Below are positions 1 through 64,000 of a stretch of 64,000 nucleotides of DNA, piece after piece. A program made the translations under genes and the position numbers. Under the pieces are notes generated by a model. That model saw only the letters and a list, made by a program, of their open reading frames with translations. It had not been told where the DNA came from and did not search any database. The stretch spans positions 124,001-188,000 of IMG/VR virus record IMGVR_UViG_3300046542_000248. One strand, 5' to 3'. This stretch comes from a virus. Position 1 is the stretch's first letter; every line of letters begins with the position of its first letter.

Positions 1-841
1 GGAAATTAAAATGCTCTTTATTGATGAAGGTTATTTCTTTCCTGATGAACTCGGCGAATTAGCTGAATCATTCGGATTGCCTATTTGTGTCTCTGGAGAT
101 CCAGGACAACTTGGGCCACCTTATGGAAGACCAAGATACCTATTAAAACCTGACTTCTTCATCAAAGAGCTTACTCGATTTGGTAAAGACTCTGGTATAG
201 TAGAACTTGCCACTCTAATCCGTAATGGCGAAGAATTACCTACTAAGAAAACTATATTCAAAAATGATGCGTTTATTATCCCTAAAGCAGAAATCAGTGA
301 TATCATTCTTATGAACTCTGATATAATTCTCTGTGGGAAGAATAGAACTCGCAATTACTTTAATAAACGTATACGTAATGATATACTAGGTATTAAATCA
401 AGACTGCCTGTTAAGGGTGACAAAATAATCTGTAGATTTAACTACTGGAATCGGATGCTTGAAAATACACCACTTACTAATGGTACAATTGGTACTGTGG
501 TGCATGATGTAACTAAAGGATCTATAGATTTAAAATCTAGAACTATTCGATTGGATTTCATGCCTGATTATACTAATAATAATTACTATGTAAATCTTCC
601 TGTAGATATAGATTATTTCCAAGAAGAATGTGGTATGCATGAAGAAGAGGATTTCTCGTTCAATAGAAGATTCGGAATTAAAATGGAATCAGGTCATGCT
701 ATTACTACTCATATTTCTCAAGGTTCTGACTTCGACAACGTCCTATATTGGGACGAACAATTCGGAAGTGCTGACATGGTACGGAGAATGAGGTATGTAG
801 GCGTGACTCGTGCAAAGCAAATAGCAGTACTTGCAATTTAA
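1..841 (+). CDS. SF1 DNA helicase, 3' part (5' end outside window)
   Basis: The reading frame is open from the first bases (no stop before the first ATG at 11), so the gene begins before the window and the ATP-binding Walker A part is missing. What remains is the C-terminal part of a superfamily 1 helicase. A motif II-like LFIDEG lies at the very start, a motif III-like GDPGQLGPP follows at about residues 29-37, motif V-like HAITTHISQGSDF is near residue 230, and motif VI-like YVGVTRAK lies near the end. This arrangement is typical of RecD2/Dda/Pif1-type 5'-3' helicases, which unwind DNA in phage replication or recombination. The exact subfamily cannot be fixed without the N-terminus. The gene is closed by a hairpin 7 bases after the stop. 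Confidence 0.85.
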   Translation, partial: EIKMLFIDEGYFFPDELGELAESFGLPICVSGDPGQLGPPYGRPRYLLKPDFFIKELTRFGKDSGIVELATLIRNGEELPTKKTIFKNDAFIIPKAEISDIILMNSDIILCGKNRTRNYFNKRIRNDILGIKSRLPVKGDKIICRFNYWNRMLENTPLTNGTIGTVVHDVTKGSIDLKSRTIRLDFMPDYTNNNYYVNLPVDIDYFQEECGMHEEEDFSFNRRFGIKMESGHAITTHISQGSDFDNVLYWDEQFGSADMVRRMRYVGVTRAKQIAVLAI

Positions 842-847
842 ATGGGT

Positions 848-887
848 CGTACCAGATAAAAATTCTGGTACGGCTTCAATATTTTTG
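848..887 (+). terminator. Hairpin terminator after helicase
   Basis: CGTACCAGA at 848-856 pairs perfectly with TCTGGTACG at 864-872 over a 7-base loop. The T-tract (ATTTTT) sits 10 bases further on, so the site is a plausible but imperfect rho-independent terminator. It separates the helicase from the promoter at 890. Confidence 0.65.
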
Positions 888-889
888 TG

Positions 890-908
890 GATATATATTA
901 TTATAATG
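890..908 (+). promoter_or_regulatory. Early-type phage promoter (AT-rich element)
   Basis: GATATATATTATTATAATG matches the element repeated across the window. It lies about 40 bases upstream of the first metallopeptidase-like gene and directly behind a terminator. The assignment as promoter comes from recurrence, position and resemblance to phiKZ-like early promoters, not from transcript data. Confidence 0.7.
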
Positions 909-939
909 AGCGTTACAATAAAATAATAAGAAAGGGAGG

Positions 940-1710
940 TTGAATAATATAATCTCTATAAATAAATCTACTAGATATGGTAGCTTAGACTACTTTACAT
1001 TGAACTGCGTTGATGAGACTTTACAAATTTTAAAAGATGAGCTGATGGATCGGCTCGCGGTAACTATTTTACCAGTTAAAAAAGCTAGGTTTTTACAACA
1101 TTCTGGTGGAGCTTCCCATGATATAAATATCTTTGATAAAAATTATGATGGAACACGACCACCAAAGCTTAAAGAAGTTATTGCGGAGATAACTCTCTGT
1201 AATGATATTGAATCACTGATAGGAAAGAAGACTTGTACTAACAATTTTGAAAAACGATTCTTTGAGTTCATAGAATCACTAGGGGTTGAGATTAATGTAT
1301 ACTCAATATTCACAATATCCCTTCTTCATGAACTTGGACACTCCAACCTGATAAAACTATTCCTAGACCTCGGTATGGAAAAGGAATATGATAACCTATA
1401 TCATTTGGCTAAAGCCACTGTAATGGCAACTGGCTCTTATAAGCAAAATGAATTATGGGAAAAGACACATAAAATATCTCTAGGACAAACGGCAGACGTT
1501 CAAGAGAATTTTGCAGATGCATATGCTTTAAAGAACTTTCCAAGAGTTTGGAATGTTGTGAAGCATTATATACGCCCAGAATTAAAGAATAAAAGTACCA
1601 CGGCCATAGTTCGATACAACCAGAGATTTAATCTGGAAGATCGAAAGTATGTAAAGGTTGTGGGAGAAGATCGTGGTATGAGCAATCTATTCAAGGAGAT
1701 ATTCGGATGA
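940..1710 (+). CDS. Zincin-like metallopeptidase, paralog 1
   Basis: Contains HELGH at residues 130-134 (numbered from the TTG), followed about 55 residues later by ENFADAYA. This is the HExxH plus downstream E-x-x-A-D/N arrangement of gluzincins such as ImmA/IrrE-type (M78) peptidases, which cleave regulators in other phages. The natural substrate here is unknown. The next gene is a paralog (matching RY..., DETLQ.LKD.L, LLHELGH.NLIKLF) and a third, degenerate copy follows. The start is problematic: the only canonical start, TTG at 940, touches the GGAGG at 935-939. Alignment with the paralog puts its initiating Met opposite an ATA at 949, which has ideal spacing, so the true start may be 949. 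Transcribed from the element at 890. Confidence 0.75.
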   Translation: MNNIISINKSTRYGSLDYFTLNCVDETLQILKDELMDRLAVTILPVKKARFLQHSGGASHDINIFDKNYDGTRPPKLKEVIAEITLCNDIESLIGKKTCTNNFEKRFFEFIESLGVEINVYSIFTISLLHELGHSNLIKLFLDLGMEKEYDNLYHLAKATVMATGSYKQNELWEKTHKISLGQTADVQENFADAYALKNFPRVWNVVKHYIRPELKNKSTTAIVRYNQRFNLEDRKYVKVVGEDRGMSNLFKEIFG

Positions 1711-2339
1711 TAAGTATAACAACCGAAAATATCAAATCAAGATACCAATTCTTTAGAACTGTTTGTATTGAGGAAACCCTTAAGTATTTAAAGGATAAAC
1801 TTCCTCATGAAACTAATGTTAATATTATCGCAGTATCTGATTACAATCACTTTATGGTAGAATCCACAGGTGGTGCTTTGTGTGATGCAAGATATAACAA
1901 AGATGTGTTAATATGTGACATCTTCATCTCTGATAATATTTATGGCTTTAATCAAATTTTCTACCCTGGAGAAACAGATAGAAGGGAAACCTTCTTAACA
2001 TCTCTTGATGTACCTATTGATAAGTGCTCATTATTCTTAATAGTACTACTGCATGAACTTGGGCATGCAAACTTAATAAAATTATTTCACGACGCTGGAA
2101 TTATTGATGATTATAGTATATTCGATTCGCTATCTGAATCTGTATCAAAGTTATTTGAAAGACGAAGAGCAACTCTTCAAAAGTGGGAAGATCGTTACAA
2201 TAGTAATAATCTCTCCCAGATTGTAAACGGCATCGAATCTCAATGTGATATCTTTGCCAGAGATAATTTTCTTCCACTATGGAAGATTATTAGTAAGATT
2301 TTAAAGAACTATACTATTGACCCAAATAAACTCGACTAA
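1707..2339 (+). CDS. Zincin-like metallopeptidase, paralog 2
   Basis: Overlaps the stop of paralog 1 by 4 bases (ATGA), so the two are translationally coupled. HELGH lies at residues 116-120, followed by NLIKLF as in paralog 1. The downstream acidic motif is ESQCDIFA, matching ENFADAYA in position. It keeps the zinc ligands and general base expected for catalysis. At 210 residues it is shorter than paralog 1, lacking part of the C-terminal extension. An ImmA-like role against a host regulator is possible but unproven. No signal peptide or membrane segment is visible, so it is probably cytoplasmic. Confidence 0.75.
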   Translation: MISITTENIKSRYQFFRTVCIEETLKYLKDKLPHETNVNIIAVSDYNHFMVESTGGALCDARYNKDVLICDIFISDNIYGFNQIFYPGETDRRETFLTSLDVPIDKCSLFLIVLLHELGHANLIKLFHDAGIIDDYSIFDSLSESVSKLFERRRATLQKWEDRYNSNNLSQIVNGIESQCDIFARDNFLPLWKIISKILKNYTIDPNKLD

Positions 2340-2357
2340 GAGAAAAGAGGATTATAT

Positions 2358-2852
2358 ATGATCAGAATTAATGCACAATTACGTAAACCGATTGAAACTT
2401 CGTTCCATAAAGATTGTCAGAACGAGGTTAGAAAACAATTTTATTATTACATGCCTAAAGATACTGCAAAGGGTTATGTTAACGATGTTCACAGCATCTC
2501 TGTAAGACTTATTGATATTAACGAAGAACTTCGAGGACTATTCTGTAAATTCCTTACACATATCCAAGAAGAAATTACTGATCAATCTTTATATGTATTA
2601 TCCATGCTTCAAAAGGTTGGAGAAGATAAAATCCGAGAATCTCTTGGGTATAATAATTCTCTATGCTCCAGCATGAAGAAAATGACTCTAGCTGATTTGG
2701 GTGGAAACAATACTGTCTATAGCAGCGGCGTTGCTGAAACAATGTTCAAAGAAAGTCTCGGACTATCTATTTATGTAGCTCAAGCTCTCATATTTGCATT
2801 CAATGCTTTCAAATCTATTTGGGGAAGTGTTAAACATACTCCAGCGACCTAA
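2358..2852 (+). CDS. Degenerate metallopeptidase-like protein, paralog 3
   Basis: Third member of the tandem family, 164 residues, with an AGAGGATTATAT ribosome binding region. The helix that carries HELGH in the other two reads YVLSMLQKVGEDKIRESL, with QKVGE at residues 85-89. Both histidines and the glutamate are therefore lost. The downstream segment GVAETMFKE aligns with DVQENFADA. The pattern suggests a catalytically dead copy, perhaps a regulator or partner of the active pair. The family assignment of this copy rests on order, alignment of hydrophobic positions and adjacency, so it is an inference. Its 3' end overlaps the next reading frame. Confidence 0.6.
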   Translation: MIRINAQLRKPIETSFHKDCQNEVRKQFYYYMPKDTAKGYVNDVHSISVRLIDINEELRGLFCKFLTHIQEEITDQSLYVLSMLQKVGEDKIRESLGYNNSLCSSMKKMTLADLGGNNTVYSSGVAETMFKESLGLSIYVAQALIFAFNAFKSIWGSVKHTPAT

Positions 2853-3087
2853 TCACATTTCTGTTGGAATTTACGCAAGTGGAAACTTCGTAATTAATAT
2901 TGTACACCCTGATGATCTGGCTTATCATATTGAATACAATAAATCAAGGCGCCCTGGTCGTGCCTTGATCGTTGATGGAGAAAGTCTTAATAATGGATAT
3001 CTAAAGGATGATGCGATAGAAGAATGGAAAACTAAAATCGCAGCCATGGATATAAATTCTGCTAGACCTACAATCCCATATCAGTAG
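2803..3087 (+). CDS. Small hypothetical protein overlapping paralog 3
   Basis: A reading frame, open from 2779 to 3087, that starts inside the end of the previous gene in another frame. Possible starts are TTG 2794, ATG 2803 and GTG 2827. None has a good Shine-Dalgarno sequence, so translational coupling to the preceding gene is likely. About 94 residues with a conserved-looking core (GIYASGNFVINIVHP, GRALIVDGE) and no recognised domain. A frameshifted C-terminal extension of paralog 3 is an alternative, but no slippery sequence is obvious. Confidence 0.5.
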   Translation: MLSNLFGEVLNILQRPNHISVGIYASGNFVINIVHPDDLAYHIEYNKSRRPGRALIVDGESLNNGYLKDDAIEEWKTKIAAMDINSARPTIPYQ

Positions 3088-3187
3088 CTTATACAAAATT
3101 AAATACGTTGTATAACTCTAGTATGGAGAGAAAAGTTCATTCACCTTAAGGAAAAGGTAATCCCAGTGGGACCCGAGTACGAAAAGG

Positions 3188-3206
3188 AATATATATTATT
3201 ATAGTG
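3188..3206 (+). promoter_or_regulatory. Early-type phage promoter
   Basis: AATATATATTATTATAGTG, a near-consensus copy of the recurrent element, lies 55 bases upstream of the zinc-ribbon gene at 3261. The 100 bases before it (3088-3187) hold no gene. Confidence 0.75.
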
Positions 3207-3260
3207 TGAATGACAATGTATTAATCAATCTAATTCAAATTCTGAAGGGAGTTTTCGAAG

Positions 3261-3734
3261 ATGTCGAATCTGAAAAAACAATTGAAAAAGCTGCAACAGC
3301 AACAAAAGAAATTAAACGAGGTTATCCGGTTGGAGCAAGCTACTTGCCCACATATCGGTAAAAACGGAAAAACTAAACTTGTACCGTTTGTAGAAGATGA
3401 AGTAAGAAAAGGCCGTTGCAAAAAGTGCGGAGAAGTTGTTATTCTTGATTCCGAGTACCTGACACAAGATATTCTGTCCTCTTCTGCGGATGTTATTAAA
3501 ACCGCGCTTGCTGAAGTTCGTGCTGCTGTTCACGTTGGTAAAATCAAACTGGACGATGAAACAATGCGCATGATCTCCACATTTGACGCGGAAGTTCTGC
3601 GTGAGCTTCCGTCCACTATCGCTGATATTACGAGAGCGGGAAGCAAGAAAGACAAGAAAAAGAAAGACAAAGGTAAAGGCAAGAAAGGTAAGAAGAGCAA
3701 GAAGAAAAACAACAAACGCGAGCGCTGGAACTAG
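3261..3734 (+). CDS. Zinc-ribbon protein with lysine-rich tail
   Basis: 157 residues in three parts. An N-terminal basic, glutamine-rich coiled-coil-like stretch covers residues 1-25. A putative zinc site follows (C29, H31, C53, C56; the second half is CKKC). A very basic C-terminal tail from about residue 125 is made almost wholly of K, G, S and R. The tail suggests binding to nucleic acid. Codon use is GC-richer and more uniform than in neighbours and resembles that of the major virion proteins, hinting at high expression. The gene has its own promoter and terminator. No known family is recognised; a nucleoid- or transcription-associated role is only a guess. Confidence 0.7.
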   Translation: MSNLKKQLKKLQQQQKKLNEVIRLEQATCPHIGKNGKTKLVPFVEDEVRKGRCKKCGEVVILDSEYLTQDILSSSADVIKTALAEVRAAVHVGKIKLDDETMRMISTFDAEVLRELPSTIADITRAGSKKDKKKKDKGKGKKGKKSKKKNNKRERWN

Positions 3735-3752
3735 TCAGCCGCTGCAACCGAT

Positions 3753-3796
3753 AAGGCGGATGGGGAGAAATCTCCATCTGCCTTTTATATTTTTTT
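3753..3796 (+). terminator. Rho-independent terminator
   Basis: GGCGGATGG pairs with CCATCTGCC (one G-T pair) around GGAGAAATCTCC-type inner pairing, followed by TTTTATATTTTTTT. It closes the zinc-ribbon gene. Confidence 0.85.
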
Positions 3797-3841
3797 GCAA
3801 GATTTATTTTATGAGAAAGCTATCAACCATTTTATAATGAC

Positions 3842-3861
3842 AAATATATATTCTTTATTTG
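3842..3861 (+). promoter_or_regulatory. Early-type promoter, divergent copy
   Basis: AAATATATATTCTTTATTTG differs from the consensus in the ATTATTA part but is correctly placed behind a terminator and before the topoisomerase operon. Its position argues that translation starts downstream of the TTG at 3859. Confidence 0.6.
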
Positions 3862-3888
3862 ACTAAGTATGAGAGGACTGGTAGAAAC

Positions 3889-6288
3889 GTGACAATACGT
3901 ATTCTATGGTATATGAGAAAAGACAAGAATGTCTTCGATTATACTGATGACAAGATTACTGTAAACTACGACGATAGATCCCGAGTTCGTCAATCACCTC
4001 AAGTGTATTTACCAAGTACTGATCTTGATGGTGCAATTCATTTATTCGAAGAAGCATTTGCAAATGACATTGATGAAGTACTAGCGCCGGATTCTTGTGG
4101 GTCTGAAATCATTATTACTTTTGATGAGAAGACTAGTGTGTTTACAATGCAAGACGATGGTCGTGGATTACCTCATGGTAAATTCTTCGATCTGTTAGAA
4201 GTTCTAAGTTCCTCAGGTAAAATGGGAACTACAAACCGTGCCTACAACCATTCAACTGGTGCATTCGGTATGGGTTTCAAATTGATTAACTTCTTCTCGG
4301 TATATATGAAAGTAAGATCCGAGAGAGATGGTAAGTTCATTGATGCATTATATGAAGATGGACTCCGTAAAGAAGTTAAAGAAGGTAAGACAAAATCAAG
4401 TGGTACTTATGTAGAGTGGAAAGTCGATAAACGATTCTTCACCAGCGTAGCTATCACTATTGATCATATCTTAGATAAGATCAAGAAGAAAAGTTTAGTT
4501 GCTGGTGGTTGTACTATCATCTTTAGTGGTAAATCCAAAAAAGGTGAAGAAGTCACTAAAACGTTTAAGAATGGCAAACTTAAAGATCATCTTGCCTCGT
4601 TCAAGGTAGTTCAACCTATCGCTGAATATAAGAGACAGGATGGTAACTCTAAGATTGAATTTGTATTTGGTTATGATCTTGAAACCGATGAGGGTCAAGA
4701 AGTAATTGGCTTTACTAACGGTTCTTACAATAAGATTGGTGGCTCTCATGTTAACGGCTTGATTGAAGGATTTTCTACCTTCATGAGAAAGTATATGATG
4801 GAGTCCTACCTATCTGATAAGGAAAAGAAAGACCTTACGGAAAAAGATAAGAAAGAAATGAGAATTCTTATTGATGACGTTAAAGCAGGTTTAGTAGGGA
4901 TTGTATCAATCTACGCCCTTAATCCTAGCTACAAAGGTCAATATAAAGAAGGACTTGATGATAACAATCTCAAGAACTTCACATTTAACTCTGTTAGAAA
5001 ATATCTGAGAGATCTTGATAAGAACACTATTAACAAGTTTGCTCAGATTATCAAAGCTAACATTAGAGCGCGTGTTGCTGCTGAAAACAGCAAGAAGCGT
5101 ATCAGAAAAGATATTACAAATGCATTTTCACCGGATAAAATCAATGAGTATTTACCAATCTCTAAATTTTCAACGAGTAAGTTTAGAGAGATGTGTATCG
5201 TAGAAGGACTTTCTGCTCGTGGTGGCTTTAAAGCTGTTCGTGATAAGAACCAAATGGCAGTACTTGCAATCAGAGGTAAAGTTGAGAATATCTTTGACCT
5301 TACGCCTGCTGAAGCTGCAAAGCCTGCTAATTCTAAGCTAGTGTCCAATCTCGTTCAGATTTATGAAATCGAAAATGAAAATATCAAGAATTTTGACATT
5401 GAAAAATTCCCATTCGATCGAGTTAATATCGTAACAGATGCTGACTCTGATGGTGGAGAAATCTCTTGTCAATTGGCAATGATCTATGCTAGATTCTTCC
5501 CAGCTATTGTAACATCGGGAAGATTGTTTAAGATTATACCACCTCTTTATGAAGTAAAGGTAAAAGGCGAATCGGTCTTTATCTCTACTGTGCGTGATTA
5601 TGCTAAGTATACTCAAACTAGCTTTATGAAAGCACATAAACTTTTCTTGAATAATAAGGAAATCAAATCCGAAGATCTATTGGACTTCTTGGTTGAGTTC
5701 CATACTTATCAAGATAACTTGCAATACCTATCCAATCAGTACTTGCTAACTCCAGAACTAACTGAGTTCCTGATTAGTAATCTACATGTAGGATTCGAAA
5801 ATCATAAAATTGAAATTTGGAATACCAATATCCTTCCGACTAAATATCGGTTCCTTAAAGCAAGACCAGGCGATAATGGTTATCTGGAAATTGAAGGTAT
5901 GGTTGGTTCCGAATATAATTTGTTCGAATTCACTGATGAATTCATTGAAGATACGGTAGAGCGTTATAAGATTAACCCTGAGGCGCATTTCTATGGATAT
6001 ACCATTGATGGTAAACAGATGAGTTTGTATGAAGTAATGCAAACTGTATCCAAGTATGCTCCTAAAATTGTTACACGTTTTAAAGGATTAGGTGAGATGA
6101 GATCTGCCGATCTTGAAAGAACTATCGTTGACAAATCAGCTCGTCACAGTATTCGATTGACTATGAAGGATATCGAAGATACTTATGAGCGTATGGCAGT
6201 AATGCATTCCAAGAAAAAAGATTATCCGAACAAACGCAAGATCTATATGCGTAACTTCAAGTTCGATATCATGGATGTCGATACTTAA
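3889..6288 (+). CDS. Type IIA DNA topoisomerase, ATPase subunit (GyrB/ParE-like)
   Basis: Supplies ATP hydrolysis and the TOPRIM part of a type II topoisomerase, acting with the GyrA-like subunit downstream. Visible in order (numbered from the TTG at 3859): GHKL ATPase motifs at residues 60-75 (FANDIDE), DDGRGLP at 99-105 and GAFGMGFK at 134-141; a transducer region; then a TOPRIM domain with IVEGLSA, NIVTDADSDGGE and, further on, RFKGLGEM, all hallmarks of GyrB/ParE. The length (about 800) matches bacterial GyrB. I prefer GTG 3889, which is preceded by AGAGG, over TTG 3859, which falls at the expected transcription start; ATG 3913 is another option. Whether the enzyme supercoils (gyrase) or only decatenates (topo IV) cannot be told from this subunit. 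Confidence 0.95.
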   Translation: MTIRILWYMRKDKNVFDYTDDKITVNYDDRSRVRQSPQVYLPSTDLDGAIHLFEEAFANDIDEVLAPDSCGSEIIITFDEKTSVFTMQDDGRGLPHGKFFDLLEVLSSSGKMGTTNRAYNHSTGAFGMGFKLINFFSVYMKVRSERDGKFIDALYEDGLRKEVKEGKTKSSGTYVEWKVDKRFFTSVAITIDHILDKIKKKSLVAGGCTIIFSGKSKKGEEVTKTFKNGKLKDHLASFKVVQPIAEYKRQDGNSKIEFVFGYDLETDEGQEVIGFTNGSYNKIGGSHVNGLIEGFSTFMRKYMMESYLSDKEKKDLTEKDKKEMRILIDDVKAGLVGIVSIYALNPSYKGQYKEGLDDNNLKNFTFNSVRKYLRDLDKNTINKFAQIIKANIRARVAAENSKKRIRKDITNAFSPDKINEYLPISKFSTSKFREMCIVEGLSARGGFKAVRDKNQMAVLAIRGKVENIFDLTPAEAAKPANSKLVSNLVQIYEIENENIKNFDIEKFPFDRVNIVTDADSDGGEISCQLAMIYARFFPAIVTSGRLFKIIPPLYEVKVKGESVFISTVRDYAKYTQTSFMKAHKLFLNNKEIKSEDLLDFLVEFHTYQDNLQYLSNQYLLTPELTEFLISNLHVGFENHKIEIWNTNILPTKYRFLKARPGDNGYLEIEGMVGSEYNLFEFTDEFIEDTVERYKINPEAHFYGYTIDGKQMSLYEVMQTVSKYAPKIVTRFKGLGEMRSADLERTIVDKSARHSIRLTMKDIEDTYERMAVMHSKKKDYPNKRKIYMRNFKFDIMDVDT

Positions 6289-6314
6289 AACCCAAATGAG
6301 AGGGCTGATGCCAT

Positions 6315-6590
6315 TTGAAGAATACAAAGCAGTTTAGAATCAAATATTATGATTACGAGGACTCTGAATTGTATACTATCATTCAAATGGCGTCAAGCAA
6401 ATCTCAAGCGATTATACTTGCTGATGCTAGGCTTAGAAAAACTACTAATAATTTTCTTATTTATGAAGAAATGATTACTGAGCTTGATGCACAGCATTAC
6501 ATTAATCAAATTCGCACTAATTTAACTACTTCTATTATGGAGAGGAATGACCCAAGTTGGCTAAGAAGAAGAAAAAGAGTGACGGGTTAA
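6315..6590 (+). CDS. Small protein between topoisomerase subunits (A)
   Basis: 91 residues, TTG start preceded by GAGAGGG. Lies between the two topoisomerase genes and overlaps the following gene. The N-terminus has the pattern F-R-I-K-Y-Y, then a S-K-x-x-A-I-I helix, a pattern echoed in the next protein (FEIQY ... KHDAILKF). The C-terminus is basic (RRRKR). No known family. Co-transcription suggests a function linked to the topoisomerase, but this is inference only. Confidence 0.6.
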   Translation: MKNTKQFRIKYYDYEDSELYTIIQMASSKSQAIILADARLRKTTNNFLIYEEMITELDAQHYINQIRTNLTTSIMERNDPSWLRRRKRVTG

Positions 6591-6946
6591 CTAATTTCGA
6601 AATTCAATACAGTAATGCGTCTGGGAGTCATACTGGCACTCAACGTGCAATTGATAAACATGACGCTATTCTGAAATTCAAGCAGCTTAATCCTGGCGTT
6701 AGAATAAAAGATGCCAAGGAAATTCCTAACCCGAATATTGGTCGTGGGATGTCTTCACCAACTTTAATCATTGATGATAGACCTATAGATGCGATCAGCG
6801 ACGGTAATAAACGACTTTATCCGTATGATCAACAAATTGATCCGCAATATAGATCCGATATACCACCAACAATACCCCCTGTAATGATTCTTACTGGGAA
6901 AAAGCCTTATAATGGGCAAATTGAAATTCAGAAGGATGAGATTTAA
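6557..6946 (+). CDS. Small protein between topoisomerase subunits (B)
   Basis: 129 residues, TTG start within the end of the previous gene, preceded by GGAGAGG. It begins MAKKKKK, continues with a short alpha/beta-like segment resembling protein A, and ends in a proline-rich, probably disordered half. Its stop overlaps the ATG of the GyrA-like gene (TAATG), giving tight coupling across the operon. No catalytic motif is seen. It may be an accessory protein of the phage topoisomerase. Confidence 0.6.
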   Translation: MAKKKKKSDGLTNFEIQYSNASGSHTGTQRAIDKHDAILKFKQLNPGVRIKDAKEIPNPNIGRGMSSPTLIIDDRPIDAISDGNKRLYPYDQQIDPQYRSDIPPTIPPVMILTGKKPYNGQIEIQKDEI

Positions 6947-9372
6947 TGACTTACATAATCAGACCTAAGAAGGGTTTTTGGAATATCGAAAACATTGATG
7001 AGCAGAACATTGCCCAATTTGATGAAGACGGTATGGCCCTTCATGGTGTAAATAGAAACCTACAAAGAAATATTGCGTTATTCTTTGATAACCTCAAAGT
7101 AGTTCATAGACGTATTCTATATGCTATGGCTACTAAAGGATTGAAACCTACAAGTAATTATTCGAAATCTGCTGGTGTTATTGGTAGAACTATTGAACAG
7201 TTTCATCCTCATGGTGATGCTGCTGCTTATGAAGCTTTAATCTTTATGGGTCAACCATGGAGAAATATTATGACTCTGGTAGATGTCAGCGGAATCTATG
7301 GTAATGCTGAGAATCCAGATGAGTATGCTCAAATGCGTTATGTTGAGTGTAGATTGAACAAATTTGCATGGGACTGCTTCTTCTCCGAATGGGATTTGAA
7401 GTCAGACCTGGTTGATATGCGTCCAACCTTTAATGGTGAAGACTTAGAACCAATTTATCTTCCTGCAAAATATCCTTTATTCTTAATGAACTGGGGTAGT
7501 GGTATGGGCTTTGGATTATCCACATCCAGCCCAGGATTCTTACCTCAAGTTGCAATGCAAGCAGTCATCGACCTTGTTCTAGATCCTAATGCTAAACTTG
7601 TGATGTACCCAGAAGACCCAATGGGCTGTACCATTATAGGTAAGAAGGTATTCCATAAGTTCGTGGATCATGATATGAATAATGATGACGATGAAAGTCT
7701 GAAGTTCCGTGTTCGTTCCGACTATATCATTCAAGATGGTATGATCAGAATCTTAAACACTCCGTATGAAGTAAATCCTGCAACAGTCGCTGCTAAGATT
7801 AAAAAGCTGCGAGAAGAGAAAAAGATTGACGGTATTATAGAAATGGAGATTGACCTGATGGCAGGTAAAATTCCTCAGCATAAAGGCAAAGAGGATGCGA
7901 TGAATATCGTAATTGAATATGCCAAAGGTATTGATCCTCATATTCTAATGGATAAACTTTACAAGCTTACTCAATTGGAAACCACATTCTCACTTAACAC
8001 TGTGTATGTAGACATGAATAGAAATGTGAAGTACAATCTGCGTGAGAGTATTCTTAACTGGATTAAAACCAGAAAGAAAGTCTTAAAGCGGATGTATCGT
8101 AGTGATTTAACAATTAAAGCTAAACGTAATTACATTCTAGATGCTTTGATCGACCTATTCGAAAAGAAGCAACTGGATGACGTTATCGAGCTTTTCAAAA
8201 AGAAAAAACGTGCGGATATTCCTGAAATTCTTATCTCAAGATACGGTGTCAGTGATTTCCAAGCGAAGCAAATTTCAAGATTACAACTTGATCAAATCTC
8301 TCCTGAAGCTTATGCAGAGAATGTTCAAGAGCGTAAAGTTAATAAGGCTAAGATCCAAGAACTTCAAGATATTTTGAAGACTAAAGGATCTCTTAACAAG
8401 ATCATCATCGAACAGATGCAAGAGGGTATTTCTAAGTATTCTCGCCCGCGTCAATCGAAGATTATTGAAGCTAACTTTGGTGATAAAGAAGAAGCATTCT
8501 TTGACATCGAGGTTATTCATTCAGGTAGTATTCGTAAGACTAAAGTCGGTTCAACTATTGAGTTGAACAATGATGAGTCTCTACTCGTTGATAAGCATAT
8601 CAACGTTGGGGATGCTAATAAGCTATTCGTCTTCACAAACAACGGCTTGGTATTCAGCGATAACATTTCTAATATCAAGACCTCCAAAGATTCTAGCCTT
8701 GGAAGTATTATCTCTAAGCGCTATGATTCTACAAAGTATAACACAATCGGATCTCTTGTAGGTAAAGAGTCTAGCACTGCAAATATAATCTGTCTAACTA
8801 AACTTGGACTGATTAAAAACAGTAAGCTTTCTGACTACTTTATCTCATCGCAAGGAAGTTATGGGATCAAGCTTGCTAAGAATGATGAGCTTGTATCTGT
8901 ACTTGAATTCTCCGCTGCTGAAATTAAGAACTCCAAGATTCTCATCTATACCAAGAGTGGTAAATGTGGAATGTTCCCTGTAGATGATCTTACAGTAACT
9001 TCCCGATTCACTATGGGTAATATCGGCATTAAGCTGGAAGATGGAGATTATGTAATCGGAGCTGAGCTTGTTAAGTCTTCCGATGAACAAATGGTCACTG
9101 TCTCTGAGAGTGGTCATATTAAGAAATTCTCTATTGAGAATACGTTTAACAATATGAAGCGTGGCTCTTACGGAGTATCAGTAGTATCTTCAGGTGAAGA
9201 CCTGTATAAGATTGCTACAGTTGGTCCTAAGATCACTAAGCTTCTACTAGTATCTCTTCAAGGAACTGAAGAAGTGGTACTAGCTGATCTGCCGAATAAA
9301 ACAAGACTTTCGTCTGGCGAGAAGGTTCTTAAAGCCAAGCGGAAGAATGAGATTATTCTCAAGGAAAAATAA
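6946..9372 (+). CDS. Type IIA DNA topoisomerase, cleavage subunit (GyrA/ParC-like)
   Basis: The DNA-cutting subunit. The 5Y-CAP region is clear: KVVHRRILYAM at residues 51-61, KSAGVIG at 74-80, FHPHGDAAAY at 86-95 and the catalytic tyrosine Y132 in AQMRYVECRL. The C-terminal 280 residues form a repeated beta-pinwheel-like domain with several G-x-x-K/S-GSYG blades. A canonical gyrase box QRRGGKG is not present; the closest is MKRGSYG near residue 737. DNA wrapping and negative supercoiling are thus uncertain, and topo IV-like activity is possible. Last gene of the operon, closed by a strong terminator. Confidence 0.95.
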   Translation: MTYIIRPKKGFWNIENIDEQNIAQFDEDGMALHGVNRNLQRNIALFFDNLKVVHRRILYAMATKGLKPTSNYSKSAGVIGRTIEQFHPHGDAAAYEALIFMGQPWRNIMTLVDVSGIYGNAENPDEYAQMRYVECRLNKFAWDCFFSEWDLKSDLVDMRPTFNGEDLEPIYLPAKYPLFLMNWGSGMGFGLSTSSPGFLPQVAMQAVIDLVLDPNAKLVMYPEDPMGCTIIGKKVFHKFVDHDMNNDDDESLKFRVRSDYIIQDGMIRILNTPYEVNPATVAAKIKKLREEKKIDGIIEMEIDLMAGKIPQHKGKEDAMNIVIEYAKGIDPHILMDKLYKLTQLETTFSLNTVYVDMNRNVKYNLRESILNWIKTRKKVLKRMYRSDLTIKAKRNYILDALIDLFEKKQLDDVIELFKKKKRADIPEILISRYGVSDFQAKQISRLQLDQISPEAYAENVQERKVNKAKIQELQDILKTKGSLNKIIIEQMQEGISKYSRPRQSKIIEANFGDKEEAFFDIEVIHSGSIRKTKVGSTIELNNDESLLVDKHINVGDANKLFVFTNNGLVFSDNISNIKTSKDSSLGSIISKRYDSTKYNTIGSLVGKESSTANIICLTKLGLIKNSKLSDYFISSQGSYGIKLAKNDELVSVLEFSAAEIKNSKILIYTKSGKCGMFPVDDLTVTSRFTMGNIGIKLEDGDYVIGAELVKSSDEQMVTVSESGHIKKFSIENTFNNMKRGSYGVSVVSSGEDLYKIATVGPKITKLLLVSLQGTEEVVLADLPNKTRLSSGEKVLKAKRKNEIILKEK

Positions 9373-9378
9373 CAAATG

Positions 9379-9416
9379 GAGAAGAGGAGAAATCCTCTTC
9401 TCTTCTTATTTTTTTT
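9379..9416 (+). terminator. Rho-independent terminator
   Basis: GAGAAGAGGA pairs with TCCTCTTCTC over a 4-base loop and is followed by a T-rich run. It ends the topoisomerase operon. Confidence 0.9.
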
Positions 9417-9463
9417 CTGCTGAAACACACAGATAATAGACCACTGTGAAGGGAATGGTACAA

Positions 9464-10633
9464 TTGTCTGATACTATTATTCTAGATAGTTTGTATAGCA
9501 AAGCAGCTACTGCTTTAAGTAATCCTGCTAATGTAATGAAATTGAAAACCTATTTGTCGAAGTACTTTGATAAGAACTCTCATATTCTTTTTTCTTTAAA
9601 TTTCACTGAACGGCTTATCGTATTTGAAGCTGATAAAGCGATTCTGTTTGAAAGTCTAGGAATCTCTGATAAGGAGATTCAAGCGGTACTAGATAAATCA
9701 CCATTTGGCAAAATCAATTGGGTATTGAATCCTACTACCGTTGCATTACTATTATGTATTCTTTATTTTGATAATAAGAAGTTAGAGAAGGATGTCGAAA
9801 TCTGTGAGATCTTCCTTACTTGCTACTTCTATTCTGTGCTACATCCTAAAATCTTTAACTATCCTCCAAACGCTGCCATCATGGAGTATACGTTAACAAA
9901 GAATCCTAATGTAACAGGAAACTTTATCTTTAAGAAGGAAGGTTCACTGTTCAATTCCTTCAAACATATGTCTAAAATCTCTCATGAGAATTATATCGTT
10001 GATCTTAAGACGTTAAAGACCGATAAGATGGTAAATGATTATGTCGGTTCTATTCGTACTCGTCTTAACTCATTGCTGAAGAATATCATGAACTATTTCC
10101 TTGAAGATCATAAAGCTGGTCATTATTTCAATAGAGAAGCTGATGTGCATGAGGATGATAAATATCGTCTTGCAGATAGCACAACTCTATTCGTTTCTAA
10201 ATTAGCTAGTAAAACCACTACTAATATCATTAGCTATCGCTTTAATAGATCTATTATTAAGCAGACAGCCAATGCTGATATCAATCTACATCCAATCACT
10301 CTTGAAAATATTCTCAATACTATTATTGAGCATTATAGACAAGATGTTGATGCGTTTGTAAGTTCCATTATTGAACTGTATGTAATTGAGGGTAACAATA
10401 ATGCTACCACTATCAATACGTCCAAGTTCATCAATGAATGTTTATACCTGTATAAATCCAATTCCAGTAAGCCACGAGTAGTTTATCTTAAAAATACTTT
10501 GGATAAGTGGATTGCTGAAGGTTCAAAATTAAATGGTCAACGCTTTATTAGAGAAGCTACTATTTACGCATATCGTAAAGCGATCTTCACCATGTTCGTA
10601 TATTCAATCAATAAAGAAAGTCAACCGTCATAA
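9464..10633 (+). CDS. Hypothetical protein, 389 residues
   Basis: The frame is open from GTG 9446, but AAGGGA at 9449-9454 lies inside that extension and fits the TTG at 9464 with 9-base spacing, so I take TTG 9464. A largely helical soluble protein with no recognisable motif, membrane segment or signal peptide. It is followed after 17 bases by another unknown gene using the same RBS and TTG layout, so the two form an operon. No early-type promoter element is visible upstream, unlike most non-structural genes here. Confidence 0.7.
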   Translation: MSDTIILDSLYSKAATALSNPANVMKLKTYLSKYFDKNSHILFSLNFTERLIVFEADKAILFESLGISDKEIQAVLDKSPFGKINWVLNPTTVALLLCILYFDNKKLEKDVEICEIFLTCYFYSVLHPKIFNYPPNAAIMEYTLTKNPNVTGNFIFKKEGSLFNSFKHMSKISHENYIVDLKTLKTDKMVNDYVGSIRTRLNSLLKNIMNYFLEDHKAGHYFNREADVHEDDKYRLADSTTLFVSKLASKTTTNIISYRFNRSIIKQTANADINLHPITLENILNTIIEHYRQDVDAFVSSIIELYVIEGNNNATTINTSKFINECLYLYKSNSSKPRVVYLKNTLDKWIAEGSKLNGQRFIREATIYAYRKAIFTMFVYSINKESQPS

Positions 10634-10650
10634 GAAGGGAATGATATCAT

Positions 10651-11382
10651 TTGGCTAAGAAGCACCAAAAGATTCTTAACTATATCTATAAAGCTATTGA
10701 TGCTATAGATCCAACTGGTAAGAATACTGAAAGATATAAACAGCATCTGGATGGAATGTCTGATGATGATTTCAAAAAATGGGCAAAAGATTTCCTTAGA
10801 GATGACAATGATAACTTCACTGCTGAAATGGATCAATTTGATCAGAACGTAACTATTGAACAGCTTGTTCATGCTGGGCAAACTGCAAATGTACTTCTTG
10901 AAGATTACATTGTAATGCCTAGTATTAGTGATGATCCTGATGATCCTTATGTAACTATTGAGAAGGTATTATTACTCTACCTGAATCAACGTCGAGTTCA
11001 ACAGACTCTATCTGTAAAGAACCACGTTTCTACTTCCATTAATAAACGTAACCCTAAAACGGGTCAAGTTATTGATGATGATAAAAACTCAAGAACTTCT
11101 GATATGGAAATGTACCAGTTAATCTTCCAAGGAGCTTTTAATAAGCTTGCAGAAGATTATGGCCCAAAATCAGATAACCTTGTAGCTAAGAATGAAATGC
11201 TCTATCAGATTCAGCGTAAGGGTTCAGTATCATTAGCTGAGCTTCCTAATCTTACAAAAGATAAGGTATCTCTTAACTATATGAACTTCCTACTATTAGC
11301 TGCTGGTTACCAATCCGACTTAATTAACGATAAAGAATTACTACCTATCGTTATTGAGCGTGGTGGTCAATTGTATCAATAA
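10651..11382 (+). CDS. Hypothetical protein with RNAP beta C-terminus-like segment
   Basis: 243 residues, TTG start after GAAGGGA. The N-terminal 90 residues are acidic and unrecognised. In the C-terminal half, DMEMYQLIFQGAF followed by KSDN recalls the conserved end of bacterial RNAP beta (GEMEVWALEAYGA ... KSDD), and a helical end segment follows as in beta. The same feature is, however, present in the RNAP beta-C gene at 18858, so this would be a second copy or a chance match. I keep the call as unknown. The preceding gene is co-transcribed. Confidence 0.6.
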   Translation: MAKKHQKILNYIYKAIDAIDPTGKNTERYKQHLDGMSDDDFKKWAKDFLRDDNDNFTAEMDQFDQNVTIEQLVHAGQTANVLLEDYIVMPSISDDPDDPYVTIEKVLLLYLNQRRVQQTLSVKNHVSTSINKRNPKTGQVIDDDKNSRTSDMEMYQLIFQGAFNKLAEDYGPKSDNLVAKNEMLYQIQRKGSVSLAELPNLTKDKVSLNYMNFLLLAAGYQSDLINDKELLPIVIERGGQLYQ

Positions 11383-11423
11383 TTGTATATTATCAGGGCA
11401 ACAATCTATTACAGTAAGTACTG

Positions 11424-11443
11424 AAGTATATATTATTATTGTG
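11424..11443 (+). promoter_or_regulatory. Early-type phage promoter
   Basis: AAGTATATATTATTATTGTG lies 12 bases upstream of the microprotein start, so the leader is very short and contains the GAGGTGAT ribosome binding site. Confidence 0.7.
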
Positions 11444-11455
11444 AGGTGATATTCT

Positions 11456-11581
11456 ATGAATAGCAAGAAACCTCAATCTCCTCAACAACCACCAATTCAA
11501 GGTGGTCTAATGATGGAAGTCGCTGTCGGTGCACAGATCGCTTCCCAGATTATGAACGAATCTCAAGTCAAGAAAGGCTAA
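11456..11581 (+). CDS. 41-residue microprotein
   Basis: A short frame with ATG, a strong GAGGTGAT ribosome binding site 9 bases upstream, its own early-type promoter and its own terminator. This is good support for a real gene despite its size. The N-terminal half is rich in P, Q and S. The C-terminal half (GGLMMEVAVGAQIASQIM) is an apolar, amphipathic helix. High expression early in infection and binding to a host target or membrane surface would fit, but nothing proves it. The stop codon lies within the terminator stem. Confidence 0.7.
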   Translation: MNSKKPQSPQQPPIQGGLMMEVAVGAQIASQIMNESQVKKG

Positions 11582-11608
11582 AGCCATCGCGCTTTAGCTT
11601 TTCTTTAT
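11573..11608 (+). terminator. Rho-independent terminator overlapping the stop codon
   Basis: GCTAAAGC at 11577-11584 pairs perfectly with GCTTTAGC at 11591-11598 around a CATCGC loop, followed by TTTTCTTT. The TAA of the microprotein is part of the 5' arm. Confidence 0.9.
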
Positions 11609-11741
11609 TAAACTATGAAAGGACGTGGGGCTTATAAGAAAATGGTGACAATGATTGTTTCATTATGTTACCCCTGATAAAATTTATGTAATGTGCTCAA
11701 AGCAATATCAAACCCTGATTAAACGTAGGAGGATTTTTATT

Positions 11742-12617
11742 ATGACATCGTACACTTTTAACCATAAGAGGTATAGAGTCACCAATAACTCTAAATTCAT
11801 TGTGTCAACCACTCTATTAGTTATGTTTGTTTTAACTATTGGCTATATGTTAGCATTTGCTGGGTATAAGCATTATACTCAGGTGAAAGAAGATAAAGCT
11901 TATCAAGCTCAACAGGTAGAATTGTCAAACCTCAAAGAAAAATATTCTTTTACTATTAATGACATTTACGTAGAAGCTACTAGTGCTGAAGAAGCCTTGC
12001 AAAAAACTAAAGCTCTCTTGGTAACACAGGCTGAGGAAACTACTAAACAAATTAACATAAACAAAGAGCAGCAAGAAACAATTGTTGCATTGCAAGAAAA
12101 GTATGATGCAAAGATTGAACAAGCTAAGGCAACCACAAAGCAAGACGTAAAGCTCTATAATGAGTATGCTTATGCTATAGAATACCCAGGGTCCGATATG
12201 ACTCTGAGTGATATCAAAATGATTGTGAACATCTCTAAAGAGGAGAAAGTAAATCCTCATTTGTGGCTTAGTCTTGTAGAATTAGAAAGTAAGTTCAAAT
12301 CAAATGCTCGTTCAAACAGATCAACAGCATCTGGTTGGGGACAGGTATTGAAAGGAACTGGCGAATCGCTCTATGAAGACCAGCTTAAACTCGGAAATTA
12401 TAACCATGCCTCGATGGGTATAAATAAAGAAATAAATGCCAAAATGTCTATTCATTATCTAGGTGAACTTATCAATACATCGGGCAGCATTGAAAGAGCT
12501 TTAATCAATTACAATGGTGGAGAATTAGGTGAAAAGTACGCTAATATCGTAAAACAAAACCTGAAAGAGAATACTGGCTTAACTCTATCAAAGGTCACTA
12601 AACCTGACCCTATTTAA
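11742..12617 (+). CDS. Membrane-anchored lytic transglycosylase (SLT-like)
   Basis: Start chosen at ATG 11742 behind GTAGGAGGA; the frame upstream lacks a good start. The 291-residue protein has a short basic N-terminus, one membrane helix at about residues 20-42 (VSTTLLVMFVLTIGYMLAFAG), a K/E/Q-rich coiled coil to about residue 135 and a C-terminal soluble lytic transglycosylase domain. In that domain, LVELESKF (catalytic Glu near 179-181), SGWGQV and the ALINYNGG motif (family AYNAG) are visible. Such enzymes cut the glycan strands of peptidoglycan. The anchor and coiled coil place the domain outside the cell membrane, so a role in envelope remodelling or lysis is more likely than a tail-borne lysin. 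The preceding 160 bases hold a possible leader hairpin. Confidence 0.85.
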   Translation: MTSYTFNHKRYRVTNNSKFIVSTTLLVMFVLTIGYMLAFAGYKHYTQVKEDKAYQAQQVELSNLKEKYSFTINDIYVEATSAEEALQKTKALLVTQAEETTKQININKEQQETIVALQEKYDAKIEQAKATTKQDVKLYNEYAYAIEYPGSDMTLSDIKMIVNISKEEKVNPHLWLSLVELESKFKSNARSNRSTASGWGQVLKGTGESLYEDQLKLGNYNHASMGINKEINAKMSIHYLGELINTSGSIERALINYNGGELGEKYANIVKQNLKENTGLTLSKVTKPDPI

Positions 12618-12647
12618 GACTTATCATTCCTAATGAGTAATCATTTC

Positions 12648-12667
12648 AAATATATATTATTAATGTG
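12648..12667 (+). promoter_or_regulatory. Early-type phage promoter
   Basis: AAATATATATTATTAATGTG, a full match, is followed at once by the hairpin at 12665. Confidence 0.75.
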
Positions 12668-12692
12668 ATGACCAAATCATAATGGTCATCAC
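12665..12692 (+). promoter_or_regulatory. Leader hairpin at predicted transcript start
   Basis: GTGATGACC and GGTCATCAC form a perfect 9-bp stem over a 10-base loop, beginning exactly where the promoter element ends. There is no T-run behind it, so a terminator is unlikely. It would form the 5' end of the mRNA. Confidence 0.65.
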
Positions 12693-12729
12693 ATTTCTAT
12701 ATTAACCTACTAAAAGGAGATTGACTCGA

Positions 12730-13392
12730 ATGGAAAATATTAAAAGTAATGAAACAACTCTGCTAGAAATTGGACTTACCAATGTTCAAACGCGTGTTAT
12801 TGACCGCATTATTGAAATTCAAAGGTATATGACACAACCATGTGAAAGTAAGATTGAGAAGCAAGTTCTTAAAAAGCTTCCATTAGAAGTACGTAAAACT
12901 CTTATTCTTAACACACCATCACCTAGATGGTTTGGTACTGATTTTCAATATTTTAATCCAACCGTAAAACAACGATTCGAAAAATTACTTAGTAAAGAAG
13001 AAGCAACTATCACACATTTACTTCCTCAGGTTGATAATGAACCGAATTGGCGTGATGAATTAAAAATGTGTTTGATACAAAAGAAAGATCCTATGTTCCC
13101 AGGTGAAAAGATTACCTATCTTGTATTTGAGAATAAAGAAGAAAGTGATAATGCGATTAAAGAAATTCGGGAAGCGCAAACATTCTGTTCAATTGTGACA
13201 GATGCATTACTCCCATTCGCTGAACAATATCATCTTCAAACTAAGAAATTAAAATCTGAGGCTAAACTATTCAAAAAGAAATTTGGAGTTAAGCCTATTT
13301 TCGATATTAAGAATAAACCTAAGTGGTTATACATGTTTGAAGACTGCATGAAATTGCAACGTGATTTCCACTGCCTTGATGTGATCATCTAG
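12730..13392 (+). CDS. Hypothetical protein, 220 residues
   Basis: The start ATG 12730 is placed 9 bases behind AAAAGGAGA; the in-frame TTG 12721 touches the ribosome binding site. A charged, mainly helical cytoplasmic protein with two cysteines in its last 20 residues and no recognised domain. It stands alone between two early-type promoters, with a leader hairpin in its 5' UTR. Early host-takeover function is possible from context only. Confidence 0.7.
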   Translation: MENIKSNETTLLEIGLTNVQTRVIDRIIEIQRYMTQPCESKIEKQVLKKLPLEVRKTLILNTPSPRWFGTDFQYFNPTVKQRFEKLLSKEEATITHLLPQVDNEPNWRDELKMCLIQKKDPMFPGEKITYLVFENKEESDNAIKEIREAQTFCSIVTDALLPFAEQYHLQTKKLKSEAKLFKKKFGVKPIFDIKNKPKWLYMFEDCMKLQRDFHCLDVII

Positions 13393-13404
13393 GACATACG
13401 TTGG

Positions 13405-13424
13405 TAATATATATTATTATTATG
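13405..13424 (+). promoter_or_regulatory. Early-type phage promoter of the tubulin operon
   Basis: TAATATATATTATTATTATG lies 65 bases before the tubulin-like gene and runs into the hairpin at 13424. Confidence 0.75.
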
Positions 13425-13451
13425 CGATGACTATATATTAGTAACTATCGC
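13424..13451 (+). promoter_or_regulatory. Leader hairpin of the tubulin operon
   Basis: GCGAT pairs with ATCGC, and inside it ACTA pairs with TAGT, separated by a small internal loop. As at 12665 and 18430, the structure starts at the predicted transcription start. Confidence 0.5.
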
Positions 13452-13489
13452 GTATATCATACACTATCTATTAAAAGGAGACTGAAACT

Positions 13490-14674
13490 ATGTCTAACGA
13501 ATCCGCAAAACTACTCGGGCAAGAACTGAAAGAAAATATGAGCAAAATCCAAGGTAAAAATGAAGCATTACAAATGAAAATGAAAGCAAGTATTTTTGGC
13601 GTTGGTGCTGGCGGCGGTAATATCGCACATCTTATGAGCTATTTCGATGGCTATGATACAGCAGCTTTAAATACAACACAATCCGACATGGTTGGTTTGA
13701 TGGTTGATCATAGAGTGGTAATTAAAGGTGTTAATGGATCTGGTAAAGATCGTGCATTTGCATCTGATCAATTCAAACTTTCCTATAAATCATTCTTTGA
13801 ACATGACGGAATTAAGAAGCTTATCGAGAACGATTTAATTTTCGTTGTCGGTACAGGTGGTGGTGGAACTGGTACAATCATTTCCATTATGACCGCCGCT
13901 TATCTTAAGAAAGAATATCCAAATAAACAAATCTTCTTTATTGGCATGCTAGGTTCAATTAAAGAAGATAAAACATCGCAGGAAAATATGCGTGAGTTTA
14001 TGTCTGATCTTGAAAATAAACTCAGCGTTCCGTATCTTCTATTCGATAACAATCGTACGAAGAATATGGTTGGCGATCAAGTTTACGATAAAGTTAATAA
14101 CGATATCGTTGACGCAATTCGTGTTCTATCTAAAGATTTCTTCGTTGAGACATCACGGAGTAATATTGACGGTCGAGACTATGCTCGCTTAGCAAGCTAT
14201 GCTGGTTTAACATCCGTAATCAATATTCCCAATCTGAACATCAGCGTGTCGGAAGAAACAATCGACCTTACTGGTCGTATTCAGCAAGCTATTGAAGGTA
14301 GTACAAATATCATCACGGAATCTCCTGAAGCATATGGCTTCTTCATGAATGTTGATGAGGAAGTATATTCGGCTGTGGATACTACATTCCATGATGTTCA
14401 AGAAAAGATTGCTGGAAAACCTTCAAGTGGTCTAGCATTCAAACATCTTCAAAATGCAACAGGACAAGGGCCAGAATTTGCAATGATTGCAACTGGTCTA
14501 TCAGCTCCAATGCAACGCTTTAAAATGATTGATCGTCGTATTTCCGAGCTTGAACAAGTTAAAGAAAAAGAAAAGCTGCCTACAGTTGAAAGAAATTCAT
14601 CCAAACTGCAACTTGCAGGGGATGGAAACTCTAATGGGACTGGGCAAGGTTCTAATGCCTTTGACGGATTCTAA
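13490..14674 (+). CDS. Tubulin/FtsZ-family GTPase (PhuZ-like)
   Basis: A 394-residue member of the tubulin/FtsZ superfamily. The N-terminal FGVGAGGGN loop at residues 36-44 and the signature GTGGGGTGTI at 121-130 are the nucleotide-binding T1 and T4 loops. In jumbo phages such proteins polymerise into a spindle that positions the phage nucleus or carries capsids. The C-terminus from about 350 is a disordered, charged linker ending in NAFDGF, which could be a polymerisation or partner-binding tail. The FtsZ T7 signature N-x-D-x-x-D is not obvious, so I cannot confirm the hydrolysis loop. The gene has its own early promoter and a RBS of AAAGGAG. The next gene starts 17 bases after the stop and is probably co-transcribed. 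Confidence 0.9.
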   Translation: MSNESAKLLGQELKENMSKIQGKNEALQMKMKASIFGVGAGGGNIAHLMSYFDGYDTAALNTTQSDMVGLMVDHRVVIKGVNGSGKDRAFASDQFKLSYKSFFEHDGIKKLIENDLIFVVGTGGGGTGTIISIMTAAYLKKEYPNKQIFFIGMLGSIKEDKTSQENMREFMSDLENKLSVPYLLFDNNRTKNMVGDQVYDKVNNDIVDAIRVLSKDFFVETSRSNIDGRDYARLASYAGLTSVINIPNLNISVSEETIDLTGRIQQAIEGSTNIITESPEAYGFFMNVDEEVYSAVDTTFHDVQEKIAGKPSSGLAFKHLQNATGQGPEFAMIATGLSAPMQRFKMIDRRISELEQVKEKEKLPTVERNSSKLQLAGDGNSNGTGQGSNAFDGF

Positions 14675-14700
14675 TCCAAACAGAAAGGTAGTTGCCATTG

Positions 14701-15819
14701 ATGAAAATCAAGTATAATAACTATACTAACCGAGAACGAAAGCAACAACAGCAGCAGCAGGGTGGGAGACATAACAACTCCCAGCCTCGCATCAAAGAAT
14801 TACGTAAGATCTATGAAAATCCAAAAACATTCCTACGGGAATCACTGGAGGTGATAGAAATTTCAGTTCAAGAACATCTCGAAACCATGTTTAATGATTA
14901 CAAGGAATGGAGAATGGGTAAGAAGAAGCGTCCAGAATATATCTTCAACATGACGCAAGACTTCGCCTTCGTTTCAATCCTTCCTAAGATCGTAAAGAAA
15001 AATTACGATTTCATTATTGAAAATGGTGAAGAGTTTAGCGAGATCATTTCGAATGCAGTAGGCGAACTCAATAGAACTCGTCGTAACCGCTACAAAGAAA
15101 TGGTTGCTATTTATTCAAGTCTCTATGAAGATTTAAACGAGAGAAGGATTAAGAAACTTACTTCTCTAAATATTAAAGGTGTAGATTGGGATGAAGCATT
15201 GAAGCTATGTTTAGTTTCACATGGTTCTCCTGGTCATACAATGATCAACACTCTTAGAATGATGTACAGCACGCTGAAGATCAGCAAGTATCAAGATATC
15301 TATAAAATTCTCCGTAAATTATACGGTAAGAAGGATATGGGTAAAGTTGCTGTATACATCTTACTAGAAAAACGTCCTGATTTCACAAAATCCAATTGGA
15401 TTGATTCAGAACTATATGGTACTCTTACCAGCATCGCTTTGGATGAGATTAATGCTCAGAAAAAAGATGGTGTTAAGACACTGCTAAAGCTATACTGTAA
15501 TGAAAGAAGAAGATCCGAGTTTGAGCAATATCAAAGACGTCGGGTTAACTTCTCTACGATCAATAAAGAAGATTATGCAAAGATCCACAAGGTTGCTAAA
15601 AAGCTTGCCAAGAAAAACGATATGTATCGAGTATACTTGGATAAGTCAGATAGCAAATACAAGCAAGAGCCGGAGAAGGTTCAGTTTAAACAACCTGAAC
15701 AGCCGCAGCAAAATCAATATCAAAATCGTGGTAACAACGATCGAAGATATGATAATCGGGATAACCGTAATAACAATAATCGCCACAATAACCAAAACAA
15801 TGGTCAACGGCGGTACTAA
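14701..15819 (+). CDS. Tubulin-operon protein with Q-rich head and N/R-rich tail
   Basis: About 372 residues. The start is ATG 14701 or TTG 14698 (GAAAGG 10-13 bases upstream); TTG 14692 is also in frame. After a short basic start comes a run of seven glutamines and a GGRHNNSQ stretch. A folded helical middle spans roughly residues 30-300, with repeated RRNR and KKLAKK basic patches. The last 60 residues consist almost only of N, Q, R, D, G and Y. Such tails resemble prion-like or phase-separating RNA-binding segments. Its place directly behind the tubulin gene suggests a filament adaptor or cargo-binding partner; this is inference. No known family recognised. Confidence 0.7.
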   Translation: MKIKYNNYTNRERKQQQQQQGGRHNNSQPRIKELRKIYENPKTFLRESLEVIEISVQEHLETMFNDYKEWRMGKKKRPEYIFNMTQDFAFVSILPKIVKKNYDFIIENGEEFSEIISNAVGELNRTRRNRYKEMVAIYSSLYEDLNERRIKKLTSLNIKGVDWDEALKLCLVSHGSPGHTMINTLRMMYSTLKISKYQDIYKILRKLYGKKDMGKVAVYILLEKRPDFTKSNWIDSELYGTLTSIALDEINAQKKDGVKTLLKLYCNERRRSEFEQYQRRRVNFSTINKEDYAKIHKVAKKLAKKNDMYRVYLDKSDSKYKQEPEKVQFKQPEQPQQNQYQNRGNNDRRYDNRDNRNNNNRHNNQNNGQRRY

Positions 15820-15827
15820 CCAACCAG

Positions 15828-15866
15828 TTAAACGAGGGATGAAAATCTCTCGTTTAATTTTTTCTT
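15828..15866 (+). terminator. Rho-independent terminator
   Basis: TTAAACGAG at 15828-15836 pairs with CTCGTTTAA at 15849-15857, followed by TTTTTTCTTT. It ends the tubulin operon. Confidence 0.8.
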
Positions 15867-15893
15867 TGTTTTCATATAAAGGAGGATTACATA

Positions 15894-16163
15894 ATGTCAA
15901 AAAGAATTAAGATACTCAGTGATTATACATCTGCTGATGATCCAAATATTCTCACAGTGTTCACGGATGATCAGGGTGATATTCATATTTCTTTATTTCA
16001 AGGTAATGATGATGAATCTGGTGTTAGAATCGCAGCAAGTGGCACTAGACATACTCCAAGAGTAAGAGAAGCTTTAAGAAATCTAGTTAAAGCATATGAA
16101 GAAGAGTTGAAAGATCCTCATTGTAATCCAATTCTTAAAGCCCTGAATCCCAATATTAAGTAA
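15894..16163 (+). CDS. Small hypothetical protein, 89 residues
   Basis: Well supported by AAAGGAGGATTACATA before its ATG. An N-terminal beta-rich part (IKILSDY ... DIHISLFQ) is followed by a helix (VREALRNLVKAYEEEL). The pattern is close to many small phage proteins of unknown function. No early-type promoter is seen between the terminator at 15866 and the start, so read-through from the tubulin operon is the likely source. Confidence 0.65.
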   Translation: MSKRIKILSDYTSADDPNILTVFTDDQGDIHISLFQGNDDESGVRIAASGTRHTPRVREALRNLVKAYEEELKDPHCNPILKALNPNIK

Positions 16164-16233
16164 TTATCTTTTTATTTATTAACTAACTTAGAAATAGAGA
16201 TAATAATCGAGTATAGAAAGGTATGTGAACCCA

Positions 16234-16914
16234 ATGTTCAGAGTGTATAATCGTGTATCCCAAGAAAGTACAATTAGAGGCTGGCAAGTTGCTAGTGAGC
16301 CTGTTCAAAATCGCACTGATCGTAAACATCATAACATTTGTCTATCTGGAATTGAAAAGGGCATTCGTTTGGCTCTTGATCGTAACAAATATGAAGATCT
16401 AACAGTAGTTGATGCTGGGATGGTCTATCCTAATAGTAATGTATTTACAAAAATGTATTCTATTTATCTTGGTGGTGATCGGTATCTGCCAATCGTAACT
16501 CTAGCTGAAACTCCTGAAGAAAATCGCAATATCTTGCTATTCAATTATGAAACAAACCCTGGTGAGATTATCGCCGATATCGAGTTCAATAACCTTATCC
16601 CAATCTCTCATTACATCAGCAATAAGGATTTCAAATCTCGTATTACTATTGCTGCTATTGATATTGATAATAAGAAAGATATGGGTATCAAACTGAAATA
16701 TGGATTTAACAATGGTCGTGTTTTAGAAGTAGAAGAGATTAATTTCACTAACTACTTCACTATCATGAATGCTGCCAATAGCAAAGCTGCTAATGCTAAA
16801 CCGGTTGAGCATTTCAATATTCACAATTCACATGAAACAGTACCACGAATTGAATCCGTTCGTCTAGAAATTCCTAGAATGGATCTATCTGATATCTGTA
16901 TCAATCCACAGTAA
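16234..16914 (+). CDS. Hypothetical protein, 226 residues
   Basis: In-frame starts are GTG 16225 and ATG 16234; the GAAAGG at 16216-16221 fits ATG better. A beta-rich soluble protein with a repeated Y-L-P-I-V / N-N-L-I-P-I pattern, no cysteine-based motif and no membrane segment. No family recognised. The gene ends at a clear terminator, and the UvsX-like gene follows. Confidence 0.7.
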   Translation: MFRVYNRVSQESTIRGWQVASEPVQNRTDRKHHNICLSGIEKGIRLALDRNKYEDLTVVDAGMVYPNSNVFTKMYSIYLGGDRYLPIVTLAETPEENRNILLFNYETNPGEIIADIEFNNLIPISHYISNKDFKSRITIAAIDIDNKKDMGIKLKYGFNNGRVLEVEEINFTNYFTIMNAANSKAANAKPVEHFNIHNSHETVPRIESVRLEIPRMDLSDICINPQ

Positions 16915-16921
16915 TTTACTT

Positions 16922-16960
16922 AGAGAGATAGGGAGAGAAATCTTCCTATCTCTTATTTAA
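16922..16960 (+). terminator. Rho-independent terminator
   Basis: AGAGATAGG at 16924-16932 pairs with CCTATCTCT at 16945-16953, with TATTTAATATTT behind. Confidence 0.75.
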
Positions 16961-17012
16961 TATTTGGACTGGAACACGGAATTAGATACTTACATAGAGA
17001 GGAATGATTATT

Positions 17013-18386
17013 TTGGGTTTGTTTGATCTGATTGACAAACAGCGTAAGGCTGATAAGAAAGTTGACGATACAGTCGTCACTGAAATGAGTTATCCTACGG
17101 GATTTCTACCGCTTGACTATGCAAACGGTGTTCGTGTTACTTCATATGATAAAAATGACAGACCATTTGCAAAGCAAGATTTGATTGGGATTGTTGGTGG
17201 TACTTTCGTTAGTACTATTGGAATCTCAGGTACAGGTAAATCTGCATTGGCTATCGAGATGTCACTTGCTGGTGTTCATAAATTTGGTGATGTATCTGGG
17301 GTGACTCATTTTGACCTTGAATTAGCAACCACTATTCAACGCCCAATGACGATCTCCAAAATTAAGCCATCATTACTTAAAGATACTTATAAAATTTATC
17401 GTGATAGAGGGGCAGAAGATGTAGTTGACATCTTCAAAACTCATTGCGATGTAAAAGTTCAAAATAGAAAACTCTTCACATACAATACAGGCATTCGTGA
17501 TGTATTTGGTGATGAAATTCATGAACTCTATCCATCATTTGGTCTGATTGATTCCTTTGCCATGTTTAAATCAGGTGAAGTGAACTTAGATAACAAAGGT
17601 GTAGACGGAGTCACAAATAATATGCAAGCGGCTCAAGCTGCTAAATTTAACAAAGCGATTCTATCTCAAATGCTTGCTATCGGTAAGAAAGCAAACGTTG
17701 GTATTATTGCGGTTAACCATATTAACCAAGACGTAAACACTGGCTTTATGCCAAAAGCTAGTCAGCATATGTACTTGAACCAAGGTGAAACAATGCCTGG
17801 TGGTGCTGCTACATTATACTTGGCTAATAACATTATTAAATTGAAACTTCTTAAGAAATACCAGATCTCTGGTAAAACTGATGGCATGGATTATGGTATT
17901 CCTGGCTTCTTGGTTGAAGCTAAGTTTATTAAATCACGTACCAACGCTGCTAACGTTCCAGTAGAACTTGTGTTTGACCAACGTAAAGGTGGTTTCTCCA
18001 AAGTTCTTACTTTATTCCATTTTGCTGTGAAGAATGAACTTCTTCTTGGATCTAACCGTGCTCACTTCCTTCCAGGACTTGAGAGTGTTAAGTTCACTAA
18101 GAAAAACTTCAAAGATGTAGTAATGCAATCTCCTGAAATTTTGGAAGCATTATACATGGTTTGTCTGCCGTATCTTGAAGCTATGCTTTCAACTGATACA
18201 GGTCGCATGAATGCTGTAGAAACTGAATCTGAAAAAGTGGATTCCATGTTCGCGGCTCTTGAAGATCACCAACGTGATATTGAGTTCTACAAGAACCAAG
18301 GTTGGACTGAGTTCTTAAAGGCTGATAGAAAATATCACTATCAACGTAACAAATATGAACAAACTGCAAGTGGTATTTGGCACTAA
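17013..18386 (+). CDS. UvsX/RecA-like recombinase ATPase
   Basis: A RecA-fold ATPase. The Walker A motif GISGTGKS lies near residues 69-76; a LIDSFAM segment follows the core strand; the motif IIAVNHINQDV is followed by a MPGGAATLYLANNIIKLK segment, the arrangement of RecA/UvsX L2 and the following strand. The C-terminal 100 residues are helical. Such proteins form filaments on single-stranded DNA for recombination-dependent replication and repair. The frame is open from ATG 17004, but GAGAGGA ends at 17003, so I place the start at TTG 17013 (begins MGLFDLIDKQ). A DnaB-type or Sak4-type ATPase is the alternative; length 457 exceeds T4 UvsX (about 390). Confidence 0.8.
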   Translation: MGLFDLIDKQRKADKKVDDTVVTEMSYPTGFLPLDYANGVRVTSYDKNDRPFAKQDLIGIVGGTFVSTIGISGTGKSALAIEMSLAGVHKFGDVSGVTHFDLELATTIQRPMTISKIKPSLLKDTYKIYRDRGAEDVVDIFKTHCDVKVQNRKLFTYNTGIRDVFGDEIHELYPSFGLIDSFAMFKSGEVNLDNKGVDGVTNNMQAAQAAKFNKAILSQMLAIGKKANVGIIAVNHINQDVNTGFMPKASQHMYLNQGETMPGGAATLYLANNIIKLKLLKKYQISGKTDGMDYGIPGFLVEAKFIKSRTNAANVPVELVFDQRKGGFSKVLTLFHFAVKNELLLGSNRAHFLPGLESVKFTKKNFKDVVMQSPEILEALYMVCLPYLEAMLSTDTGRMNAVETESEKVDSMFAALEDHQRDIEFYKNQGWTEFLKADRKYHYQRNKYEQTASGIWH

Positions 18387-18413
18387 TTCTTATTTTATTA
18401 AACTTCTTCGAAA

Positions 18414-18432
18414 AATATATATTATTTATGTG
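18414..18432 (+). promoter_or_regulatory. Early-type promoter of the RNAP beta-C operon
   Basis: AATATATATTATTTATGTG, 50 bases upstream of the gene pair at 18483-20936. Confidence 0.75.
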
Positions 18433-18457
18433 GATAGGAAGCCTTATTCCTATCCAC
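18430..18457 (+). promoter_or_regulatory. Leader hairpin of the RNAP beta-C operon
   Basis: GTGGATAGGAA and TTCCTATCCAC form a perfect 11-bp stem over a 6-base loop, starting at the end of the promoter element. No T-run follows, so it is not a normal terminator. Confidence 0.7.
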
Positions 18458-18482
18458 ATCTTATTATGTAAAGGAGATTTAT

Positions 18483-18857
18483 ATGAGTGATACTCCGATT
18501 GATTTGAATTTATTTATTAATGATGTGGTTACTTTACACACACACGTTCAAGGTTCCATAAGCTTAAAAACAGTTATGATGGTTGTAAAAGACATTCATG
18601 AAAAAGGTTATAAAGTAATAGTTGAAAAAGACACGCCATTCCGTATTACCGATGAAGAATTTTCTCAAATATCTTCTAATGTGGTACGAGCTTGTTTTAT
18701 AGATCCTGATACTACTGCAAGTATTGAAGTTAGTAGTGAACATTTTGACAGCGGCAGAGAATGTATAGTATTTATATACGTAGCATCAAAGCTTGGAAAA
18801 TATGCACGAGCATTTATCATTACAAAAGTTACACTACCTATAAAGGGGACTGAGTAG
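18483..18857 (+). CDS. Small hypothetical protein upstream of RNAP beta-C
   Basis: 124 residues, ATG behind AAAGGAG. A mixed alpha/beta protein (FINDVVTLHTH, ECIVFIYVASKL, AFIITKVTLPI) of unknown family. Its TAG is followed with no gap by the ATG of the RNAP gene, so the two are coupled. A role in transcription is suggested only by this adjacency. Confidence 0.65.
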   Translation: MSDTPIDLNLFINDVVTLHTHVQGSISLKTVMMVVKDIHEKGYKVIVEKDTPFRITDEEFSQISSNVVRACFIDPDTTASIEVSSEHFDSGRECIVFIYVASKLGKYARAFIITKVTLPIKGTE

Positions 18858-20936
18858 ATGCTTCAACCAGATCAAATTGAAGAACTTGACCGTATTGCTA
18901 GTGACATTAAAAATATTGACCATGCTTTAGGGAGTGGATTACTTATTCCACTTGGAAATAAAGTAAACTCTTCACGGGCTGCATTAGTATTTCAACAAAC
19001 AGGTCAGTCTAAAAATCTTGTTGAACCTGAGATTGCAAGAGTATCTACTGGATATGAGAAAGTATTCGGAGATAGATCAACTTCTTTCCATAAGACTGAG
19101 AAAGAATTTGAAGTCGTTAACAAGATTCAAAAGTTTGGTAATGACTTTGTATATGCCTTAGTCCTTAGAGAAAAAGGTACAAATTATTATGATCTTGTAC
19201 TTAGAAACGAAGTAGAATCCTTTGCTGAATCTTCCGGCGTAAAGATCAATAACACGGTTATTGACTCTATGAATATCGGAGATAAGATTAGAGAAGGTGA
19301 GATTCTACACAAATCTAATTCCTATGATGAGAATATGAATTATCGTCTAGGAATTAATGCTAAGACAATTTATATGACTGATCCTGCAATTGTAGAAGAT
19401 GGGTTTAGAACGTCTGTCCCTCTTGCATATCGTCTACGTTCCACTGATGTTATACCGTATAAAGTTCCTAAGAATACAAATGATATCTTCTTGAATCTAT
19501 ATGGGAATAGTGAAGTATACAAAACGTTCCCAGATATTGGTGAGAAGGTAAAGAATAAGGTTCTATGTGGAAAGCGCAGAATTGATTATAATAATGCACA
19601 GTATATGCTTAAGAGTAAGAATCTCCGTAAAGAGATGTTTGGTGATACTCTTACGTATACTGATGGTACTGTAGTTGATATTGATATCTACTCTAATGTA
19701 CCTATTGATGATGTTCCTACCGATCGGGTAAACGAACAGACTCTTAAGTACATGAAAATGATTAGCAAATATTGGCATGAACTAAGAAAAGTTCTTGGTC
19801 GTATTGTCGATAATCCTGAGAATGAATATTCAGACCAAGTTGGTATTACTTATGCTCGGGCTAAAGATGTCTTGAGTATTGGTAAGACTACTAAGTGGGA
19901 TGATGATGGTTCTATCTTTGATAATATGATCATGTATTTTACAGTGGTCAATACTAAGAAAGCTGTTATCGGTACGAAACTTGTAGGACGCCATGGTAAT
20001 AAAGGCGTAATCTCCGAAATTGTTGAAGAGAAGTATATGCCACGAAGTGAAGATGGTGAATATGCTGAAATCATCTTTAGTGCTCTTTCAGTTATTGGTC
20101 GTCTGAATCCTTCACAGCTATATGAGCTTGAGCTTAACTGGATTGTGGATGAGATTCTTAATGGTAATGTCTCGCAGAAGAAGAAGTTCGATACACTGCT
20201 TGACTTCCTATCCATCTGTAACCCAAATCAAGAAAAAGTAGTGCGTGAACTATATGATTCTCTTGATAAAGCTGAAAAAGAAGTATTTATGAGTCAACTT
20301 ACAACTGAGTTCGTTACATTCCAACCGCCTAGTATGTCGATTAGCTTTGACAACTATGCTAAACTGGTTGAGAAGGTTGAACCTAAGAAGAAACGCTTTA
20401 CAGTTATGGATGAAAAAGGACAAGTCTTTAACATCCAAAACAAACTGATTATGTCTGATTCATATATCTACAAACTGAAACATGAACCGATTACAAAGTT
20501 CTCTGTACGTTCTAAAGGTACTATTAATCCACGTACATTCCTTCCGATTAAATCGCATGCATATAGCAGAGGAACAGCTCTGTTTAATAACCAAGCGATT
20601 CGGATTGGTAATATGGAAATGGATATCCTCAATCTGTGTAACGATCCTGCGGCTATTAACTACTTTACACGATTGTATTGTACATCCGTAATTGGTCGTC
20701 GTGAATTTGCACAGCTACTTGATACAAACATCTTCCAAGATGAAATGGAAATCGAGATGAACAACTCAACTTCTCGTGTAGTAGATCTATTCAACTCTAC
20801 TTTCATGGTATGTGGTATGGGACTACGTTTCGAATATCCAGATAAGAAAGTAAATGACATCTTCCTTGAAGAGATTAAGAACATGGAAAGCAAACATGTA
20901 AAAGTTGTCTTTGCCGGATGGGATAAGTTTAAATAA
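18858..20936 (+). CDS. Phage multisubunit RNA polymerase, beta subunit C-terminal part
   Basis: 692 residues corresponding to the second half of bacterial RpoB. SSRAALVFQQTGQS ... PEIARVSTGYE matches the beta region around the SNxQRQA / TGME motifs. TKLVGRHGNKGVISEI near residues 373-388 is the highly conserved KxxGRHGNKGVIS active-site motif. ALSVIGRLNPSQLYELEL matches PLGVPSRMNxGQ. SRGTALFNNQAIRIGNMEMDIL matches the C-terminal clamp segment GGQRxGEMEVWAL. In phiKZ/AR9-type phages beta and beta-prime are each encoded in two pieces. The N-terminal half of beta is at 26133. Expression from an early-type promoter suggests the non-virion polymerase, which transcribes later genes. Confidence 0.95.
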   Translation: MLQPDQIEELDRIASDIKNIDHALGSGLLIPLGNKVNSSRAALVFQQTGQSKNLVEPEIARVSTGYEKVFGDRSTSFHKTEKEFEVVNKIQKFGNDFVYALVLREKGTNYYDLVLRNEVESFAESSGVKINNTVIDSMNIGDKIREGEILHKSNSYDENMNYRLGINAKTIYMTDPAIVEDGFRTSVPLAYRLRSTDVIPYKVPKNTNDIFLNLYGNSEVYKTFPDIGEKVKNKVLCGKRRIDYNNAQYMLKSKNLRKEMFGDTLTYTDGTVVDIDIYSNVPIDDVPTDRVNEQTLKYMKMISKYWHELRKVLGRIVDNPENEYSDQVGITYARAKDVLSIGKTTKWDDDGSIFDNMIMYFTVVNTKKAVIGTKLVGRHGNKGVISEIVEEKYMPRSEDGEYAEIIFSALSVIGRLNPSQLYELELNWIVDEILNGNVSQKKKFDTLLDFLSICNPNQEKVVRELYDSLDKAEKEVFMSQLTTEFVTFQPPSMSISFDNYAKLVEKVEPKKKRFTVMDEKGQVFNIQNKLIMSDSYIYKLKHEPITKFSVRSKGTINPRTFLPIKSHAYSRGTALFNNQAIRIGNMEMDILNLCNDPAAINYFTRLYCTSVIGRREFAQLLDTNIFQDEMEIEMNNSTSRVVDLFNSTFMVCGMGLRFEYPDKKVNDIFLEEIKNMESKHVKVVFAGWDKFK

Positions 20937-20940
20937 AGCT

Positions 20941-20978
20941 GAAAGAAACCGATGATTTCTCGTCGGTTTCTTTTTTTG
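20941..20978 (+). terminator. Rho-independent terminator
   Basis: GAAACCGA at 20945-20952 pairs with TCGGTTTC at 20963-20970, followed by seven Ts. Ends the RNAP beta-C operon. Confidence 0.9.
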
Positions 20979-20998
20979 CTGTAAATTCTAGATATACT

Positions 20999-21018
20999 AA
21001 ATATATATTATTTACTTG
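20999..21018 (+). promoter_or_regulatory. Early-type phage promoter
   Basis: AAATATATATTATTTACTTG, 32 bases before the gene at 21051 and 20 bases behind a terminator. Confidence 0.75.
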
Positions 21019-21050
21019 AATATACTATTAACTATATGGAGGAATTAACT

Positions 21051-21644
21051 ATGGAAATGAAAAAACGGATGTCCAGTTTTAACAAACAGCTTAGAAAGCT
21101 TAACAAGGTTAAGAAAAAATATAATGAGCAATTAGGAAATCTGCCGTTTGAATTAAATTATTCTAAGGAGTCTCTTGAAAGTATGTTAAGTATTATTTAT
21201 AGTGTACTTACGTTATATACTCCCGAAGGAGATCAAGAGCATATATCTCTTATACAAGAATATAAATTTTATATCGGGAAAGATAATCTTGAGGAAGTCA
21301 CGACTCTGCTGATAAACAAAGTTAGATTGGCAGACTCTTTAGATAACGATAAGACTCAACTCAAAGATTATTATCAGCATAAGCTATTGAAGAAAATGCT
21401 CAAACATACAAAGGAAGTATTCAAGAAAATGCATAATCATTTAAAAGGTGTGTATAAAGAAAAGATATGTGTTCATTTCAATATAACTAACGAAATGTTT
21501 TCAGATCTATTGATCACACCAGAAAGATGTGCTGAATTTGATGATATTGTAAAGGATCACCGGTGGTATGTTTTATATATGCATACCAAGAAATTTACTG
21601 AAATTCATAAGTTACAAAAAATTGTAAGTGAAATCAAAGAATAA
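21051..21644 (+). CDS. Hypothetical basic helical protein, 197 residues
   Basis: Start ATG 21051 behind GGAGGAATTAACT; the in-frame ATG 21036 overlaps the ribosome binding site. The N-terminal 35 residues are very basic (KKR, KQLRKLNKVKKKY). The rest is helical, with another basic cluster at about residues 110-135. Nucleic-acid binding is plausible. No known domain. It is an isolated single-gene unit with its own promoter and terminator. Confidence 0.7.
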   Translation: MEMKKRMSSFNKQLRKLNKVKKKYNEQLGNLPFELNYSKESLESMLSIIYSVLTLYTPEGDQEHISLIQEYKFYIGKDNLEEVTTLLINKVRLADSLDNDKTQLKDYYQHKLLKKMLKHTKEVFKKMHNHLKGVYKEKICVHFNITNEMFSDLLITPERCAEFDDIVKDHRWYVLYMHTKKFTEIHKLQKIVSEIKE

Positions 21645-21652
21645 GTAATTAG

Positions 21653-21690
21653 TATACGCCTTTGTAAATATACGGGGCGTATATTTTTTT
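21653..21690 (+). terminator. Rho-independent terminator
   Basis: TATACGCC pairs with GGCGTATA, followed by TTTTTTT. The next promoter element begins 3 bases later. Confidence 0.85.
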
Positions 21691-21692
21691 GT

Positions 21693-21712
21693 AAATATAT
21701 ATTATTAACCTG
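21693..21712 (+). promoter_or_regulatory. Early-type promoter of the ligase gene
   Basis: AAATATATATTATTAACCTG, immediately behind a terminator and 34 bases before the ligase start. Confidence 0.75.
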
Positions 21713-21745
21713 AAGTAAAATGCTATATTTGAAAGGAGTAAGGTA

Positions 21746-23950
21746 ATGACGAAGTTTCATAATTTAGCAAAAGGATTAGTTGAGGATTTAAGTAGAGGTA
21801 AGTATCTGTCGGCTGTCGTAGCTTTACAGCATCCCGAGATTATGGTACCCCTTTATGAGATTATCAAGAAGAAACCGAAGGATATTAATGATCGGGAATT
21901 TCAAGGATTAAGAGATGTGATCATTGCAAGTAAAGCTTTATACGAAGCCAATCAGTATATGAGTGGTATTACGTATAAGCTTATGCCCAATGATACTTAT
22001 GATACTTTGATTGAGATTTATAAGGGACTGAAGAATGAAGATGAGCCATTCCAATCCTTTATTCCGAATGGAATGAGAAGTGTTTCTCAAGATTATCCTG
22101 AATTATCAGGTACTCTTGATAAGGCTTATACAATCTATGATCTCAAGGAGAAACCATCTGTAGAAAAATGGATAAGAAAGATCTTTAAAGAGCTTGGAGT
22201 TAAGAAGTTAAAGTTAATGGTGGCTCTAAAGTTCGATGGAACTTCCGTAACTGTTACTTATGAACCAAACCAATTGAAGAAGTTCGATGAGTCTACCTTA
22301 ATTCCTACTAAGGCAATAACTCGTGGAGATTTCGATAATAATCTTGGTGTCGACCTATTCAATATTCTTGTAGGAAGAGATCAATTGGTTATCAATGACG
22401 GTATAAGTGATTGTCTTAACGGTGAAAGAATTGGTGTTCAGTATGAAGCAATGGTTACCGAATATGGTAGAGAGAATCTATCTAAGATTGTTGGTATCAA
22501 CTATTCTACTCGTCGAGCAGCCATTGCAGCAGCCTTAAAACGGATATCTAATCCTAAGACACCACCACTTGAACTTGGTGAGATCAATAAGTGTGTTACA
22601 TTAGTACCTTTAATGATTGATGACAATTCTATTGGTAGATTTAAGAAATCTATGTACTTTGAAACTTTGATGGAAACTATTTCGATGGATTTCTATCGTC
22701 CTGATAGTAAAACCTCATTGGAGTATCGAATTGATTCTATTGATGGAGATATAGACAGTCTTCTCAATAAGTTTCAAGTACTCGTGGATGAATATGTCAA
22801 GAATCGTGCCGATCTAAACTTCAGCATTGATGGTCTAGTATTATCAGTCGCTGATTATAAGCACGTTGATACTCTTGGTCGGTCTAGCAATAAGAACAAG
22901 TGGCAAATTGCTTACAAGTTCGATGCAATGATTCAAAGAACCAAGATCACAGGGATTATTTCATCCATGGGTAAGCAAGGGTTTATCGGACACAATATAA
23001 CCTTTGATCCTATTGAGTTTAATGGGGTAGGATATGTGAAAGCTCCTGTTAATAATGTGACAAGATTCAATACACTTAACCCACATATCGGTGATGAAGT
23101 TCTTGTCTCATATAACGCAGATGTTATGGGTTATATCTACAAGGATGAAACCTGTAAACCTGCACCTGATGGTTTGGCTATTCCAATGCCAACCACATGC
23201 CTTAACTGTGGGTGTGAATTGGCTATTACTAAAGATATGCTTAAGTGTATTAATGATACATGTCCAGGTCATAAGGTAGGAACAATCCTTGAAGCAATTC
23301 GAATCTTTAGTATAGATTACTTTGGGGATGAAACTGCTAATGGTCTAGTGATGGATGCCAATATTTCAGATGTAATATCATTCATTAATATGACAAAGGA
23401 CGATCTTGCAAAAGTTCTTAAAGGACTTAATCTGGAAAAAGCATGGGAAGAATTCAAGAATAAGATTAAAGCACCTATTGAATATTCTAAGGTGATTGAT
23501 CTTCTAAGGATTCCAAATCTCAGAACTAAAACGGCTGAAAAGATTCTTGAAGATATCTCTATCAAAGACCTGAAGCAAATGATGCTGATGAAGGATGAGA
23601 AAGTTCTCTTAAAGGCTCTACAGGCAATTAAAGGTATTGATAAGAAGGCTCATGACTTTGCAATCAATCTGATTGATGCTTATCCTGAATTCTCGAATAT
23701 ATCTAAACTTCTAAATTGTATCGAGCCAGTTAAGCATGAGTATGATAAGAAAGTTCTTATCTCTGGATTCCGAAGCAATGAAAAGTTTGAAGAGATATGT
23801 GAAAGATTAAACTTCGAGATTCTTGAATCAGGTACTAAGGTTGATTTGTTGGTTGTAACGCCTGAGAACTTCAATAAAACAAAGGCAGAGAAAGCAAGGA
23901 AACGTGGTATTCCAATTATGCTTTTGTCTGAATTTATTGAAACGTACTGA
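21746..23950 (+). CDS. ligA: NAD-dependent DNA ligase
   Basis: Joins nicks using NAD+ as adenylate donor. Visible parts: an N-terminal helical Ia-like region with YDTLIEIY; nucleotidyltransferase motif I LKFDGTS with the adenylated lysine K162; motif IV FSIDGLVLSV; motif V region NKWQIAYKF; an OB-fold segment; a Cys4 zinc finger near residues 482-506 (CLNCGC ... KCINDTCPG); helix-hairpin-helix segments (LLRIPNLRTKTAEKIL, LKALQAIKGI); and a C-terminal BRCT-like domain with KKVLISGF. All LigA domains are thus present. At 734 residues it is somewhat longer than cellular LigA (about 670). Single-gene unit behind its own early-type promoter. Confidence in family is high; host origin or phage-specific preferences cannot be judged. 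Confidence 0.95.
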   Translation: MTKFHNLAKGLVEDLSRGKYLSAVVALQHPEIMVPLYEIIKKKPKDINDREFQGLRDVIIASKALYEANQYMSGITYKLMPNDTYDTLIEIYKGLKNEDEPFQSFIPNGMRSVSQDYPELSGTLDKAYTIYDLKEKPSVEKWIRKIFKELGVKKLKLMVALKFDGTSVTVTYEPNQLKKFDESTLIPTKAITRGDFDNNLGVDLFNILVGRDQLVINDGISDCLNGERIGVQYEAMVTEYGRENLSKIVGINYSTRRAAIAAALKRISNPKTPPLELGEINKCVTLVPLMIDDNSIGRFKKSMYFETLMETISMDFYRPDSKTSLEYRIDSIDGDIDSLLNKFQVLVDEYVKNRADLNFSIDGLVLSVADYKHVDTLGRSSNKNKWQIAYKFDAMIQRTKITGIISSMGKQGFIGHNITFDPIEFNGVGYVKAPVNNVTRFNTLNPHIGDEVLVSYNADVMGYIYKDETCKPAPDGLAIPMPTTCLNCGCELAITKDMLKCINDTCPGHKVGTILEAIRIFSIDYFGDETANGLVMDANISDVISFINMTKDDLAKVLKGLNLEKAWEEFKNKIKAPIEYSKVIDLLRIPNLRTKTAEKILEDISIKDLKQMMLMKDEKVLLKALQAIKGIDKKAHDFAINLIDAYPEFSNISKLLNCIEPVKHEYDKKVLISGFRSNEKFEEICERLNFEILESGTKVDLLVVTPENFNKTKAEKARKRGIPIMLLSEFIETY

Positions 23951-24295
23951 GCATCTTTAAATTAAAAAAGTAAATATTCTAAACATTAAATTGGGAGAAT
24001 TTTAGAGTACACAAGTAATCACCACTCAACCATTTATGTTGATCGTCGTGTCCAAACCGTTCTCTCTTTGAAAACCTAATACTTCAAATCATTTCGCCCA
24101 TATACAGGAATGATCATAGCGACCTTTACTCGGAATTTTCTGCTGGATTCACCTATCAAGTTTGGTTGAATTAAATCGCAGAAGGTGAAGAGATCCTTGC
24201 TGAAGTTATTAGAAAGAGAGAATACATAGGTAGACGTTATATCATTTATCAAAGTGGACGTATTCACTTAGTTACCAATATTCTCATAACCATAC
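23951..24295. other. 345-base stretch without a supported gene
   Basis: Between the ligase stop and the terminator at 24296 there is no ATG/GTG/TTG frame with a ribosome binding site. On the plus strand two stretches look weakly protein-like without a start: one of about 50 codons ending at a TAA near 24175 (…GFTYQVWLN) and one running on from there (EEILAEVIRKREYIGRRYIIYQSGRIHLVTN). This may be a decayed gene, a structured RNA or a long 3' UTR of the ligase transcript. No tRNA-like fold was recognised. Confidence 0.4.
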
Positions 24296-24342
24296 AACGA
24301 ACCAGGGGTCAATGCGATCTCTGGTTCGTTCCTTATTTTTTT
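24296..24342 (+). terminator. Rho-independent terminator
   Basis: AACGAACCAG at 24296-24305 pairs perfectly with CTGGTTCGTT at 24321-24330, followed by CCTTATTTTTTT. Confidence 0.85.
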
Positions 24343-24367
24343 GTCAAAATGAATCGAATATGAAACC

Positions 24368-24387
24368 AAATATATATTATTATAGTG
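24368..24387 (+). promoter_or_regulatory. Early-type phage promoter
   Basis: AAATATATATTATTATAGTG, consensus copy. It is followed by GTATATAGAACAATAC, similar to the leader of the paralogous gene downstream. Confidence 0.75.
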
Positions 24388-24424
24388 TATATAGAACAAT
24401 ACTATCGAGGAGAGTGTATCTAAT

Positions 24425-25042
24425 TTGTCAAAACCATTTGGAGATTTAACACGAGAAGGCGTAAACACACTGTTTAACTGTACGTCAGCAAAACATGGCG
24501 GCAATATTGACATCAATTCAGAAGTTCAAGGATTTATTGATACTGGTGTCTCAAAAGGTATTACACATACCTTAAACCCTTTACTGGGGCAAGGTCCAGA
24601 TAAGCGTTTGGTACTCGGTCCATTCACATATGGGCACGGTGTATTCATGCTTACTGATGAGCAAGGATTCTTTGATAATATCGAAGAATATAAAAAAGAG
24701 CCTAGACTAAATCTAGCTCTGGTTGAGTTGATCGCTGAAAGTATTAGAAGCGATAGCAATGAAATATTTTATGAAGCAGCACATAATTACGCTAAGCTAA
24801 GTGAATATGATGCTGAGACACGCATCTGGACTGAGCAGCCGAATGAAGAAGATCGTGGTGTAGAGTTGGATTCATCCTCTCTATATCTGCTTGCAGCTGT
24901 ACATGTATTGGCAATTGCGCATATGTTACTGCGTTCCGCTAATAAAGAAGAAGCTTCACTAGTTGAAATACCAGGTGAGGGAATCTATACCATTGAGTGG
25001 GTTGACGACCAGTGGGCAATCGGGTTTACTCTCACCCAGTAA
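24425..25042 (+). CDS. Hypothetical protein, paralog A of a tandem pair
   Basis: 205 residues, TTG start 8 bases behind GAGGAGAG. Shares order and motifs with the following protein: a FNC segment, I-D-T-G-[VI]-S, VLGPFTYG, a LTDE...F block, a Y.KL.EYD.....W block, E.DRGVE.D, and P-G-E-G-I-Y-T-I-E near the end. The two are therefore clear paralogs from duplication of gene plus promoter. No known domain. Mixed alpha/beta, soluble. Function unknown. Confidence 0.75.
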   Translation: MSKPFGDLTREGVNTLFNCTSAKHGGNIDINSEVQGFIDTGVSKGITHTLNPLLGQGPDKRLVLGPFTYGHGVFMLTDEQGFFDNIEEYKKEPRLNLALVELIAESIRSDSNEIFYEAAHNYAKLSEYDAETRIWTEQPNEEDRGVELDSSSLYLLAAVHVLAIAHMLLRSANKEEASLVEIPGEGIYTIEWVDDQWAIGFTLTQ

Positions 25043-25060
25043 ATATATATAATTATAGTG
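25041..25060 (+). promoter_or_regulatory. Early-type promoter overlapping a stop codon
   Basis: AAATATATATAATTATAGTG begins inside the TAA of paralog A. It is a one-base variant (ATAATTA) of the consensus. The leader that follows can fold: TGACAC near 25065 with GTGTCA near 25090. Confidence 0.7.
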
Positions 25061-25132
25061 TATATGACACAATATTAGAAGTATCTAGTGTGTCAAAAAA
25101 TCAAACTACAAATTATTAGGAGGATTTTAACA

Positions 25133-25837
25133 ATGGCTAAAAAACTTATCGAGGTAACAAACGAAGTATCCAGCAAAGCATTTAACTGTGAACGCAACAT
25201 TGACGGTGACAATAAAAAGGCCGAAATTGATATCGCAATTCAAGCAATGATCGACACTGGTATCTCCAATGCAATTCCACGTGCTCTGTTCCTTATCATG
25301 GACGCTGAGCCGAAAGAAGAAGTACAATTGGTTGTAGGGCCGTTCACATACGGTGTAACTGCTCGTAAATCCGGCGAATCCTTATCATTGAATCCAACGT
25401 TCACGTTGACGAACGAAAAGAAATTCTTGGCTGAGCTTGACAATTTCGAAGAGAAGCTGCACAAGAACGTTTCCCTTATCGAAAGCATTGCAACAACTAT
25501 CGACGACGAAGTGTTCCTTGATACTGTTATGCACTGCTGCAAATTGGATGAATACGATGTGGCTGAAAGCGAATGGATTGAAAAGAAAACTGACGCTGAC
25601 CGTGGCGTTGAATTTGATCAAACTTCTTCGCAGCTATTCGTTGCATTACACATCTCCGCAATCATCCATGTCTTGGTTAACTCCAAGTCTCCGGATGAAG
25701 TAGTTAAATATGAAGTACCGGGCGAAGGTACGTATACGATCGAGCGTAAAAAGGACAAATGGGAATTCGGATTCATTCCATCCAAAGAGTTCAAACAAAC
25801 GATCAAAAACGACCGTCTTATCGAAGCCCTCGTCTAA
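25133..25837 (+). CDS. Hypothetical protein, paralog B of a tandem pair
   Basis: 234 residues from ATG 25133 behind TTAGGAGG. Paralog of the preceding gene (shared IDTGIS, VVGPFTYG, KLDEYDV...W, DRGVEFD, PGEGTYTIE) with a longer C-terminus. Its codon use is markedly GC-richer and more uniform than that of paralog A and resembles the major capsid and tail tube genes, so it is probably made in large amounts. Transcribed from its own early-type promoter and ended by a strong hairpin. Abundance early in infection could mean a structural or shell-like role, but there is no sequence motif to support a specific one. Confidence 0.75.
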   Translation: MAKKLIEVTNEVSSKAFNCERNIDGDNKKAEIDIAIQAMIDTGISNAIPRALFLIMDAEPKEEVQLVVGPFTYGVTARKSGESLSLNPTFTLTNEKKFLAELDNFEEKLHKNVSLIESIATTIDDEVFLDTVMHCCKLDEYDVAESEWIEKKTDADRGVEFDQTSSQLFVALHISAIIHVLVNSKSPDEVVKYEVPGEGTYTIERKKDKWEFGFIPSKEFKQTIKNDRLIEALV

Positions 25838-25849
25838 TTATCCTTTATC

Positions 25850-25895
25850 AAATAGGCCGAACCGGAAACTTATCCGGTTCGGTTCTTACTATTTG
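25850..25895 (+). terminator. Hairpin terminator
   Basis: CCGAACCGG at 25857-25865 pairs perfectly with CCGGTTCGG at 25874-25882; a T-rich but interrupted tail follows. Confidence 0.75.
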
Positions 25896-25927
25896 TCAAA
25901 ATTTTTTGTAAGGTGGGAGAATATATC

Positions 25928-26101
25928 ATGGAAGAAACTCAGCGTTCCGTTAGCTGTAAAAGCTGCAATTCAACTTCTTGGATTTCAGCAACACCTCTTG
26001 GTAGAAGAAATTATCAAAAGTTTAAATGTAAATGCAGGAAAACTGTTCGTATTCTCACTTTAAAATGGGGGAAGACATTACAGTTTAGTTCAAAGTTATA
26101 A
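25928..26101 (+). CDS. Small zinc-ribbon protein, 57 residues
   Basis: ATG 25928 behind AAGGTGGGAG. The pattern CKSCNS...(about 20)...CKCRK gives a likely four-cysteine zinc ribbon, followed by a basic tail (VRILTLKWGK). Short zinc ribbons of this type are common in phage genomes and often bind nucleic acid or RNA polymerase. It lies 31 bases upstream of the RNAP beta-N gene and is probably in the same transcript, which makes a link to transcription worth testing. Confidence 0.65.
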   Translation: MEETQRSVSCKSCNSTSWISATPLGRRNYQKFKCKCRKTVRILTLKWGKTLQFSSKL

Positions 26102-26132
26102 GTAGATAGATAAGAAGGGAAGATGTCAATAG

Positions 26133-28004
26133 ATGAATTATCTAAGCCAGATGGTCGCTAAAATGTCTGACACCATGGTTGATGGTATTAATGAAGATCT
26201 GTTTGACCGCCGGAAAGGGAAACAAATCTGGGAATTTATCGCTGAAGATTTAAGATCAGTAGAAATGTTACCTGATATATTCCTGAAGAATGTTCAATAT
26301 ATAAAGGACCCGTCTAAACTTGATGTTCGTTTGAACCTGAAGAATATTAAGAATAAGAAGATTCTCAAGAATAAAATTGAGAAGCTTATTCCAGTACAGC
26401 CTGATGTATTCGATGCTATTCGATTTACTGTGGATATTGCCGGTGGTCAGAAAGTAGAGAATACTATTCTGCTTCCGAAATATATAGATAGATACAACTT
26501 CATGATCTCTGGGAATAAAACTTTAGCTATGTTCCAGGTTGTAGATAACGCAACTTACAACCGCAAAGGTGAAGTAATCCTTAAATCCAGAATCCAGAAA
26601 CGTCTTAGCAGAGAAGAGAAGAAAAAGAAATATGAGCTTCTCTGTGTTGAGACAGGCAACCTTTACAAGATCAGTAATTTAAATATCAATCTATTCAAGA
26701 AGACTTTCAATCCGTTATACTACTTTGCGGCTAGAAGATCTATTCTTGGAACGATTGATTTCTTTGGATATACAAAGTTTCTTAATCTAGTTACAGAAGT
26801 TAAGCAGCCTGAATTGTTCTATTACTTCCGTATCAATTCTAACATTCTTTTCGAGTGTGAAAAGACGTTGTTTGATGATGACGGATTCTTTAGAACTTTC
26901 ACAGGATTACTTGCTCAGCTATTCAATACTCGTAACAAGATTGAAGATATTTATGAAGAAGAACTTTGGGTCAAGAAACTTGGCACGCTATTCACATCAG
27001 CGGCTAAGAATCAATTGAACAAAGGTTACGATGTTATGAAGTCATTCCGAAACGTTCTGGACACCACAACTCAGAATGCTTTACGGATTGATTACAAAGA
27101 CAAAGCTGATATCTACTGTGTATTACGGTGGATGATGCGAGAGTTCAATGAGTTGAGAAATATGGATAACAACTCCTTGGCTAATAAACGTATTCGTACT
27201 AATGAATATATTGCTGCATACTTTGCACGGTATTGGAAAGATAAAGTTAACTACGCTTTGAATCTGAAGCCGTATGATAAAGACAAGCTTGCACGGATCT
27301 TCAAGGTTGATGAGCACATTCTTATCAAAGCCTTGTTCCGTGGTAAGAAGCCATCTCCACTATTCCGTTACAATATTGATATCAATGATCTTCAAGCATT
27401 GAACGGATTGAAATTCTCACTCACAGGTATTCAAGGTCTGCCATCCGATAAAGTTAAGGATGAACAACGGGATATCTATCCGAGTCATCTTGGACGGTTC
27501 GAGCTTAATGCTATCTCGTCCAGTTCACCAGGTATCTCCGGTATGCTTACTCCATTCTGTAAGATTTATGATGGAGGATACTTCGGAGATTCTCAAGCAA
27601 TCGAGAAGCCTTATATCAAGAAGCTTCGTAAGAGAATCAAAGAGATTAAAACTAATGAGGGTGTATATAATGTGATTAGAGCGCATTATAAAACTCTTGA
27701 GGAAGATCATGAGAAGAGAAGATTCAATCTCAAGTATCGTGAACTTCGAAATGAACGTGGCTTTATCCAGATCGTAAGACCTAGATATATTCGTAATGAG
27801 CGAGGATATATTCGAGTTGATAAGGTGATTAATCCTGCGAGTTACAAACGTACTCCTAAAGGATATATCAAAGTCAACAGAAACTTTGTTCTATTGCGAC
27901 TTACTGCTAGTGTTAAACCTGAATTTAAACAAGGTTCGTATGTTAGAACTCCTGATGGCTATATTGGAATTACAATTAATCCAAACGGTCTATTTAAGAA
28001 ATAA
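26133..28004 (+). CDS. Phage multisubunit RNA polymerase, beta subunit N-terminal part
   Basis: 623 residues corresponding to the first half of RpoB. NNSLANKRIRTNEYI matches the DHLGNRRIR motif. QRDIYPSHLGRFELNAISSSSPGISGMLTPF at about residues 444-475 matches the R-D-x-H-P-x-H-x-G-R ... G-x-x-I-G-L motif of the rifampicin-region strands, with the usual ETPEGPN replaced. FGYTKFLN and the earlier PKYIDRYNFMISGNK segment fit the lobe region. The partner C-terminal half is at 18858, 5 kb upstream. No early-type element stands directly before it, so it is probably read through from 25041 or expressed from an unrecognised promoter. The fragment boundaries match the split seen in phiKZ/AR9-like RNA polymerases. 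Confidence 0.9.
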   Translation: MNYLSQMVAKMSDTMVDGINEDLFDRRKGKQIWEFIAEDLRSVEMLPDIFLKNVQYIKDPSKLDVRLNLKNIKNKKILKNKIEKLIPVQPDVFDAIRFTVDIAGGQKVENTILLPKYIDRYNFMISGNKTLAMFQVVDNATYNRKGEVILKSRIQKRLSREEKKKKYELLCVETGNLYKISNLNINLFKKTFNPLYYFAARRSILGTIDFFGYTKFLNLVTEVKQPELFYYFRINSNILFECEKTLFDDDGFFRTFTGLLAQLFNTRNKIEDIYEEELWVKKLGTLFTSAAKNQLNKGYDVMKSFRNVLDTTTQNALRIDYKDKADIYCVLRWMMREFNELRNMDNNSLANKRIRTNEYIAAYFARYWKDKVNYALNLKPYDKDKLARIFKVDEHILIKALFRGKKPSPLFRYNIDINDLQALNGLKFSLTGIQGLPSDKVKDEQRDIYPSHLGRFELNAISSSSPGISGMLTPFCKIYDGGYFGDSQAIEKPYIKKLRKRIKEIKTNEGVYNVIRAHYKTLEEDHEKRRFNLKYRELRNERGFIQIVRPRYIRNERGYIRVDKVINPASYKRTPKGYIKVNRNFVLLRLTASVKPEFKQGSYVRTPDGYIGITINPNGLFKK

Positions 28005-28018
28005 ACTGGAGGTAGTAT

Positions 28019-28660
28019 ATGCTACGTATAACAAAAGTTACACTTATAAGGCCAGAGGATCAACCTCTGGCTTTAAAGTCGCTTAGTAAAAAGCATAAGA
28101 AAATCCTTAAAGATTTAACTCACAGAATGAAACGTGATGCTTTGGCTAAAGATTGTACAGGCTTCACTAATCCTAATGAGAAGAACATTGTTCTTATGGG
28201 AGATCCTGATGAATACACCACTGTAAAAGGTCATGTTACTGATGATCATTTAGCGGATTTTGATTATCACCATGGTGAAGGTGCAAAATTCATTCTAGTT
28301 AATATAGGTCGTGGAATGTATAAGAAGCTTTCATTGAAAGCCTATGAAAAATTGTCCAAGATTCTATATATGACTGTACGAGTTAAAGCAACTGTATTAA
28401 CAGATGGTGACGGTGAGAATGATAATGATTATGAAACCGTCATGGATGACACATACAATGTCGCATCATTAAATTATCTATTCGGTATAATACCTCGTAT
28501 AGAAGGTGTCATTGATGGGCGTTCTGCTTTCCAGAGAAGTCAAGAAGGCTGGAATACAATCAATGAAACTGATATTACTGTGAAGATTCTTAATAAGAGT
28601 GGAAGTGTAGAAGTTCATACACTCCATAAGTTTCTAGACAAGTATAAACTATTCTACTAA
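28019..28660 (+). CDS. Hypothetical protein, 213 residues
   Basis: ATG behind CTGGAGGTAGT, 14 bases after the RNAP gene, so co-transcribed. A basic N-terminus (SLSKKHKKILKDLTHRMKR) is followed by an alpha/beta core with an acidic loop (DGDGENDNDYE). No recognised domain or cysteine motif. Cytoplasmic by composition. Confidence 0.65.
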   Translation: MLRITKVTLIRPEDQPLALKSLSKKHKKILKDLTHRMKRDALAKDCTGFTNPNEKNIVLMGDPDEYTTVKGHVTDDHLADFDYHHGEGAKFILVNIGRGMYKKLSLKAYEKLSKILYMTVRVKATVLTDGDGENDNDYETVMDDTYNVASLNYLFGIIPRIEGVIDGRSAFQRSQEGWNTINETDITVKILNKSGSVEVHTLHKFLDKYKLFY

Positions 28661-28673
28661 TGGAGGTATTCAA

Positions 28674-29324
28674 ATGAAAAGATCTGATATTGATAGTATT
28701 TGTGTCGGTGATAAATTTAAAGATGATCAAGGGGTACTATTTAAGATTAGAACGTTTCATGGTAGTAGACATGTTTGGTGTGAATGCTGCGAACATCCTG
28801 ATCCTGAACGTCCTTATCCTTTAGACCATTATGATTGCTATTTCTTACGTGATAAAACATTACTAGATCGAATCAATGATTATCATGATGAAATTACAAT
28901 GGCTGTCGGTGCGTCTACTGCTATACCATATGAAGCTAATCTTATTCTTAAACTTATCATACCACATAGTGAGAATCCTAATCCTATGAGGATTGAAATG
29001 CTTAAGAAAGCAAATAAAAATCTAGATATTCTTAAAGGTATCTTTACTCCTATGCCGGATGAAAGTGAAGGAATGAAGAAAATAATAAGAAAAGGTCTTT
29101 TAACCATCAAGATGGATGGCGATCCTGATCCGGATAATTATATCTTCCAAGGTGAAACGGAAATTATATTGAATAATGACTTCCAACTTGAAAAAACCTG
29201 GAATGGTGACGATACAGAATCCATAATTCCTCCTGATGTGGCTTTAAAAGCTTGTCAACAGGTTGATCAAGAGATTTTTGATTTTATGAAAAAGAATGAA
29301 ACAGAAAAAGCCCAAGAGGAGTAA
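28674..29324 (+). CDS. Hypothetical protein with Cys/His-rich N-terminus
   Basis: 216 residues behind TGGAGGTATTCAA. The N-terminal 60 residues contain GDKFKD..G.LFKI (an SH3-like strand pattern) and the cluster WCECCEHPDPERPYPLDHYDCYF, whose cysteines and histidines could hold a metal. The rest is helical and acidic, ending in a K/E-rich tail. Unknown function. Its stop lies inside the bidirectional terminator shared with the convergent structural gene. Confidence 0.65.
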   Translation: MKRSDIDSICVGDKFKDDQGVLFKIRTFHGSRHVWCECCEHPDPERPYPLDHYDCYFLRDKTLLDRINDYHDEITMAVGASTAIPYEANLILKLIIPHSENPNPMRIEMLKKANKNLDILKGIFTPMPDESEGMKKIIRKGLLTIKMDGDPDPDNYIFQGETEIILNNDFQLEKTWNGDDTESIIPPDVALKACQQVDQEIFDFMKKNETEKAQEE

Positions 29325-29350
29325 TTTCCTCTTGGGTTTCTTTTTTTTTG
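29306..29350. terminator. Bidirectional terminator between convergent genes
   Basis: CCCAAGAGGA at 29311-29320 pairs with TCCTCTTGGG at 29327-29336. A T-run follows on the plus strand and an A-rich tract precedes it, serving both strands. It overlaps the stop codon of the plus-strand gene. Confidence 0.85.
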
Positions 29351-29353
29351 TTT

Positions 29354-30070
29354 TTATTCGTAACGACGAGTAAATTTACCAGCTTTATTCGGATAGCCTT
29401 TGCTATTGAATCTATCAATAACTTCTTTGCGATCCGACTCTCCACTCTCGAATAGACTAAGTTTAAGATCCACATTACCGATAGGCATACTCAACTGATC
29501 ATAGTGCTTCAGCTTATTGAATATGAAGATCTTAATATCAGCTTCTGCAAGATCTAAGAACTGTTCCACTACAGAATCAGCGATTGAAGAGAATGAAGGA
29601 TAGGTCATCTTGAAAGTAACGTACAAATCAGTTGTACCAAATCCTTTTAACTTCAATCTATTAGGAGGAATGAATTTAAACTTCTTGTAACTATATCCAG
29701 CAGCAGAAGCAATGTTCGTAGCCGCTGAATTTATTAGTACATCTTCAATACTCATATTAAACGGTATATAGCTATCCATCATAGACATACTATCTATACC
29801 AGATTTAATCTGAACATCTGCTACCGAAATGATATGAAGTTTATTCACAGTAATTTCAGGGATATTTAAGTAGAACTCATTTTCAACCGAGGTTTTATTC
29901 TCCTGTGGGTCGAAATCATATCTTCTGTAACACGGAAAATATTGTGAGAAGATAGGAAGAGTATTGGTCATAAGATTCTTATGAATCTCAGGATAAAGAT
30001 AGTTTAACTTATACTCAGGTAATCCTAATCTTTGATTGAGAAGGATATCGAGAATTGTATTGATATTCAA
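29354..30070 (-). CDS. Probable virion structural protein (neck/connector candidate)
   Basis: 238 residues, TTG start behind GAGGTGAT. A beta-rich middle (ENEFYLNIPEI, KLKGFGTTDLYVTFKMTYP) and a helical end with FLDLAEADIKIFIFNKLKHYD...MPIGNVDLKL. The pattern of a short helical start, a beta domain and a helical amphipathic end, and its place next to the prohead protease in the head module, suggest a neck, head-completion or connector protein. The family is not firmly recognised. It lies 33 bases downstream of the protease on the same strand, so both are one minus-strand unit. Confidence 0.6.
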   Translation of the reverse strand: MNINTILDILLNQRLGLPEYKLNYLYPEIHKNLMTNTLPIFSQYFPCYRRYDFDPQENKTSVENEFYLNIPEITVNKLHIISVADVQIKSGIDSMSMMDSYIPFNMSIEDVLINSAATNIASAAGYSYKKFKFIPPNRLKLKGFGTTDLYVTFKMTYPSFSSIADSVVEQFLDLAEADIKIFIFNKLKHYDQLSMPIGNVDLKLSLFESGESDRKEVIDRFNSKGYPNKAGKFTRRYE

Positions 30071-30103
30071 TTATATCACCTCAATTCTTTTTTGCTTTTT
30101 ATA

Positions 30104-30970
30104 TTAGCGAAGACCACGAAGGATATTTTTGTAGTTATCTTTAACGTAAGATTCTACAGGAACAAATACTTTAATGGAAGATCCAAGATGAGATCCTTCA
30201 AGAATGATTTGACCTTTATCATTGAAAGTTCCAGCAGACTCTTCAAGTCCGAATAGTTCCTTAGCAATCTTGATATTATCAGACGCTTCAAGAACGAAGT
30301 TAGTGATTTGTTGAGTGATAGTGCTTGATTCCATCAAGTATGTGAGGGAACACTCTTGCAAGAAGGAATCAGTATACACATTGGTACCAGTTACATCACT
30401 AGGAGTAGCATAGGACTCTACATGAGAAGGTCTGTTTACTTGATCATAAGTGATGATAGTCAAAGGCCATACAGCAACGCTATTGGAATCAGTTGCTCCG
30501 AATGCACGAAGCGAGAAGCCCCAAGGACGACCTGCCATAAGTTTGTTATACATATCAAATCCATAACCAAATGGGGCAGTTGTTACACTGGCTTTAAGGA
30601 GATTACCCTCTTGCCAAGTTTTGTCGATATAGTGAGATACAAATGGATCAAGAACTTGGGATTGACGAGTAACATCCTTACTATCTGGATGACACCATTC
30701 TCCAGCCCATTGTTTTACCTTCATATCATTTTGAATCTTAGGGTTTTCAGCAATACCCCTCATTACTACTTTACCTGGATAATTACGACCGTTCCAGTTG
30801 ATACGATCAAAACTTTGTAGTACAGATTCGGCAGTTACAGTTTTAACTTTACCATCTGTACCATTAACTGTGTTCTCTCTTAGGATATTAGTTTTAATAT
30901 CCCCAGGATTTACAGCAGCTTCTACGATATAATAGATTGGAAATTCTTTCTTTGTAACTTGTGCGAACAT
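30104..30970 (-). CDS. Prohead (capsid maturation) protease
   Basis: 288 residues from the ATG at 30970 (AAGGGA upstream; the frame is open further but without a better site). The core has the phage prohead protease pattern (T4 gp21 type, S77/U35-like): NWNGRNYP at residues 58-65, AGEWCHP with the likely catalytic His94, a strand region LLKASVTTAPFG, and GFSLRAFG with the likely nucleophile Ser153. Such enzymes cleave scaffold, internal and capsid proteins inside the prohead, usually after a glutamate. The C-terminal 80 residues (EASDNIKIAKELFGLEES) may be an autocleaved, core-targeting tail. Neighbouring head genes support the call. Confidence 0.85.
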   Translation of the reverse strand: MFAQVTKKEFPIYYIVEAAVNPGDIKTNILRENTVNGTDGKVKTVTAESVLQSFDRINWNGRNYPGKVVMRGIAENPKIQNDMKVKQWAGEWCHPDSKDVTRQSQVLDPFVSHYIDKTWQEGNLLKASVTTAPFGYGFDMYNKLMAGRPWGFSLRAFGATDSNSVAVWPLTIITYDQVNRPSHVESYATPSDVTGTNVYTDSFLQECSLTYLMESSTITQQITNFVLEASDNIKIAKELFGLEESAGTFNDKGQIILEGSHLGSSIKVFVPVESYVKDNYKNILRGLR

Positions 30971-31097
30971 AGTTATCAATCCCTTCCTCAATATAGGTAC
31001 TATTAATGTAGTGTTCGACTGTAAAAAAGCTGTACAAATGTATAACTCGAAACATTTGAATAATGTAATCTATTCAATGAAAGGATGTGTACCATAA

Positions 31098-31790
31098 ATG
31101 ATTAATGGATTCTATAATAGCAAATTACTGTCGGGTAAAAAATCACAAATGCTTCAAATGGCAGTACCTTTTAGCCATGAAGATGAATCAGAAATTGTTG
31201 CCCCTATTGATGGTGATCTTGCTCTTGAGGCAATGATCCTATCACTAACTGAGACTCTCAATGAGTATATTGAAGCAAATACTGAAATGGTTCAATTACA
31301 AGAGGGTGTTACTCAAGTAGTAAGAAAAGTTAAAGACTCTGTAGCAAAAACAGTTGTAAGATTTACACTAGCTGATAAAGAAATGTCTGAAAAAATCAAT
31401 GATAAGTTTAATAGGTACATTAAACTCTTTAGAGAAAATAAGAGAAATGCTGCTTATGATACTATCGTTAAAAGTTCTATTAATCTTTCCAGAATGCTGA
31501 AAAATCTTTTAGGGTCATTTATCCTTGGACTCTTAATTCCTGGTGGTATTCCTGTAAAGATTGTTACTGCTGTAACTGCAATCATTGTTAAAACTGCTAT
31601 GGATAAGAGAGCAGACTCTAAGTATAAGAATCTTATCTTTAATGATTTGAAATTTGAAATTCAAGTTGTTAAGGAGAAGCTTAGAGATGCTGAGACTAGA
31701 GGAGATATCAAAGCCAAGTATAAACTCTTGAGAATTGAAAATCAACTTGGTCGAGCAATGAACAGAATTCAATACAACTTGAAAGAATAA
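31098..31790 (+). CDS. Head-module protein with hydrophobic segment
   Basis: 230 residues, ATG behind GAAAGGATGTG. An acidic N-terminal third is followed by a basic helical region and then a strongly hydrophobic segment at about residues 140-170 (LLGSFILGLLIPGGIPVKIVTAVTAIIV). That segment could be one or two membrane passes or a buried hairpin. The C-terminus is charged and helical. It is divergently transcribed from the protease gene and precedes the acidic scaffold-like gene. Internal head or membrane role cannot be decided. Confidence 0.65.
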   Translation: MINGFYNSKLLSGKKSQMLQMAVPFSHEDESEIVAPIDGDLALEAMILSLTETLNEYIEANTEMVQLQEGVTQVVRKVKDSVAKTVVRFTLADKEMSEKINDKFNRYIKLFRENKRNAAYDTIVKSSINLSRMLKNLLGSFILGLLIPGGIPVKIVTAVTAIIVKTAMDKRADSKYKNLIFNDLKFEIQVVKEKLRDAETRGDIKAKYKLLRIENQLGRAMNRIQYNLKE

Positions 31791-31804
31791 TAGGAGGTGC
31801 CAGA

Positions 31805-32542
31805 ATGAGTGATGTTGCTAATAAGCTTCGGCTTATAATGGAAGGTGGTCTACTATTAGAAGCACCTGAAGATAAGTATGATCTTCCAAGTGGAGGTAGT
31901 GATAAAGCACCACCTATTCCTAAGGATGATACTGCTACTGATGATACTAATAAAGGAGGTGATACTACAAATACCGATGGAAACGAAAATACCGATGATA
32001 ACAAAAGTACTGACCCGACTGATCCTTCTACCAGTGATGATAATGCTGGCACTGATGACGATGCTGGCGGGAATTATGATCTTGATGACGACAGTTCTGA
32101 TGACGATAGTGGTACTGATGACGCCCCTATCACTTCTGATACTGGAGATGCTGACACTACTGGGACTGAGGATACGGCGGCTACTCCACCGGCACCGAAA
32201 GTTGGAGAACTCTTAAACATTGATCCTAAAGCTAGAGCTATCCTCATTTATAATAACTTTGAGAGATATCGAGATCTTAGGGATGATACTAGTAGATTAA
32301 TTAGTGAACTTTCAGAATTTGTTCCTACTAATGATGATATCAGATTGGTAGTAAATACTACTATTGAAAAGGGAACTGATCTTGTAAATAAACTCACTGA
32401 TTATATTTTATATAAGTACTCTGATAATTCTTATGAAATTAACTATTATAATTTTATGCAATTTATTCTGGAGAAGCGTCTACTAGGCGAACTTTATGCT
32501 AATATCATTAAGTCCTCATCTCAGGTCAAAAAGAATAAATAA
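31805..32542 (+). CDS. Acidic scaffold-like / internal head protein
   Basis: 245 residues, ATG behind TAGGAGGTGCCAGA. Three parts: an N-terminal helix NKLRLIMEGGLLLEAPE; a long disordered stretch (about residues 30-135) made mainly of D, T, G, S and N with almost no hydrophobic residues; and a folded helical C-terminal third. Acidic, helical, low-complexity proteins just upstream of the capsid gene are typical of scaffold or core proteins. The N-terminal motif recurs in the proteins at 35609 and 48592, suggesting a shared capsid-targeting or cleavable propeptide. No catalytic motif. Confidence 0.7.
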   Translation: MSDVANKLRLIMEGGLLLEAPEDKYDLPSGGSDKAPPIPKDDTATDDTNKGGDTTNTDGNENTDDNKSTDPTDPSTSDDNAGTDDDAGGNYDLDDDSSDDDSGTDDAPITSDTGDADTTGTEDTAATPPAPKVGELLNIDPKARAILIYNNFERYRDLRDDTSRLISELSEFVPTNDDIRLVVNTTIEKGTDLVNKLTDYILYKYSDNSYEINYYNFMQFILEKRLLGELYANIIKSSSQVKKNK

Positions 32543-32637
32543 AAAAATAACTTCGAGAGAAGCAACATAAAATCGAGGTTTTAGAAAAACCAACAAAGAA
32601 TAAATATTTTAACTTACTCTTAAGGAGGAATTTCAAA

Positions 32638-34281
32638 ATGGCTAATCGCGACTTTCTTGAATTGTCCATGGGTATGACTACTGCTTCCGATCCTGCGGTT
32701 TCGAACTTCTATGCGAAACTGTTTGAATCTCATGGTGGTAATGTTTCTGGTGACTTGGCTAGTATTTTCAAAAGCAAAGAATCCGCACAATCTTTCTTGG
32801 AATCCGTAAACGAGGTTTTGGCTGAAAGCACTTACGAAGGTCAAGGTCTTGCGAATTCCATCTTGCGTGAAGATGCTGCAGCTCGTGCAGTGTCCATGCA
32901 AAACGTAGTAAACGAGATGCTTACTGAAGCAACTCAACAAGGCCTATCGGCTCTTAAACCGATCTCCTTGACATCTTTCGGGTTCCAAATCCGTTCGTAT
33001 GTTAAAGCAGTTATGCATCGTGCAGTTAAAACGATTCAAGCTGAGCGTCCAAGTTTCAAAATCACTGAGCGTAAGCAATACGTGATCGACATTGCTGGTA
33101 ACAAACATTATTTCACTGATGCATTCAACCGTAACTCGGATTTGGTGAACAACCTTCATCAAAAATTCGATTTCACAGTTACTGCACCAACAACGGCTTA
33201 TGATATCTTCACATCCGGTTCGATCGACAAGCGTAACAAGCTTGGAATCGACGTAGTTCTAAAATCTTTCACTGGTGTTAAAACCGATGGTACGACTGCT
33301 GAAGTTGCTGGCGATTTGAAAATCGTTGGACGCAACCGTCAGATCGACATCGAAACTGGTCGTTTCAGCGTTGATGTAACAATCGGACCTGAATTGACTA
33401 AAGCTACAATCATGGGCGAGATCGACTTCGAAGCTGCTGTTCTTACAAGCATCTCCGCAACTTCTTCCCGTGTTAAAACAGTAACTTTCGGTGCTCGTTT
33501 GTCTTCCGAAACTCATTTGAAAGCACTTCAAACTGGTTTCGAACACAAACACACAAACGTTGCTATTCCAGACGGCGCACACATCGAAGTGAACCCATCC
33601 GTTGAGTTCCTTGATGATGTAACTCGTATGACTGGTATCAACGTACTTGAAGAGTACACAAATCAAATGGGTCAATTGGTTGAGCAGTTGGAAGACCGCA
33701 CAATCTATGAGGCTCTTAAGGATCTTGAATCCCAAGCAATCCTTGCAAAAACTTTCAATGTAACTCCGGATGCGAGCTTCTCCCTTGGTCGTGAAGAATG
33801 GCTTCGTCGTGAGTTCCACCCGTTCATTGAGCGTATTTGTATCCGTCTTAAAGCTGAACTTCAGCTTGATGATTGCCACTTCCGTGTAGTTGGTAACCCG
33901 ATTGATATTCGTGTACCAAATGCATCCGGCGAGCAATACATCTTCCGTCGTAACCAGGATATGACTGGTGCTTCGCAAATCAACTATGATTTCGCGGTAA
34001 TGAGCACTGGTAACACTGTGTTCTACCTGTCTACAGATCGTGTAGCACCAGGTAAAATCTATGTTAACCTTATCCCTAACAGCATTCAAAACAACATCAT
34101 CACAGTTAACCACTACCGTTATGCTAACTATGTTAGCAACAAATACCGTAGCTCGGTTAACCCAGCCCTTCCGGCTATCATGGTGTCCAGCCGCTACCAA
34201 ACTAAGGAATACAATCCTGTTATGGCGGTTATCACTATGGACAATAACTACAGCGACTTCTACACTGGCAGATACGCATAA
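32638..34281 (+). CDS. Major capsid protein
   Basis: 547 residues behind TTAAGGAGGA. The gene has the GC-richer codon choice of very highly expressed genes. Region 110-150 (FQIRSYVKAVMHRAVKTIQAERPSFKITERKQYVID) fits the start of a HK97-fold gp23-type capsid protein, and the C-terminal ASN...IMVSSRY-type segment is also consistent. The first 100 residues are helical and glutamate-rich (EVLAESTYEG, ANSILREDAA, NEMLTEATQQ) and probably form a delta-domain that the prohead protease removes; LTE-A at residues 95-98 is a candidate cleavage site. Position beside scaffold, protease, portal and terminase supports the call. Closed by a strong terminator. Confidence 0.85.
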   Translation: MANRDFLELSMGMTTASDPAVSNFYAKLFESHGGNVSGDLASIFKSKESAQSFLESVNEVLAESTYEGQGLANSILREDAAARAVSMQNVVNEMLTEATQQGLSALKPISLTSFGFQIRSYVKAVMHRAVKTIQAERPSFKITERKQYVIDIAGNKHYFTDAFNRNSDLVNNLHQKFDFTVTAPTTAYDIFTSGSIDKRNKLGIDVVLKSFTGVKTDGTTAEVAGDLKIVGRNRQIDIETGRFSVDVTIGPELTKATIMGEIDFEAAVLTSISATSSRVKTVTFGARLSSETHLKALQTGFEHKHTNVAIPDGAHIEVNPSVEFLDDVTRMTGINVLEEYTNQMGQLVEQLEDRTIYEALKDLESQAILAKTFNVTPDASFSLGREEWLRREFHPFIERICIRLKAELQLDDCHFRVVGNPIDIRVPNASGEQYIFRRNQDMTGASQINYDFAVMSTGNTVFYLSTDRVAPGKIYVNLIPNSIQNNIITVNHYRYANYVSNKYRSSVNPALPAIMVSSRYQTKEYNPVMAVITMDNNYSDFYTGRYA

Positions 34282-34301
34282 GAAGATAGTTAGCTAGAAG
34301 A

Positions 34302-34335
34302 TTCCCAGCGGTTTCGGCCGCTGGGAGTTTTTATT
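34302..34335 (+). terminator. Rho-independent terminator of the capsid gene
   Basis: CCCAGCGG and CCGCTGGG form a perfect 8-bp GC-rich stem with a TTTCGG loop, followed by AGTTTTTATTT. Confidence 0.92.
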
Positions 34336-34389
34336 TGATTTTAAGAATAGAACTTAATATAAATATGACTAATTTAAGGAGGAACGTCC

Positions 34390-35580
34390 GTGAACAAATT
34401 CGTATTTCAATTTCTAGCAAGTATGTTAGATGAGTTGAGACACAATCAACGTAATCCAAAAGATACAATTGATCGTATCAAAAATACTCTTAATAACGAG
34501 ATCTCTATTCCTTGTATTAATGTAGTGGTTAATAAATCTGCTACTGCTCAAAACTTCTATGGGATGATTGTATTCCCTAAGACTATTCTATCTGATCAGA
34601 AAGGTATTGAGATCAAGAGTTATGTAGTTGAGATTCAACAACAGCTCTTGGATGTACTAACTGGTCAACAACTTGCTGCTATGCTTATCCATGATCTATC
34701 TCATAACGTAATGACTTATACTGCGATTGAAAGATTCAAAGCAGCTATCTACCATGCATGTAAAATGTCGAATATGAAAGTAATTGACATCATGTATAAT
34801 ATTGATAGCAAAGCTCGTGATCTTGCATTGCTTGATATCGCAAACCGTTCTTATAAAGATCCAGTAGTTCCTGATACTGAGATGTATGAAGCAGACCGTA
34901 TCCTAGTTGATATGGGAATCTGCGATTACTTCAACTCAGCTATTCAAACTATTGCGAGAGAAGTAGAAGAATTCGATCTATCTAATCCTGATGATCAATA
35001 CGTAGCTGATACCTATATTGCTACCATGCTGATTAAAATTGTCATGGAAAAAGCAAAAGGTATGACTCGTCAGTATCAATGGCATAAACAATTCGTAGAG
35101 AAAACCTACGATACTAATATCTTCAAAATGTTCCCTTCGATTGATATCGAATTGAAAGAGGAACAGTTCGGACAACGTATCTCCGAGATTGAGGATCTTA
35201 AACCGTATGAACTTTCAATGCTGCAAGAAACTACTCTTGCTTATATTGAGAGTAAACAAAAGTTGAATGAAGCTTCTCTTATTATCGAGAGCGTATTTAA
35301 GCAAAAACGTCCTAATACTACAGCTCTGCAAAAAGAAATTGATATCATCACTTTCAAAATGCAGAATATGGCATCTAACTATGAGAGACTGTATCTTCTT
35401 GATCGGGTATATGATAGTATCTACCTTATCGAGAAGTATCTTGATCAGAATCCTGAAGATGAGGTTATCAATGGATACTTTAAGAAGTTCCTCGATCTTC
35501 CTCAAGTAATGAAAGATATGAAACCTTCCAAAAAACAATACGGCGTATTCATTGAATATCCCGCTGGTTATGAAGGCTAA
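34390..35580 (+). CDS. Structural-module protein with degenerate M48-like motif
   Basis: 396 residues, GTG start behind AAGGAGGAACGTCC. The segment LTGQQLAAMLIHDLSHNVMTY has the layout of the zinc-peptidase helix (LxxxELxAxLLHExxHN), but the catalytic Glu is Asp: H101-D102-x-x-H105. Proteins with such peptidase-like domains occur among jumbo-phage virion genes. The later half is helical and acidic. Activity is doubtful because of the E to D change. The position directly after the capsid gene points to a virion or assembly role. Confidence 0.65.
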   Translation: MNKFVFQFLASMLDELRHNQRNPKDTIDRIKNTLNNEISIPCINVVVNKSATAQNFYGMIVFPKTILSDQKGIEIKSYVVEIQQQLLDVLTGQQLAAMLIHDLSHNVMTYTAIERFKAAIYHACKMSNMKVIDIMYNIDSKARDLALLDIANRSYKDPVVPDTEMYEADRILVDMGICDYFNSAIQTIAREVEEFDLSNPDDQYVADTYIATMLIKIVMEKAKGMTRQYQWHKQFVEKTYDTNIFKMFPSIDIELKEEQFGQRISEIEDLKPYELSMLQETTLAYIESKQKLNEASLIIESVFKQKRPNTTALQKEIDIITFKMQNMASNYERLYLLDRVYDSIYLIEKYLDQNPEDEVINGYFKKFLDLPQVMKDMKPSKKQYGVFIEYPAGYEG

Positions 35581-35608
35581 TATATAATAACAAGAGGCGG
35601 TGCAATAT

Positions 35609-35878
35609 ATGTCAGTTGAACAGAATTTAAAGATGATTTTAGAAGGTACTTATATTTCGGAAGCTACATTATACGGTAGTCCGAAAGATAAACAAGCTGA
35701 GATTGAACATATGCAAAGTGTCATAGCAGGTTACGATCGTGCTATTCAACAAGTTAAAGATAATCATTCTAGGCATAATGATCCCGATGGTGATATCAAA
35801 GGACTTGAAGAGAAAAAAGAAAAAATGCAGGCACTTATTGAAAAGGTAAAAACGGGAGTTATCCACGCTCATCGTTAA
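35609..35878 (+). CDS. Small head protein with shared N-terminal motif
   Basis: 89 residues from ATG 35609 (GAGGCGG upstream; GTG 35600 is in frame but too close). It begins EQNLKMILEGTYISEA, closely matching the N-terminal helices of the proteins at 31805 and 48592. The rest is a single long charged helix (IEHMQSVIAGYDRAIQQVKD, KGLEEKKEKMQALIEKV), likely a coiled coil. A small scaffold or internal head protein fits the context. Confidence 0.65.
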   Translation: MSVEQNLKMILEGTYISEATLYGSPKDKQAEIEHMQSVIAGYDRAIQQVKDNHSRHNDPDGDIKGLEEKKEKMQALIEKVKTGVIHAHR

Positions 35879-35891
35879 TTTCTCTATGTTC

Positions 35892-35938
35892 CAAAAAAAA
35901 AGAAGAGTATGCGAGATAATCGCATACTCCTTTTTACG
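35892..35938. terminator. Bidirectional terminator
   Basis: GAGTATGCGA at 35905-35914 and TCGCATACTC at 35920-35929 form a perfect 10-bp stem, flanked by an A-run on the left and a T-run on the right. It serves the convergent genes on both sides. Confidence 0.9.
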
Positions 35939-35939
35939 T

Positions 35940-36599
35940 TTAAGATTTAAAGAATTTGTGAATAGGTACGGTAATGTTATTAACACCAACTTCTCTTGGC
36001 ATGTGATATTGACTCGGATCTGATGCAGATGTAAATTTAATAGATCCAATATCAATTTTAGCTAGAGATACAACTTTGTCAAATAGATCTTTTAATTCTA
36101 CAAATTCTAATATATCAAATTGTAATCTAACATAATCCATATCTTCTTCACATTCAAATTCTCCATCAAAATCTATGAAACTTTGTCCTTGGTAGTTGAG
36201 ATAAACTTGAAGTGAATGTAATTGAATTATATCTACAGGAGGATTAGAGTCGTCACAACTATTCAAATATTCTGGAGTTTTAAACCAAGCACTTAATTTC
36301 TCTTCTATTTCAGAATAGAATTTAGGACGGAAATCATTATCCTCGAATGACATCAATTCAGGGAATAATTTAACATAAGCTAAAGGTTCACACTTCTCTG
36401 CAAAATCATCAATACCCGCATAATCAGCAGCTTTATAAATAGAACCAACTCTTCTTATTTTAATATTACCACGATGACTTTCTGTCATATCATGGATAAG
36501 ATAACTATCATCATGTAGATCGACGATAGTTATATCACCACCAGTTGGATAGCAAGGATAAATCAAAGTTGTTTTCAAATCTTCTACATTTTTATTCAT
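35940..36599 (-). CDS. Hypothetical protein of minus-strand island (second gene)
   Basis: 219 residues, ATG behind GGAGGAATTTAAA. A mixed alpha/beta soluble protein with an acidic middle (DFDGEFECEEDMDY) and no known motif. It follows the gene at 36612-37130 by 12 bases and shares an identical ribosome-binding cassette. Both are driven by an early-type promoter on the minus strand, so they are probably early genes rather than virion components despite their position. Confidence 0.65.
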   Translation of the reverse strand: MNKNVEDLKTTLIYPCYPTGGDITIVDLHDDSYLIHDMTESHRGNIKIRRVGSIYKAADYAGIDDFAEKCEPLAYVKLFPELMSFEDNDFRPKFYSEIEEKLSAWFKTPEYLNSCDDSNPPVDIIQLHSLQVYLNYQGQSFIDFDGEFECEEDMDYVRLQFDILEFVELKDLFDKVVSLAKIDIGSIKFTSASDPSQYHMPREVGVNNITVPIHKFFKS

Positions 36600-36611
36600 T
36601 TTAAATTCCTC

Positions 36612-37130
36612 CTATAATTTATCAAATAGACGTTCCATAGTTTCTGAAATTGTACCTTCTGATTCAACTCGTGCTATCTTTGATATCCCTTCTACGCAAT
36701 AAACACGAGGCCATAATGATGAATATAATACTTTAGTTACCTTTTTAAGATTTAAAGCTTTCTTTGCTCGACGAAGAATACGACGTTCACGGCGAGTATT
36801 AGTTTTCTTAGGAGTAAGTATTTTACATCCATGAAATATGTAATACGTTGACATCCTACCAATACTACCAACTCGATAATATCCTGGCTTGCTATCAAGT
36901 AATACTTGTACCGTACCCAATTCAAGTTTAAGTCGATTGATAACTCCTAGCGGATTAAATAGTATTTCGTTAGCTGGCAGCTCAGGTTTAATTACATCCC
37001 TAACTCCATAATGCCCAGTCAATAGAATGCTTGGAATTCTTTTTCTAGTATCAGTAGATATACTTGCTGCTAAAGCATCATCAATGTTTACTGGCTCGGA
37101 ATCACGGATAGTTATTTTTTTGTCAGTCAT
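36612..37130 (-). CDS. Hypothetical protein of minus-strand island (first gene)
   Basis: 172 residues; the start ATG at 37130 is placed behind GGAGGAATTTAAA. A KITIRDSEPVNIDDALA start is followed by IPSILLTGHYGVRD and a markedly basic patch (NTRRERRILRRAKKALNLKKVTKV) before a short C-terminus. The basic patch suggests RNA, DNA or ribosome contact. Unknown family. First gene behind the minus-strand promoter at 37167-37182. Confidence 0.65.
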   Translation of the reverse strand: MTDKKITIRDSEPVNIDDALAASISTDTRKRIPSILLTGHYGVRDVIKPELPANEILFNPLGVINRLKLELGTVQVLLDSKPGYYRVGSIGRMSTYYIFHGCKILTPKKTNTRRERRILRRAKKALNLKKVTKVLYSSLWPRVYCVEGISKIARVESEGTISETMERLFDKL

Positions 37131-37162
37131 TTTAAATTCCTCCAAAATAGTATAGTATATTA

Positions 37163-37182
37163 CGAGTAAATAATATATATTT
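37163..37182 (-). promoter_or_regulatory. Early-type promoter on the minus strand
   Basis: Read on the minus strand the sequence is AAATATATATTATTTACTCG, a full match to the element. It lies 33 bases upstream of the ATG at 37130. It is the only copy within the structural module. Confidence 0.75.
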
Positions 37183-37209
37183 GTGGCTTTTTAAACAAAC
37201 AGTAGTCTT

Positions 37210-37250
37210 TTTATAGTTAAAACACCTGTATAATAACTTTTAACTATAAA
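37210..37250. repeat. 13-bp perfect inverted repeat upstream of terminase
   Basis: TTTATAGTTAAAA at 37210-37222 and TTTTAACTATAAA at 37238-37250 are exact reverse complements separated by 15 bases. The site lies between the minus-strand promoter and the terminase start, overlapping the likely leader of the terminase gene. It could be an operator, a leader hairpin or part of a late promoter. It is AT-rich, so a DNA-binding site seems as likely as an RNA fold. Confidence 0.7.
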
Positions 37251-37268
37251 GGACGGTGAAATAAGCAT

Positions 37269-39431
37269 ATGTCACTCAAAAGACCCTATCGAAAGTCTGA
37301 AGAAGAATACCATATACATTGGGAAACGACTAATACGTCATTCCTTAAAGTAGCATTACTATTAAAGAATGCTGGTGTTGAGAACTATCACTTTATGCTT
37401 AGACTTTATGATGATGATCTAATGCATATTGACCCATATGATCCAGATATTAGTCCTGAGGATATGGGTAAAGTTTTACAGGAAGTTGCAATTAATTTTT
37501 TCTATTTTATACGTGAAGTTGCAAGGATTCCTGAAGAAGGAAGTAGTACTGAGGTTGGTGGTGGTACACCGTTTATGCTTCATCGGGGCAATCTGGCTCA
37601 GATGTGGGCTTTCGAACATAACATATCTCACTTCTTGGAGCTACCGAGACAGTTCGGGAAGACAACAGGGGCTGTACAGAGATATTTATGGCAATTCTCT
37701 TATGGCACCACATCTTCTACTACTATCTTTATGAATATGGATAAAGCGGCATCTGTTGCCAACTTAACTCGTTTGAAAGATAGTCGATCATTATTACCTG
37801 AGTATATGCAAATGGTATTTACTTTAGATGACAAAGGTCAACTGAAGAAAGATACTGATAACGTAAATGAAATCAAGAATAAGAAATTAAAGAATAATAT
37901 CATCACTAAAGCTGGTGCTCGTAACGTTCAGTCTGCCGAGAGGGTTGGTCGGGGTCTTTCTGTTCCTGCACTATGGTTCGATGAGTTTAACTTTATCCTT
38001 CTTAATGAAACAATCCATGCCGCTGCTATCCCAGCATTTTCTAAGGCTTCTGAAAATGCTCAGAAAAATGATAAACCATTTGCCATCTGTATCACTAGTA
38101 CACCTGGTGATCTTGGTACAGCACATGGTGCATATGGATATGATCTTAAAGAAAAAGCAGGTCGTTTCAATGAAAATCTGTATGATCTAGATCCGGACGA
38201 AGTAGAAACATGGTTACGTAAGAACTCAAGTAACGGAATGCTGTACATCTCCTTCTCATTCTATCAATTAGGTAAGACAATGGAATGGTTTGAAGAACAA
38301 TGTAGACGTATGAATCATAACTGGATGAAAATCCGTCGGGAACTTCTTCTACAATGGAATAAAGCTTCTCAAAACTCTCCTTTCCTTCCTGAAGATATTG
38401 ATGAACTTGATACAATGGCAGTTCCATATTTCAAAACTATTAGAATCAATAAATACTATGATGTACTACTCTACAAAGAACTTGATCCTTACAGACGCTA
38501 TATTATAGGTGTGGACGTTTCGAAGGGTGTGGGTCGAGATTCGACAGCAGTTGCTATCGTAGATTCCCAAACCTTAGAAGTATGTGGTCTATTTATTAAT
38601 AATACTATTAGGTCAAAAGAACTCAAACGATTCTTAATGAGTTTAGTTCTCGATCATCTTCCTAACTCAGTACTAGTCATAGAGAGTAATAATATTGGTG
38701 ATGCAATTATTGAGGATTTAAAAGCTTCTCCTCTTAAACATCACTTATACTACGACTTCGTTACTCGTCTTGCTGAAGATAGACGTAAAGATGGTCAAGT
38801 ACAAAAACAACCTAAAACTCGTATGATCTATGGTCATGAAGTAACTTCTGCTACTCGTCCTAAGATGATGGATCTATTACTTCAATTCGTTTCCAAACAC
38901 AAGAAGAAAATTGCTGTTAGGGAATTAGTTGATCAAATCCGTCACTTGGAGTATAAGAATGAAGAAAGAATTGACCATGCTGCTGGACATCATGATGATG
39001 CCGTCTTTGCGTACTTAGCGTGCATATACATCATGTTCTATGGTAAGAATCTTCCGAGATTCGGTCTATATAATGCTTTCAACTTTGAAGGTGGTGAGAT
39101 CGAAGATAGAGATCCACCTGAAGATAAAGTTGCTAAAGTATTTAAGAAAGCCAAGCTTCAACGACTCATTAAATCCAATCCTTATCTTGCTGGACTCTTC
39201 GAAGATCTTATATTCATCGACGATGTTAATAAAGCAATTGATAGAGAGATGTATGATCTTGAAGCTAGTGATGATGATAAAGGAAGTTTATTTACTTCCG
39301 ATGGAATGGCAGGTTCGAAAATCAAGAAGAATGCATTCAGAGAACTAAATGCTAGATCATCCAATCGTATAAACGGTAGTGCTGGTTCTGTATTTGGTCT
39401 AGGTGATAGATACTCTGGAAGCTCTTGGTAA
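37269..39431 (+). CDS. Terminase large subunit
   Basis: The packaging motor: ATPase plus nuclease. Residues 125-133 (LPRQFGKTT) are Walker A. ALWFDEF at 234-240 is Walker B with the catalytic Asp-Glu. ITSTPG at 275-280 is the coupling motif. The nuclease domain has GVDVSKG with D416, a VLVIESNNIG strand near 468-477 and HHDDAVFAYLA with D576/D577, the RNase H-like metal ligands. Total 720 residues, long like other jumbo-phage terminases; T4 gp17 is 610. The C-terminal 110 residues are acidic and then glycine/serine-rich. No small subunit is recognised nearby. The start lies 12 bases behind AAAGGACGG. Confidence 0.95.
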   Translation: MSLKRPYRKSEEEYHIHWETTNTSFLKVALLLKNAGVENYHFMLRLYDDDLMHIDPYDPDISPEDMGKVLQEVAINFFYFIREVARIPEEGSSTEVGGGTPFMLHRGNLAQMWAFEHNISHFLELPRQFGKTTGAVQRYLWQFSYGTTSSTTIFMNMDKAASVANLTRLKDSRSLLPEYMQMVFTLDDKGQLKKDTDNVNEIKNKKLKNNIITKAGARNVQSAERVGRGLSVPALWFDEFNFILLNETIHAAAIPAFSKASENAQKNDKPFAICITSTPGDLGTAHGAYGYDLKEKAGRFNENLYDLDPDEVETWLRKNSSNGMLYISFSFYQLGKTMEWFEEQCRRMNHNWMKIRRELLLQWNKASQNSPFLPEDIDELDTMAVPYFKTIRINKYYDVLLYKELDPYRRYIIGVDVSKGVGRDSTAVAIVDSQTLEVCGLFINNTIRSKELKRFLMSLVLDHLPNSVLVIESNNIGDAIIEDLKASPLKHHLYYDFVTRLAEDRRKDGQVQKQPKTRMIYGHEVTSATRPKMMDLLLQFVSKHKKKIAVRELVDQIRHLEYKNEERIDHAAGHHDDAVFAYLACIYIMFYGKNLPRFGLYNAFNFEGGEIEDRDPPEDKVAKVFKKAKLQRLIKSNPYLAGLFEDLIFIDDVNKAIDREMYDLEASDDDKGSLFTSDGMAGSKIKKNAFRELNARSSNRINGSAGSVFGLGDRYSGSSW

Positions 39432-39440
39432 TAAGATTTA

Positions 39441-39482
39441 AAAAAGCTCAGGGAAATCCATCCCTGGGCTTTCTTGTTTTTA
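39441..39482 (+). terminator. Rho-independent terminator
   Basis: AAGCTCAGGGA pairs with TCCCTGGGCTT (one G-T pair) and is followed by TCTTGTTTTT. Confidence 0.85.
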
Positions 39483-39556
39483 TATAAAAATATTATACCT
39501 AAACCATACTATTAGAAGATATTGACAAAATTTGTAAGTAGAAGGAGCGTTTTTAG

Positions 39557-40330
39557 ATGAGTTATCTAGAATACGATGATGGGCCGCAAAACGATACAAA
39601 TGTGCGGACGATTATAGAGTTCATTGATAATGAATTCTATACAGAGGCAATTAAGGAGCAAATCTTTGAAAGCCTTGATTGTAACACTGTGGATTATATT
39701 GATCAAATCCGAATGAAAATTGAAGAAGTTCAAGAGAAGTATGATGAAGCTGATTATCAGTCCATTATCATATTCGAAGAGCAGCTCTACCGAGATACTA
39801 TCGGTTGGATTGAAGATCGTTATAGCGTTGAAATTGATTATGATGACGACTGCTTGAAATCAGTAGCTTATCAAATGTACAAATTCTTCGTTATCGAACT
39901 TAAAACTATTACTACGTCTTTCCTGCTAAATTATATTATTGAAAATTATGATGAATTACTTCCTGGAATTCCTGAAGATAATCTTAATACTCAAGTAACA
40001 GAAAAACTTGATGGTGAAGAAGATAAGAACAAATACATTGCTGTGAGTAATGTAGATGAACTTATCAAACAGGTAAGTTACTTGGATTTTGACTTTGAAA
40101 CTTTCATCCGATATGCTGCAAGAGCAGGAGACATCGAATCCTTCGAAGAGAGAGATGAAGAAGGTACTCCTGAAATTTCTTGGAAGTTTATCGAAGAAGC
40201 ATCACTCGTACAAACCATTCTTTATCAGATTGTAAATGGTGAGTATGATCGCTCGATCATTCTTGCTATTACAGATAACCTTATCAATGTATTCAATATC
40301 AAAATCAAATTGGACGAGGAGAATGATTAA
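39557..40330 (+). CDS. Acidic structural-module protein, 257 residues
   Basis: ATG behind AGAAGGAGCG. Very acidic and helical throughout (IIEFIDNEF, DYIDQIRMKIEEVQEKYDEADYQ, VDELIKQVSYLDFDF). No membrane segment. It overlaps the start region of the next gene and sits between terminase and tail genes, so a head or tail assembly role is likely. No family recognised. Confidence 0.65.
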   Translation: MSYLEYDDGPQNDTNVRTIIEFIDNEFYTEAIKEQIFESLDCNTVDYIDQIRMKIEEVQEKYDEADYQSIIIFEEQLYRDTIGWIEDRYSVEIDYDDDCLKSVAYQMYKFFVIELKTITTSFLLNYIIENYDELLPGIPEDNLNTQVTEKLDGEEDKNKYIAVSNVDELIKQVSYLDFDFETFIRYAARAGDIESFEERDEEGTPEISWKFIEEASLVQTILYQIVNGEYDRSIILAITDNLINVFNIKIKLDEEND

Positions 40331-40331
40331 A

Positions 40332-41816
40332 ATGGAAAGAGAAAAACTTGAGCTTGTAGGTAAAGAAATTATGGGAGAAATTGGAGTTCCAGTAACTTCA
40401 AAGCCCATCTCCGATACAGAAACAGCACCTTTCAATGTACTGGCAAATAATTTACCGGCAAACCAAGAAGCAACTCCTGTTAAAGGATTTGATGGTGAAG
40501 GTGAACTCTTCGAAGGTAAAACTCGTGAAGATATTCTTGAAGAACTTGGTAAAACTGGTGTTGGTATCGAAACCGCTACTGGTGTAGTAATGACTGATGC
40601 TATCACTGGTGAAAAACTTGTTGGTAATGCAGGCGATCTAGTTGATATTAACTCACTGCAAGATATTCAACCTGAAAACATCAAGCGTCATCTTGCTGGT
40701 ATCATTAAGCAGAACTTGACTACTTTGATTCCTGAAGATCTTACTGAAGAAGATTCAACTGCAATCATTGCAGATATCGAAGCAAAGATCATTAACCTTG
40801 ATCGTAGACAGATTAAGGAAATGAGTCCGATTGAAATCAAAAACATCTACGGTAATGATGTATATGATCAAATCAAAAAGTTCAATCCGAATAACCATGC
40901 TCAACTGGCAAAGAAACTTCTTGTTGACTTCCGTGACGGTATCGTAGAATACGAAGGCGTTGTGGATTCAATGGAAGAAATCAACCGCCACATGAAATTC
41001 TTCCAAGATATTGATGTGGATGGAGTTCAAGCGGGTATCAAGGAGCAGTTGGAAACTGATACTGCAACTTACCCTACTGAATTCCACAAGTATCGCAAAT
41101 ACTTGGAATTATACCTTGAATATCTTGATGGTCGCACTGATTACACAGATAACCGTTTCATGGAAGAAGAGAAACGTGTTACTAATGATAAAATCTCTGC
41201 GATGACTGATGCTCTTACCTTTAAACAAATCTTCGAGAAATGTGAAAACGGTAAGCAAAAGCTGCTGAAAGATTTCCGTGATTCGGTTCTACTGAATAAA
41301 ACAATCTTTGACTTCGTTGGGAAATTAAACAATGATAGCACTATCAATGTTTCCTTCCCTATGCCAAAGAACTTCAGTCAGAAAACAAATGTACCGCAAA
41401 TCCTTACATCGGTATGGGTTAGCTTCCTTGAAATGTCTATGATCCGTGGACAATTCCCAGTAGTTAAAGCCCTTACTTCTAATGAATATACTGAAATGAC
41501 GCAAATTCTTAGAGGTGAACTGAAAGTTCAATCCACTAAAGAAGATGAAATTGTTATGGTTGATAAAATCGACATTAAACAATTCATTGCTGATAACGGT
41601 ATTAAAGTTGATCACATTGTAGAAGCTCGTAAAGCTGCTATTGCAGTGTGCTACATTATTGCCCGTACTTTCAAATCAACTACTCTAAACAATAGTCAGT
41701 ACAATAAGTACGTACTATCTTATACAATGAATGTGCTTACACAAAGCATGTATAACGATGGTTGCAACGCATTATTGATTGAGCTAGTTGAAGGTGTTAA
41801 AACTCGTATTATGTAA
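40332..41816 (+). CDS. Structural-module protein, 494 residues
   Basis: ATG 40332 lies 9 bases behind GAGGAG; ATG 40323 is too close. The N-terminal 110 residues are low-complexity and probably flexible (repeated T, E, G, V), followed by a long helical region with several coiled-coil-like segments and a compact end (YVLSYTMNVLTQSM). Unknown function; coupling to the upstream acidic gene and position before the sheath genes suggest a virion or assembly protein. Confidence 0.65.
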   Translation: MEREKLELVGKEIMGEIGVPVTSKPISDTETAPFNVLANNLPANQEATPVKGFDGEGELFEGKTREDILEELGKTGVGIETATGVVMTDAITGEKLVGNAGDLVDINSLQDIQPENIKRHLAGIIKQNLTTLIPEDLTEEDSTAIIADIEAKIINLDRRQIKEMSPIEIKNIYGNDVYDQIKKFNPNNHAQLAKKLLVDFRDGIVEYEGVVDSMEEINRHMKFFQDIDVDGVQAGIKEQLETDTATYPTEFHKYRKYLELYLEYLDGRTDYTDNRFMEEEKRVTNDKISAMTDALTFKQIFEKCENGKQKLLKDFRDSVLLNKTIFDFVGKLNNDSTINVSFPMPKNFSQKTNVPQILTSVWVSFLEMSMIRGQFPVVKALTSNEYTEMTQILRGELKVQSTKEDEIVMVDKIDIKQFIADNGIKVDHIVEARKAAIAVCYIIARTFKSTTLNNSQYNKYVLSYTMNVLTQSMYNDGCNALLIELVEGVKTRIM

Positions 41817-41826
41817 TAAACAAACA

Positions 41827-41868
41827 AAAAGTCGCAACCGGAGAAATCTGGTTGCGATTTCTTTATTT
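41827..41868 (+). terminator. Rho-independent terminator
   Basis: TCGCAACC at 41832-41839 pairs with GGTTGCGA at 41850-41857; TTTCTTTATTTTATTTTTT follows. Confidence 0.88.
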
Positions 41869-41914
41869 TATTTTTTAAACATTTCATTAGTAGCTGGAGA
41901 AAGGAGGGACTATT

Positions 41915-42670
41915 TTGTCTATTTTAGATAGAACGTATTTTAAAAAGGTTGATACTACTATATTCTTGGAAACTTACAAGTGTGAAATTTATGTACCTGA
42001 TAGCTATTTCGAGAGTCGGCTTGCTGTTCAAGATGGAGAAATGTATAATCTATTCTTTATTTTGAAGTATAAATTATATCATAGTGAGAAGGATAGTGAG
42101 TCTAAGAATTTTGGTGAATTCTTATTCCCATCTATGGCAACCACTAAACCTGATGATGTTCGTACCGCAGAGCTTGATATCTACGGAGAACTTGAGAAGT
42201 TTCGGATATTTACCTACTATAAAGGATCACCTATTCTGAATAATAGTATGATTGTACAAACTTCAGTAATGGTGGAACGATTTGTTAGTCTAAGAAATGA
42301 TGGCAAAATTAGAGCACCTTATTGGAAAGTACCTGATATTGAGAATAAGATTCAAAAGGTGCACAGTACAAAAGTAAATGTACCACAGTATATTGAGCAA
42401 TTATCAATCTCTGAGGTATATCGGGATAAGAATGATTATTCCAAACCTGCTAGGTTAATTATGACTACTAAGGATAGGGATAATGCCAAAGTAAAAGCTC
42501 TTAACATGAGGGAGAACTCTGCGTTTACATCAACTTTAGCAGGTGTCAGTTTCGAGGATGTTAAGTCCATGTTAACTGTAGCTGATAATAGAGATGATAA
42601 ACAATCGACAACACTTAGCCCAATTGAAAGAGTAATCAAAGGTGTGAAGGAAACTTCAACACTTAGATAG
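41915..42670 (+). CDS. Tail-module hypothetical protein
   Basis: 251 residues, TTG start behind GAAAGGAGG. A beta-rich N-terminal half (FLETYKCEIYVPDSYF, YNLFFILKYKLYHSEKD) is followed by a linker and a helical C-terminus. It directly precedes the tail sheath gene, the usual place of tail completion or terminator proteins in myoviruses. The assignment is positional only. Confidence 0.6.
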   Translation: MSILDRTYFKKVDTTIFLETYKCEIYVPDSYFESRLAVQDGEMYNLFFILKYKLYHSEKDSESKNFGEFLFPSMATTKPDDVRTAELDIYGELEKFRIFTYYKGSPILNNSMIVQTSVMVERFVSLRNDGKIRAPYWKVPDIENKIQKVHSTKVNVPQYIEQLSISEVYRDKNDYSKPARLIMTTKDRDNAKVKALNMRENSAFTSTLAGVSFEDVKSMLTVADNRDDKQSTTLSPIERVIKGVKETSTLR

Positions 42671-42720
42671 TGCCAACAATCAATTAAATATTAATTACTT
42701 TCTAAGGAGGTTTTTTGGAG

Positions 42721-44505
42721 ATGTTTGATAAAATCGTAATTGTGGATCAATCCACTGTAACCACAACGACTCCAGCAGCACTATCACCTGATAGACCTCG
42801 GGCATACATTCCTATCTTTTCACCAAAAGGATATGGAAAAGACACTGAGGTAAAATTGTTCCAAGCTAACAGTCAAGGTTCGCTTATTGACTATTATGGA
42901 ACGCCGAACATGCTTACAACTCTTGCGCCTCTTTATTATGCGCATGAATTCCTTCGTGGTGGTGGCGATGTTTACATTCGTCGTATTACTTCCACAACTG
43001 CTGCTTTTGCCCATGCGGTATTGGTAGCTAAATTCCGTGCACCTATTGAGGGTGTAAACCTTGGTAAAGTTGAGATCGTATTCGAAGTTCGCACACTTCA
43101 AGATGCAACAGACCTTGAAGATATGGTGAGTGACGCTGAAGCTTTGCTTACAACTACAGCTGATGCTGATGGATATAAAGTTTATCCTATTGCTATCACT
43201 GGGTTGAACTGGGCAGGTAGCGAAGGTAACAAGTATACTTTCCGCTTACTTCCTAACACTTCTCTTGACAAACAAATCGACCAAAAAGCATACAACTTGG
43301 AATCCCGTGCTTCGTCTTCAGGTTCTGCTAAGACGATTGGATTCACTGCTGATGCTGATGCGGTTATCGACGGTCAAAGTATTTATGCTAATGATATCTT
43401 TGAAGAGCAGTCTCAAAATGTATTCTTCAAAGTTCTTAGCACATACAATACTTTCTTGACTGCTTTAGCAACTTTCCTTCCTGCTGGTGAAAGCACTAAA
43501 CCGGATATTTTCTTCGGTAAAGATAAAACCGGCATTCCGTATTCTAAGTATATCATCTTGGATACTTCTGTAGATTTTACTGCTTCTGGCGGTATTACTC
43601 TAGCTGGTGGTAGCGATGGTAACTTTGCTGCAAATGTTTCTACTCGTGAAGATAACATGATGGATCAATACGTTGCATCCTTCGGTGAAATTACGAGCCA
43701 AATGCTGGAGAACGAATACAAGTATTTTATCGACTATGTATATGACTTCGGTGCTCCACAAACTGTTAAAGACGCTATCGTAGCATTTGCTCTACGTCGT
43801 AAGACTACAAAAGCAATTGTTGATACTGGTCGTGCTAACAAAACTGCAACATCGGTTCTTGCGGCACGGACTACTGGCGGTATCACTTACAGCAATGAGA
43901 AAGTTGTTGTATCTGGTGGTATCGGTACTTACCGTGATCCATTTACCAATAAGAAAGTAGTTATGCCTTTGTCATTCTTCGAGGCTTATGCTACTCCAAA
44001 CCATATCACTACATTTGAAGGTGGAGCACGTCCATTCGCTGGTGCGTCTTACACTTACAGTAACATCATTGCTGGCACGTATCTACCTGTCATCTATGAT
44101 GAAAATAGTGATGCTGCAAAATCTTTACTTGATCACCAAATCAACTTCGCTATGGAAGATTCGACTGGTTATCAAGCATTCCATCAAGGTACATCCTTGA
44201 AATCCAAATCACTTGGTCTTGGTGAGCGTAACAACGTACACCTTCTCCACTTGATGATGCGTTCTTGCTTGCTCGAAGCGAAAGCTGAGCGTTGGAACTT
44301 CGCTGAAGATTCCGATATCGAACGTTATGGTGCCCGTATTCAACAACGTTTGGAAATTCAAATGGCTGGTAAAGTCGGAGAATTGAAAATCCAAACAGCT
44401 CGTGCCGGAGCTTTCGGTGAAGATCGTAACCGTGTTAACGTATTCTTGACTGTTCGCTTCAAGAACATCAACAAAGGAACTACGTTCACATTCACAGTTA
44501 TTTAG
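42721..44505 (+). CDS. Contractile tail sheath protein
   Basis: 594 residues from ATG 42721, 10 bases behind AAGGAGG; TTG 42715 is in frame with 4-base spacing and remains possible. N-terminal arm VDQSTVTTTTPAAL and RAYIPIFSPKGYG, then a GGGDVYIRRI core strand, a large variable insertion, and the C-terminal sheath domain with RWNFAEDSDIERYGARIQQRLE, GKVGELKIQ and the last strand FLTVRFKNINKGTTFTFTVI. This C-terminal layout is the hallmark of the phage/T6SS sheath family. Codon use is that of a highly expressed gene in the C-terminal third. Followed by the tail tube gene after 30 bases. Confidence 0.92.
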   Translation: MFDKIVIVDQSTVTTTTPAALSPDRPRAYIPIFSPKGYGKDTEVKLFQANSQGSLIDYYGTPNMLTTLAPLYYAHEFLRGGGDVYIRRITSTTAAFAHAVLVAKFRAPIEGVNLGKVEIVFEVRTLQDATDLEDMVSDAEALLTTTADADGYKVYPIAITGLNWAGSEGNKYTFRLLPNTSLDKQIDQKAYNLESRASSSGSAKTIGFTADADAVIDGQSIYANDIFEEQSQNVFFKVLSTYNTFLTALATFLPAGESTKPDIFFGKDKTGIPYSKYIILDTSVDFTASGGITLAGGSDGNFAANVSTREDNMMDQYVASFGEITSQMLENEYKYFIDYVYDFGAPQTVKDAIVAFALRRKTTKAIVDTGRANKTATSVLAARTTGGITYSNEKVVVSGGIGTYRDPFTNKKVVMPLSFFEAYATPNHITTFEGGARPFAGASYTYSNIIAGTYLPVIYDENSDAAKSLLDHQINFAMEDSTGYQAFHQGTSLKSKSLGLGERNNVHLLHLMMRSCLLEAKAERWNFAEDSDIERYGARIQQRLEIQMAGKVGELKIQTARAGAFGEDRNRVNVFLTVRFKNINKGTTFTFTVI

Positions 44506-44535
44506 TAGTAAAATAAATGAAGGAGGTAAGTACTC

Positions 44536-45345
44536 ATGGCAGATAATATCCAAAATTCATCGCTATGGTTGGGCGTTCCCAACCTTAGCAAGGACCAATT
44601 GAAGAACTTTGACCCAGCTTATACTGGCTACGTTCATATTTTCGTAGTTCGTGTACCTGAGGTTTTGGTGAAGCATGATACAGTATTTGGTACTAACCAC
44701 GGAAAGAACTTCAAAGCTATCTTTGAACGTACTTCCACAAGCTTCAGCGGTATTCCTGAATTGACAGTTAACTACGTTGACCAAGTTCACGGATTTGCCG
44801 ATCGTAAAGTTCCACATGCAACGACAATCGAAAGTAATTTCGATACATTCACAGTACGTTGCTTGGAATTCAAAAAGCTCCCAGTATATAACATGCTGCA
44901 AGAGTGGATGTACTTGGTTGGTGGCGATGAGTCGTCTAAAATCAAGGATTACAAAGGTATGGCGGCTGATATCGCAGGTGGTTATTCCCTTGAGAATCAT
45001 ACGGCTGCTTTCTTGGTATGTAACTCGAACCCTGAGTTGACTGAAATCCAAGGTCGCGCGCACTATATCACGGCAGCAATGCCTACTACTCTTCCACGCG
45101 AAATCTTCCATCAAAATGCTGGTGAAATCGGCATCGTTGAAGGACATGATATCGCAATGAAGGGCGTTCTTAAATGGGGTTCGGAGATCAATACTAAAGC
45201 TCTTGAATACCTGACTGAACGTAAGACTGTTATCAACTATTATGCGGCTTCGGCTGTTCGTGGTGGTAAACCTACTACGAATCCATTCCACCCAGGTGGA
45301 ACGTTGAATGGTGAAACAATTGCAGCTCAAACGTCCATGATGTAA
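44536..45345 (+). CDS. Tail tube protein
   Basis: 269 residues behind GAAGGAGGTAAGTACTC. The order sheath-tube and the content fit a myovirus tube protein: an N-terminal region with YTGYVHIFVVRVPE, the beta-barrel segment TSFSGIPELTVNYVDQVHGFADRKVPHA (a typical tube pattern), then LPVYNMLQEWMYLV and a C-terminal glycine-rich tail. Codon choice is strongly biased as in the capsid gene, as expected for a protein needed in hundreds of copies. It ends at a strong bidirectional terminator facing the portal gene. Confidence 0.88.
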   Translation: MADNIQNSSLWLGVPNLSKDQLKNFDPAYTGYVHIFVVRVPEVLVKHDTVFGTNHGKNFKAIFERTSTSFSGIPELTVNYVDQVHGFADRKVPHATTIESNFDTFTVRCLEFKKLPVYNMLQEWMYLVGGDESSKIKDYKGMAADIAGGYSLENHTAAFLVCNSNPELTEIQGRAHYITAAMPTTLPREIFHQNAGEIGIVEGHDIAMKGVLKWGSEINTKALEYLTERKTVINYYAASAVRGGKPTTNPFHPGGTLNGETIAAQTSMM

Positions 45346-45395
45346 CAAAAATATTCCCATACTCCATTAAGTTGGAGTATGGGAAGTTTTGTTTG
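45346..45395. terminator. Bidirectional terminator
   Basis: CCCATACTCC at 45356-45365 and GGAGTATGGG at 45374-45383 form a perfect 10-bp stem between tail tube (+) and portal (-), with A-rich and T-rich flanks. Confidence 0.9.
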
Positions 45396-45397
45396 TT

Positions 45398-47740
45398 TTA
45401 AACGATTGAATCATCGGTACTAGTGGTAGTAGTATCACCAGTTGCTGCTGTAGATGCAGTTGTAATAGCAGTTTGCAGACCTTCTTTAATCTTAAACTCT
45501 CTACTTCTCTTGAGCATCTCATCAATACCAGCCCAATCGTAAGTAAGATTATCACGGATGAATTCTCTTTTAAAGATTTTCTTCAAGAGTTCATCATCTT
45601 CCATGATCTGAGTATCAGCAAATGTTTCAGCAAGATCCTTAATAGTATTCATAAGTTCATTAGTAATTTGCATTGCCATACTTCTTGATGGGATAAGAGA
45701 TGCATGAATAGATTCAATCTCATCCTTAGTAAGATCAAGTTCATATGTCATGATATGACGCATAAGTTTAGTAAGAGGAGTATTAAGCTCTGCTTGAGCA
45801 TGAGCACTAGAAGATGCTACATCGAGATTTGCCATAGATAGAGTCTTAGCAAATTCAACTTCTTCTGATACGTCAACTACTACCGATGGTACGTTAAATG
45901 ACATGATAATAGATTTCATAATCCATTGTAGCATTGGTTCATCCATATCTACTTGCTGACCAGAGATAACCTCTGGTTTGATAGGAACTTCACCATCTTG
46001 AGATTGAGGTAAGAATAGATCAACTGTGGAACCAATTGAACCAATGATACCTGTAATAGTGCCAACGTCTGACCATCTGATTTGAGACTGCTGAACAGCT
46101 TCGATAGCTTCCATTACAGAATCCTCAATATCATTAGATAGACCATTACTAATAGTCCATACAGTTCTATCAGAACCTTTACGAACTTTAGTAAGAATAT
46201 TACTCAGAATAAGAAGCATGTAAAGTTTCAAGAAGAAGAGAGCATTCTTCATAATAGATCCTTGTTGACGACGGAACTCAATCACATCGTCAGGATGAAG
46301 AATGATAATATCTCGTGCTTCTCTGTGAATTTGACGATCACGGAGGAATTCATATAGAACATCCATTCCGTCAAAGTTTGCTTCTAAGAATTTTGGAGAA
46401 ATGTTTGAGAGTACAGAGTTACCAATACTTCTGATAATTTGATTCTCAACCATTTTAAGATTTTGATCACTATAATCAGTGGAGGAATTCTTGTAGAATG
46501 AGAAATTCGATTGGAAATTGCTACGAAGATTCATTCTAAGAGCTTCGTCACGACGTTCCTCGATATAGATATAAGCAACAATCGTATCTTTGATTCTTAG
46601 AGGATATACTCTCGCAGGATCAAGACGTTCAATCTTACACCCAAGGATTTGTAACTTATCATACTCATCCTTCTTAGATGTATTAAGCAATCCTTCAGCA
46701 GCGGCATCATCATTAGGAGTTTTAATCTTAGTGATTTTTTCAAACTGCTCATCGTATGATGATTCAATTAAGAATTCATCCTTAGTATTGATAACTGCTT
46801 CAACTAAAGCAGAATCATAACCAATACGTTTATTAGATTTGTATACTTTGATACTGCTCAAGTATTTATTGACTGATTCATTCAAACCAGTCATGGAAGC
46901 TTTCTGTTTCTCAGTATCCATGGCTTTGAATTTTTCCTGCAATTTGTCTTCGAAAGCATCCATAACAGAAGACTCAGTTAGAATCTTAGGATGTTTACTC
47001 TTATCATTATCAAGAGTGATCAACGATGATTCACGAACCAGAGAAGCTCTACCGTTAGTACTTAGCTTATCTTGTTTGATCGCTTCAACGATTGCTCTAT
47101 ATGGTACTACAGTAATATATTCATTACCAATAACCAAATAGTTCTCCACAATCGTTTTAACTTTCAAGTTAAGCTCATATTTCTCCTTAACTTTTTTAGC
47201 AAGAGATTTCTTTGCCTCATCTTCAATATTGTATTCAAGAGAGAAGATTTCAGCAGTGATTGCTTCTGGAGTTACGATACTATTTAGAAGCAAATCAATA
47301 ACACGAGAAACTTGAGGAATAGCTCTACGGAAGATTTCATAATCTTGTAGAGTTTCATACAGTTTGTCATTCATAAGGATTTGATTCTTTAACTCTACGA
47401 ACAATCCTTTATTATTAGAGATGGCATCAAAGATACTATCGGGTTGATTACCGTTAGCACCTTTTTTACCTTGTGCATTTTGAATCTTATTCTTTCCAGT
47501 TAAACCAAAACCATTAATTCTGGAATTATTGTAGATACTTCCTTGAACTGTAGAGTTAAGAGAGGTTTCATCCTTCTTAGACAACTCATCCAGTTTATTA
47601 AGCATTCGCTCAGTATCAAACGAATCCTTGCTCACACCATAAGTTGAAAAGTTGGTGGATCTTGCTAACTTATTAAGGTTATCAAGAACTCCACCTAGAC
47701 TCTTCGATAGACTAGTATCGGGTTTCTTCTTGTCAGCCAA
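45398..47740 (-). CDS. Portal protein
   Basis: 780 residues, TTG start behind GGAAAGGGATGA. The start MADKKKPDTSLSKSLGG is flexible to about residue 105. After that comes a T4 gp20-like portal core: a helix-rich wing (YEIFRRAIPQVSRVIDLLLNSIVTPEA), a stem region with RVYPLRIKDTIVAYIYIEERR, the D-R-Q-I-H-R-E-A segment, a conserved-looking region TKVRKGSDRTVWTISNG, and a C-terminal crown with coiled-coil helices ending in a T/S-rich tail. Length is larger than T4 gp20 (524) but in the jumbo-phage range. The upstream gene on the same strand ends 2 bases before. The portal forms the dodecameric DNA entry ring. Confidence 0.85.
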   Translation of the reverse strand: MADKKKPDTSLSKSLGGVLDNLNKLARSTNFSTYGVSKDSFDTERMLNKLDELSKKDETSLNSTVQGSIYNNSRINGFGLTGKNKIQNAQGKKGANGNQPDSIFDAISNNKGLFVELKNQILMNDKLYETLQDYEIFRRAIPQVSRVIDLLLNSIVTPEAITAEIFSLEYNIEDEAKKSLAKKVKEKYELNLKVKTIVENYLVIGNEYITVVPYRAIVEAIKQDKLSTNGRASLVRESSLITLDNDKSKHPKILTESSVMDAFEDKLQEKFKAMDTEKQKASMTGLNESVNKYLSSIKVYKSNKRIGYDSALVEAVINTKDEFLIESSYDEQFEKITKIKTPNDDAAAEGLLNTSKKDEYDKLQILGCKIERLDPARVYPLRIKDTIVAYIYIEERRDEALRMNLRSNFQSNFSFYKNSSTDYSDQNLKMVENQIIRSIGNSVLSNISPKFLEANFDGMDVLYEFLRDRQIHREARDIIILHPDDVIEFRRQQGSIMKNALFFLKLYMLLILSNILTKVRKGSDRTVWTISNGLSNDIEDSVMEAIEAVQQSQIRWSDVGTITGIIGSIGSTVDLFLPQSQDGEVPIKPEVISGQQVDMDEPMLQWIMKSIIMSFNVPSVVVDVSEEVEFAKTLSMANLDVASSSAHAQAELNTPLTKLMRHIMTYELDLTKDEIESIHASLIPSRSMAMQITNELMNTIKDLAETFADTQIMEDDELLKKIFKREFIRDNLTYDWAGIDEMLKRSREFKIKEGLQTAITTASTAATGDTTTTSTDDSIV

Positions 47741-47742
47741 TG

Positions 47743-48477
47743 TTATTCATCCCTTTCCGGTAAGTAGAGTACATTGAATACGTTTATTATCTGGTATTCA
47801 GATTTATTGACTGTCGTTGTTGTTAAAAATACCGAAGATTTTTCATCACTGTAAGGGATACATTTAACTAATGCAGTATCACCTTTAGTGACATTTTGGA
47901 ATACTGATTTAGAAAGTCTTGTGAAGAATCTTTCATCATCAATAACAAGAGGTACTTCAGAAGCAGCAATATCTTCATAGATCTTAAGTTTAAACTCTTT
48001 ACTTTCTTTATGATTCATATCAGTAATAGAGTTGAAGATAGATACTGTCTTCTTATATAAATCGGATTTCTTTAGTTTTATCTTAGTTGCAAAATATGTA
48101 TCTTTCTTATAAATATTATCTTTGATCTTTACGAATGCTTTATCTGCATACATTACTTCAGGAGCAGCGCAATCATATAAGAATTCAATCTCTTTATCGT
48201 CGATAACAATATCAACGATTGTGAAATGCTTGTCCATGAATTTGAAAGTTGCAGGATGAATATCAAATACAAAAGGGAAAAACTCAGTAACGTTTTTCTC
48301 TAACTTTTCAGTGAATGTCAAGATTGTCATGATTCCTTCATGATATGTACTATACACACCTTTAGAGAAGTTAAATTCAGAAGCTTTAAATTTATTTAAG
48401 GTATCTACGATTTTCATAAATCCTTTATATACAGCAATTCCATCAATTTTAGTAAAGAGTCCAGTAAGTTCAGCCAT
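47743..48477 (-). CDS. Hypothetical protein upstream of portal
   Basis: 244 residues, ATG behind GAGAGGGCTGATATGA. A beta-rich protein with two similar-sized halves (TFKFMDKHFTIVDIVIDDKEIEF and ...RFFTRLSKSVFQNVTKGDTALVKCIPY). It ends with VNKSEYQIINVFNVLYL. The two-lobed beta pattern could reflect a clamp-like or structural fold, but I find no diagnostic motif. It is co-transcribed with the portal gene, 2 bases apart, so a head or packaging role is likely. Confidence 0.6.
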   Translation of the reverse strand: MAELTGLFTKIDGIAVYKGFMKIVDTLNKFKASEFNFSKGVYSTYHEGIMTILTFTEKLEKNVTEFFPFVFDIHPATFKFMDKHFTIVDIVIDDKEIEFLYDCAAPEVMYADKAFVKIKDNIYKKDTYFATKIKLKKSDLYKKTVSIFNSITDMNHKESKEFKLKIYEDIAASEVPLVIDDERFFTRLSKSVFQNVTKGDTALVKCIPYSDEKSSVFLTTTTVNKSEYQIINVFNVLYLPERDE

Positions 48478-48591
48478 TCATATCAGCCCTCTCATTTTAC
48501 TTGTCTATTAATGGTTCAAGGCTTTATAGATTTAAATTATGGTTGAACAGAGTATTAAAGAAACTACTTTATTTATAAGGAGGACTTTAAG

Positions 48592-49098
48592 ATGGGAATT
48601 TTACAAGATCGTCTTAAATCATTACTTGAAAATTCGTACATTCAAGAATCTAGCAAAGAACCGGCCCCTATTGGTGAAGCTGAAGTCACTGATGAAATGA
48701 TGGCTGAAGCTACACTAGCTATGATTTTGGAAGCTACTCAAGCGTATGCTCTTGAGGAAGCTCAATTATTTATTTCCGAAAATGCACACCTTTTGGTGCG
48801 CGACGGTTTGCTCACTGAAGATGCTGCCGGTCAATCCTTCATGGTACTTTCCCGTGATGCTCAGCGTAACAAAGCAGAATCAATGCTTCGTATGCAAATG
48901 GCTCGCAAAGCCAAAGATCCACGTCAATTTAAAATTGCAGCAATGCGCCGTACTATCAAACGTCTTAGCGCTGAAATTCATAACGATTCCCGTTATAATG
49001 AAGCAAAGACTATTGTGATGAAACGTCAATTCCGGTATGCTCCAGATGCTGCTGGAATGTCGGCTAAACGTACACAAAGCCAATTCAAATTGAAATAA
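48592..49098 (+). CDS. Internal head protein candidate with shared N-terminal motif
   Basis: 168 residues behind ATAAGGAGGACTTTAAG. The N-terminus LQDRLKSLLENSYIQES is the third copy of the motif seen at 31805 and 35609. A glutamate/alanine-rich helical stretch follows (EVTDEMMAEATLAMILEATQAYALEEAQ), with several L/I-x-E sites suitable for prohead protease cleavage. The C-terminal half is basic (RRTIKRLSAEIH, MKRQFRY, SAKRTQSQFKLK). An acidic, cleavable propeptide with a basic DNA-binding remainder is the classic layout of an internal head protein. Biased codon use suggests high copy number. Confidence 0.65.
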   Translation: MGILQDRLKSLLENSYIQESSKEPAPIGEAEVTDEMMAEATLAMILEATQAYALEEAQLFISENAHLLVRDGLLTEDAAGQSFMVLSRDAQRNKAESMLRMQMARKAKDPRQFKIAAMRRTIKRLSAEIHNDSRYNEAKTIVMKRQFRYAPDAAGMSAKRTQSQFKLK

Positions 49099-49112
49099 TT
49101 GAGAATTAACTC

Positions 49113-49150
49113 GATGATGACCATATTTGAGTCATCATCAGTTTTTCTTT
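49113..49150 (+). terminator. Rho-independent terminator
   Basis: GATGATGAC at 49113-49121 pairs perfectly with GTCATCATC at 49131-49139, followed by AGTTTTTCTTT. Confidence 0.85.
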
Positions 49151-49151
49151 C

Positions 49152-49171
49152 AAATATATATTATTTACTTG
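49152..49171 (+). promoter_or_regulatory. Early-type promoter of RNAP beta-prime-C
   Basis: AAATATATATTATTTACTTG, immediately behind the terminator and 48 bases before the RNAP gene. It marks the end of the structural module. Confidence 0.75.
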
Positions 49172-49219
49172 TGCAATATATCAATTACTTATACTAGAGA
49201 TGAAGGGAAGAGTTAAAAC

Positions 49220-51337
49220 ATGGGAAACAAAAAAGAGAAAAAAGCTAGACTTAAATTGAAAAAGAAAATGAAAGAGGTAGCTAAGACCCGCTACGCTATG
49301 GGTAATTGGAAACATAGTTTGAATGAAATTGTGGCACAGCTACAAGAAGAAGGGGAATTCACATCTACTGGGGATAGAAATCGAATCTATCCTACAATTA
49401 ATGAATTCGGTACTATTGATTCATATGATTCATATATTGAAGCACTAATCACTGGCACTAAACGCCTATTGTCTGATGGTAAGGATGAACTAGCCAAACT
49501 GACAATGGCATTCAAGTTTAATTCGGATGACGAATTTGAAGAGATGAACTATGTACGTTTCCTCTTCAATATTATCATGTGGCGTCCGTTTATCGTATCT
49601 AACATTGCTGTGACTAAGAAAGATATCTTCAATGCTGAAGTATTCCACAATAAGAAATATGAGGAGTATTTCAATAACTTTGCAGATAGATTTAGAGATA
49701 GATTTACAATGCAAGAATACTCTGAGATTCTATTCGATATTCAAGTGTATATGAATAAGATCGCAGTTGAACTTGGTCCGTTATTCGGTAACTCCATCTC
49801 TATCTATGACATGGTAAAGATGGCAAAACGTAATAACGAAATCAATGCTTTAATGAATACGGAAGTAGATCTTGAAAACTTCCAAGTCAGTCAAGTAGAG
49901 GAATTCCTCATCAAACAGACTGATCGCTTCTTCCAAATCTTGATGAATGAATCGGATAAGAATAATCCTCTTAAACCATTCATTCGTGCAGGTGTAGGTG
50001 TAAACAAACGTCAAGTTCAAGAGATCTTCTTGCACTTGGGCTTTAAACCGGATTTATCAGGTTCCACTATGCCATTAACTAGTAACAGTAACTTTACTAC
50101 TTATGGCTTGAAAGATCCAAGAGCATTGTATGTGGATGCTCAAGGTGCTCGTAAAGCCGCTATCATGCAGCTCGCAGTTAGTGAGTCAGGCTATTACGGT
50201 CGCCATCAAAGTTTCGTAACTTCGAATGTCGTACTACATGAAGATCCATCGTATTCTTGCAATACGAAGAATCTGTTGAATATCAAGATCGAATCTGCAT
50301 TGGATCTTGAACTATTTGATGGACGGTTCTACAAAACTGGTGAGAAGCGTTACAAGATTCTTACACAGAAAGACACAAATCTAATTGGTGAAACTCTGGA
50401 GTTCAGAACACCACAAACTTGTGCGAATAAAGATAGTCATATCTGTAAAGTCTGCTACGGTACAATGTATAACGTAAACTACGGAATGCATGCAGGACTG
50501 TTTGCAGCAATTGATTCAAATGAAAATAAAACTCAGCGACAGCTATCTGCACGACATGCATTAGCTACAATGAGTGCCACCATTAACTTGATCGACGAGA
50601 AGATGTTCCTAATCAATCAAAATGGCTGGCTGTTTAGTCTTAATAATGATATTGATAGAAGTAAGTATTCTATCGTATTCAATGCTTCGGATGTATTCAT
50701 GGATAACCCTGAAAACTACGAGCAATATGATAATTACTACGTTAATAAACTGACGTTCAAGAATAACAAAACCGAAGAACATTTCGAAGTGTATGAGGAG
50801 CAAAATACTCATATGTATTTGAGTAAGCAACTGTACAGCACTCTTAGAGATAAGAGATTCTTCGGGTTAGATAACGATGAATCTATCTCAATCCAATTAA
50901 AGAACTTCAGCATTGATGAGCCATTCACATTCTTACGGATCTCAAATGCTGAACTTGCTAAACCGCTAAAAGAGTTGGCTGGATTCATTCAAAAAGGTAA
51001 GAAACAACTTGAAGATGTTTTCGATTACCATGAATTCACTGATAAACTGAATAAACTTTATAGATATGGGGGTATGGCAATCCCATCCGTCCATATTGAA
51101 ATGCTTCTGAGAAATCTTATTAGAAGAACTGATGATGAGTTAAAGATTCCTGATTGGGAAGTAGAACAAACTCCTGATATGTATAAGATGGTTTCACTCA
51201 ATGATTCCATCATCCTATCAAACTCTGTAACTCTTGGATTGATGTTCGAGAAAGTTCGTCGTCAACTTAAAATGCCAAGAACTTATAGAAAACGTGGAAG
51301 TTCGATCTATAGCGTACTGTTCATTAACGAGCAATAA
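49220..51337 (+). CDS. Phage multisubunit RNA polymerase, beta-prime subunit C-terminal part
   Basis: 705 residues corresponding to the second half of RpoC. DAQGARKAAIMQLAVSESGYYGRHQSF at about residues 305-335 is the bridge helix and start of the trigger loop (E. coli [24 protein letters not shown]). A four-cysteine site follows, as in the second zinc site of beta-prime: PSYSC near 348 and CANKDSHICKVCYG near 401-414. Then GMHAGLFAAIDSNENKTQRQL takes the place of the G-x-x-A-A-Q-S-I-G-E-P-G-T-Q-L trigger-loop flank. The catalytic NADFDGD motif belongs to the N-terminal half and is not in this window. An early-type promoter drives the gene, as for beta-C, so both probably form part of the same non-virion enzyme. 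Confidence 0.93.
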   Translation: MGNKKEKKARLKLKKKMKEVAKTRYAMGNWKHSLNEIVAQLQEEGEFTSTGDRNRIYPTINEFGTIDSYDSYIEALITGTKRLLSDGKDELAKLTMAFKFNSDDEFEEMNYVRFLFNIIMWRPFIVSNIAVTKKDIFNAEVFHNKKYEEYFNNFADRFRDRFTMQEYSEILFDIQVYMNKIAVELGPLFGNSISIYDMVKMAKRNNEINALMNTEVDLENFQVSQVEEFLIKQTDRFFQILMNESDKNNPLKPFIRAGVGVNKRQVQEIFLHLGFKPDLSGSTMPLTSNSNFTTYGLKDPRALYVDAQGARKAAIMQLAVSESGYYGRHQSFVTSNVVLHEDPSYSCNTKNLLNIKIESALDLELFDGRFYKTGEKRYKILTQKDTNLIGETLEFRTPQTCANKDSHICKVCYGTMYNVNYGMHAGLFAAIDSNENKTQRQLSARHALATMSATINLIDEKMFLINQNGWLFSLNNDIDRSKYSIVFNASDVFMDNPENYEQYDNYYVNKLTFKNNKTEEHFEVYEEQNTHMYLSKQLYSTLRDKRFFGLDNDESISIQLKNFSIDEPFTFLRISNAELAKPLKELAGFIQKGKKQLEDVFDYHEFTDKLNKLYRYGGMAIPSVHIEMLLRNLIRRTDDELKIPDWEVEQTPDMYKMVSLNDSIILSNSVTLGLMFEKVRRQLKMPRTYRKRGSSIYSVLFINEQ

Positions 51338-51344
51338 TGATTCA

Positions 51345-51384
51345 AGGGAAGGATTCTCTATGATCCTTCCCTCTATTAATTTTG
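51345..51384 (+). terminator. Hairpin terminator
   Basis: AGGGAAGGAT at 51345-51354 pairs perfectly with ATCCTTCCCT at 51363-51372; a short T-rich tail (CTATTAATTTT) follows. Confidence 0.75.
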
Positions 51385-51399
51385 AGGAGAAAATTCTAT

Positions 51400-51876
51400 A
51401 TGATTAAACTAAATATAGTATCATTAAATTATCATTATGAAGATAAGAAACTAAAGAAAATAGAACGCGAAAATCGAATTGCTAGTGCAGTATATAGCAG
51501 CATTGCAACTATAACTGATTATCGTATAATAGATAAGGTTGCACAAGTTATTGAAGAAACAACTGAAGCTATTAATACAGTACTAACTAAGCATGATATT
51601 AAAATTGATAATTTTGAAAACGAAGAAGATGAAGAACTGGAGCTTAGTGATGAGCATCTAGAACGTAATGATGACATTGACAATGCGGTATTTGATTGTA
51701 TTAGCGTTCTCGCTGAAGATATTAATATGGAATGGAATATGCAGATCATCGGCGAAACCACAGATGCTATTAAATCTGTATTGTCTGATCATAATATTAA
51801 AGTAAGACATCCGCATATAGCTATACATGCAGATGGGTCACAAACTATTGAAGAATACGAAGAGGAGATTGTTTAG
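51400..51876 (+). CDS. Internally duplicated small acidic protein
   Basis: 158 residues from ATG 51400 behind GAGGAG. It contains two related helical modules: residues about 28-75 (AVYSSIATI ... IIEET-like TEAINTVLTKHDIKID) and about 92-137 (AVFDCISVL ... IIGETTDAIKSVLSDHNIKV), joined by a very acidic linker. Each ends in the pattern ET.(D/E)AI..VL..H.IK[IV]. A similar module closes the protein at 59409. The C-terminus is acidic. Function unknown. First gene of a run of small accessory genes. Confidence 0.65.
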   Translation: MIKLNIVSLNYHYEDKKLKKIERENRIASAVYSSIATITDYRIIDKVAQVIEETTEAINTVLTKHDIKIDNFENEEDEELELSDEHLERNDDIDNAVFDCISVLAEDINMEWNMQIIGETTDAIKSVLSDHNIKVRHPHIAIHADGSQTIEEYEEEIV

Positions 51877-51877
51877 A

Positions 51878-52357
51878 ATGGATACTAGTAAACTTGGAGT
51901 AAGAATCACCGATCGGTTCGGTCGGTGGGTAGCAAGAGGTAAAGATGTGGTAACTGGTGAATGGGTAGTTGGTACTTACATGTCGCTATTCGAAGAACTT
52001 CACTTTAAGAATGGATTTGGTGTAACTGACTTCAGAAAAATTGATACTGCTACTGTGGGTCAACGCCTGATGATCAGTTCACATGGTCAAGAAGATAAAT
52101 ATGTCTTCGAAGGTGATGTTGATGATAATGGATTCATTGTTACCTTCGTAGGAAGAAAAGAAAATGATGATGGTTCTGCCACTGGTATGGATATTGGCTG
52201 GTACTTACAAAGAGATAATTTCTCATCGTATAGCCAAATTGTAATCGGTGAAGATATCACTATCGTTGGTAATATCATTGATGACCCTGAACTCCCTGAG
52301 AAAATGAAAGATGAAAGATATCAAAGGCAGATAGATTCTGCAAAGGAGACAATCTAA
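51878..52357 (+). CDS. YopX-like small phage protein
   Basis: 159 residues from ATG 51878, which follows the previous stop by 1 base and uses AGAGGAG. The pattern RITDRFGRWVARGKDV.TGEWVVG, KYVFEGDVDDNGF and the end VGEDITIVGNIIDDPEL resembles YopX-family proteins, whose last motif is EVIGNIYENPEL preceded by a YEGD block. The family is common in Gram-positive phages, and no biochemical function is established. Assignment by motif pattern only. Confidence 0.6.
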   Translation: MDTSKLGVRITDRFGRWVARGKDVVTGEWVVGTYMSLFEELHFKNGFGVTDFRKIDTATVGQRLMISSHGQEDKYVFEGDVDDNGFIVTFVGRKENDDGSATGMDIGWYLQRDNFSSYSQIVIGEDITIVGNIIDDPELPEKMKDERYQRQIDSAKETI

Positions 52358-52570
52358 ATGGAATTAACTGCTAACGATTTAGTAACGGGTAAACCATATG
52401 TACTAAAACATGATTTCATGCAAACACCTCAGCTTCGTCATAATTTTGGCACTGAGGTTTCATTCCTTGGTCATATCTCAAATGATCAGCAAAAAGCAAT
52501 GGTTAAAGTTGTCAGATCAACTTCCGGTGGATTCATGATTCCTATTACATCATTAAAAGAGAAGGAGTAA
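52358..52570 (+). CDS. Small hypothetical protein, 70 residues
   Basis: Starts without a gap behind the YopX-like gene, with AAAGGAG 9 bases upstream. A beta-rich small domain: ANDLVTGKPYVLK, TEVSFLGHIS, AMVKVVRST and FMIPITSLKE, an SH3-like strand order. Operon member of unknown function. Confidence 0.6.
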   Translation: MELTANDLVTGKPYVLKHDFMQTPQLRHNFGTEVSFLGHISNDQQKAMVKVVRSTSGGFMIPITSLKEKE

Positions 52571-52576
52571 TTATAC

Positions 52577-53077
52577 ATGTCACTTAAATATATAGTAGCA
52601 GAGCAATTATCAGTATTTAGCGAGCCAGAGGGAGATTTTGTAGCAATACCTCCAGGAACTGAACTTGAAGTTGCTGAATATTCTCAAGGCATTTATCAAA
52701 TCACTGGTTCCCTTTATAAGCCTAAAGAAATTAGAGGAGCTATATTTGCAAAACCAGGTCCTAATCTTCCTATGTTTTATATTGAATTAATGTATGAAAC
52801 GGGACATGCTGACTCATTCTATACAAATCTTACAGAATATCTCAGACTAGCGTACTGTCATGATACTAATATGAAATATATTAACTATGGTGTACTGGAC
52901 GGGACAAAAATTTGCAGCTTACACATTAGTTTAGGTAAGGTTGCAAAGTTCACAGCGTATCAGCTTACCGATGATCTTGAACTTAAGTATATTGCTGAGC
53001 AAATTAAGCAGTCGGTTAAGAAATACGGTATAATTCAAAGACGTTATAAAGAAGAAGATTTGGATAAAGACAAATAA
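52577..53077 (+). CDS. Hypothetical protein, 166 residues
   Basis: ATG behind GAGAAGGAG, 6 bases after the previous gene. The first 60 residues look like a beta barrel (YIVAEQLSVFSEPEGDFVAIPPGTELEVAEY). The second part is alpha/beta. No cysteine cluster or catalytic motif. Last gene of the small operon 51400-53077, closed by a terminator. Confidence 0.6.
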   Translation: MSLKYIVAEQLSVFSEPEGDFVAIPPGTELEVAEYSQGIYQITGSLYKPKEIRGAIFAKPGPNLPMFYIELMYETGHADSFYTNLTEYLRLAYCHDTNMKYINYGVLDGTKICSLHISLGKVAKFTAYQLTDDLELKYIAEQIKQSVKKYGIIQRRYKEEDLDKDK

Positions 53078-53084
53078 AAATAGT

Positions 53085-53124
53085 TTAGAAGACGGTGGAG
53101 AGTTCTGCCGTCTTCTAGATTTAT
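53085..53124 (+). terminator. Rho-independent terminator
   Basis: AGAAGACGG at 53087-53095 pairs perfectly with CCGTCTTCT at 53108-53116, followed by a T-rich tail. Confidence 0.75.
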
Positions 53125-53143
53125 TAAGAGAGGGATATTTTTT

Positions 53144-53812
53144 ATGATTAAAAAAATTAAAGCACTGTTAGGTATGGGTGATAAACTTACTGATATTACT
53201 ATAACGTTAACTCAGCTTTCTGACCAACTGAGCAACTTATCTAATCAAAGAAGACCTACTAGATATCAGGAAGTTCGTATTGATAGAGAAGTTTCTGATT
53301 ATGAGCAAGTAAAAGGAATGTTTGAGGATAAGTATCGTAAAGATGCTGCTGGTAAGTACAACGGCATTAAAGAAAATCTTCAAGAATGTATCGTACAGTA
53401 TGATAAAGTCTTGTATTTCAATAGAGACTCTATCAACTATATCGAACTAACTGCCAAACTTTATGAGCTATACGTACTACGTTCTTTTATCTTAGAAATA
53501 TTATTCAAAACTACTGATATTGAAAGCTTCTACTTCTATGCTATAAATAACAATGCTCTTTATAATACTATTTCCGACATCAATCATATTGATCTAGATA
53601 AAATCTTCTTACTTGATCAGGAGAAAGATTTAGATTACAGTTACTATACTATCCTAAATATGAGATCTGATAGAATCGTTCTTGTTACTCCTACTGAGGA
53701 TTATGAGCTTGAAAATCGTTATAAGAAAACCGTAGTGAGGGTTTTATACTCTATATACTTTGAGAAGTATTTCTTATACCACATATCAAATGATGGAGGC
53801 GATAAAGAGTAA
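53144..53812 (+). CDS. Hypothetical protein with coiled-coil start
   Basis: 222 residues behind AGAGAGGGATATTTTTT. The first 35 residues form an amphipathic helix and a short heptad region (LTDITITLTQLSDQLSNLSNQ). The rest is rich in tyrosine, aspartate and isoleucine with alternating strands and helices. No family recognised. Precedes the thymidylate synthase gene by 55 bases. Confidence 0.6.
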   Translation: MIKKIKALLGMGDKLTDITITLTQLSDQLSNLSNQRRPTRYQEVRIDREVSDYEQVKGMFEDKYRKDAAGKYNGIKENLQECIVQYDKVLYFNRDSINYIELTAKLYELYVLRSFILEILFKTTDIESFYFYAINNNALYNTISDINHIDLDKIFLLDQEKDLDYSYYTILNMRSDRIVLVTPTEDYELENRYKKTVVRVLYSIYFEKYFLYHISNDGGDKE

Positions 53813-53867
53813 TAATAATGTAAAAATATTTAATCGAGGACTTTAAATAGAAAATAATTGAGAGGTC

Positions 53868-55073
53868 GTGAGTTATTTGCAAACTATCGTACTTGGCTCA
53901 ACACAAACTGGTCACAATATGCCTATTAATGAGGCACTGAAATTATCGTCATATGCAGCGGGAGTCTGCTATATGAAAGAGGACATTGAAGCTATTCTTA
54001 ATGAGGATATTGAAAGAACTCAAAGAAGAATAGATCAAACTCTTGGTAGCGGTCATCATTCTGTATATCAACACGTTCATTATACATTGGTATTCAAAGA
54101 TATCCCTAAAATTATTGCAATGCTTATTAACAATGAAAAACCTTATACTACTTCCGAGAAGTCTGCACGTTATACCAAAATGACGAATCTTCCGGTTGAA
54201 GAAAAAGAGCGTTATGATAACTGGTTAGGTCGATTCAAAGAAATGATCAGAGCCGAATATCCGCTGCTACTAGATACACATATCACTAAACTTGCGATGG
54301 AAAATTCTCGTTATATGATTAGCGTATTCACACCAACTACAATGGTGTATACGACTAACCTATCGCAATTGAATTACCTAATTGAAATGATGCTTAAATT
54401 TGTCCGTGAAAGTCAGGAGAAGTATGCTGATAACGGATTTGTAACAAAACTGAACAAACAGATTCTGCTGTTTGTAGAATGTCTGAAGCCATTCGAAGTT
54501 GAAGGTATGAATCGCAAGAATAAAGGTATCAGTCTTTCAATGTTCCAATTGGAAGAACCTGTTGCGATGGAGTACTACTTCGGAAATACGTATGAAACTA
54601 ATTACTGGGCAACATGGGCGCAATTTGCACAGGCTCAGCGTCATAGAACTCTCCATTACAATGTCTTTATTCCTCAATACGATGGAATGGGTCCTGGAGA
54701 TTTCCTCTATGTTCCGCCAATCATTACAAGCGATGAAATGAAACAGGATTGGATTGGGGATATGGTATCTCTTCCAAAAGATACATTCCCACAAGCCGGT
54801 AAGATTCTTGTTCAAGAACGTGGCTTATATGAGCACTTCATTCTTAAATGTCACGAAAGACTTTGCTGTCAGGCTCAAAACGAGATCATGCAGCAAACTA
54901 AAGATACGTTTGCTATGTATCTCGAAATGGCATCATCAACTCATCAAATTCATACGGACTTCCCTAATATTGATTATACTTCGTTTAAATCTAAAACGCA
55001 GTTGAAAAATATCTGGTGTGCAGGTTCTTGTAACAATTTCGGTCGCAGATATGCGTTAAATCGTAAAGCTTAA
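53868..55073 (+). CDS. thyX: Flavin-dependent thymidylate synthase (ThyX)
   Basis: Makes dTMP from dUMP with FAD, NADPH and methylene-folate. Evidence is distributed over an unusually long protein (401 residues against about 220-250). In the N-terminal half, GHHSVYQHVHYTLVFKDIPK followed by TTSEKSARYTKM matches the ThyX H-x-S-V-x-E-H ... S-x-R-Y signature, but the RHR triad is missing there. In the second half, AQFAQAQRHRTLHYN supplies an RHR-type motif, followed by the C-terminal AQNEI helix pattern. The start is GTG 53868, or TTG 53877 which has better spacing to GAGAGG. The layout suggests a rearranged or duplicated ThyX fold, known in outline from other large phages. Confidence 0.8.
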   Translation: MSYLQTIVLGSTQTGHNMPINEALKLSSYAAGVCYMKEDIEAILNEDIERTQRRIDQTLGSGHHSVYQHVHYTLVFKDIPKIIAMLINNEKPYTTSEKSARYTKMTNLPVEEKERYDNWLGRFKEMIRAEYPLLLDTHITKLAMENSRYMISVFTPTTMVYTTNLSQLNYLIEMMLKFVRESQEKYADNGFVTKLNKQILLFVECLKPFEVEGMNRKNKGISLSMFQLEEPVAMEYYFGNTYETNYWATWAQFAQAQRHRTLHYNVFIPQYDGMGPGDFLYVPPIITSDEMKQDWIGDMVSLPKDTFPQAGKILVQERGLYEHFILKCHERLCCQAQNEIMQQTKDTFAMYLEMASSTHQIHTDFPNIDYTSFKSKTQLKNIWCAGSCNNFGRRYALNRKA

Positions 55074-55085
55074 ATTTGATGAAAG

Positions 55086-55126
55086 GTCTATGACTACGAA
55101 TCTGTGGTCATAGACAATATTTTTTA
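55086..55126 (+). terminator. Rho-independent terminator
   Basis: GTCTATGAC at 55086-55094 pairs with GTCATAGAC at 55107-55115, followed by AATATTTTTT. The ribosome binding site of the next gene follows at once. Confidence 0.85.
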
Positions 55127-55139
55127 GGAGGTATGAAAA

Positions 55140-55376
55140 ATGAAAGAGAATATTAAATTTTGGGGATTGTTTCTTATCTGGGCTGCTATACTTTGGTATG
55201 TGGCAAAACTCATATTATGGATGCAGTTTGAATTGCATAATTACACACATCTTAAAGAAGTAATTGTTACGTGGGTTCTGCATATTATATTTGCAACAGT
55301 TTTACCATTCTGGATGACACTATTCACAGTTGTATCAAGACTTAATAAACCTAAAAAGGTTAAGAAGGATGCATAA
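55140..55376 (+). CDS. Small two-helix membrane protein
   Basis: 78 residues, ATG behind TAGGAGGTATGAAAA. Two hydrophobic helices: about residues 8-28 (WGLFLIWAAILWYVAKLILWM) and 43-66 (VTWVLHIIFATVLPFWMTLFTVV), then a lysine-rich end (KPKKVKKDA). A topology with both ends inside would fit the positive C-terminus. Holin-like, but with no partner endolysin beside it; other membrane roles are equally possible. The helicase gene follows after 2 bases. Confidence 0.65.
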   Translation: MKENIKFWGLFLIWAAILWYVAKLILWMQFELHNYTHLKEVIVTWVLHIIFATVLPFWMTLFTVVSRLNKPKKVKKDA

Positions 55377-55378
55377 GT

Positions 55379-56974
55379 ATGAATAACGACATCATTGCCA
55401 ACTTCTCGCATTATGTAATTCCTAATTACAAAGAAGAAGGCACAGAAGATCAACTGACCTACTTAGAGAAGGCTTTGAGTACGTTTGATAAAAGAATCTA
55501 TCGTTATATCCCTATTGGGTATCATTACAATATGGAAACTAATGAGCTACGGATTCCAAGAGGATATCCATATCAAGATATTCTCAACTCTTTCAGATTC
55601 AAAAGAAAGATGACTGTTAATCAAAAACCGCAAGAATATGATAAGATTAAGTTAAGACTCTTTCAGAATCCTAGAGAACAGTTGCAAGTAGAAATGATGT
55701 CTTTCCTATGTGGATTAGGCAAACATGCTTACACTGCAAAATTCTCTCAGGTATTTTGTGATCTGAATACAGGTAAGGGTAAAACCTACTGTACGGTTGC
55801 ATCACTATCTTATTTCCAAGATAAAATCGTCATATTCATTCCATCTAAGCTAAGTAAGCTTATAGATCAATGGTATGACGCATTTACGGACTATACTGAT
55901 AAAAAACCTAGAGACATTCTGATTGTCCGTGGTTCTGATATGTGTGAAGATATTCATAAAGGTAAGTACGCTGATAAAGAAGTGTTTATCATTACAAAGG
56001 GAACTGCACTATCATATGCTAACACATATGGTTGGACTAAGTTCCAAGAGATGATTGCACAGACTAAAGCTGGAGTTAAGATTATTGATGAAGCTCATAT
56101 GGATATGAGATCCAATGTCTTAATTGACTGCTATTCCAATGTTAAGAAGAATATTTACCTCACAGCGTCTGCTCTTAGAGGTAATAGATTCGAGAATGAA
56201 ATCTTCAAAAAGATCTTCAGCGGTGTGCCTATATTCGGTAAAGAATTAGTCAAAGCTGAAGAGAATTATATCATTATGCTTATGTATTTCTTTAAGCATA
56301 TGCCTAATGTTAAACAAAGAGCTTCCTGTAAGATAAGAACCAATGATGGCTATGGTCTATCGGCAGTGAAGTATTCTAATTATCTTGTATCTAAAGAAGG
56401 TGCAAGACAAGAATTCTTTACAGCTATGAATAAAGCTATTAGAGATATCTTTGTGAAATACAGAAATAACTCTGGCTTTGTTAGCTTACCTAATATTGGA
56501 CCTGGTAAATATATCAGAAACTCCAATGGCAATATTCAAATCAATAGAACTGAAAAGTTCCAAGGGAAACTTCTTATCCTTGGAGCAACGATTGAATTCC
56601 TCAAAACTATACGAAAGTTCTTAGAAGTAAACTTTCCTGAATATAGCATAGGGTTATACTCTGGCGAAATTAAGGATATGAAGATAAGAGAACTTGAGTT
56701 GGAGAAAGATATTATCCTTGCCACTGAAAAAGGTATTGGGACTGGAGCAAACATTGAAGATCTTCAGTTTATGATCAATACCATTCCTTATAGCAATCCA
56801 GTGTATGCGAATCAACTACCTGGTCGTTTAAGAGAACTTAAAGGAAGAAAAGTTTACTATATGGAATTAATCAATACAGAATTTAGTGAAGCTGCTAAAC
56901 AATATGAAAGACGATCCAAATTCCTAATGGAAAAAGCTAAAAGTAATAAACTAATAACCGTGTCTGTCACCTAA
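55379..56974 (+). CDS. SF2 DEAH-box helicase (UvsW-like)
   Basis: 531 residues. Walker A is DLNTGKGKTYC at about 128-138; the DEAH box IIDEAHMD lies near 236-243; motif III is YLTAS shortly after. The second RecA-like domain shows IGLYSGEIK and a motif V/VI region KDIILATEKGIGTGANIEDLQ ... NQLPGRLRELKG, where QLPGRLRE is the arginine-finger motif VI. The set matches phage UvsW-type helicases, which remodel recombination and replication intermediates. UvsX-like and ligase genes elsewhere in the window fit one recombination-repair system. Starts 2 bases after the small membrane protein. Confidence 0.88.
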   Translation: MNNDIIANFSHYVIPNYKEEGTEDQLTYLEKALSTFDKRIYRYIPIGYHYNMETNELRIPRGYPYQDILNSFRFKRKMTVNQKPQEYDKIKLRLFQNPREQLQVEMMSFLCGLGKHAYTAKFSQVFCDLNTGKGKTYCTVASLSYFQDKIVIFIPSKLSKLIDQWYDAFTDYTDKKPRDILIVRGSDMCEDIHKGKYADKEVFIITKGTALSYANTYGWTKFQEMIAQTKAGVKIIDEAHMDMRSNVLIDCYSNVKKNIYLTASALRGNRFENEIFKKIFSGVPIFGKELVKAEENYIIMLMYFFKHMPNVKQRASCKIRTNDGYGLSAVKYSNYLVSKEGARQEFFTAMNKAIRDIFVKYRNNSGFVSLPNIGPGKYIRNSNGNIQINRTEKFQGKLLILGATIEFLKTIRKFLEVNFPEYSIGLYSGEIKDMKIRELELEKDIILATEKGIGTGANIEDLQFMINTIPYSNPVYANQLPGRLRELKGRKVYYMELINTEFSEAAKQYERRSKFLMEKAKSNKLITVSVT

Positions 56975-56986
56975 CGTAATATGTAG

Positions 56987-57006
56987 AAATATATATTATT
57001 ATCTTG
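56987..57006 (+). promoter_or_regulatory. Early-type phage promoter
   Basis: AAATATATATTATTATCTTG, 33 bases before the gene at 57040. CCGTGTC at the end of the helicase gene and GACACGG just behind the element form a distant inverted repeat around it. Confidence 0.75.
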
Positions 57007-57039
57007 ATGAACTGACACGGAAAGGGAGAGAAACTTACT

Positions 57040-57291
57040 ATGAAGAAAGTTAAGGAATGTAGCAAAAAGAAGTTGTCTATTAAACTTCCGAATATGACTG
57101 TTACTGCTAAAGTAGATGAGAAACTTAAACTGAAAAAAGGAGATCACATTCAGATAAATATTGGCAAGCTTACGGTATACGGTATTGTAGCCACAGATCA
57201 ATCTGAAGATGGTAACAACATCGACAAGATTGAAGTCGATGAAGTTGAAACGATTGAAAAGTCAAAAATAAAGGTGGTGTTCTTTATTTGA
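57040..57291 (+). CDS. Small basic beta protein, 83 residues
   Basis: ATG behind AAAGGGAGAG. After a basic start (KKVKECSKKKLSIKL) come strands with a turn-rich core (KLKKGDHIQINIGKLTVYGIV), similar to small OB- or SH3-like barrels. Nucleic-acid binding is plausible. First gene of the unit 57040-59756. Confidence 0.6.
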   Translation: MKKVKECSKKKLSIKLPNMTVTAKVDEKLKLKKGDHIQINIGKLTVYGIVATDQSEDGNNIDKIEVDEVETIEKSKIKVVFFI

Positions 57292-57294
57292 TCT

Positions 57295-58056
57295 ATGATT
57301 AAAATAACTAAGAAGCAGCTAGTAGATGTCATAAGTATTCCTATTATGAAACTATCTAGCAACCTAATCCTCTATCATAAGGTAAAGTTATCTCAGCCCA
57401 ATAAAATGGGTGATCGAGATTATTTCCATAAGGAATTTACCTATCAGTCAAAATATAAAGATCCTAATAAGGTTACCACTGTAAGATTAACACACTCTTC
57501 TATATTGAGTATTCAGTTTAAAGATGAATTATACTCTGATGCTTTGATTCTCAATATAACTAATAGAGACTTCTTCTGTAAGTACTTGAAGAAGATTAGA
57601 AAGGATTTAAAGAAAGACGATCTAATTCTAAAGATAGGTGATAATTATAAGATAAATAAAGACTATGGAACTAATGACATTATCGAGTTCTACAAGGATA
57701 AGTTAATAACTGCTAATCCTATGCTGATACTCAATGAGCAGTATAAAGAGCCTGAAGTTATGGTTCAACTCTGCATCGACTATAAGAACAAAACCTTTAT
57801 TGAGATTAAAGAAGATCGGTTTAAGACAATGCTCAGGTTCATCAAGAATTTTGACTTTCATCTTGCCGGACTTCTAGCAGTAACTTATTTACAATGTGCG
57901 GAAATTGGAAACCATGAATATGAATTTACTAGATCGTTATTGGAGGACTTCGATGAATTAAAGGAGCCTGACATGACTTTACAAAAAGAAAGCAATACGG
58001 GGATGGAAAAATTAAAATTACAAGGTCCTGCAATAACACAAAAAAAGGGCTGGTAA
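57295..58056 (+). CDS. Hypothetical protein, 253 residues
   Basis: The ATG lies 3 bases after the previous stop; the nearest ribosome-binding sequence, AAGGTGGTG, is 15 bases upstream, so coupling is likely. Basic in its first 130 residues (KKIRKDLKKDDLILKIGDNYKINKD), more neutral later, with a disordered glutamine/lysine-rich end. No recognised motif. Confidence 0.6.
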   Translation: MIKITKKQLVDVISIPIMKLSSNLILYHKVKLSQPNKMGDRDYFHKEFTYQSKYKDPNKVTTVRLTHSSILSIQFKDELYSDALILNITNRDFFCKYLKKIRKDLKKDDLILKIGDNYKINKDYGTNDIIEFYKDKLITANPMLILNEQYKEPEVMVQLCIDYKNKTFIEIKEDRFKTMLRFIKNFDFHLAGLLAVTYLQCAEIGNHEYEFTRSLLEDFDELKEPDMTLQKESNTGMEKLKLQGPAITQKKGW

Positions 58057-58075
58057 TGGGAGGATTGATTGACCA

Positions 58076-58891
58076 ATGTCGAAACTCAATAAGCTTAGAT
58101 ATGAACTTAAAGAGCTAACCGATTTTACGGACAGCTTCTATACATGGAGTTCGAATTTAGCAGCAATGTCGGAAAGACTATCCGATAAAATCATCAAGAT
58201 TGGTGAGTTCATGTATCGTATATATGACTTCCATGAAGTTGATGAGCTTGAACTTGGTAATGCTTATATCTTTGGCGGAGTCAAAGGGTCGTTTAGAATT
58301 AGCTATCCTTATGTATTTCCGTATCTCGGCAAGATGAAAAAGAACTCTGCCGAAGCTGGTATTTACCTTGATAAAGATGATAAAATCGTCGTCATTTATC
58401 CGCGTAATGATAAAGAACGCAAGCTGCATCACACATCGAGAATATTCGAAATTACTCCTGAGACTATTAAAGAGAAGCTCAATGAGTATCTCAATGAAGT
58501 CACAACCGAAGAACTCAAAAGTAAAGGTAGCGCTTTTGAACCTGAGATCAAAGATTCCGACGATACTGGTATTAAAGCAGTTCGCTTGGCGTTGATTGCT
58601 AAGCAGATTGAACTTGCGATATACCTTAATAAAATGGATAAAAACTGGGATAGAGCCAATACCAAGAAGGCTTTGGAAAAAGGTGATTCCCTAACATTCT
58701 TCAAACTGGATGAGTATGCTGACTTGTTCGATTTCAACTTTGGTTTGTTGATTTTCGATAAGCATACTGCTAAAGATCCAATCTCTAAAGATGGTAAAGC
58801 CATCATGATATTTAATGATGAGCATTACCCTATTAACGATGAGAATATTGAGGTAATCACGACTGTTAGTGACCTCAAGAATCTGACTTAA
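58076..58891 (+). CDS. Hypothetical protein, 271 residues
   Basis: ATG behind GGGAGGATTGATTGACCA. A helical start is followed by an alpha/beta core with FRISYPYVFPYLGKM and a long charged region. Two strand-turn segments (NFGLLIFDKHT, KAIMIFNDEHYPIND) occur near the end. No family recognised. It is followed after 1 base by the first VWLK protein. Confidence 0.6.
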   Translation: MSKLNKLRYELKELTDFTDSFYTWSSNLAAMSERLSDKIIKIGEFMYRIYDFHEVDELELGNAYIFGGVKGSFRISYPYVFPYLGKMKKNSAEAGIYLDKDDKIVVIYPRNDKERKLHHTSRIFEITPETIKEKLNEYLNEVTTEELKSKGSAFEPEIKDSDDTGIKAVRLALIAKQIELAIYLNKMDKNWDRANTKKALEKGDSLTFFKLDEYADLFDFNFGLLIFDKHTAKDPISKDGKAIMIFNDEHYPINDENIEVITTVSDLKNLT

Positions 58892-58892
58892 T

Positions 58893-59096
58893 ATGTATAA
58901 AGTGTGGCTTAAAGAAAATTGGAAAGCCCTCTTTAATGAGGAACCTGTTGATATTAGGACTGAAATAGCCGAGACTCTAGTGAGATTCGGCTATAATACT
59001 TACACAGATTCTATCGGAGATAAGATCATAGCTATTATGAATATTAGCGGTGAGTCTGTAGAGCAAACTGTAAAATCTATATTAGGGGTGAGCTAA
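58893..59096 (+). CDS. VWLK-family protein 1 (short form)
   Basis: 67 residues. Begins MYKVWLKENWKALF, the signature shared with the next two genes, then passes directly to the helical C-terminal part (ETLVRFGYNTYTDSIGDKIIAIM ... SVEQTVKSIL). The middle part (strands IVQIAGG / IIEIADG and IDHD/INHD) present in the other two is missing, so this is a shortened or ancestral form. No strong ribosome binding site; it starts 1 base after the previous stop. Confidence 0.65.
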   Translation: MYKVWLKENWKALFNEEPVDIRTEIAETLVRFGYNTYTDSIGDKIIAIMNISGESVEQTVKSILGVS

Positions 59097-59393
59097 ATGA
59101 TTAGAGTATGGCTTAAACCTGATTGGAAGCAAATTCTTGGAGAAAAAGTTGCAATAGTCCAAATAGCGGGTGGGAATGTAGTTTCATACGAAAGCCCACC
59201 CAATATAAGATTAACTATCATTGACCATGATAGTCTTCAAGAAGAAATTCCTGAAGTTCTTGATGATTTAGGTTATAAGTACAATGATGATGAAGACTTC
59301 TTATCTGATTTACACGATGATGTAGTTCATGTCATTGCTAAGACTGGAAATGAGGATATCAAAAGTATTATTAAAGATATCCTAAAATTATAA
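59097..59393 (+). CDS. VWLK-family protein 2
   Basis: 98 residues, starting without a gap behind protein 1, with AGGGGTGAG as ribosome binding site. MIRVWLKPDWKQIL, then a beta stretch with VAIVQIAGGNVVSYESP, IRLTIIDHD, and a helical end with EVLDDLGY...DDVVHVIAK...IKSIIKDIL. Tandem paralog of its neighbours. Function unknown. Confidence 0.65.
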   Translation: MIRVWLKPDWKQILGEKVAIVQIAGGNVVSYESPPNIRLTIIDHDSLQEEIPEVLDDLGYKYNDDEDFLSDLHDDVVHVIAKTGNEDIKSIIKDILKL

Positions 59394-59408
59394 TCTGGAG
59401 GATGATCT

Positions 59409-59756
59409 ATGTTTAGAGTGTGGTTAAAAGATAACTGGAAAGAGATCTTTGCAAGTAAAACGGTAATAATTGAAATTGCAGATGGAGAAATTGCAGATTT
59501 CGAAATTCCCGAACACATGGATCTTATCGTTATCAATCACGATAATTTATATGATGATCTACCAATTGCATTAGAAAATTTAGGATATGAAGATTCTGTT
59601 ACTATGGCTCAAGAGATACATGATTTAGTTGCTGACGTTATGCGAGAAACTCAGAATGAAAATCTCGAAGCGGCAATAAAAGCTGTTCTTGCTGAGCATT
59701 ATATTGAAATAGATGATGAGGATGAAGAGGTTCTCATCACAATTGTTGAAGATTAA
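59409..59756 (+). CDS. VWLK-family protein 3 (long form)
   Basis: 115 residues behind CTGGAGGATGATCT. MFRVWLKDNWKEIF, the same middle part as protein 2 (VIIEIADGEIADFEIP, LIVINHDNL, ALENLGY), then a helical module ending in LEAAIKAVLAEHYIEID and a very acidic tail. The end module resembles the repeats of the protein at 51400. Closed by a terminator. Confidence 0.65.
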   Translation: MFRVWLKDNWKEIFASKTVIIEIADGEIADFEIPEHMDLIVINHDNLYDDLPIALENLGYEDSVTMAQEIHDLVADVMRETQNENLEAAIKAVLAEHYIEIDDEDEEVLITIVED

Positions 59757-59762
59757 TGTATT

Positions 59763-59800
59763 AAGGCTATGGGAGTGTACTCATAGCCTTGTTTATATTA
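59763..59800 (+). terminator. Rho-independent terminator
   Basis: AAGGCTATG at 59763-59771 pairs perfectly with CATAGCCTT at 59782-59790, with GTTTATATTATTATTTATTT behind. Confidence 0.8.
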
Positions 59801-59854
59801 TTATTTATTTCCCCTTGGAATATAGATAAATACTAACTGAAAAGAGGTAATTGA

Positions 59855-61306
59855 ATGTCATATGGCATGGATTCTCACATGGAAGAAGCATTATTAAAAC
59901 TGGTAAACGAAAAACTGGATAAGAAAGATCAGCTCAAGATCAAGAAGTATCAAATGAGCGTACTATATGTATACGACCCAACCATTATCAAACAAATCTT
60001 GAAAGCCTGTAAATTCAAGGATGTTGGTAATATTTATGACTATCCGAAAGTATTCCCTAAGATGCGGATGGTTAACGGCTTCGATCTTACTGCCAATTTT
60101 GAATCATTCTTACGGATTGGCGTATCCAAGAAATTAAACACGGCGGTTATCTATAACTTCCAAGAGTATTCGTACTATTGTGTCTTCATGATTGACACTA
60201 AGATGCTCAAGAAGTTCGCCAAAGTCACTAAGCCGATCATTCAACAAGATTTATCTCAAATCAATATTTTCCAAGACGTTAGCTTCAAATGCAAACCTGG
60301 ACAATATCTTGAGGTATCTAAAGCGATCGGTAATCAAACAAAACCAGTTAATGCCGTTAAGAAAACTGTCTCTGATGAGAAGCTTGTCTTCGAAGAGAAG
60401 TCAGTTGTAAGTGAAGTTTTGGATGATATCACAAATTTCTTTACCGACGAAACCAAAGACTTCTATAAGAAAATGGATATTCCATTTAAACGTGGTTCTA
60501 TTCTTCATGGGCCGCCAGGAACAGGAAAATCTGCCGCTGTTCGTGAATTGATTCGTCGAATCGGTTCCGACGTTAGTAAAATCATTATCAGTCCAAACGT
60601 GGGATATGAGATTACGCATATCTTAGCATCAATGCTTCGTGCCTTGGACGGCAAGCCTGCAATTATCATTATTGAGGATATGGATTCTCTCATCAATGAA
60701 GAGAATCGCTCCGAGTTCCTCAATATCCTTGATGGTGTAGATGTTAAATCTGGTTCCTACATTATCGGTACTACAAACTACCCTGAACGTATTGACCCTG
60801 CATTCGTTAATCGGTCTGGTCGATTTGATCGTGCATTTAAGATCGACAATCCGACACATGCAACTAGAAAACTCTTCTTTGAGAGTAAGAATCTTAAAGA
60901 GGTTTTCAATACTGAAGAGGACATTGCTGAGATCTTCGCTAAGTTTACTGAAGGTCTTCCAATGGCTACATTGAAAGAAGTTATCACAACTGCAAAGTAC
61001 ACTCTTGCAGGTAATCCAAAACTGACTGTGACAGAAGCTGTCGAAGGTGCTACCAATAAGTTGAAATCCGACAAAGTGAAGCATATCGACGCTCACAAGC
61101 AGTTTAAGAATAAGAAGAAGAAAAATAAATTTGGATTCCAATCCAATGATGATGATGATGTGGAAGAGTTCGATACAGACAGCCTCGATGTTGTAACTGC
61201 GGCTACTGTTGAAGCGGTCAAAGTTGCTGGTAATGAAAAAGCAACTGGCTATATCAAGATCGTGAAGAAGGAAAACGCAGAAGTTGTCTTCGCTATGATT
61301 CCTTAG
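59855..61306 (+). CDS. AAA+ ATPase
   Basis: 483 residues, ATG behind AAAGAGGT. The first 200 residues are unrecognised and may bind the substrate. The AAA+ core has Walker A HGPPGTGKS near 219-227, Walker B IIIIEDMDSL near 269-278, sensor 1 IIGTTN and the FVNRSGRFDRAF arginine-finger/second region of homology typical of classic AAA proteins (FtsH/Bcs1/spastin type). A helical lid follows, then a basic NKKKKNKFGF linker, an acidic DDDDVEEFD stretch and a short end domain. No HExxH protease motif follows, so it is an unfoldase or remodelling ATPase rather than an FtsH protease. Single-gene unit. Confidence 0.88.
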   Translation: MSYGMDSHMEEALLKLVNEKLDKKDQLKIKKYQMSVLYVYDPTIIKQILKACKFKDVGNIYDYPKVFPKMRMVNGFDLTANFESFLRIGVSKKLNTAVIYNFQEYSYYCVFMIDTKMLKKFAKVTKPIIQQDLSQINIFQDVSFKCKPGQYLEVSKAIGNQTKPVNAVKKTVSDEKLVFEEKSVVSEVLDDITNFFTDETKDFYKKMDIPFKRGSILHGPPGTGKSAAVRELIRRIGSDVSKIIISPNVGYEITHILASMLRALDGKPAIIIIEDMDSLINEENRSEFLNILDGVDVKSGSYIIGTTNYPERIDPAFVNRSGRFDRAFKIDNPTHATRKLFFESKNLKEVFNTEEDIAEIFAKFTEGLPMATLKEVITTAKYTLAGNPKLTVTEAVEGATNKLKSDKVKHIDAHKQFKNKKKKNKFGFQSNDDDDVEEFDTDSLDVVTAATVEAVKVAGNEKATGYIKIVKKENAEVVFAMIP

Positions 61307-61322
61307 TCAACCATCATAAACA

Positions 61323-61367
61323 ACGACTACCTATATGTAAAAGTATAGGTAGTCTTATTTTTTTTTT
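61323..61367 (+). terminator. Rho-independent terminator
   Basis: GACTACCTATA at 61323-61333 pairs perfectly with TATAGGTAGTC at 61342-61352, followed by TTATTTTTTTTT. Confidence 0.92.
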
Positions 61368-61387
61368 GCCGCAAGTAGTAGCGTATA

Positions 61388-61407
61388 TAGGTATATATTA
61401 TTGATGA
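61388..61407 (+). promoter_or_regulatory. Early-type promoter with duplicated leader (copy 1)
   Basis: TAGGTATATATTATTGATGA. The following leader, GTATAAGATAGAAATATAAT plus CTATCT, recurs almost exactly at 62312 and can fold through GATAG/CTATC. Confidence 0.65.
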
Positions 61408-61473
61408 GTATAAGATAGAAATATAATCTATCTCATAACTCTGCTAAACATATGAAGGAGAGCTGCTAATCTT

Positions 61474-61920
61474 ATGATTACAACGACAGTAACAGCAATT
61501 GCTACACAAAAAATGGTGGATATGGAATTCGTATTCCCTACAACGGATTATGCAAAACCGATTGAATTCAAGTATGAACATGCTGAAGAATTGAAAAAAG
61601 TTTTAGCGTTCCTAGCTGAGAGAGAAGAAATTATCGTGCATGATGATCATAATAGCGGCACTGATACTCGTAAGCTTTCGGCTATTGTGGTTCTTGCAAC
61701 TGGTCATATCTGTGAATCATTTACAACTTCACGTCACTGTTTAAATCCTGTATATATTGATGACGCGAATAATAATTTGCATCTTTCAACTCTATCTTGT
61801 GCAGGTAATATTTATACAACTGACGATCCTAAGTATTATCGTAATGCAATCGCTGAATACAATAAAGGCATGCTTGGTTGGATGCCTAGTAAAAGAATTA
61901 TCGCTTACAAAATATTCTAA
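61474..61920 (+). CDS. Hypothetical protein, 148 residues
   Basis: ATG behind GAAGGAGAGCTGCTAATCTT. An N-terminal threonine-rich strand is followed by an alpha/beta domain with EEIIVHDDHNSGTDTRKLSAIVVLATGHI and a C-terminal helix. No known motif. It heads a two-gene unit behind an early-type promoter. Confidence 0.65.
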   Translation: MITTTVTAIATQKMVDMEFVFPTTDYAKPIEFKYEHAEELKKVLAFLAEREEIIVHDDHNSGTDTRKLSAIVVLATGHICESFTTSRHCLNPVYIDDANNNLHLSTLSCAGNIYTTDDPKYYRNAIAEYNKGMLGWMPSKRIIAYKIF

Positions 61921-61942
61921 TTAGAGAAAAGGATGATAACCC

Positions 61943-62254
61943 ATGAAAAACTTTATCAAAGAAGCAATTAAACTTATATATATTAAATTCGGATATTTCT
62001 TAATGATCCTTCTTGGTCTTAGTATTATCTTTAACAGAACTTCTGAAATCAATGGCTGGATTGGAATGCCAATCGTAGTTATCATTATGCTAACTGCATT
62101 ATTCACTATGGTGATGGTTGAGTTTAATGATGATAAAGATTCATTCACAGTTAGATTCCTTAGAAGATTCACAAAGATAGATGTACTGCTTGCTTGTGTA
62201 TTAATAATCTTCTACATAGGCGCTTGTAATGGCTGGGTAGATATGGTACAATAG
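61943..62254 (+). CDS. Small membrane protein with three hydrophobic helices
   Basis: 103 residues, ATG behind GAAAAGGATGATAACCC. Hydrophobic helices at about residues 14-30 (IKFGYFLMILLGLSIIF), 38-60 (NGWIGMPIVVIIMLTALFTMVMV) and 79-96 (IDVLLACVLIIFYIGAC). The loop between helices 2 and 3 is charged. An early membrane protein of unknown function; holin-like topology is possible but no endolysin is adjacent. Confidence 0.65.
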   Translation: MKNFIKEAIKLIYIKFGYFLMILLGLSIIFNRTSEINGWIGMPIVVIIMLTALFTMVMVEFNDDKDSFTVRFLRRFTKIDVLLACVLIIFYIGACNGWVDMVQ

Positions 62255-62291
62255 ATTCATAGGAAAGAGTTACCGCAAGTAGTGGGCTTCA

Positions 62292-62312
62292 CAGCTATAT
62301 ATTATTATTGGG
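62292..62312 (+). promoter_or_regulatory. Early-type promoter with duplicated leader (copy 2)
   Basis: CAGCTATATATTATTATTGGG, preceded by CCGCAAGTAGT and followed by GTATAAGATAGAAATATAAT, both also present around the promoter at 61388. Confidence 0.65.
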
Positions 62313-62374
62313 TATAAGATAGAAATATAATCTATCTTAACTATAAACTAACTAGCCTTAAGGAGGCAAACAAA

Positions 62375-62842
62375 ATGAAAATCACTATTAACAAAACAGA
62401 AATGGTAAAAATCAACGGACTGGTAAAAACAATCTTTGAAAAGGTAGTCGCTGATCTTGGATTAACGGCAGGAATTGAAGCTGGTGCTTTCGATGTAATC
62501 GTTGATATGTTCAACCAAGAAGGTCCGGTTGATACTGGAACTGCAATTGTCACTGTATCTGTAACTGGCGAAGAATTAACAGTTGAAATCAAGGAAGAGT
62601 TCCTTGATAACTACTTAGAATTAATGAACGACATTGCAACTGACGTGCTGGCATTTGCAGTTACACATAAAGAAATCCTAATGCTTGGTGCTAGAAAAGC
62701 TGTAAACTCAATCGTTGGAAAAATGAGAGCGGTAGTAATGTCCACAATGTACAAATACTTCTTGCCAATCATGGAACCAGGTAAAGCGCTTATGGTTACA
62801 GTTCAAGGAAGATTCGAGAAGTTCGTTGAGAAATGCCTATAA
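62375..62842 (+). CDS. Hypothetical protein, 155 residues
   Basis: ATG behind TTAAGGAGGCAAACAAA. A beta-rich first half (AIVTVSVTGEELTVEI) and a helical, basic second half (ARKAVNSIVGKMRAVVMSTMYKYF). No recognised domain, signal peptide or clear membrane helix. It is a single-gene unit between its own promoter and terminator, with a strong ribosome binding site. Confidence 0.65.
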   Translation: MKITINKTEMVKINGLVKTIFEKVVADLGLTAGIEAGAFDVIVDMFNQEGPVDTGTAIVTVSVTGEELTVEIKEEFLDNYLELMNDIATDVLAFAVTHKEILMLGARKAVNSIVGKMRAVVMSTMYKYFLPIMEPGKALMVTVQGRFEKFVEKCL

Positions 62843-62857
62843 TATCGCATTCATAAA

Positions 62858-62895
62858 ATGGAGAATGGGACTTCGGTTCCATTCTCTTTATTTAA
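62858..62895 (+). terminator. Rho-independent terminator
   Basis: GAGAATGG at 62861-62868 pairs with CCATTCTC at 62879-62886, followed by TTTATTTAATTT. Confidence 0.8.
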
Positions 62896-62936
62896 TTTAA
62901 AATTTTTTCTACGTTCCACGAGTCGAAAGTCGTATA

Positions 62937-62956
62937 AAATATATATTATTATAGAG
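62937..62956 (+). promoter_or_regulatory. Early-type phage promoter
   Basis: AAATATATATTATTATAGAG, followed by a long leader of about 95 bases before the gene at 63051. The leader holds a short AGATG/CATCT hairpin. Confidence 0.7.
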
Positions 62957-63050
62957 TATCCCACATAGATGATTAATGCCATCTTAATTTATTTTATCAG
63001 ATGGACCAATAATCCAGAGATACTGGTGAGGTTTATGAAAGGAATCTATT

Positions 63051-63383
63051 GTGGGTGATTTAGCTATGAAGTACGAGTTTAAAGGTATTGATTTTGATAT
63101 TGATGAAGAGAAAGATGAGAATGGAGTTGTAGTATTTTCATGTATTAACGAAGCACATATACATCCAGTATTTCTCCGTACAAACAATGTAAACATGTTT
63201 CAGTACAAAATTGGAGATGGAGATGACGACGAAGTTGAATGGGGTTGCTGCACAAGCAAGACTCAACTTGTAGAAAATTTTATAGATGCCGCTAATATAT
63301 GTGATAGACTAGATGGTGATTTCACTATTCCTAGTTGGTATGATAGCACTGATGCTTTACTGCATTACATAGAGTGGGTATGA
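63051..63383 (+). CDS. Hypothetical acidic protein, 110 residues
   Basis: GTG 63051 lies 7 bases behind GAAAGGA and is preferred to ATG 63066. A beta-rich, strongly acidic protein (GIDFDIDEEKDENGVVVFSC, IGDGDDDEVEWGCC) with an IPSWYDSTDALLHYIEW end. Acidic early phage proteins are often DNA mimics or inhibitors, which is a possibility only. Closed by a terminator. Confidence 0.6.
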   Translation: MGDLAMKYEFKGIDFDIDEEKDENGVVVFSCINEAHIHPVFLRTNNVNMFQYKIGDGDDDEVEWGCCTSKTQLVENFIDAANICDRLDGDFTIPSWYDSTDALLHYIEWV

Positions 63384-63388
63384 CTCAC

Positions 63389-63426
63389 TTAGAGGAGAGA
63401 TATAATTCTCTCCTCTTTATTTTTTA
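63389..63426 (+). terminator. Rho-independent terminator
   Basis: AGAGGAGAG at 63391-63399 pairs perfectly with CTCTCCTCT at 63408-63416, followed by TTATTTTTT. Confidence 0.9.
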
Positions 63427-63493
63427 TAGACAAGGAAAAATTAATTTTGTCCAAAACTTTCTATTAGAAAGTAAACTTAAAGGAGTGAAATAT

Positions 63494-63808
63494 ATGTTAA
63501 TGAAGCCACGCCCATGTGCTTATTGTGATTCTCTTGCATATGCAATTGATCCTATTAGATTTTGGATGACCCACAGATATGATGGCTTCTTTAATTCTAC
63601 AAGACGAATAGCTTTACCATATGCTGGCTGTTCACGTTGCCATAGAAAAGTAACTGGTATGACTAAGGATGAAGCTATTAAAAATTGGAATAAAATAACA
63701 AATTTCATAGCACCATTACTTTATAATAATTCGCATAGTTATTTCAATAATCTACGTAAAGCAGGAGGTCTATATGGAAGCTATACTTCATTCATGCCCG
63801 TTCTGTGA
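63494..63808 (+). CDS. Lar-like zinc-finger protein 1
   Basis: 104 residues from ATG 63494 behind AAAGGAGTGAAAT. RPCAYCDS near the start, CSRCH in the middle and the following DEAIKNWNKI match the layout of restriction alleviation protein Lar-like phage proteins: a Cys4 zinc ribbon, then E-A-I-x-x-W-N. Lar itself modulates host type I restriction. Family members in phages are mostly uncharacterised, so the function is only suggested. The last 40 residues extend beyond the family core and overlap the next gene. Confidence 0.6.
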   Translation: MLMKPRPCAYCDSLAYAIDPIRFWMTHRYDGFFNSTRRIALPYAGCSRCHRKVTGMTKDEAIKNWNKITNFIAPLLYNNSHSYFNNLRKAGGLYGSYTSFMPVL

Positions 63809-64000
63809 TTTTAGTGCAGAGATTAAAAAGACCATAGATCTATATGCAGATAATCCGCATTTATTTGTGCAAGATAGATCTAGAAAATTTGTTATTCATT
63901 GTACTAATTGTAAAGTGGAAATGTTTGGATCATCCAAGGAAGCATTAATTGAAACATGGAATAATCAACGAGATAGAATATCAATGCTACAATATGCAAA
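63774..64000 (+). CDS. Lar-like zinc-finger protein 2, partial
   Basis: ATG 63774 behind GCAGGAGGTCTAT, overlapping the end of the previous gene. The frame is open to the window end, so the 3' part is missing. SCPFCDF, IHCTNCK and SSKEALIETWNNQR repeat the Cys4 and E-A-L-x-x-W-N pattern of the preceding protein, making this a tandem Lar-like copy. Confidence 0.65.
   Translation, partial: MEAILHSCPFCDFSAEIKKTIDLYADNPHLFVQDRSRKFVIHCTNCKVEMFGSSKEALIETWNNQRDRISMLQYA

Follow-up and report, generated by a model that had tools for sequence, protein, structure and literature searches.

Eighteen proteins of a 247-kb jumbo phage, a distant relative of AR9, PBS1 and phiR1-37, open with a common leader directly after the start codon. 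This leader is probably a capsid-targeting propeptide on proteins packaged into the head, a reading to which we assign a probability of about three in four. The preliminary description had proposed such a propeptide for three proteins with similar N-termini, all encoded in the 64-kb window (the whole stretch of DNA analysed). The similarity of the three was confirmed, but the count was too low: a genome-wide search for further such starts added 15 proteins, encoded outside the window. The proposal itself is supported by comparison of the sequences, in that the leader stands on unrelated bodies and is followed by an [LI]xE-rich stretch.

The leader core reads L-[KR]-x-[IL]-[LMQ]-E-G; the pattern first described is less well conserved at its [IL]-x-E end. 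That pattern is present, but it appears to join two separate elements, a targeting core and a cut site, with a gap of variable length between them. The conserved L, I and G are encoded by different codons in different copies, which indicates that the constraint acts on the protein; an element at the DNA or RNA level was ruled out on the same grounds. Inside the core, [ILM]-x-E-[GN] was read in 18 of 18 copies, and the core's own I-x-E-G might be a second cut.

The three leader genes of the window, all on the plus strand, lie within or adjoining a head module that includes the genes for the protease and the capsid protein. The first (31805..32542) encodes an acidic protein of 245 aa immediately 5' of the capsid gene; it starts with ATG and has the N-terminus MSDVANKLRLIMEGGLLLEA. 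Its leader, MSDVANKLRLIMEGGLLLE (31805..31861), is predicted to be cut before Ala20 (31862), and orthologues in related records retain the leader together with LLE|A or MLE|A. As far as position and composition show, the acidic protein resembles g134 of phiR1-37 ('phage structural protein'). The second gene (35609..35878) encodes a small coiled-coil-like protein of 89 aa with the N-terminus MSVEQNLKMILEGTYISEA and the leader MSVEQNLKMILEGTYISE (35609..35662; cut predicted before Ala19, 35663). Its ATG sits within an ORF opened by GTG 35600 and was favoured over that codon because of the leader spacing and the sequence AGAGGCGGTG upstream. The third (48592..49098) encodes a protein of 168 aa in which a second stretch is rich in [LI]xE and the C-terminal part is basic; it starts with ATG, has the N-terminus MGILQDRLKSLLENSYIQES and carries the leader MGILQDRLKSLLENSYIQE (48592..48648; cut predicted before Ser20, 48649). 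A Shine-Dalgarno-like stretch precedes each of the three starts, and in all three proteins the core is followed by [IL]-x-E-[AS].

Employing a leave-one-out score matrix built from eight leaders, with ORFs shuffled in 20 rounds as the null, we obtained 23.1 bits for 31805, 23.5 bits for 35609 and 8.5 bits for 48592. The maximum among shuffled ORFs was 18.5 bits, so 48592 taken alone is not significant. Its membership is backed by a profile match (E 3.5e-7, from a profile that contains 48592 itself) and by leader-bearing orthologues in relatives (L122, L123, L121, L133 and L108); one orthologue, L124, is without the leader.

The gene at 30104..30970 (minus strand) had been taken for the prohead protease, and this identification holds: its product matches PF03420 (Peptidase_S77, T4 gp21 type) with 35.5 bits against a curated cut-off of 27, which places it in the family, and PHROG assigns it to head maturation protease. 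By comparison with relatives, ATG 30970 was favoured as its start over TTG 30991. GExxHP and FS[LM]R, which we take to be the motifs with the catalytic His and Ser of Peptidase S77, are kept across six aligned proteases. The major capsid protein (32638..34281, plus strand; PHROG major head protein, E 1.6e-50) has no leader; a propeptide of 97 aa (32638-32928) is predicted for it, with a cut at LTE97|A98 that aligns to Ser87 of phiR1-37. The protein encoded between the protease and the acidic protein (31098..31790, plus strand) likewise has no leader; AR9 gp114 ('virion protein') stands at the corresponding place, and the two are likened by position.

The proposed cut after [IL]-x-E agrees with the processing annotated in phiR1-37 and, by alignment, with the predicted LTE|A of the window's capsid protein. 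According to the GenBank record of phiR1-37, the mature N-terminus of its capsid protein is Ser87, that is LQE|S, and that of sp24 is LTE|E, provided that the note 'Asp56' means residue 56 (actually Glu). At the aligned capsid site the window protein and five close relatives have A or S behind LTE, LME or LEE, and AR9 has LQE|S. Among 12 aligned capsid proteins, P1' is A or S in 11 and G in none; the alignment of the twelfth, that of LPJP1, is shifted by one residue, and the protein reads IME|S. Zincin homologues with the leader show ILNE|AYYG, LIHE|AYYG or VLNE|AYYG, and leaderless homologues keep an [LI]xE site (LLLE|SYFG in AR9, KLNE|DYYS in BpSp). These observations bear on the strongest alternative, in which the leader does act in prohead targeting but is cut at maturation within the core (I-x-E|G) instead of at the [IL]-x-E|[AS] that follows. 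The core motif fits [LI]xE loosely in every copy and outdoes the second site in conservation; against this, G never occurs at P1' of the capsid proteins and the second site persists in zincin homologues that have no leader. We consider a cut within the core unlikely.

Between residues 26 and 80 of the leader proteins, 18 in number, [LI]xE[SA] occurred 17 times in 929 residues, compared with 26 times in 12,840 residues of 258 other proteins. This density, nine times the usual one, was equalled in none of 1000 shuffles, and it derives from 10 proteins, 7 of which are paralogues of family I, the largest body family. Two control motifs were each found 0 times in the same region, and past residue 80 the density of [LI]xE[SA] was that of the background. 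A small general N-terminal excess of the motif is seen in AR9, phiR1-37 and MarsHill, with 3.43, 2.04 and 1.95 sites per 1000 residues at positions 4-24 and 1.71, 1.59 and 1.87 beyond residue 100, respectively. Of 37 collected leaders (one of them a likely false positive), 26 had a site when [LIMVF]xE[SAGN] was allowed at a distance of up to about 20 residues; with the stricter [LIV]xE[SAG], within about 18 residues past the core, only 17 of 33 inspected matches in relatives did. The nearest good cut site of many leader proteins lies farther downstream; family I often has none right after the core, and [LI]xES is conserved in 8 of 9 family I members. Several leader proteins without a good site near the leader would suit a second alternative, that the leader stays on core or ejection proteins as a motif for docking or assembly and the downstream [LI]xE is incidental. 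The ninefold site density behind the leader, its fall to background past residue 80 and the cuts after LxE noted in the phiR1-37 record speak against it, and we regard it as slightly less likely still than a cut within the core.

The bodies behind the leaders are of nine types, with links between types at E 0.004 or worse. They include an enzyme resembling zinc proteases, a small protein with a cysteine motif and several coiled-coil-like proteins; most leader proteins could not be placed firmly in a family of PHROG or Pfam, and most bodies are unannotated. Protein searches of a phage collection with the proteins at 220352 and 48592 as queries gave no match. The predicted structure of family I has a weak likeness to giant-phage proteins of the internal head and the virion, which are among its best viral fold matches (E >0.001); a fold search of the PDB returned nothing (best E 0.43). 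Family I was compared with AR9 gp165, phiR1-37 g199/g202 and two MarsHill proteins, and homology was not accepted (phmmer best E 0.0014; hhalign probability at most 6%). One protein of the family I layout opens with a different N-terminus. With bodies mostly unannotated, any sorting signal would fit a leader on unrelated proteins, and the leader could direct them elsewhere in the infected cell, such as the membrane, the replication compartment or an RNA polymerase complex; the three leader genes in or adjoining the head module and the similar layout or fold of giant-phage virion proteins make such a destination very unlikely. Least likely of all is plain paralogy, with the start as the last recognisable part of one diverged ancestral family: eight proteins do form one family and three another, but the acidic, zincin, cysteine, coiled-coil-like and 48592 bodies show no detectable kinship, leader shuffling fits better, and paralogy would in any case be compatible with a targeting role.

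The leader was present in eight related IMG/VR records, with 36 matches in all; each of the 33 matches inspected stood directly behind a start codon with a Shine-Dalgarno-like stretch. A 32-row profile, in a search run without a positive control, matched in none of AR9, MarsHill, phiR1-37, LPJP1, BpSp and Machias. In a matrix scan, no N-terminus from AR9, phiR1-37 or MarsHill scored above 8.7 (the leaders score 10-29 on this matrix, which contains them). A literature search of open-access papers yielded no description of the leader, and processing terms were without match in the PALS2 paper (PMC7982418).

For a capsid-targeting propeptide we infer packaging, a binding partner, cleavage at the sites of the leader proteins, and ejection. 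The core, probably a short amphipathic helix, would be recognised by the growing prohead core, by the protease or by another core protein, and unrelated bodies would thereby be incorporated in the head ahead of DNA packaging. Once the shell is assembled, the S77 protease would cut between the next [LI]-x-E and a following A or S, and in long pro-regions after several [LI]-x-E sites. Cleavage would free the mature protein, left among the packaged DNA, and part of the set would then probably be ejected into the host. We see an even chance that one transferable label governs the packing, the trimming and, together with the DNA, the delivery of 18 or more proteins whose bodies are of nine unrelated types, and that it lists this payload clade-wide. 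If so, the head cargo of jumbo phages could be read from sequence, and the label would mark those proteins that reach the host at time zero, which are candidates for anti-defence or takeover functions. The AR9-like clade would have a targeting system of its own that differs in sequence from that of T4, and the leader could serve as a tag for loading very large heads with foreign proteins. It would also become possible to test directly whether targeting resides in one element and recognition by the protease in another.

Among known systems, head proteins of phiR1-37 and AR9 (the capsid protein, sp24 and AR9 gp165 were compared) share the capsid cut-site position, the [LI]xE|[SA] motif and the layout of a pro-region and a basic amphipathic stretch; unlike in the present genome, the leader was not found in these phages. 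According to excerpts of a study of SPN3US and phiKZ (PMC5694885), ejection proteins (gp53, gp54, gp47 and phiKZ gp93 were compared) have several protease sites in long N-terminal propeptides, and the first 15 residues of the paralogues gp53 and gp54 are identical and were likened by the authors to T4 CTSs. As far as these excerpts go, the protease there belongs to the S80 type and its motifs are AxE or SxE, in contrast to S77 here, and the start is common to only two paralogues, whereas here it is common to many unrelated bodies. Excerpts of two papers on T4 describe a capsid-targeting sequence (CTS) role for IPI, IPII and IPIII (PMC3012670, PMC9958956). The N-terminus of IPII and IPIII is MKTYQEFIAEA, and the leader matrix gives the T4 internal proteins -7.4 to -3.8 bits, compared with 10 to 29 for the leaders; because the T4 scores are below zero, the leader was kept out of the T4 CTS sequence family. 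It differs also in its separate core with a variable gap before the cut and in being found on 18 proteins instead of three. Like the T4 CTS, which ends in an [IL]-x-E site for a protease of the gp21 family, it is a short N-terminal stretch on diverse proteins, and in the three window proteins a putative site of this kind follows the core. With 18 proteins of nine types it has one trait of the functional class of T4-type CTSs, a short start common to otherwise unrelated proteins. The best reading of these comparisons is that the leader works like the CTS of T4, to which it is unrelated in sequence.

The preliminary description proposed that three head-module proteins, starting at window positions 31805, 35609 and 48592, share an N-terminal leader cut after [IL]-x-E by the prohead protease at 30104. 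The three N-termini are present as described, and a genome-wide search enlarged the set to 18 leader proteins, with others in relatives. The record (IMG/VR virus) has 246,901 bases, the window spanning bases 124001-188000; genome coordinates are window coordinates plus 124000. When every ORF of the genome was scored with a matrix from eight leaders, the 18 best places were all only a few codons away from a start codon. In genome coordinates, leaders start at 155805, 159609 and 172592 (the initial three), at 239212, 243152, 243487, 243825, 8303, 82504 and 239457, and, on the (-) strand, at 197302, 222128, 221230, 220268, 219199, 218046, 117938 and 118999. Because top scores of shuffled ORFs ranged from 11 to 18.5 (20 rounds), the weaker copies are not significant singly. 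Searched in all six frames, the genome gave just 18 matches to a profile of the 18 leaders (E 1.5e-11 to 3.5e-7); since this profile contains its own matches, the independent evidence lies in the relatives.

The major capsid protein (window 32638-34281) matched 20 phage records at 22-27 % identity: AR9/PBS1/Goe21, BpSp, Staphylococcus S6/MarsHill types, Listeria LPJP1 and phiR1-37. Eight other IMG/VR records, reached through searches with the protease or capsid protein, each have the leader. Of 36 matches in relatives, 33 were inspected (two lacked a locus and one was a fragment of a match already counted); every one had a start codon at its beginning and a Shine-Dalgarno-like stretch upstream, and 28 N-termini were distinct. 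Codons for the conserved L, I and G of the leader vary.

The leader has the core L-[KR]-x-[IL]-[LMQ]-E-G. In all 18 copies the Leu of this core is residue 7 or 8, and in many of them [IL]-x-E-[ASG] follows the core after about 2-14 residues. Predicted cut motifs are LLE|A, ISE|A and IQE|S in the window and LNE|S, INE|S, LQE|S and LLE|A outside it. In family I, a group of eight proteins with related bodies, the first good site lies farther downstream; a conserved [LI]xES (8 of 9 aligned) directly precedes a basic amphipathic stretch.

The assignment of the protease held (Peptidase_S77, 35.5 bits against a cut-off of 27; PHROG head maturation protease). The TTG start of this ORF (window 30104-30991, (-)) is probably wrong, most aligned relatives using an ATG equivalent to 30970. 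In the phiR1-37 record (NC_016163.1), the mature N-terminus of the capsid protein is noted at Ser87, residues 84-87 being L-Q-E-S. The aligned place reads LTE97|A98 in the window capsid protein, LQE|S in AR9 and LQE|A in BpSp; in five close relatives A or S follows LTE, LME or LEE. For g199 of phiR1-37 ('structural protein sp24 precursor') the mature N-terminus is noted as 'Asp56'; residue 56 is Glu, after L-T-E55, so that the number fits but the residue name does not.

Within residues 26-80, [LI]xE[SA] occurred 17 times in 929 residues of the 18 leader proteins versus 26 times in 12,840 residues of 258 other proteins predicted by a simple gene call; shuffling gave a mean of 2.35 and a maximum of 8. 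The control motifs [LI]xD[SA] and [LI]xK[SA] were both absent from this region of the leader proteins, and beyond residue 80 the [LI]xE[SA] rates were equal (1.8 and 1.9 per 1000). The 17 sites are spread over 10 of the 18 proteins and are not independent counts, as seven of the 10 are family I paralogues. Outside the window, a 764-aa protein (genome 229249-231543, (-); window +105249) carries 10 [LI]xE[SA] sites along its whole length (1.8 expected), which makes it a candidate for a protein of the core or scaffold that the protease would degrade. Five are grouped at residues 219-326 of a virion structural protein (phrog_3004; window 45398-47740, (-)), a candidate portal; loss of long propeptides from giant-phage portals is reported in PMC5694885.

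The zinc-protease-like leader protein at 8303 (HEIGH motif; Peptidase_M48, 19.1 bits, under the cut-off of 20.3) allows a comparison of homologues with and without the leader. Alignments with homologues in AR9, PBS1, Goe21 and BpSp begin at residue 21-24, about at the predicted cut. Zincins with a leader read ILNE|AYYG (8303), LIHE|AYYG (L102) and VLNE|AYYG (L135), the latter two from relatives; those without read MVRTLLLE|SYFG (AR9 gp051) and MINKNKLNE|DYYS (BpSp). By these alignments the zincins are a natural experiment, in which the putative [LI]xE site is kept and the preceding sequence swapped. Adjoining the capsid gene, window 34390-35580 (+) encodes HDLSH and gave a weak phage metallopeptidase match under the cut-off; the counterpart position in AR9 holds the zincin protease gp117.

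Bodies were compared by phmmer after removal of the first 26 residues, chaining family members at E below 0.001. Family I and a family II of three proteins emerged; acidic 31805, small 35609, 48592, 239212, zincin 8303, 117279 and 118766 stayed single, remaining links among the 18 being at E 0.004 or worse. An AlphaFold model of one family I protein (nine sequences; mean pLDDT 70) was mostly helical, with low confidence in the leader. A PDB fold search with it gave no match, and among viral models the best E was 1.3e-3, none reaching 0.001. Among the best 50 of 254 viral-model matches, 13 were labelled internal head protein, virion structural protein or virion protein, including proteins of the giant phages 201phi2-1, Psa21, Noxifer and AR9; the others were unnamed, uncharacterised or 'phage protein'. 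These model matches support, short of proof, a role of family I as internal head proteins. AR9 gp165, laid out like family I, is annotated 'virion structural protein', and phiR1-37 g134, acidic and in the position of 31805, 'phage structural protein'.

The 77-aa leader protein at genome 118766-118999 (-) has a WCSC...C pattern and possibly binds metal; in several relatives its counterparts adjoin a 117279-type protein. Outside the window, genome 241822-242991 (+) has a family-I-like layout but a different start, MFKDLFES, and one more protein starts MFDDLFE; these starts may represent another type of short leader.

We found no description of the leader in the open-access literature searched. 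T4 internal proteins are described as a diverse defence set in which only the targeting sequence is conserved (PMC3012670); about 10 conserved N-terminal residues of IPII and IPIII (both MKTYQEFIAEA in the T4 record) carry foreign proteins into the core, and gp21 takes off small N-terminal peptides (PMC9958956). In SPN3US, gp53 and gp54 are reported to share their first 15 residues and to have long propeptides with several cuts (PMC5694885), and 14 cut sites across nine substrates are given in PMC10052503. In sequence, the leader resembles neither the T4 targeting sequence nor the gp53/gp54 start. It stands outside the sequence family of the T4 capsid-targeting sequence but, we infer, works like it, its proteins presumably being packaged, cleaved and ejected.
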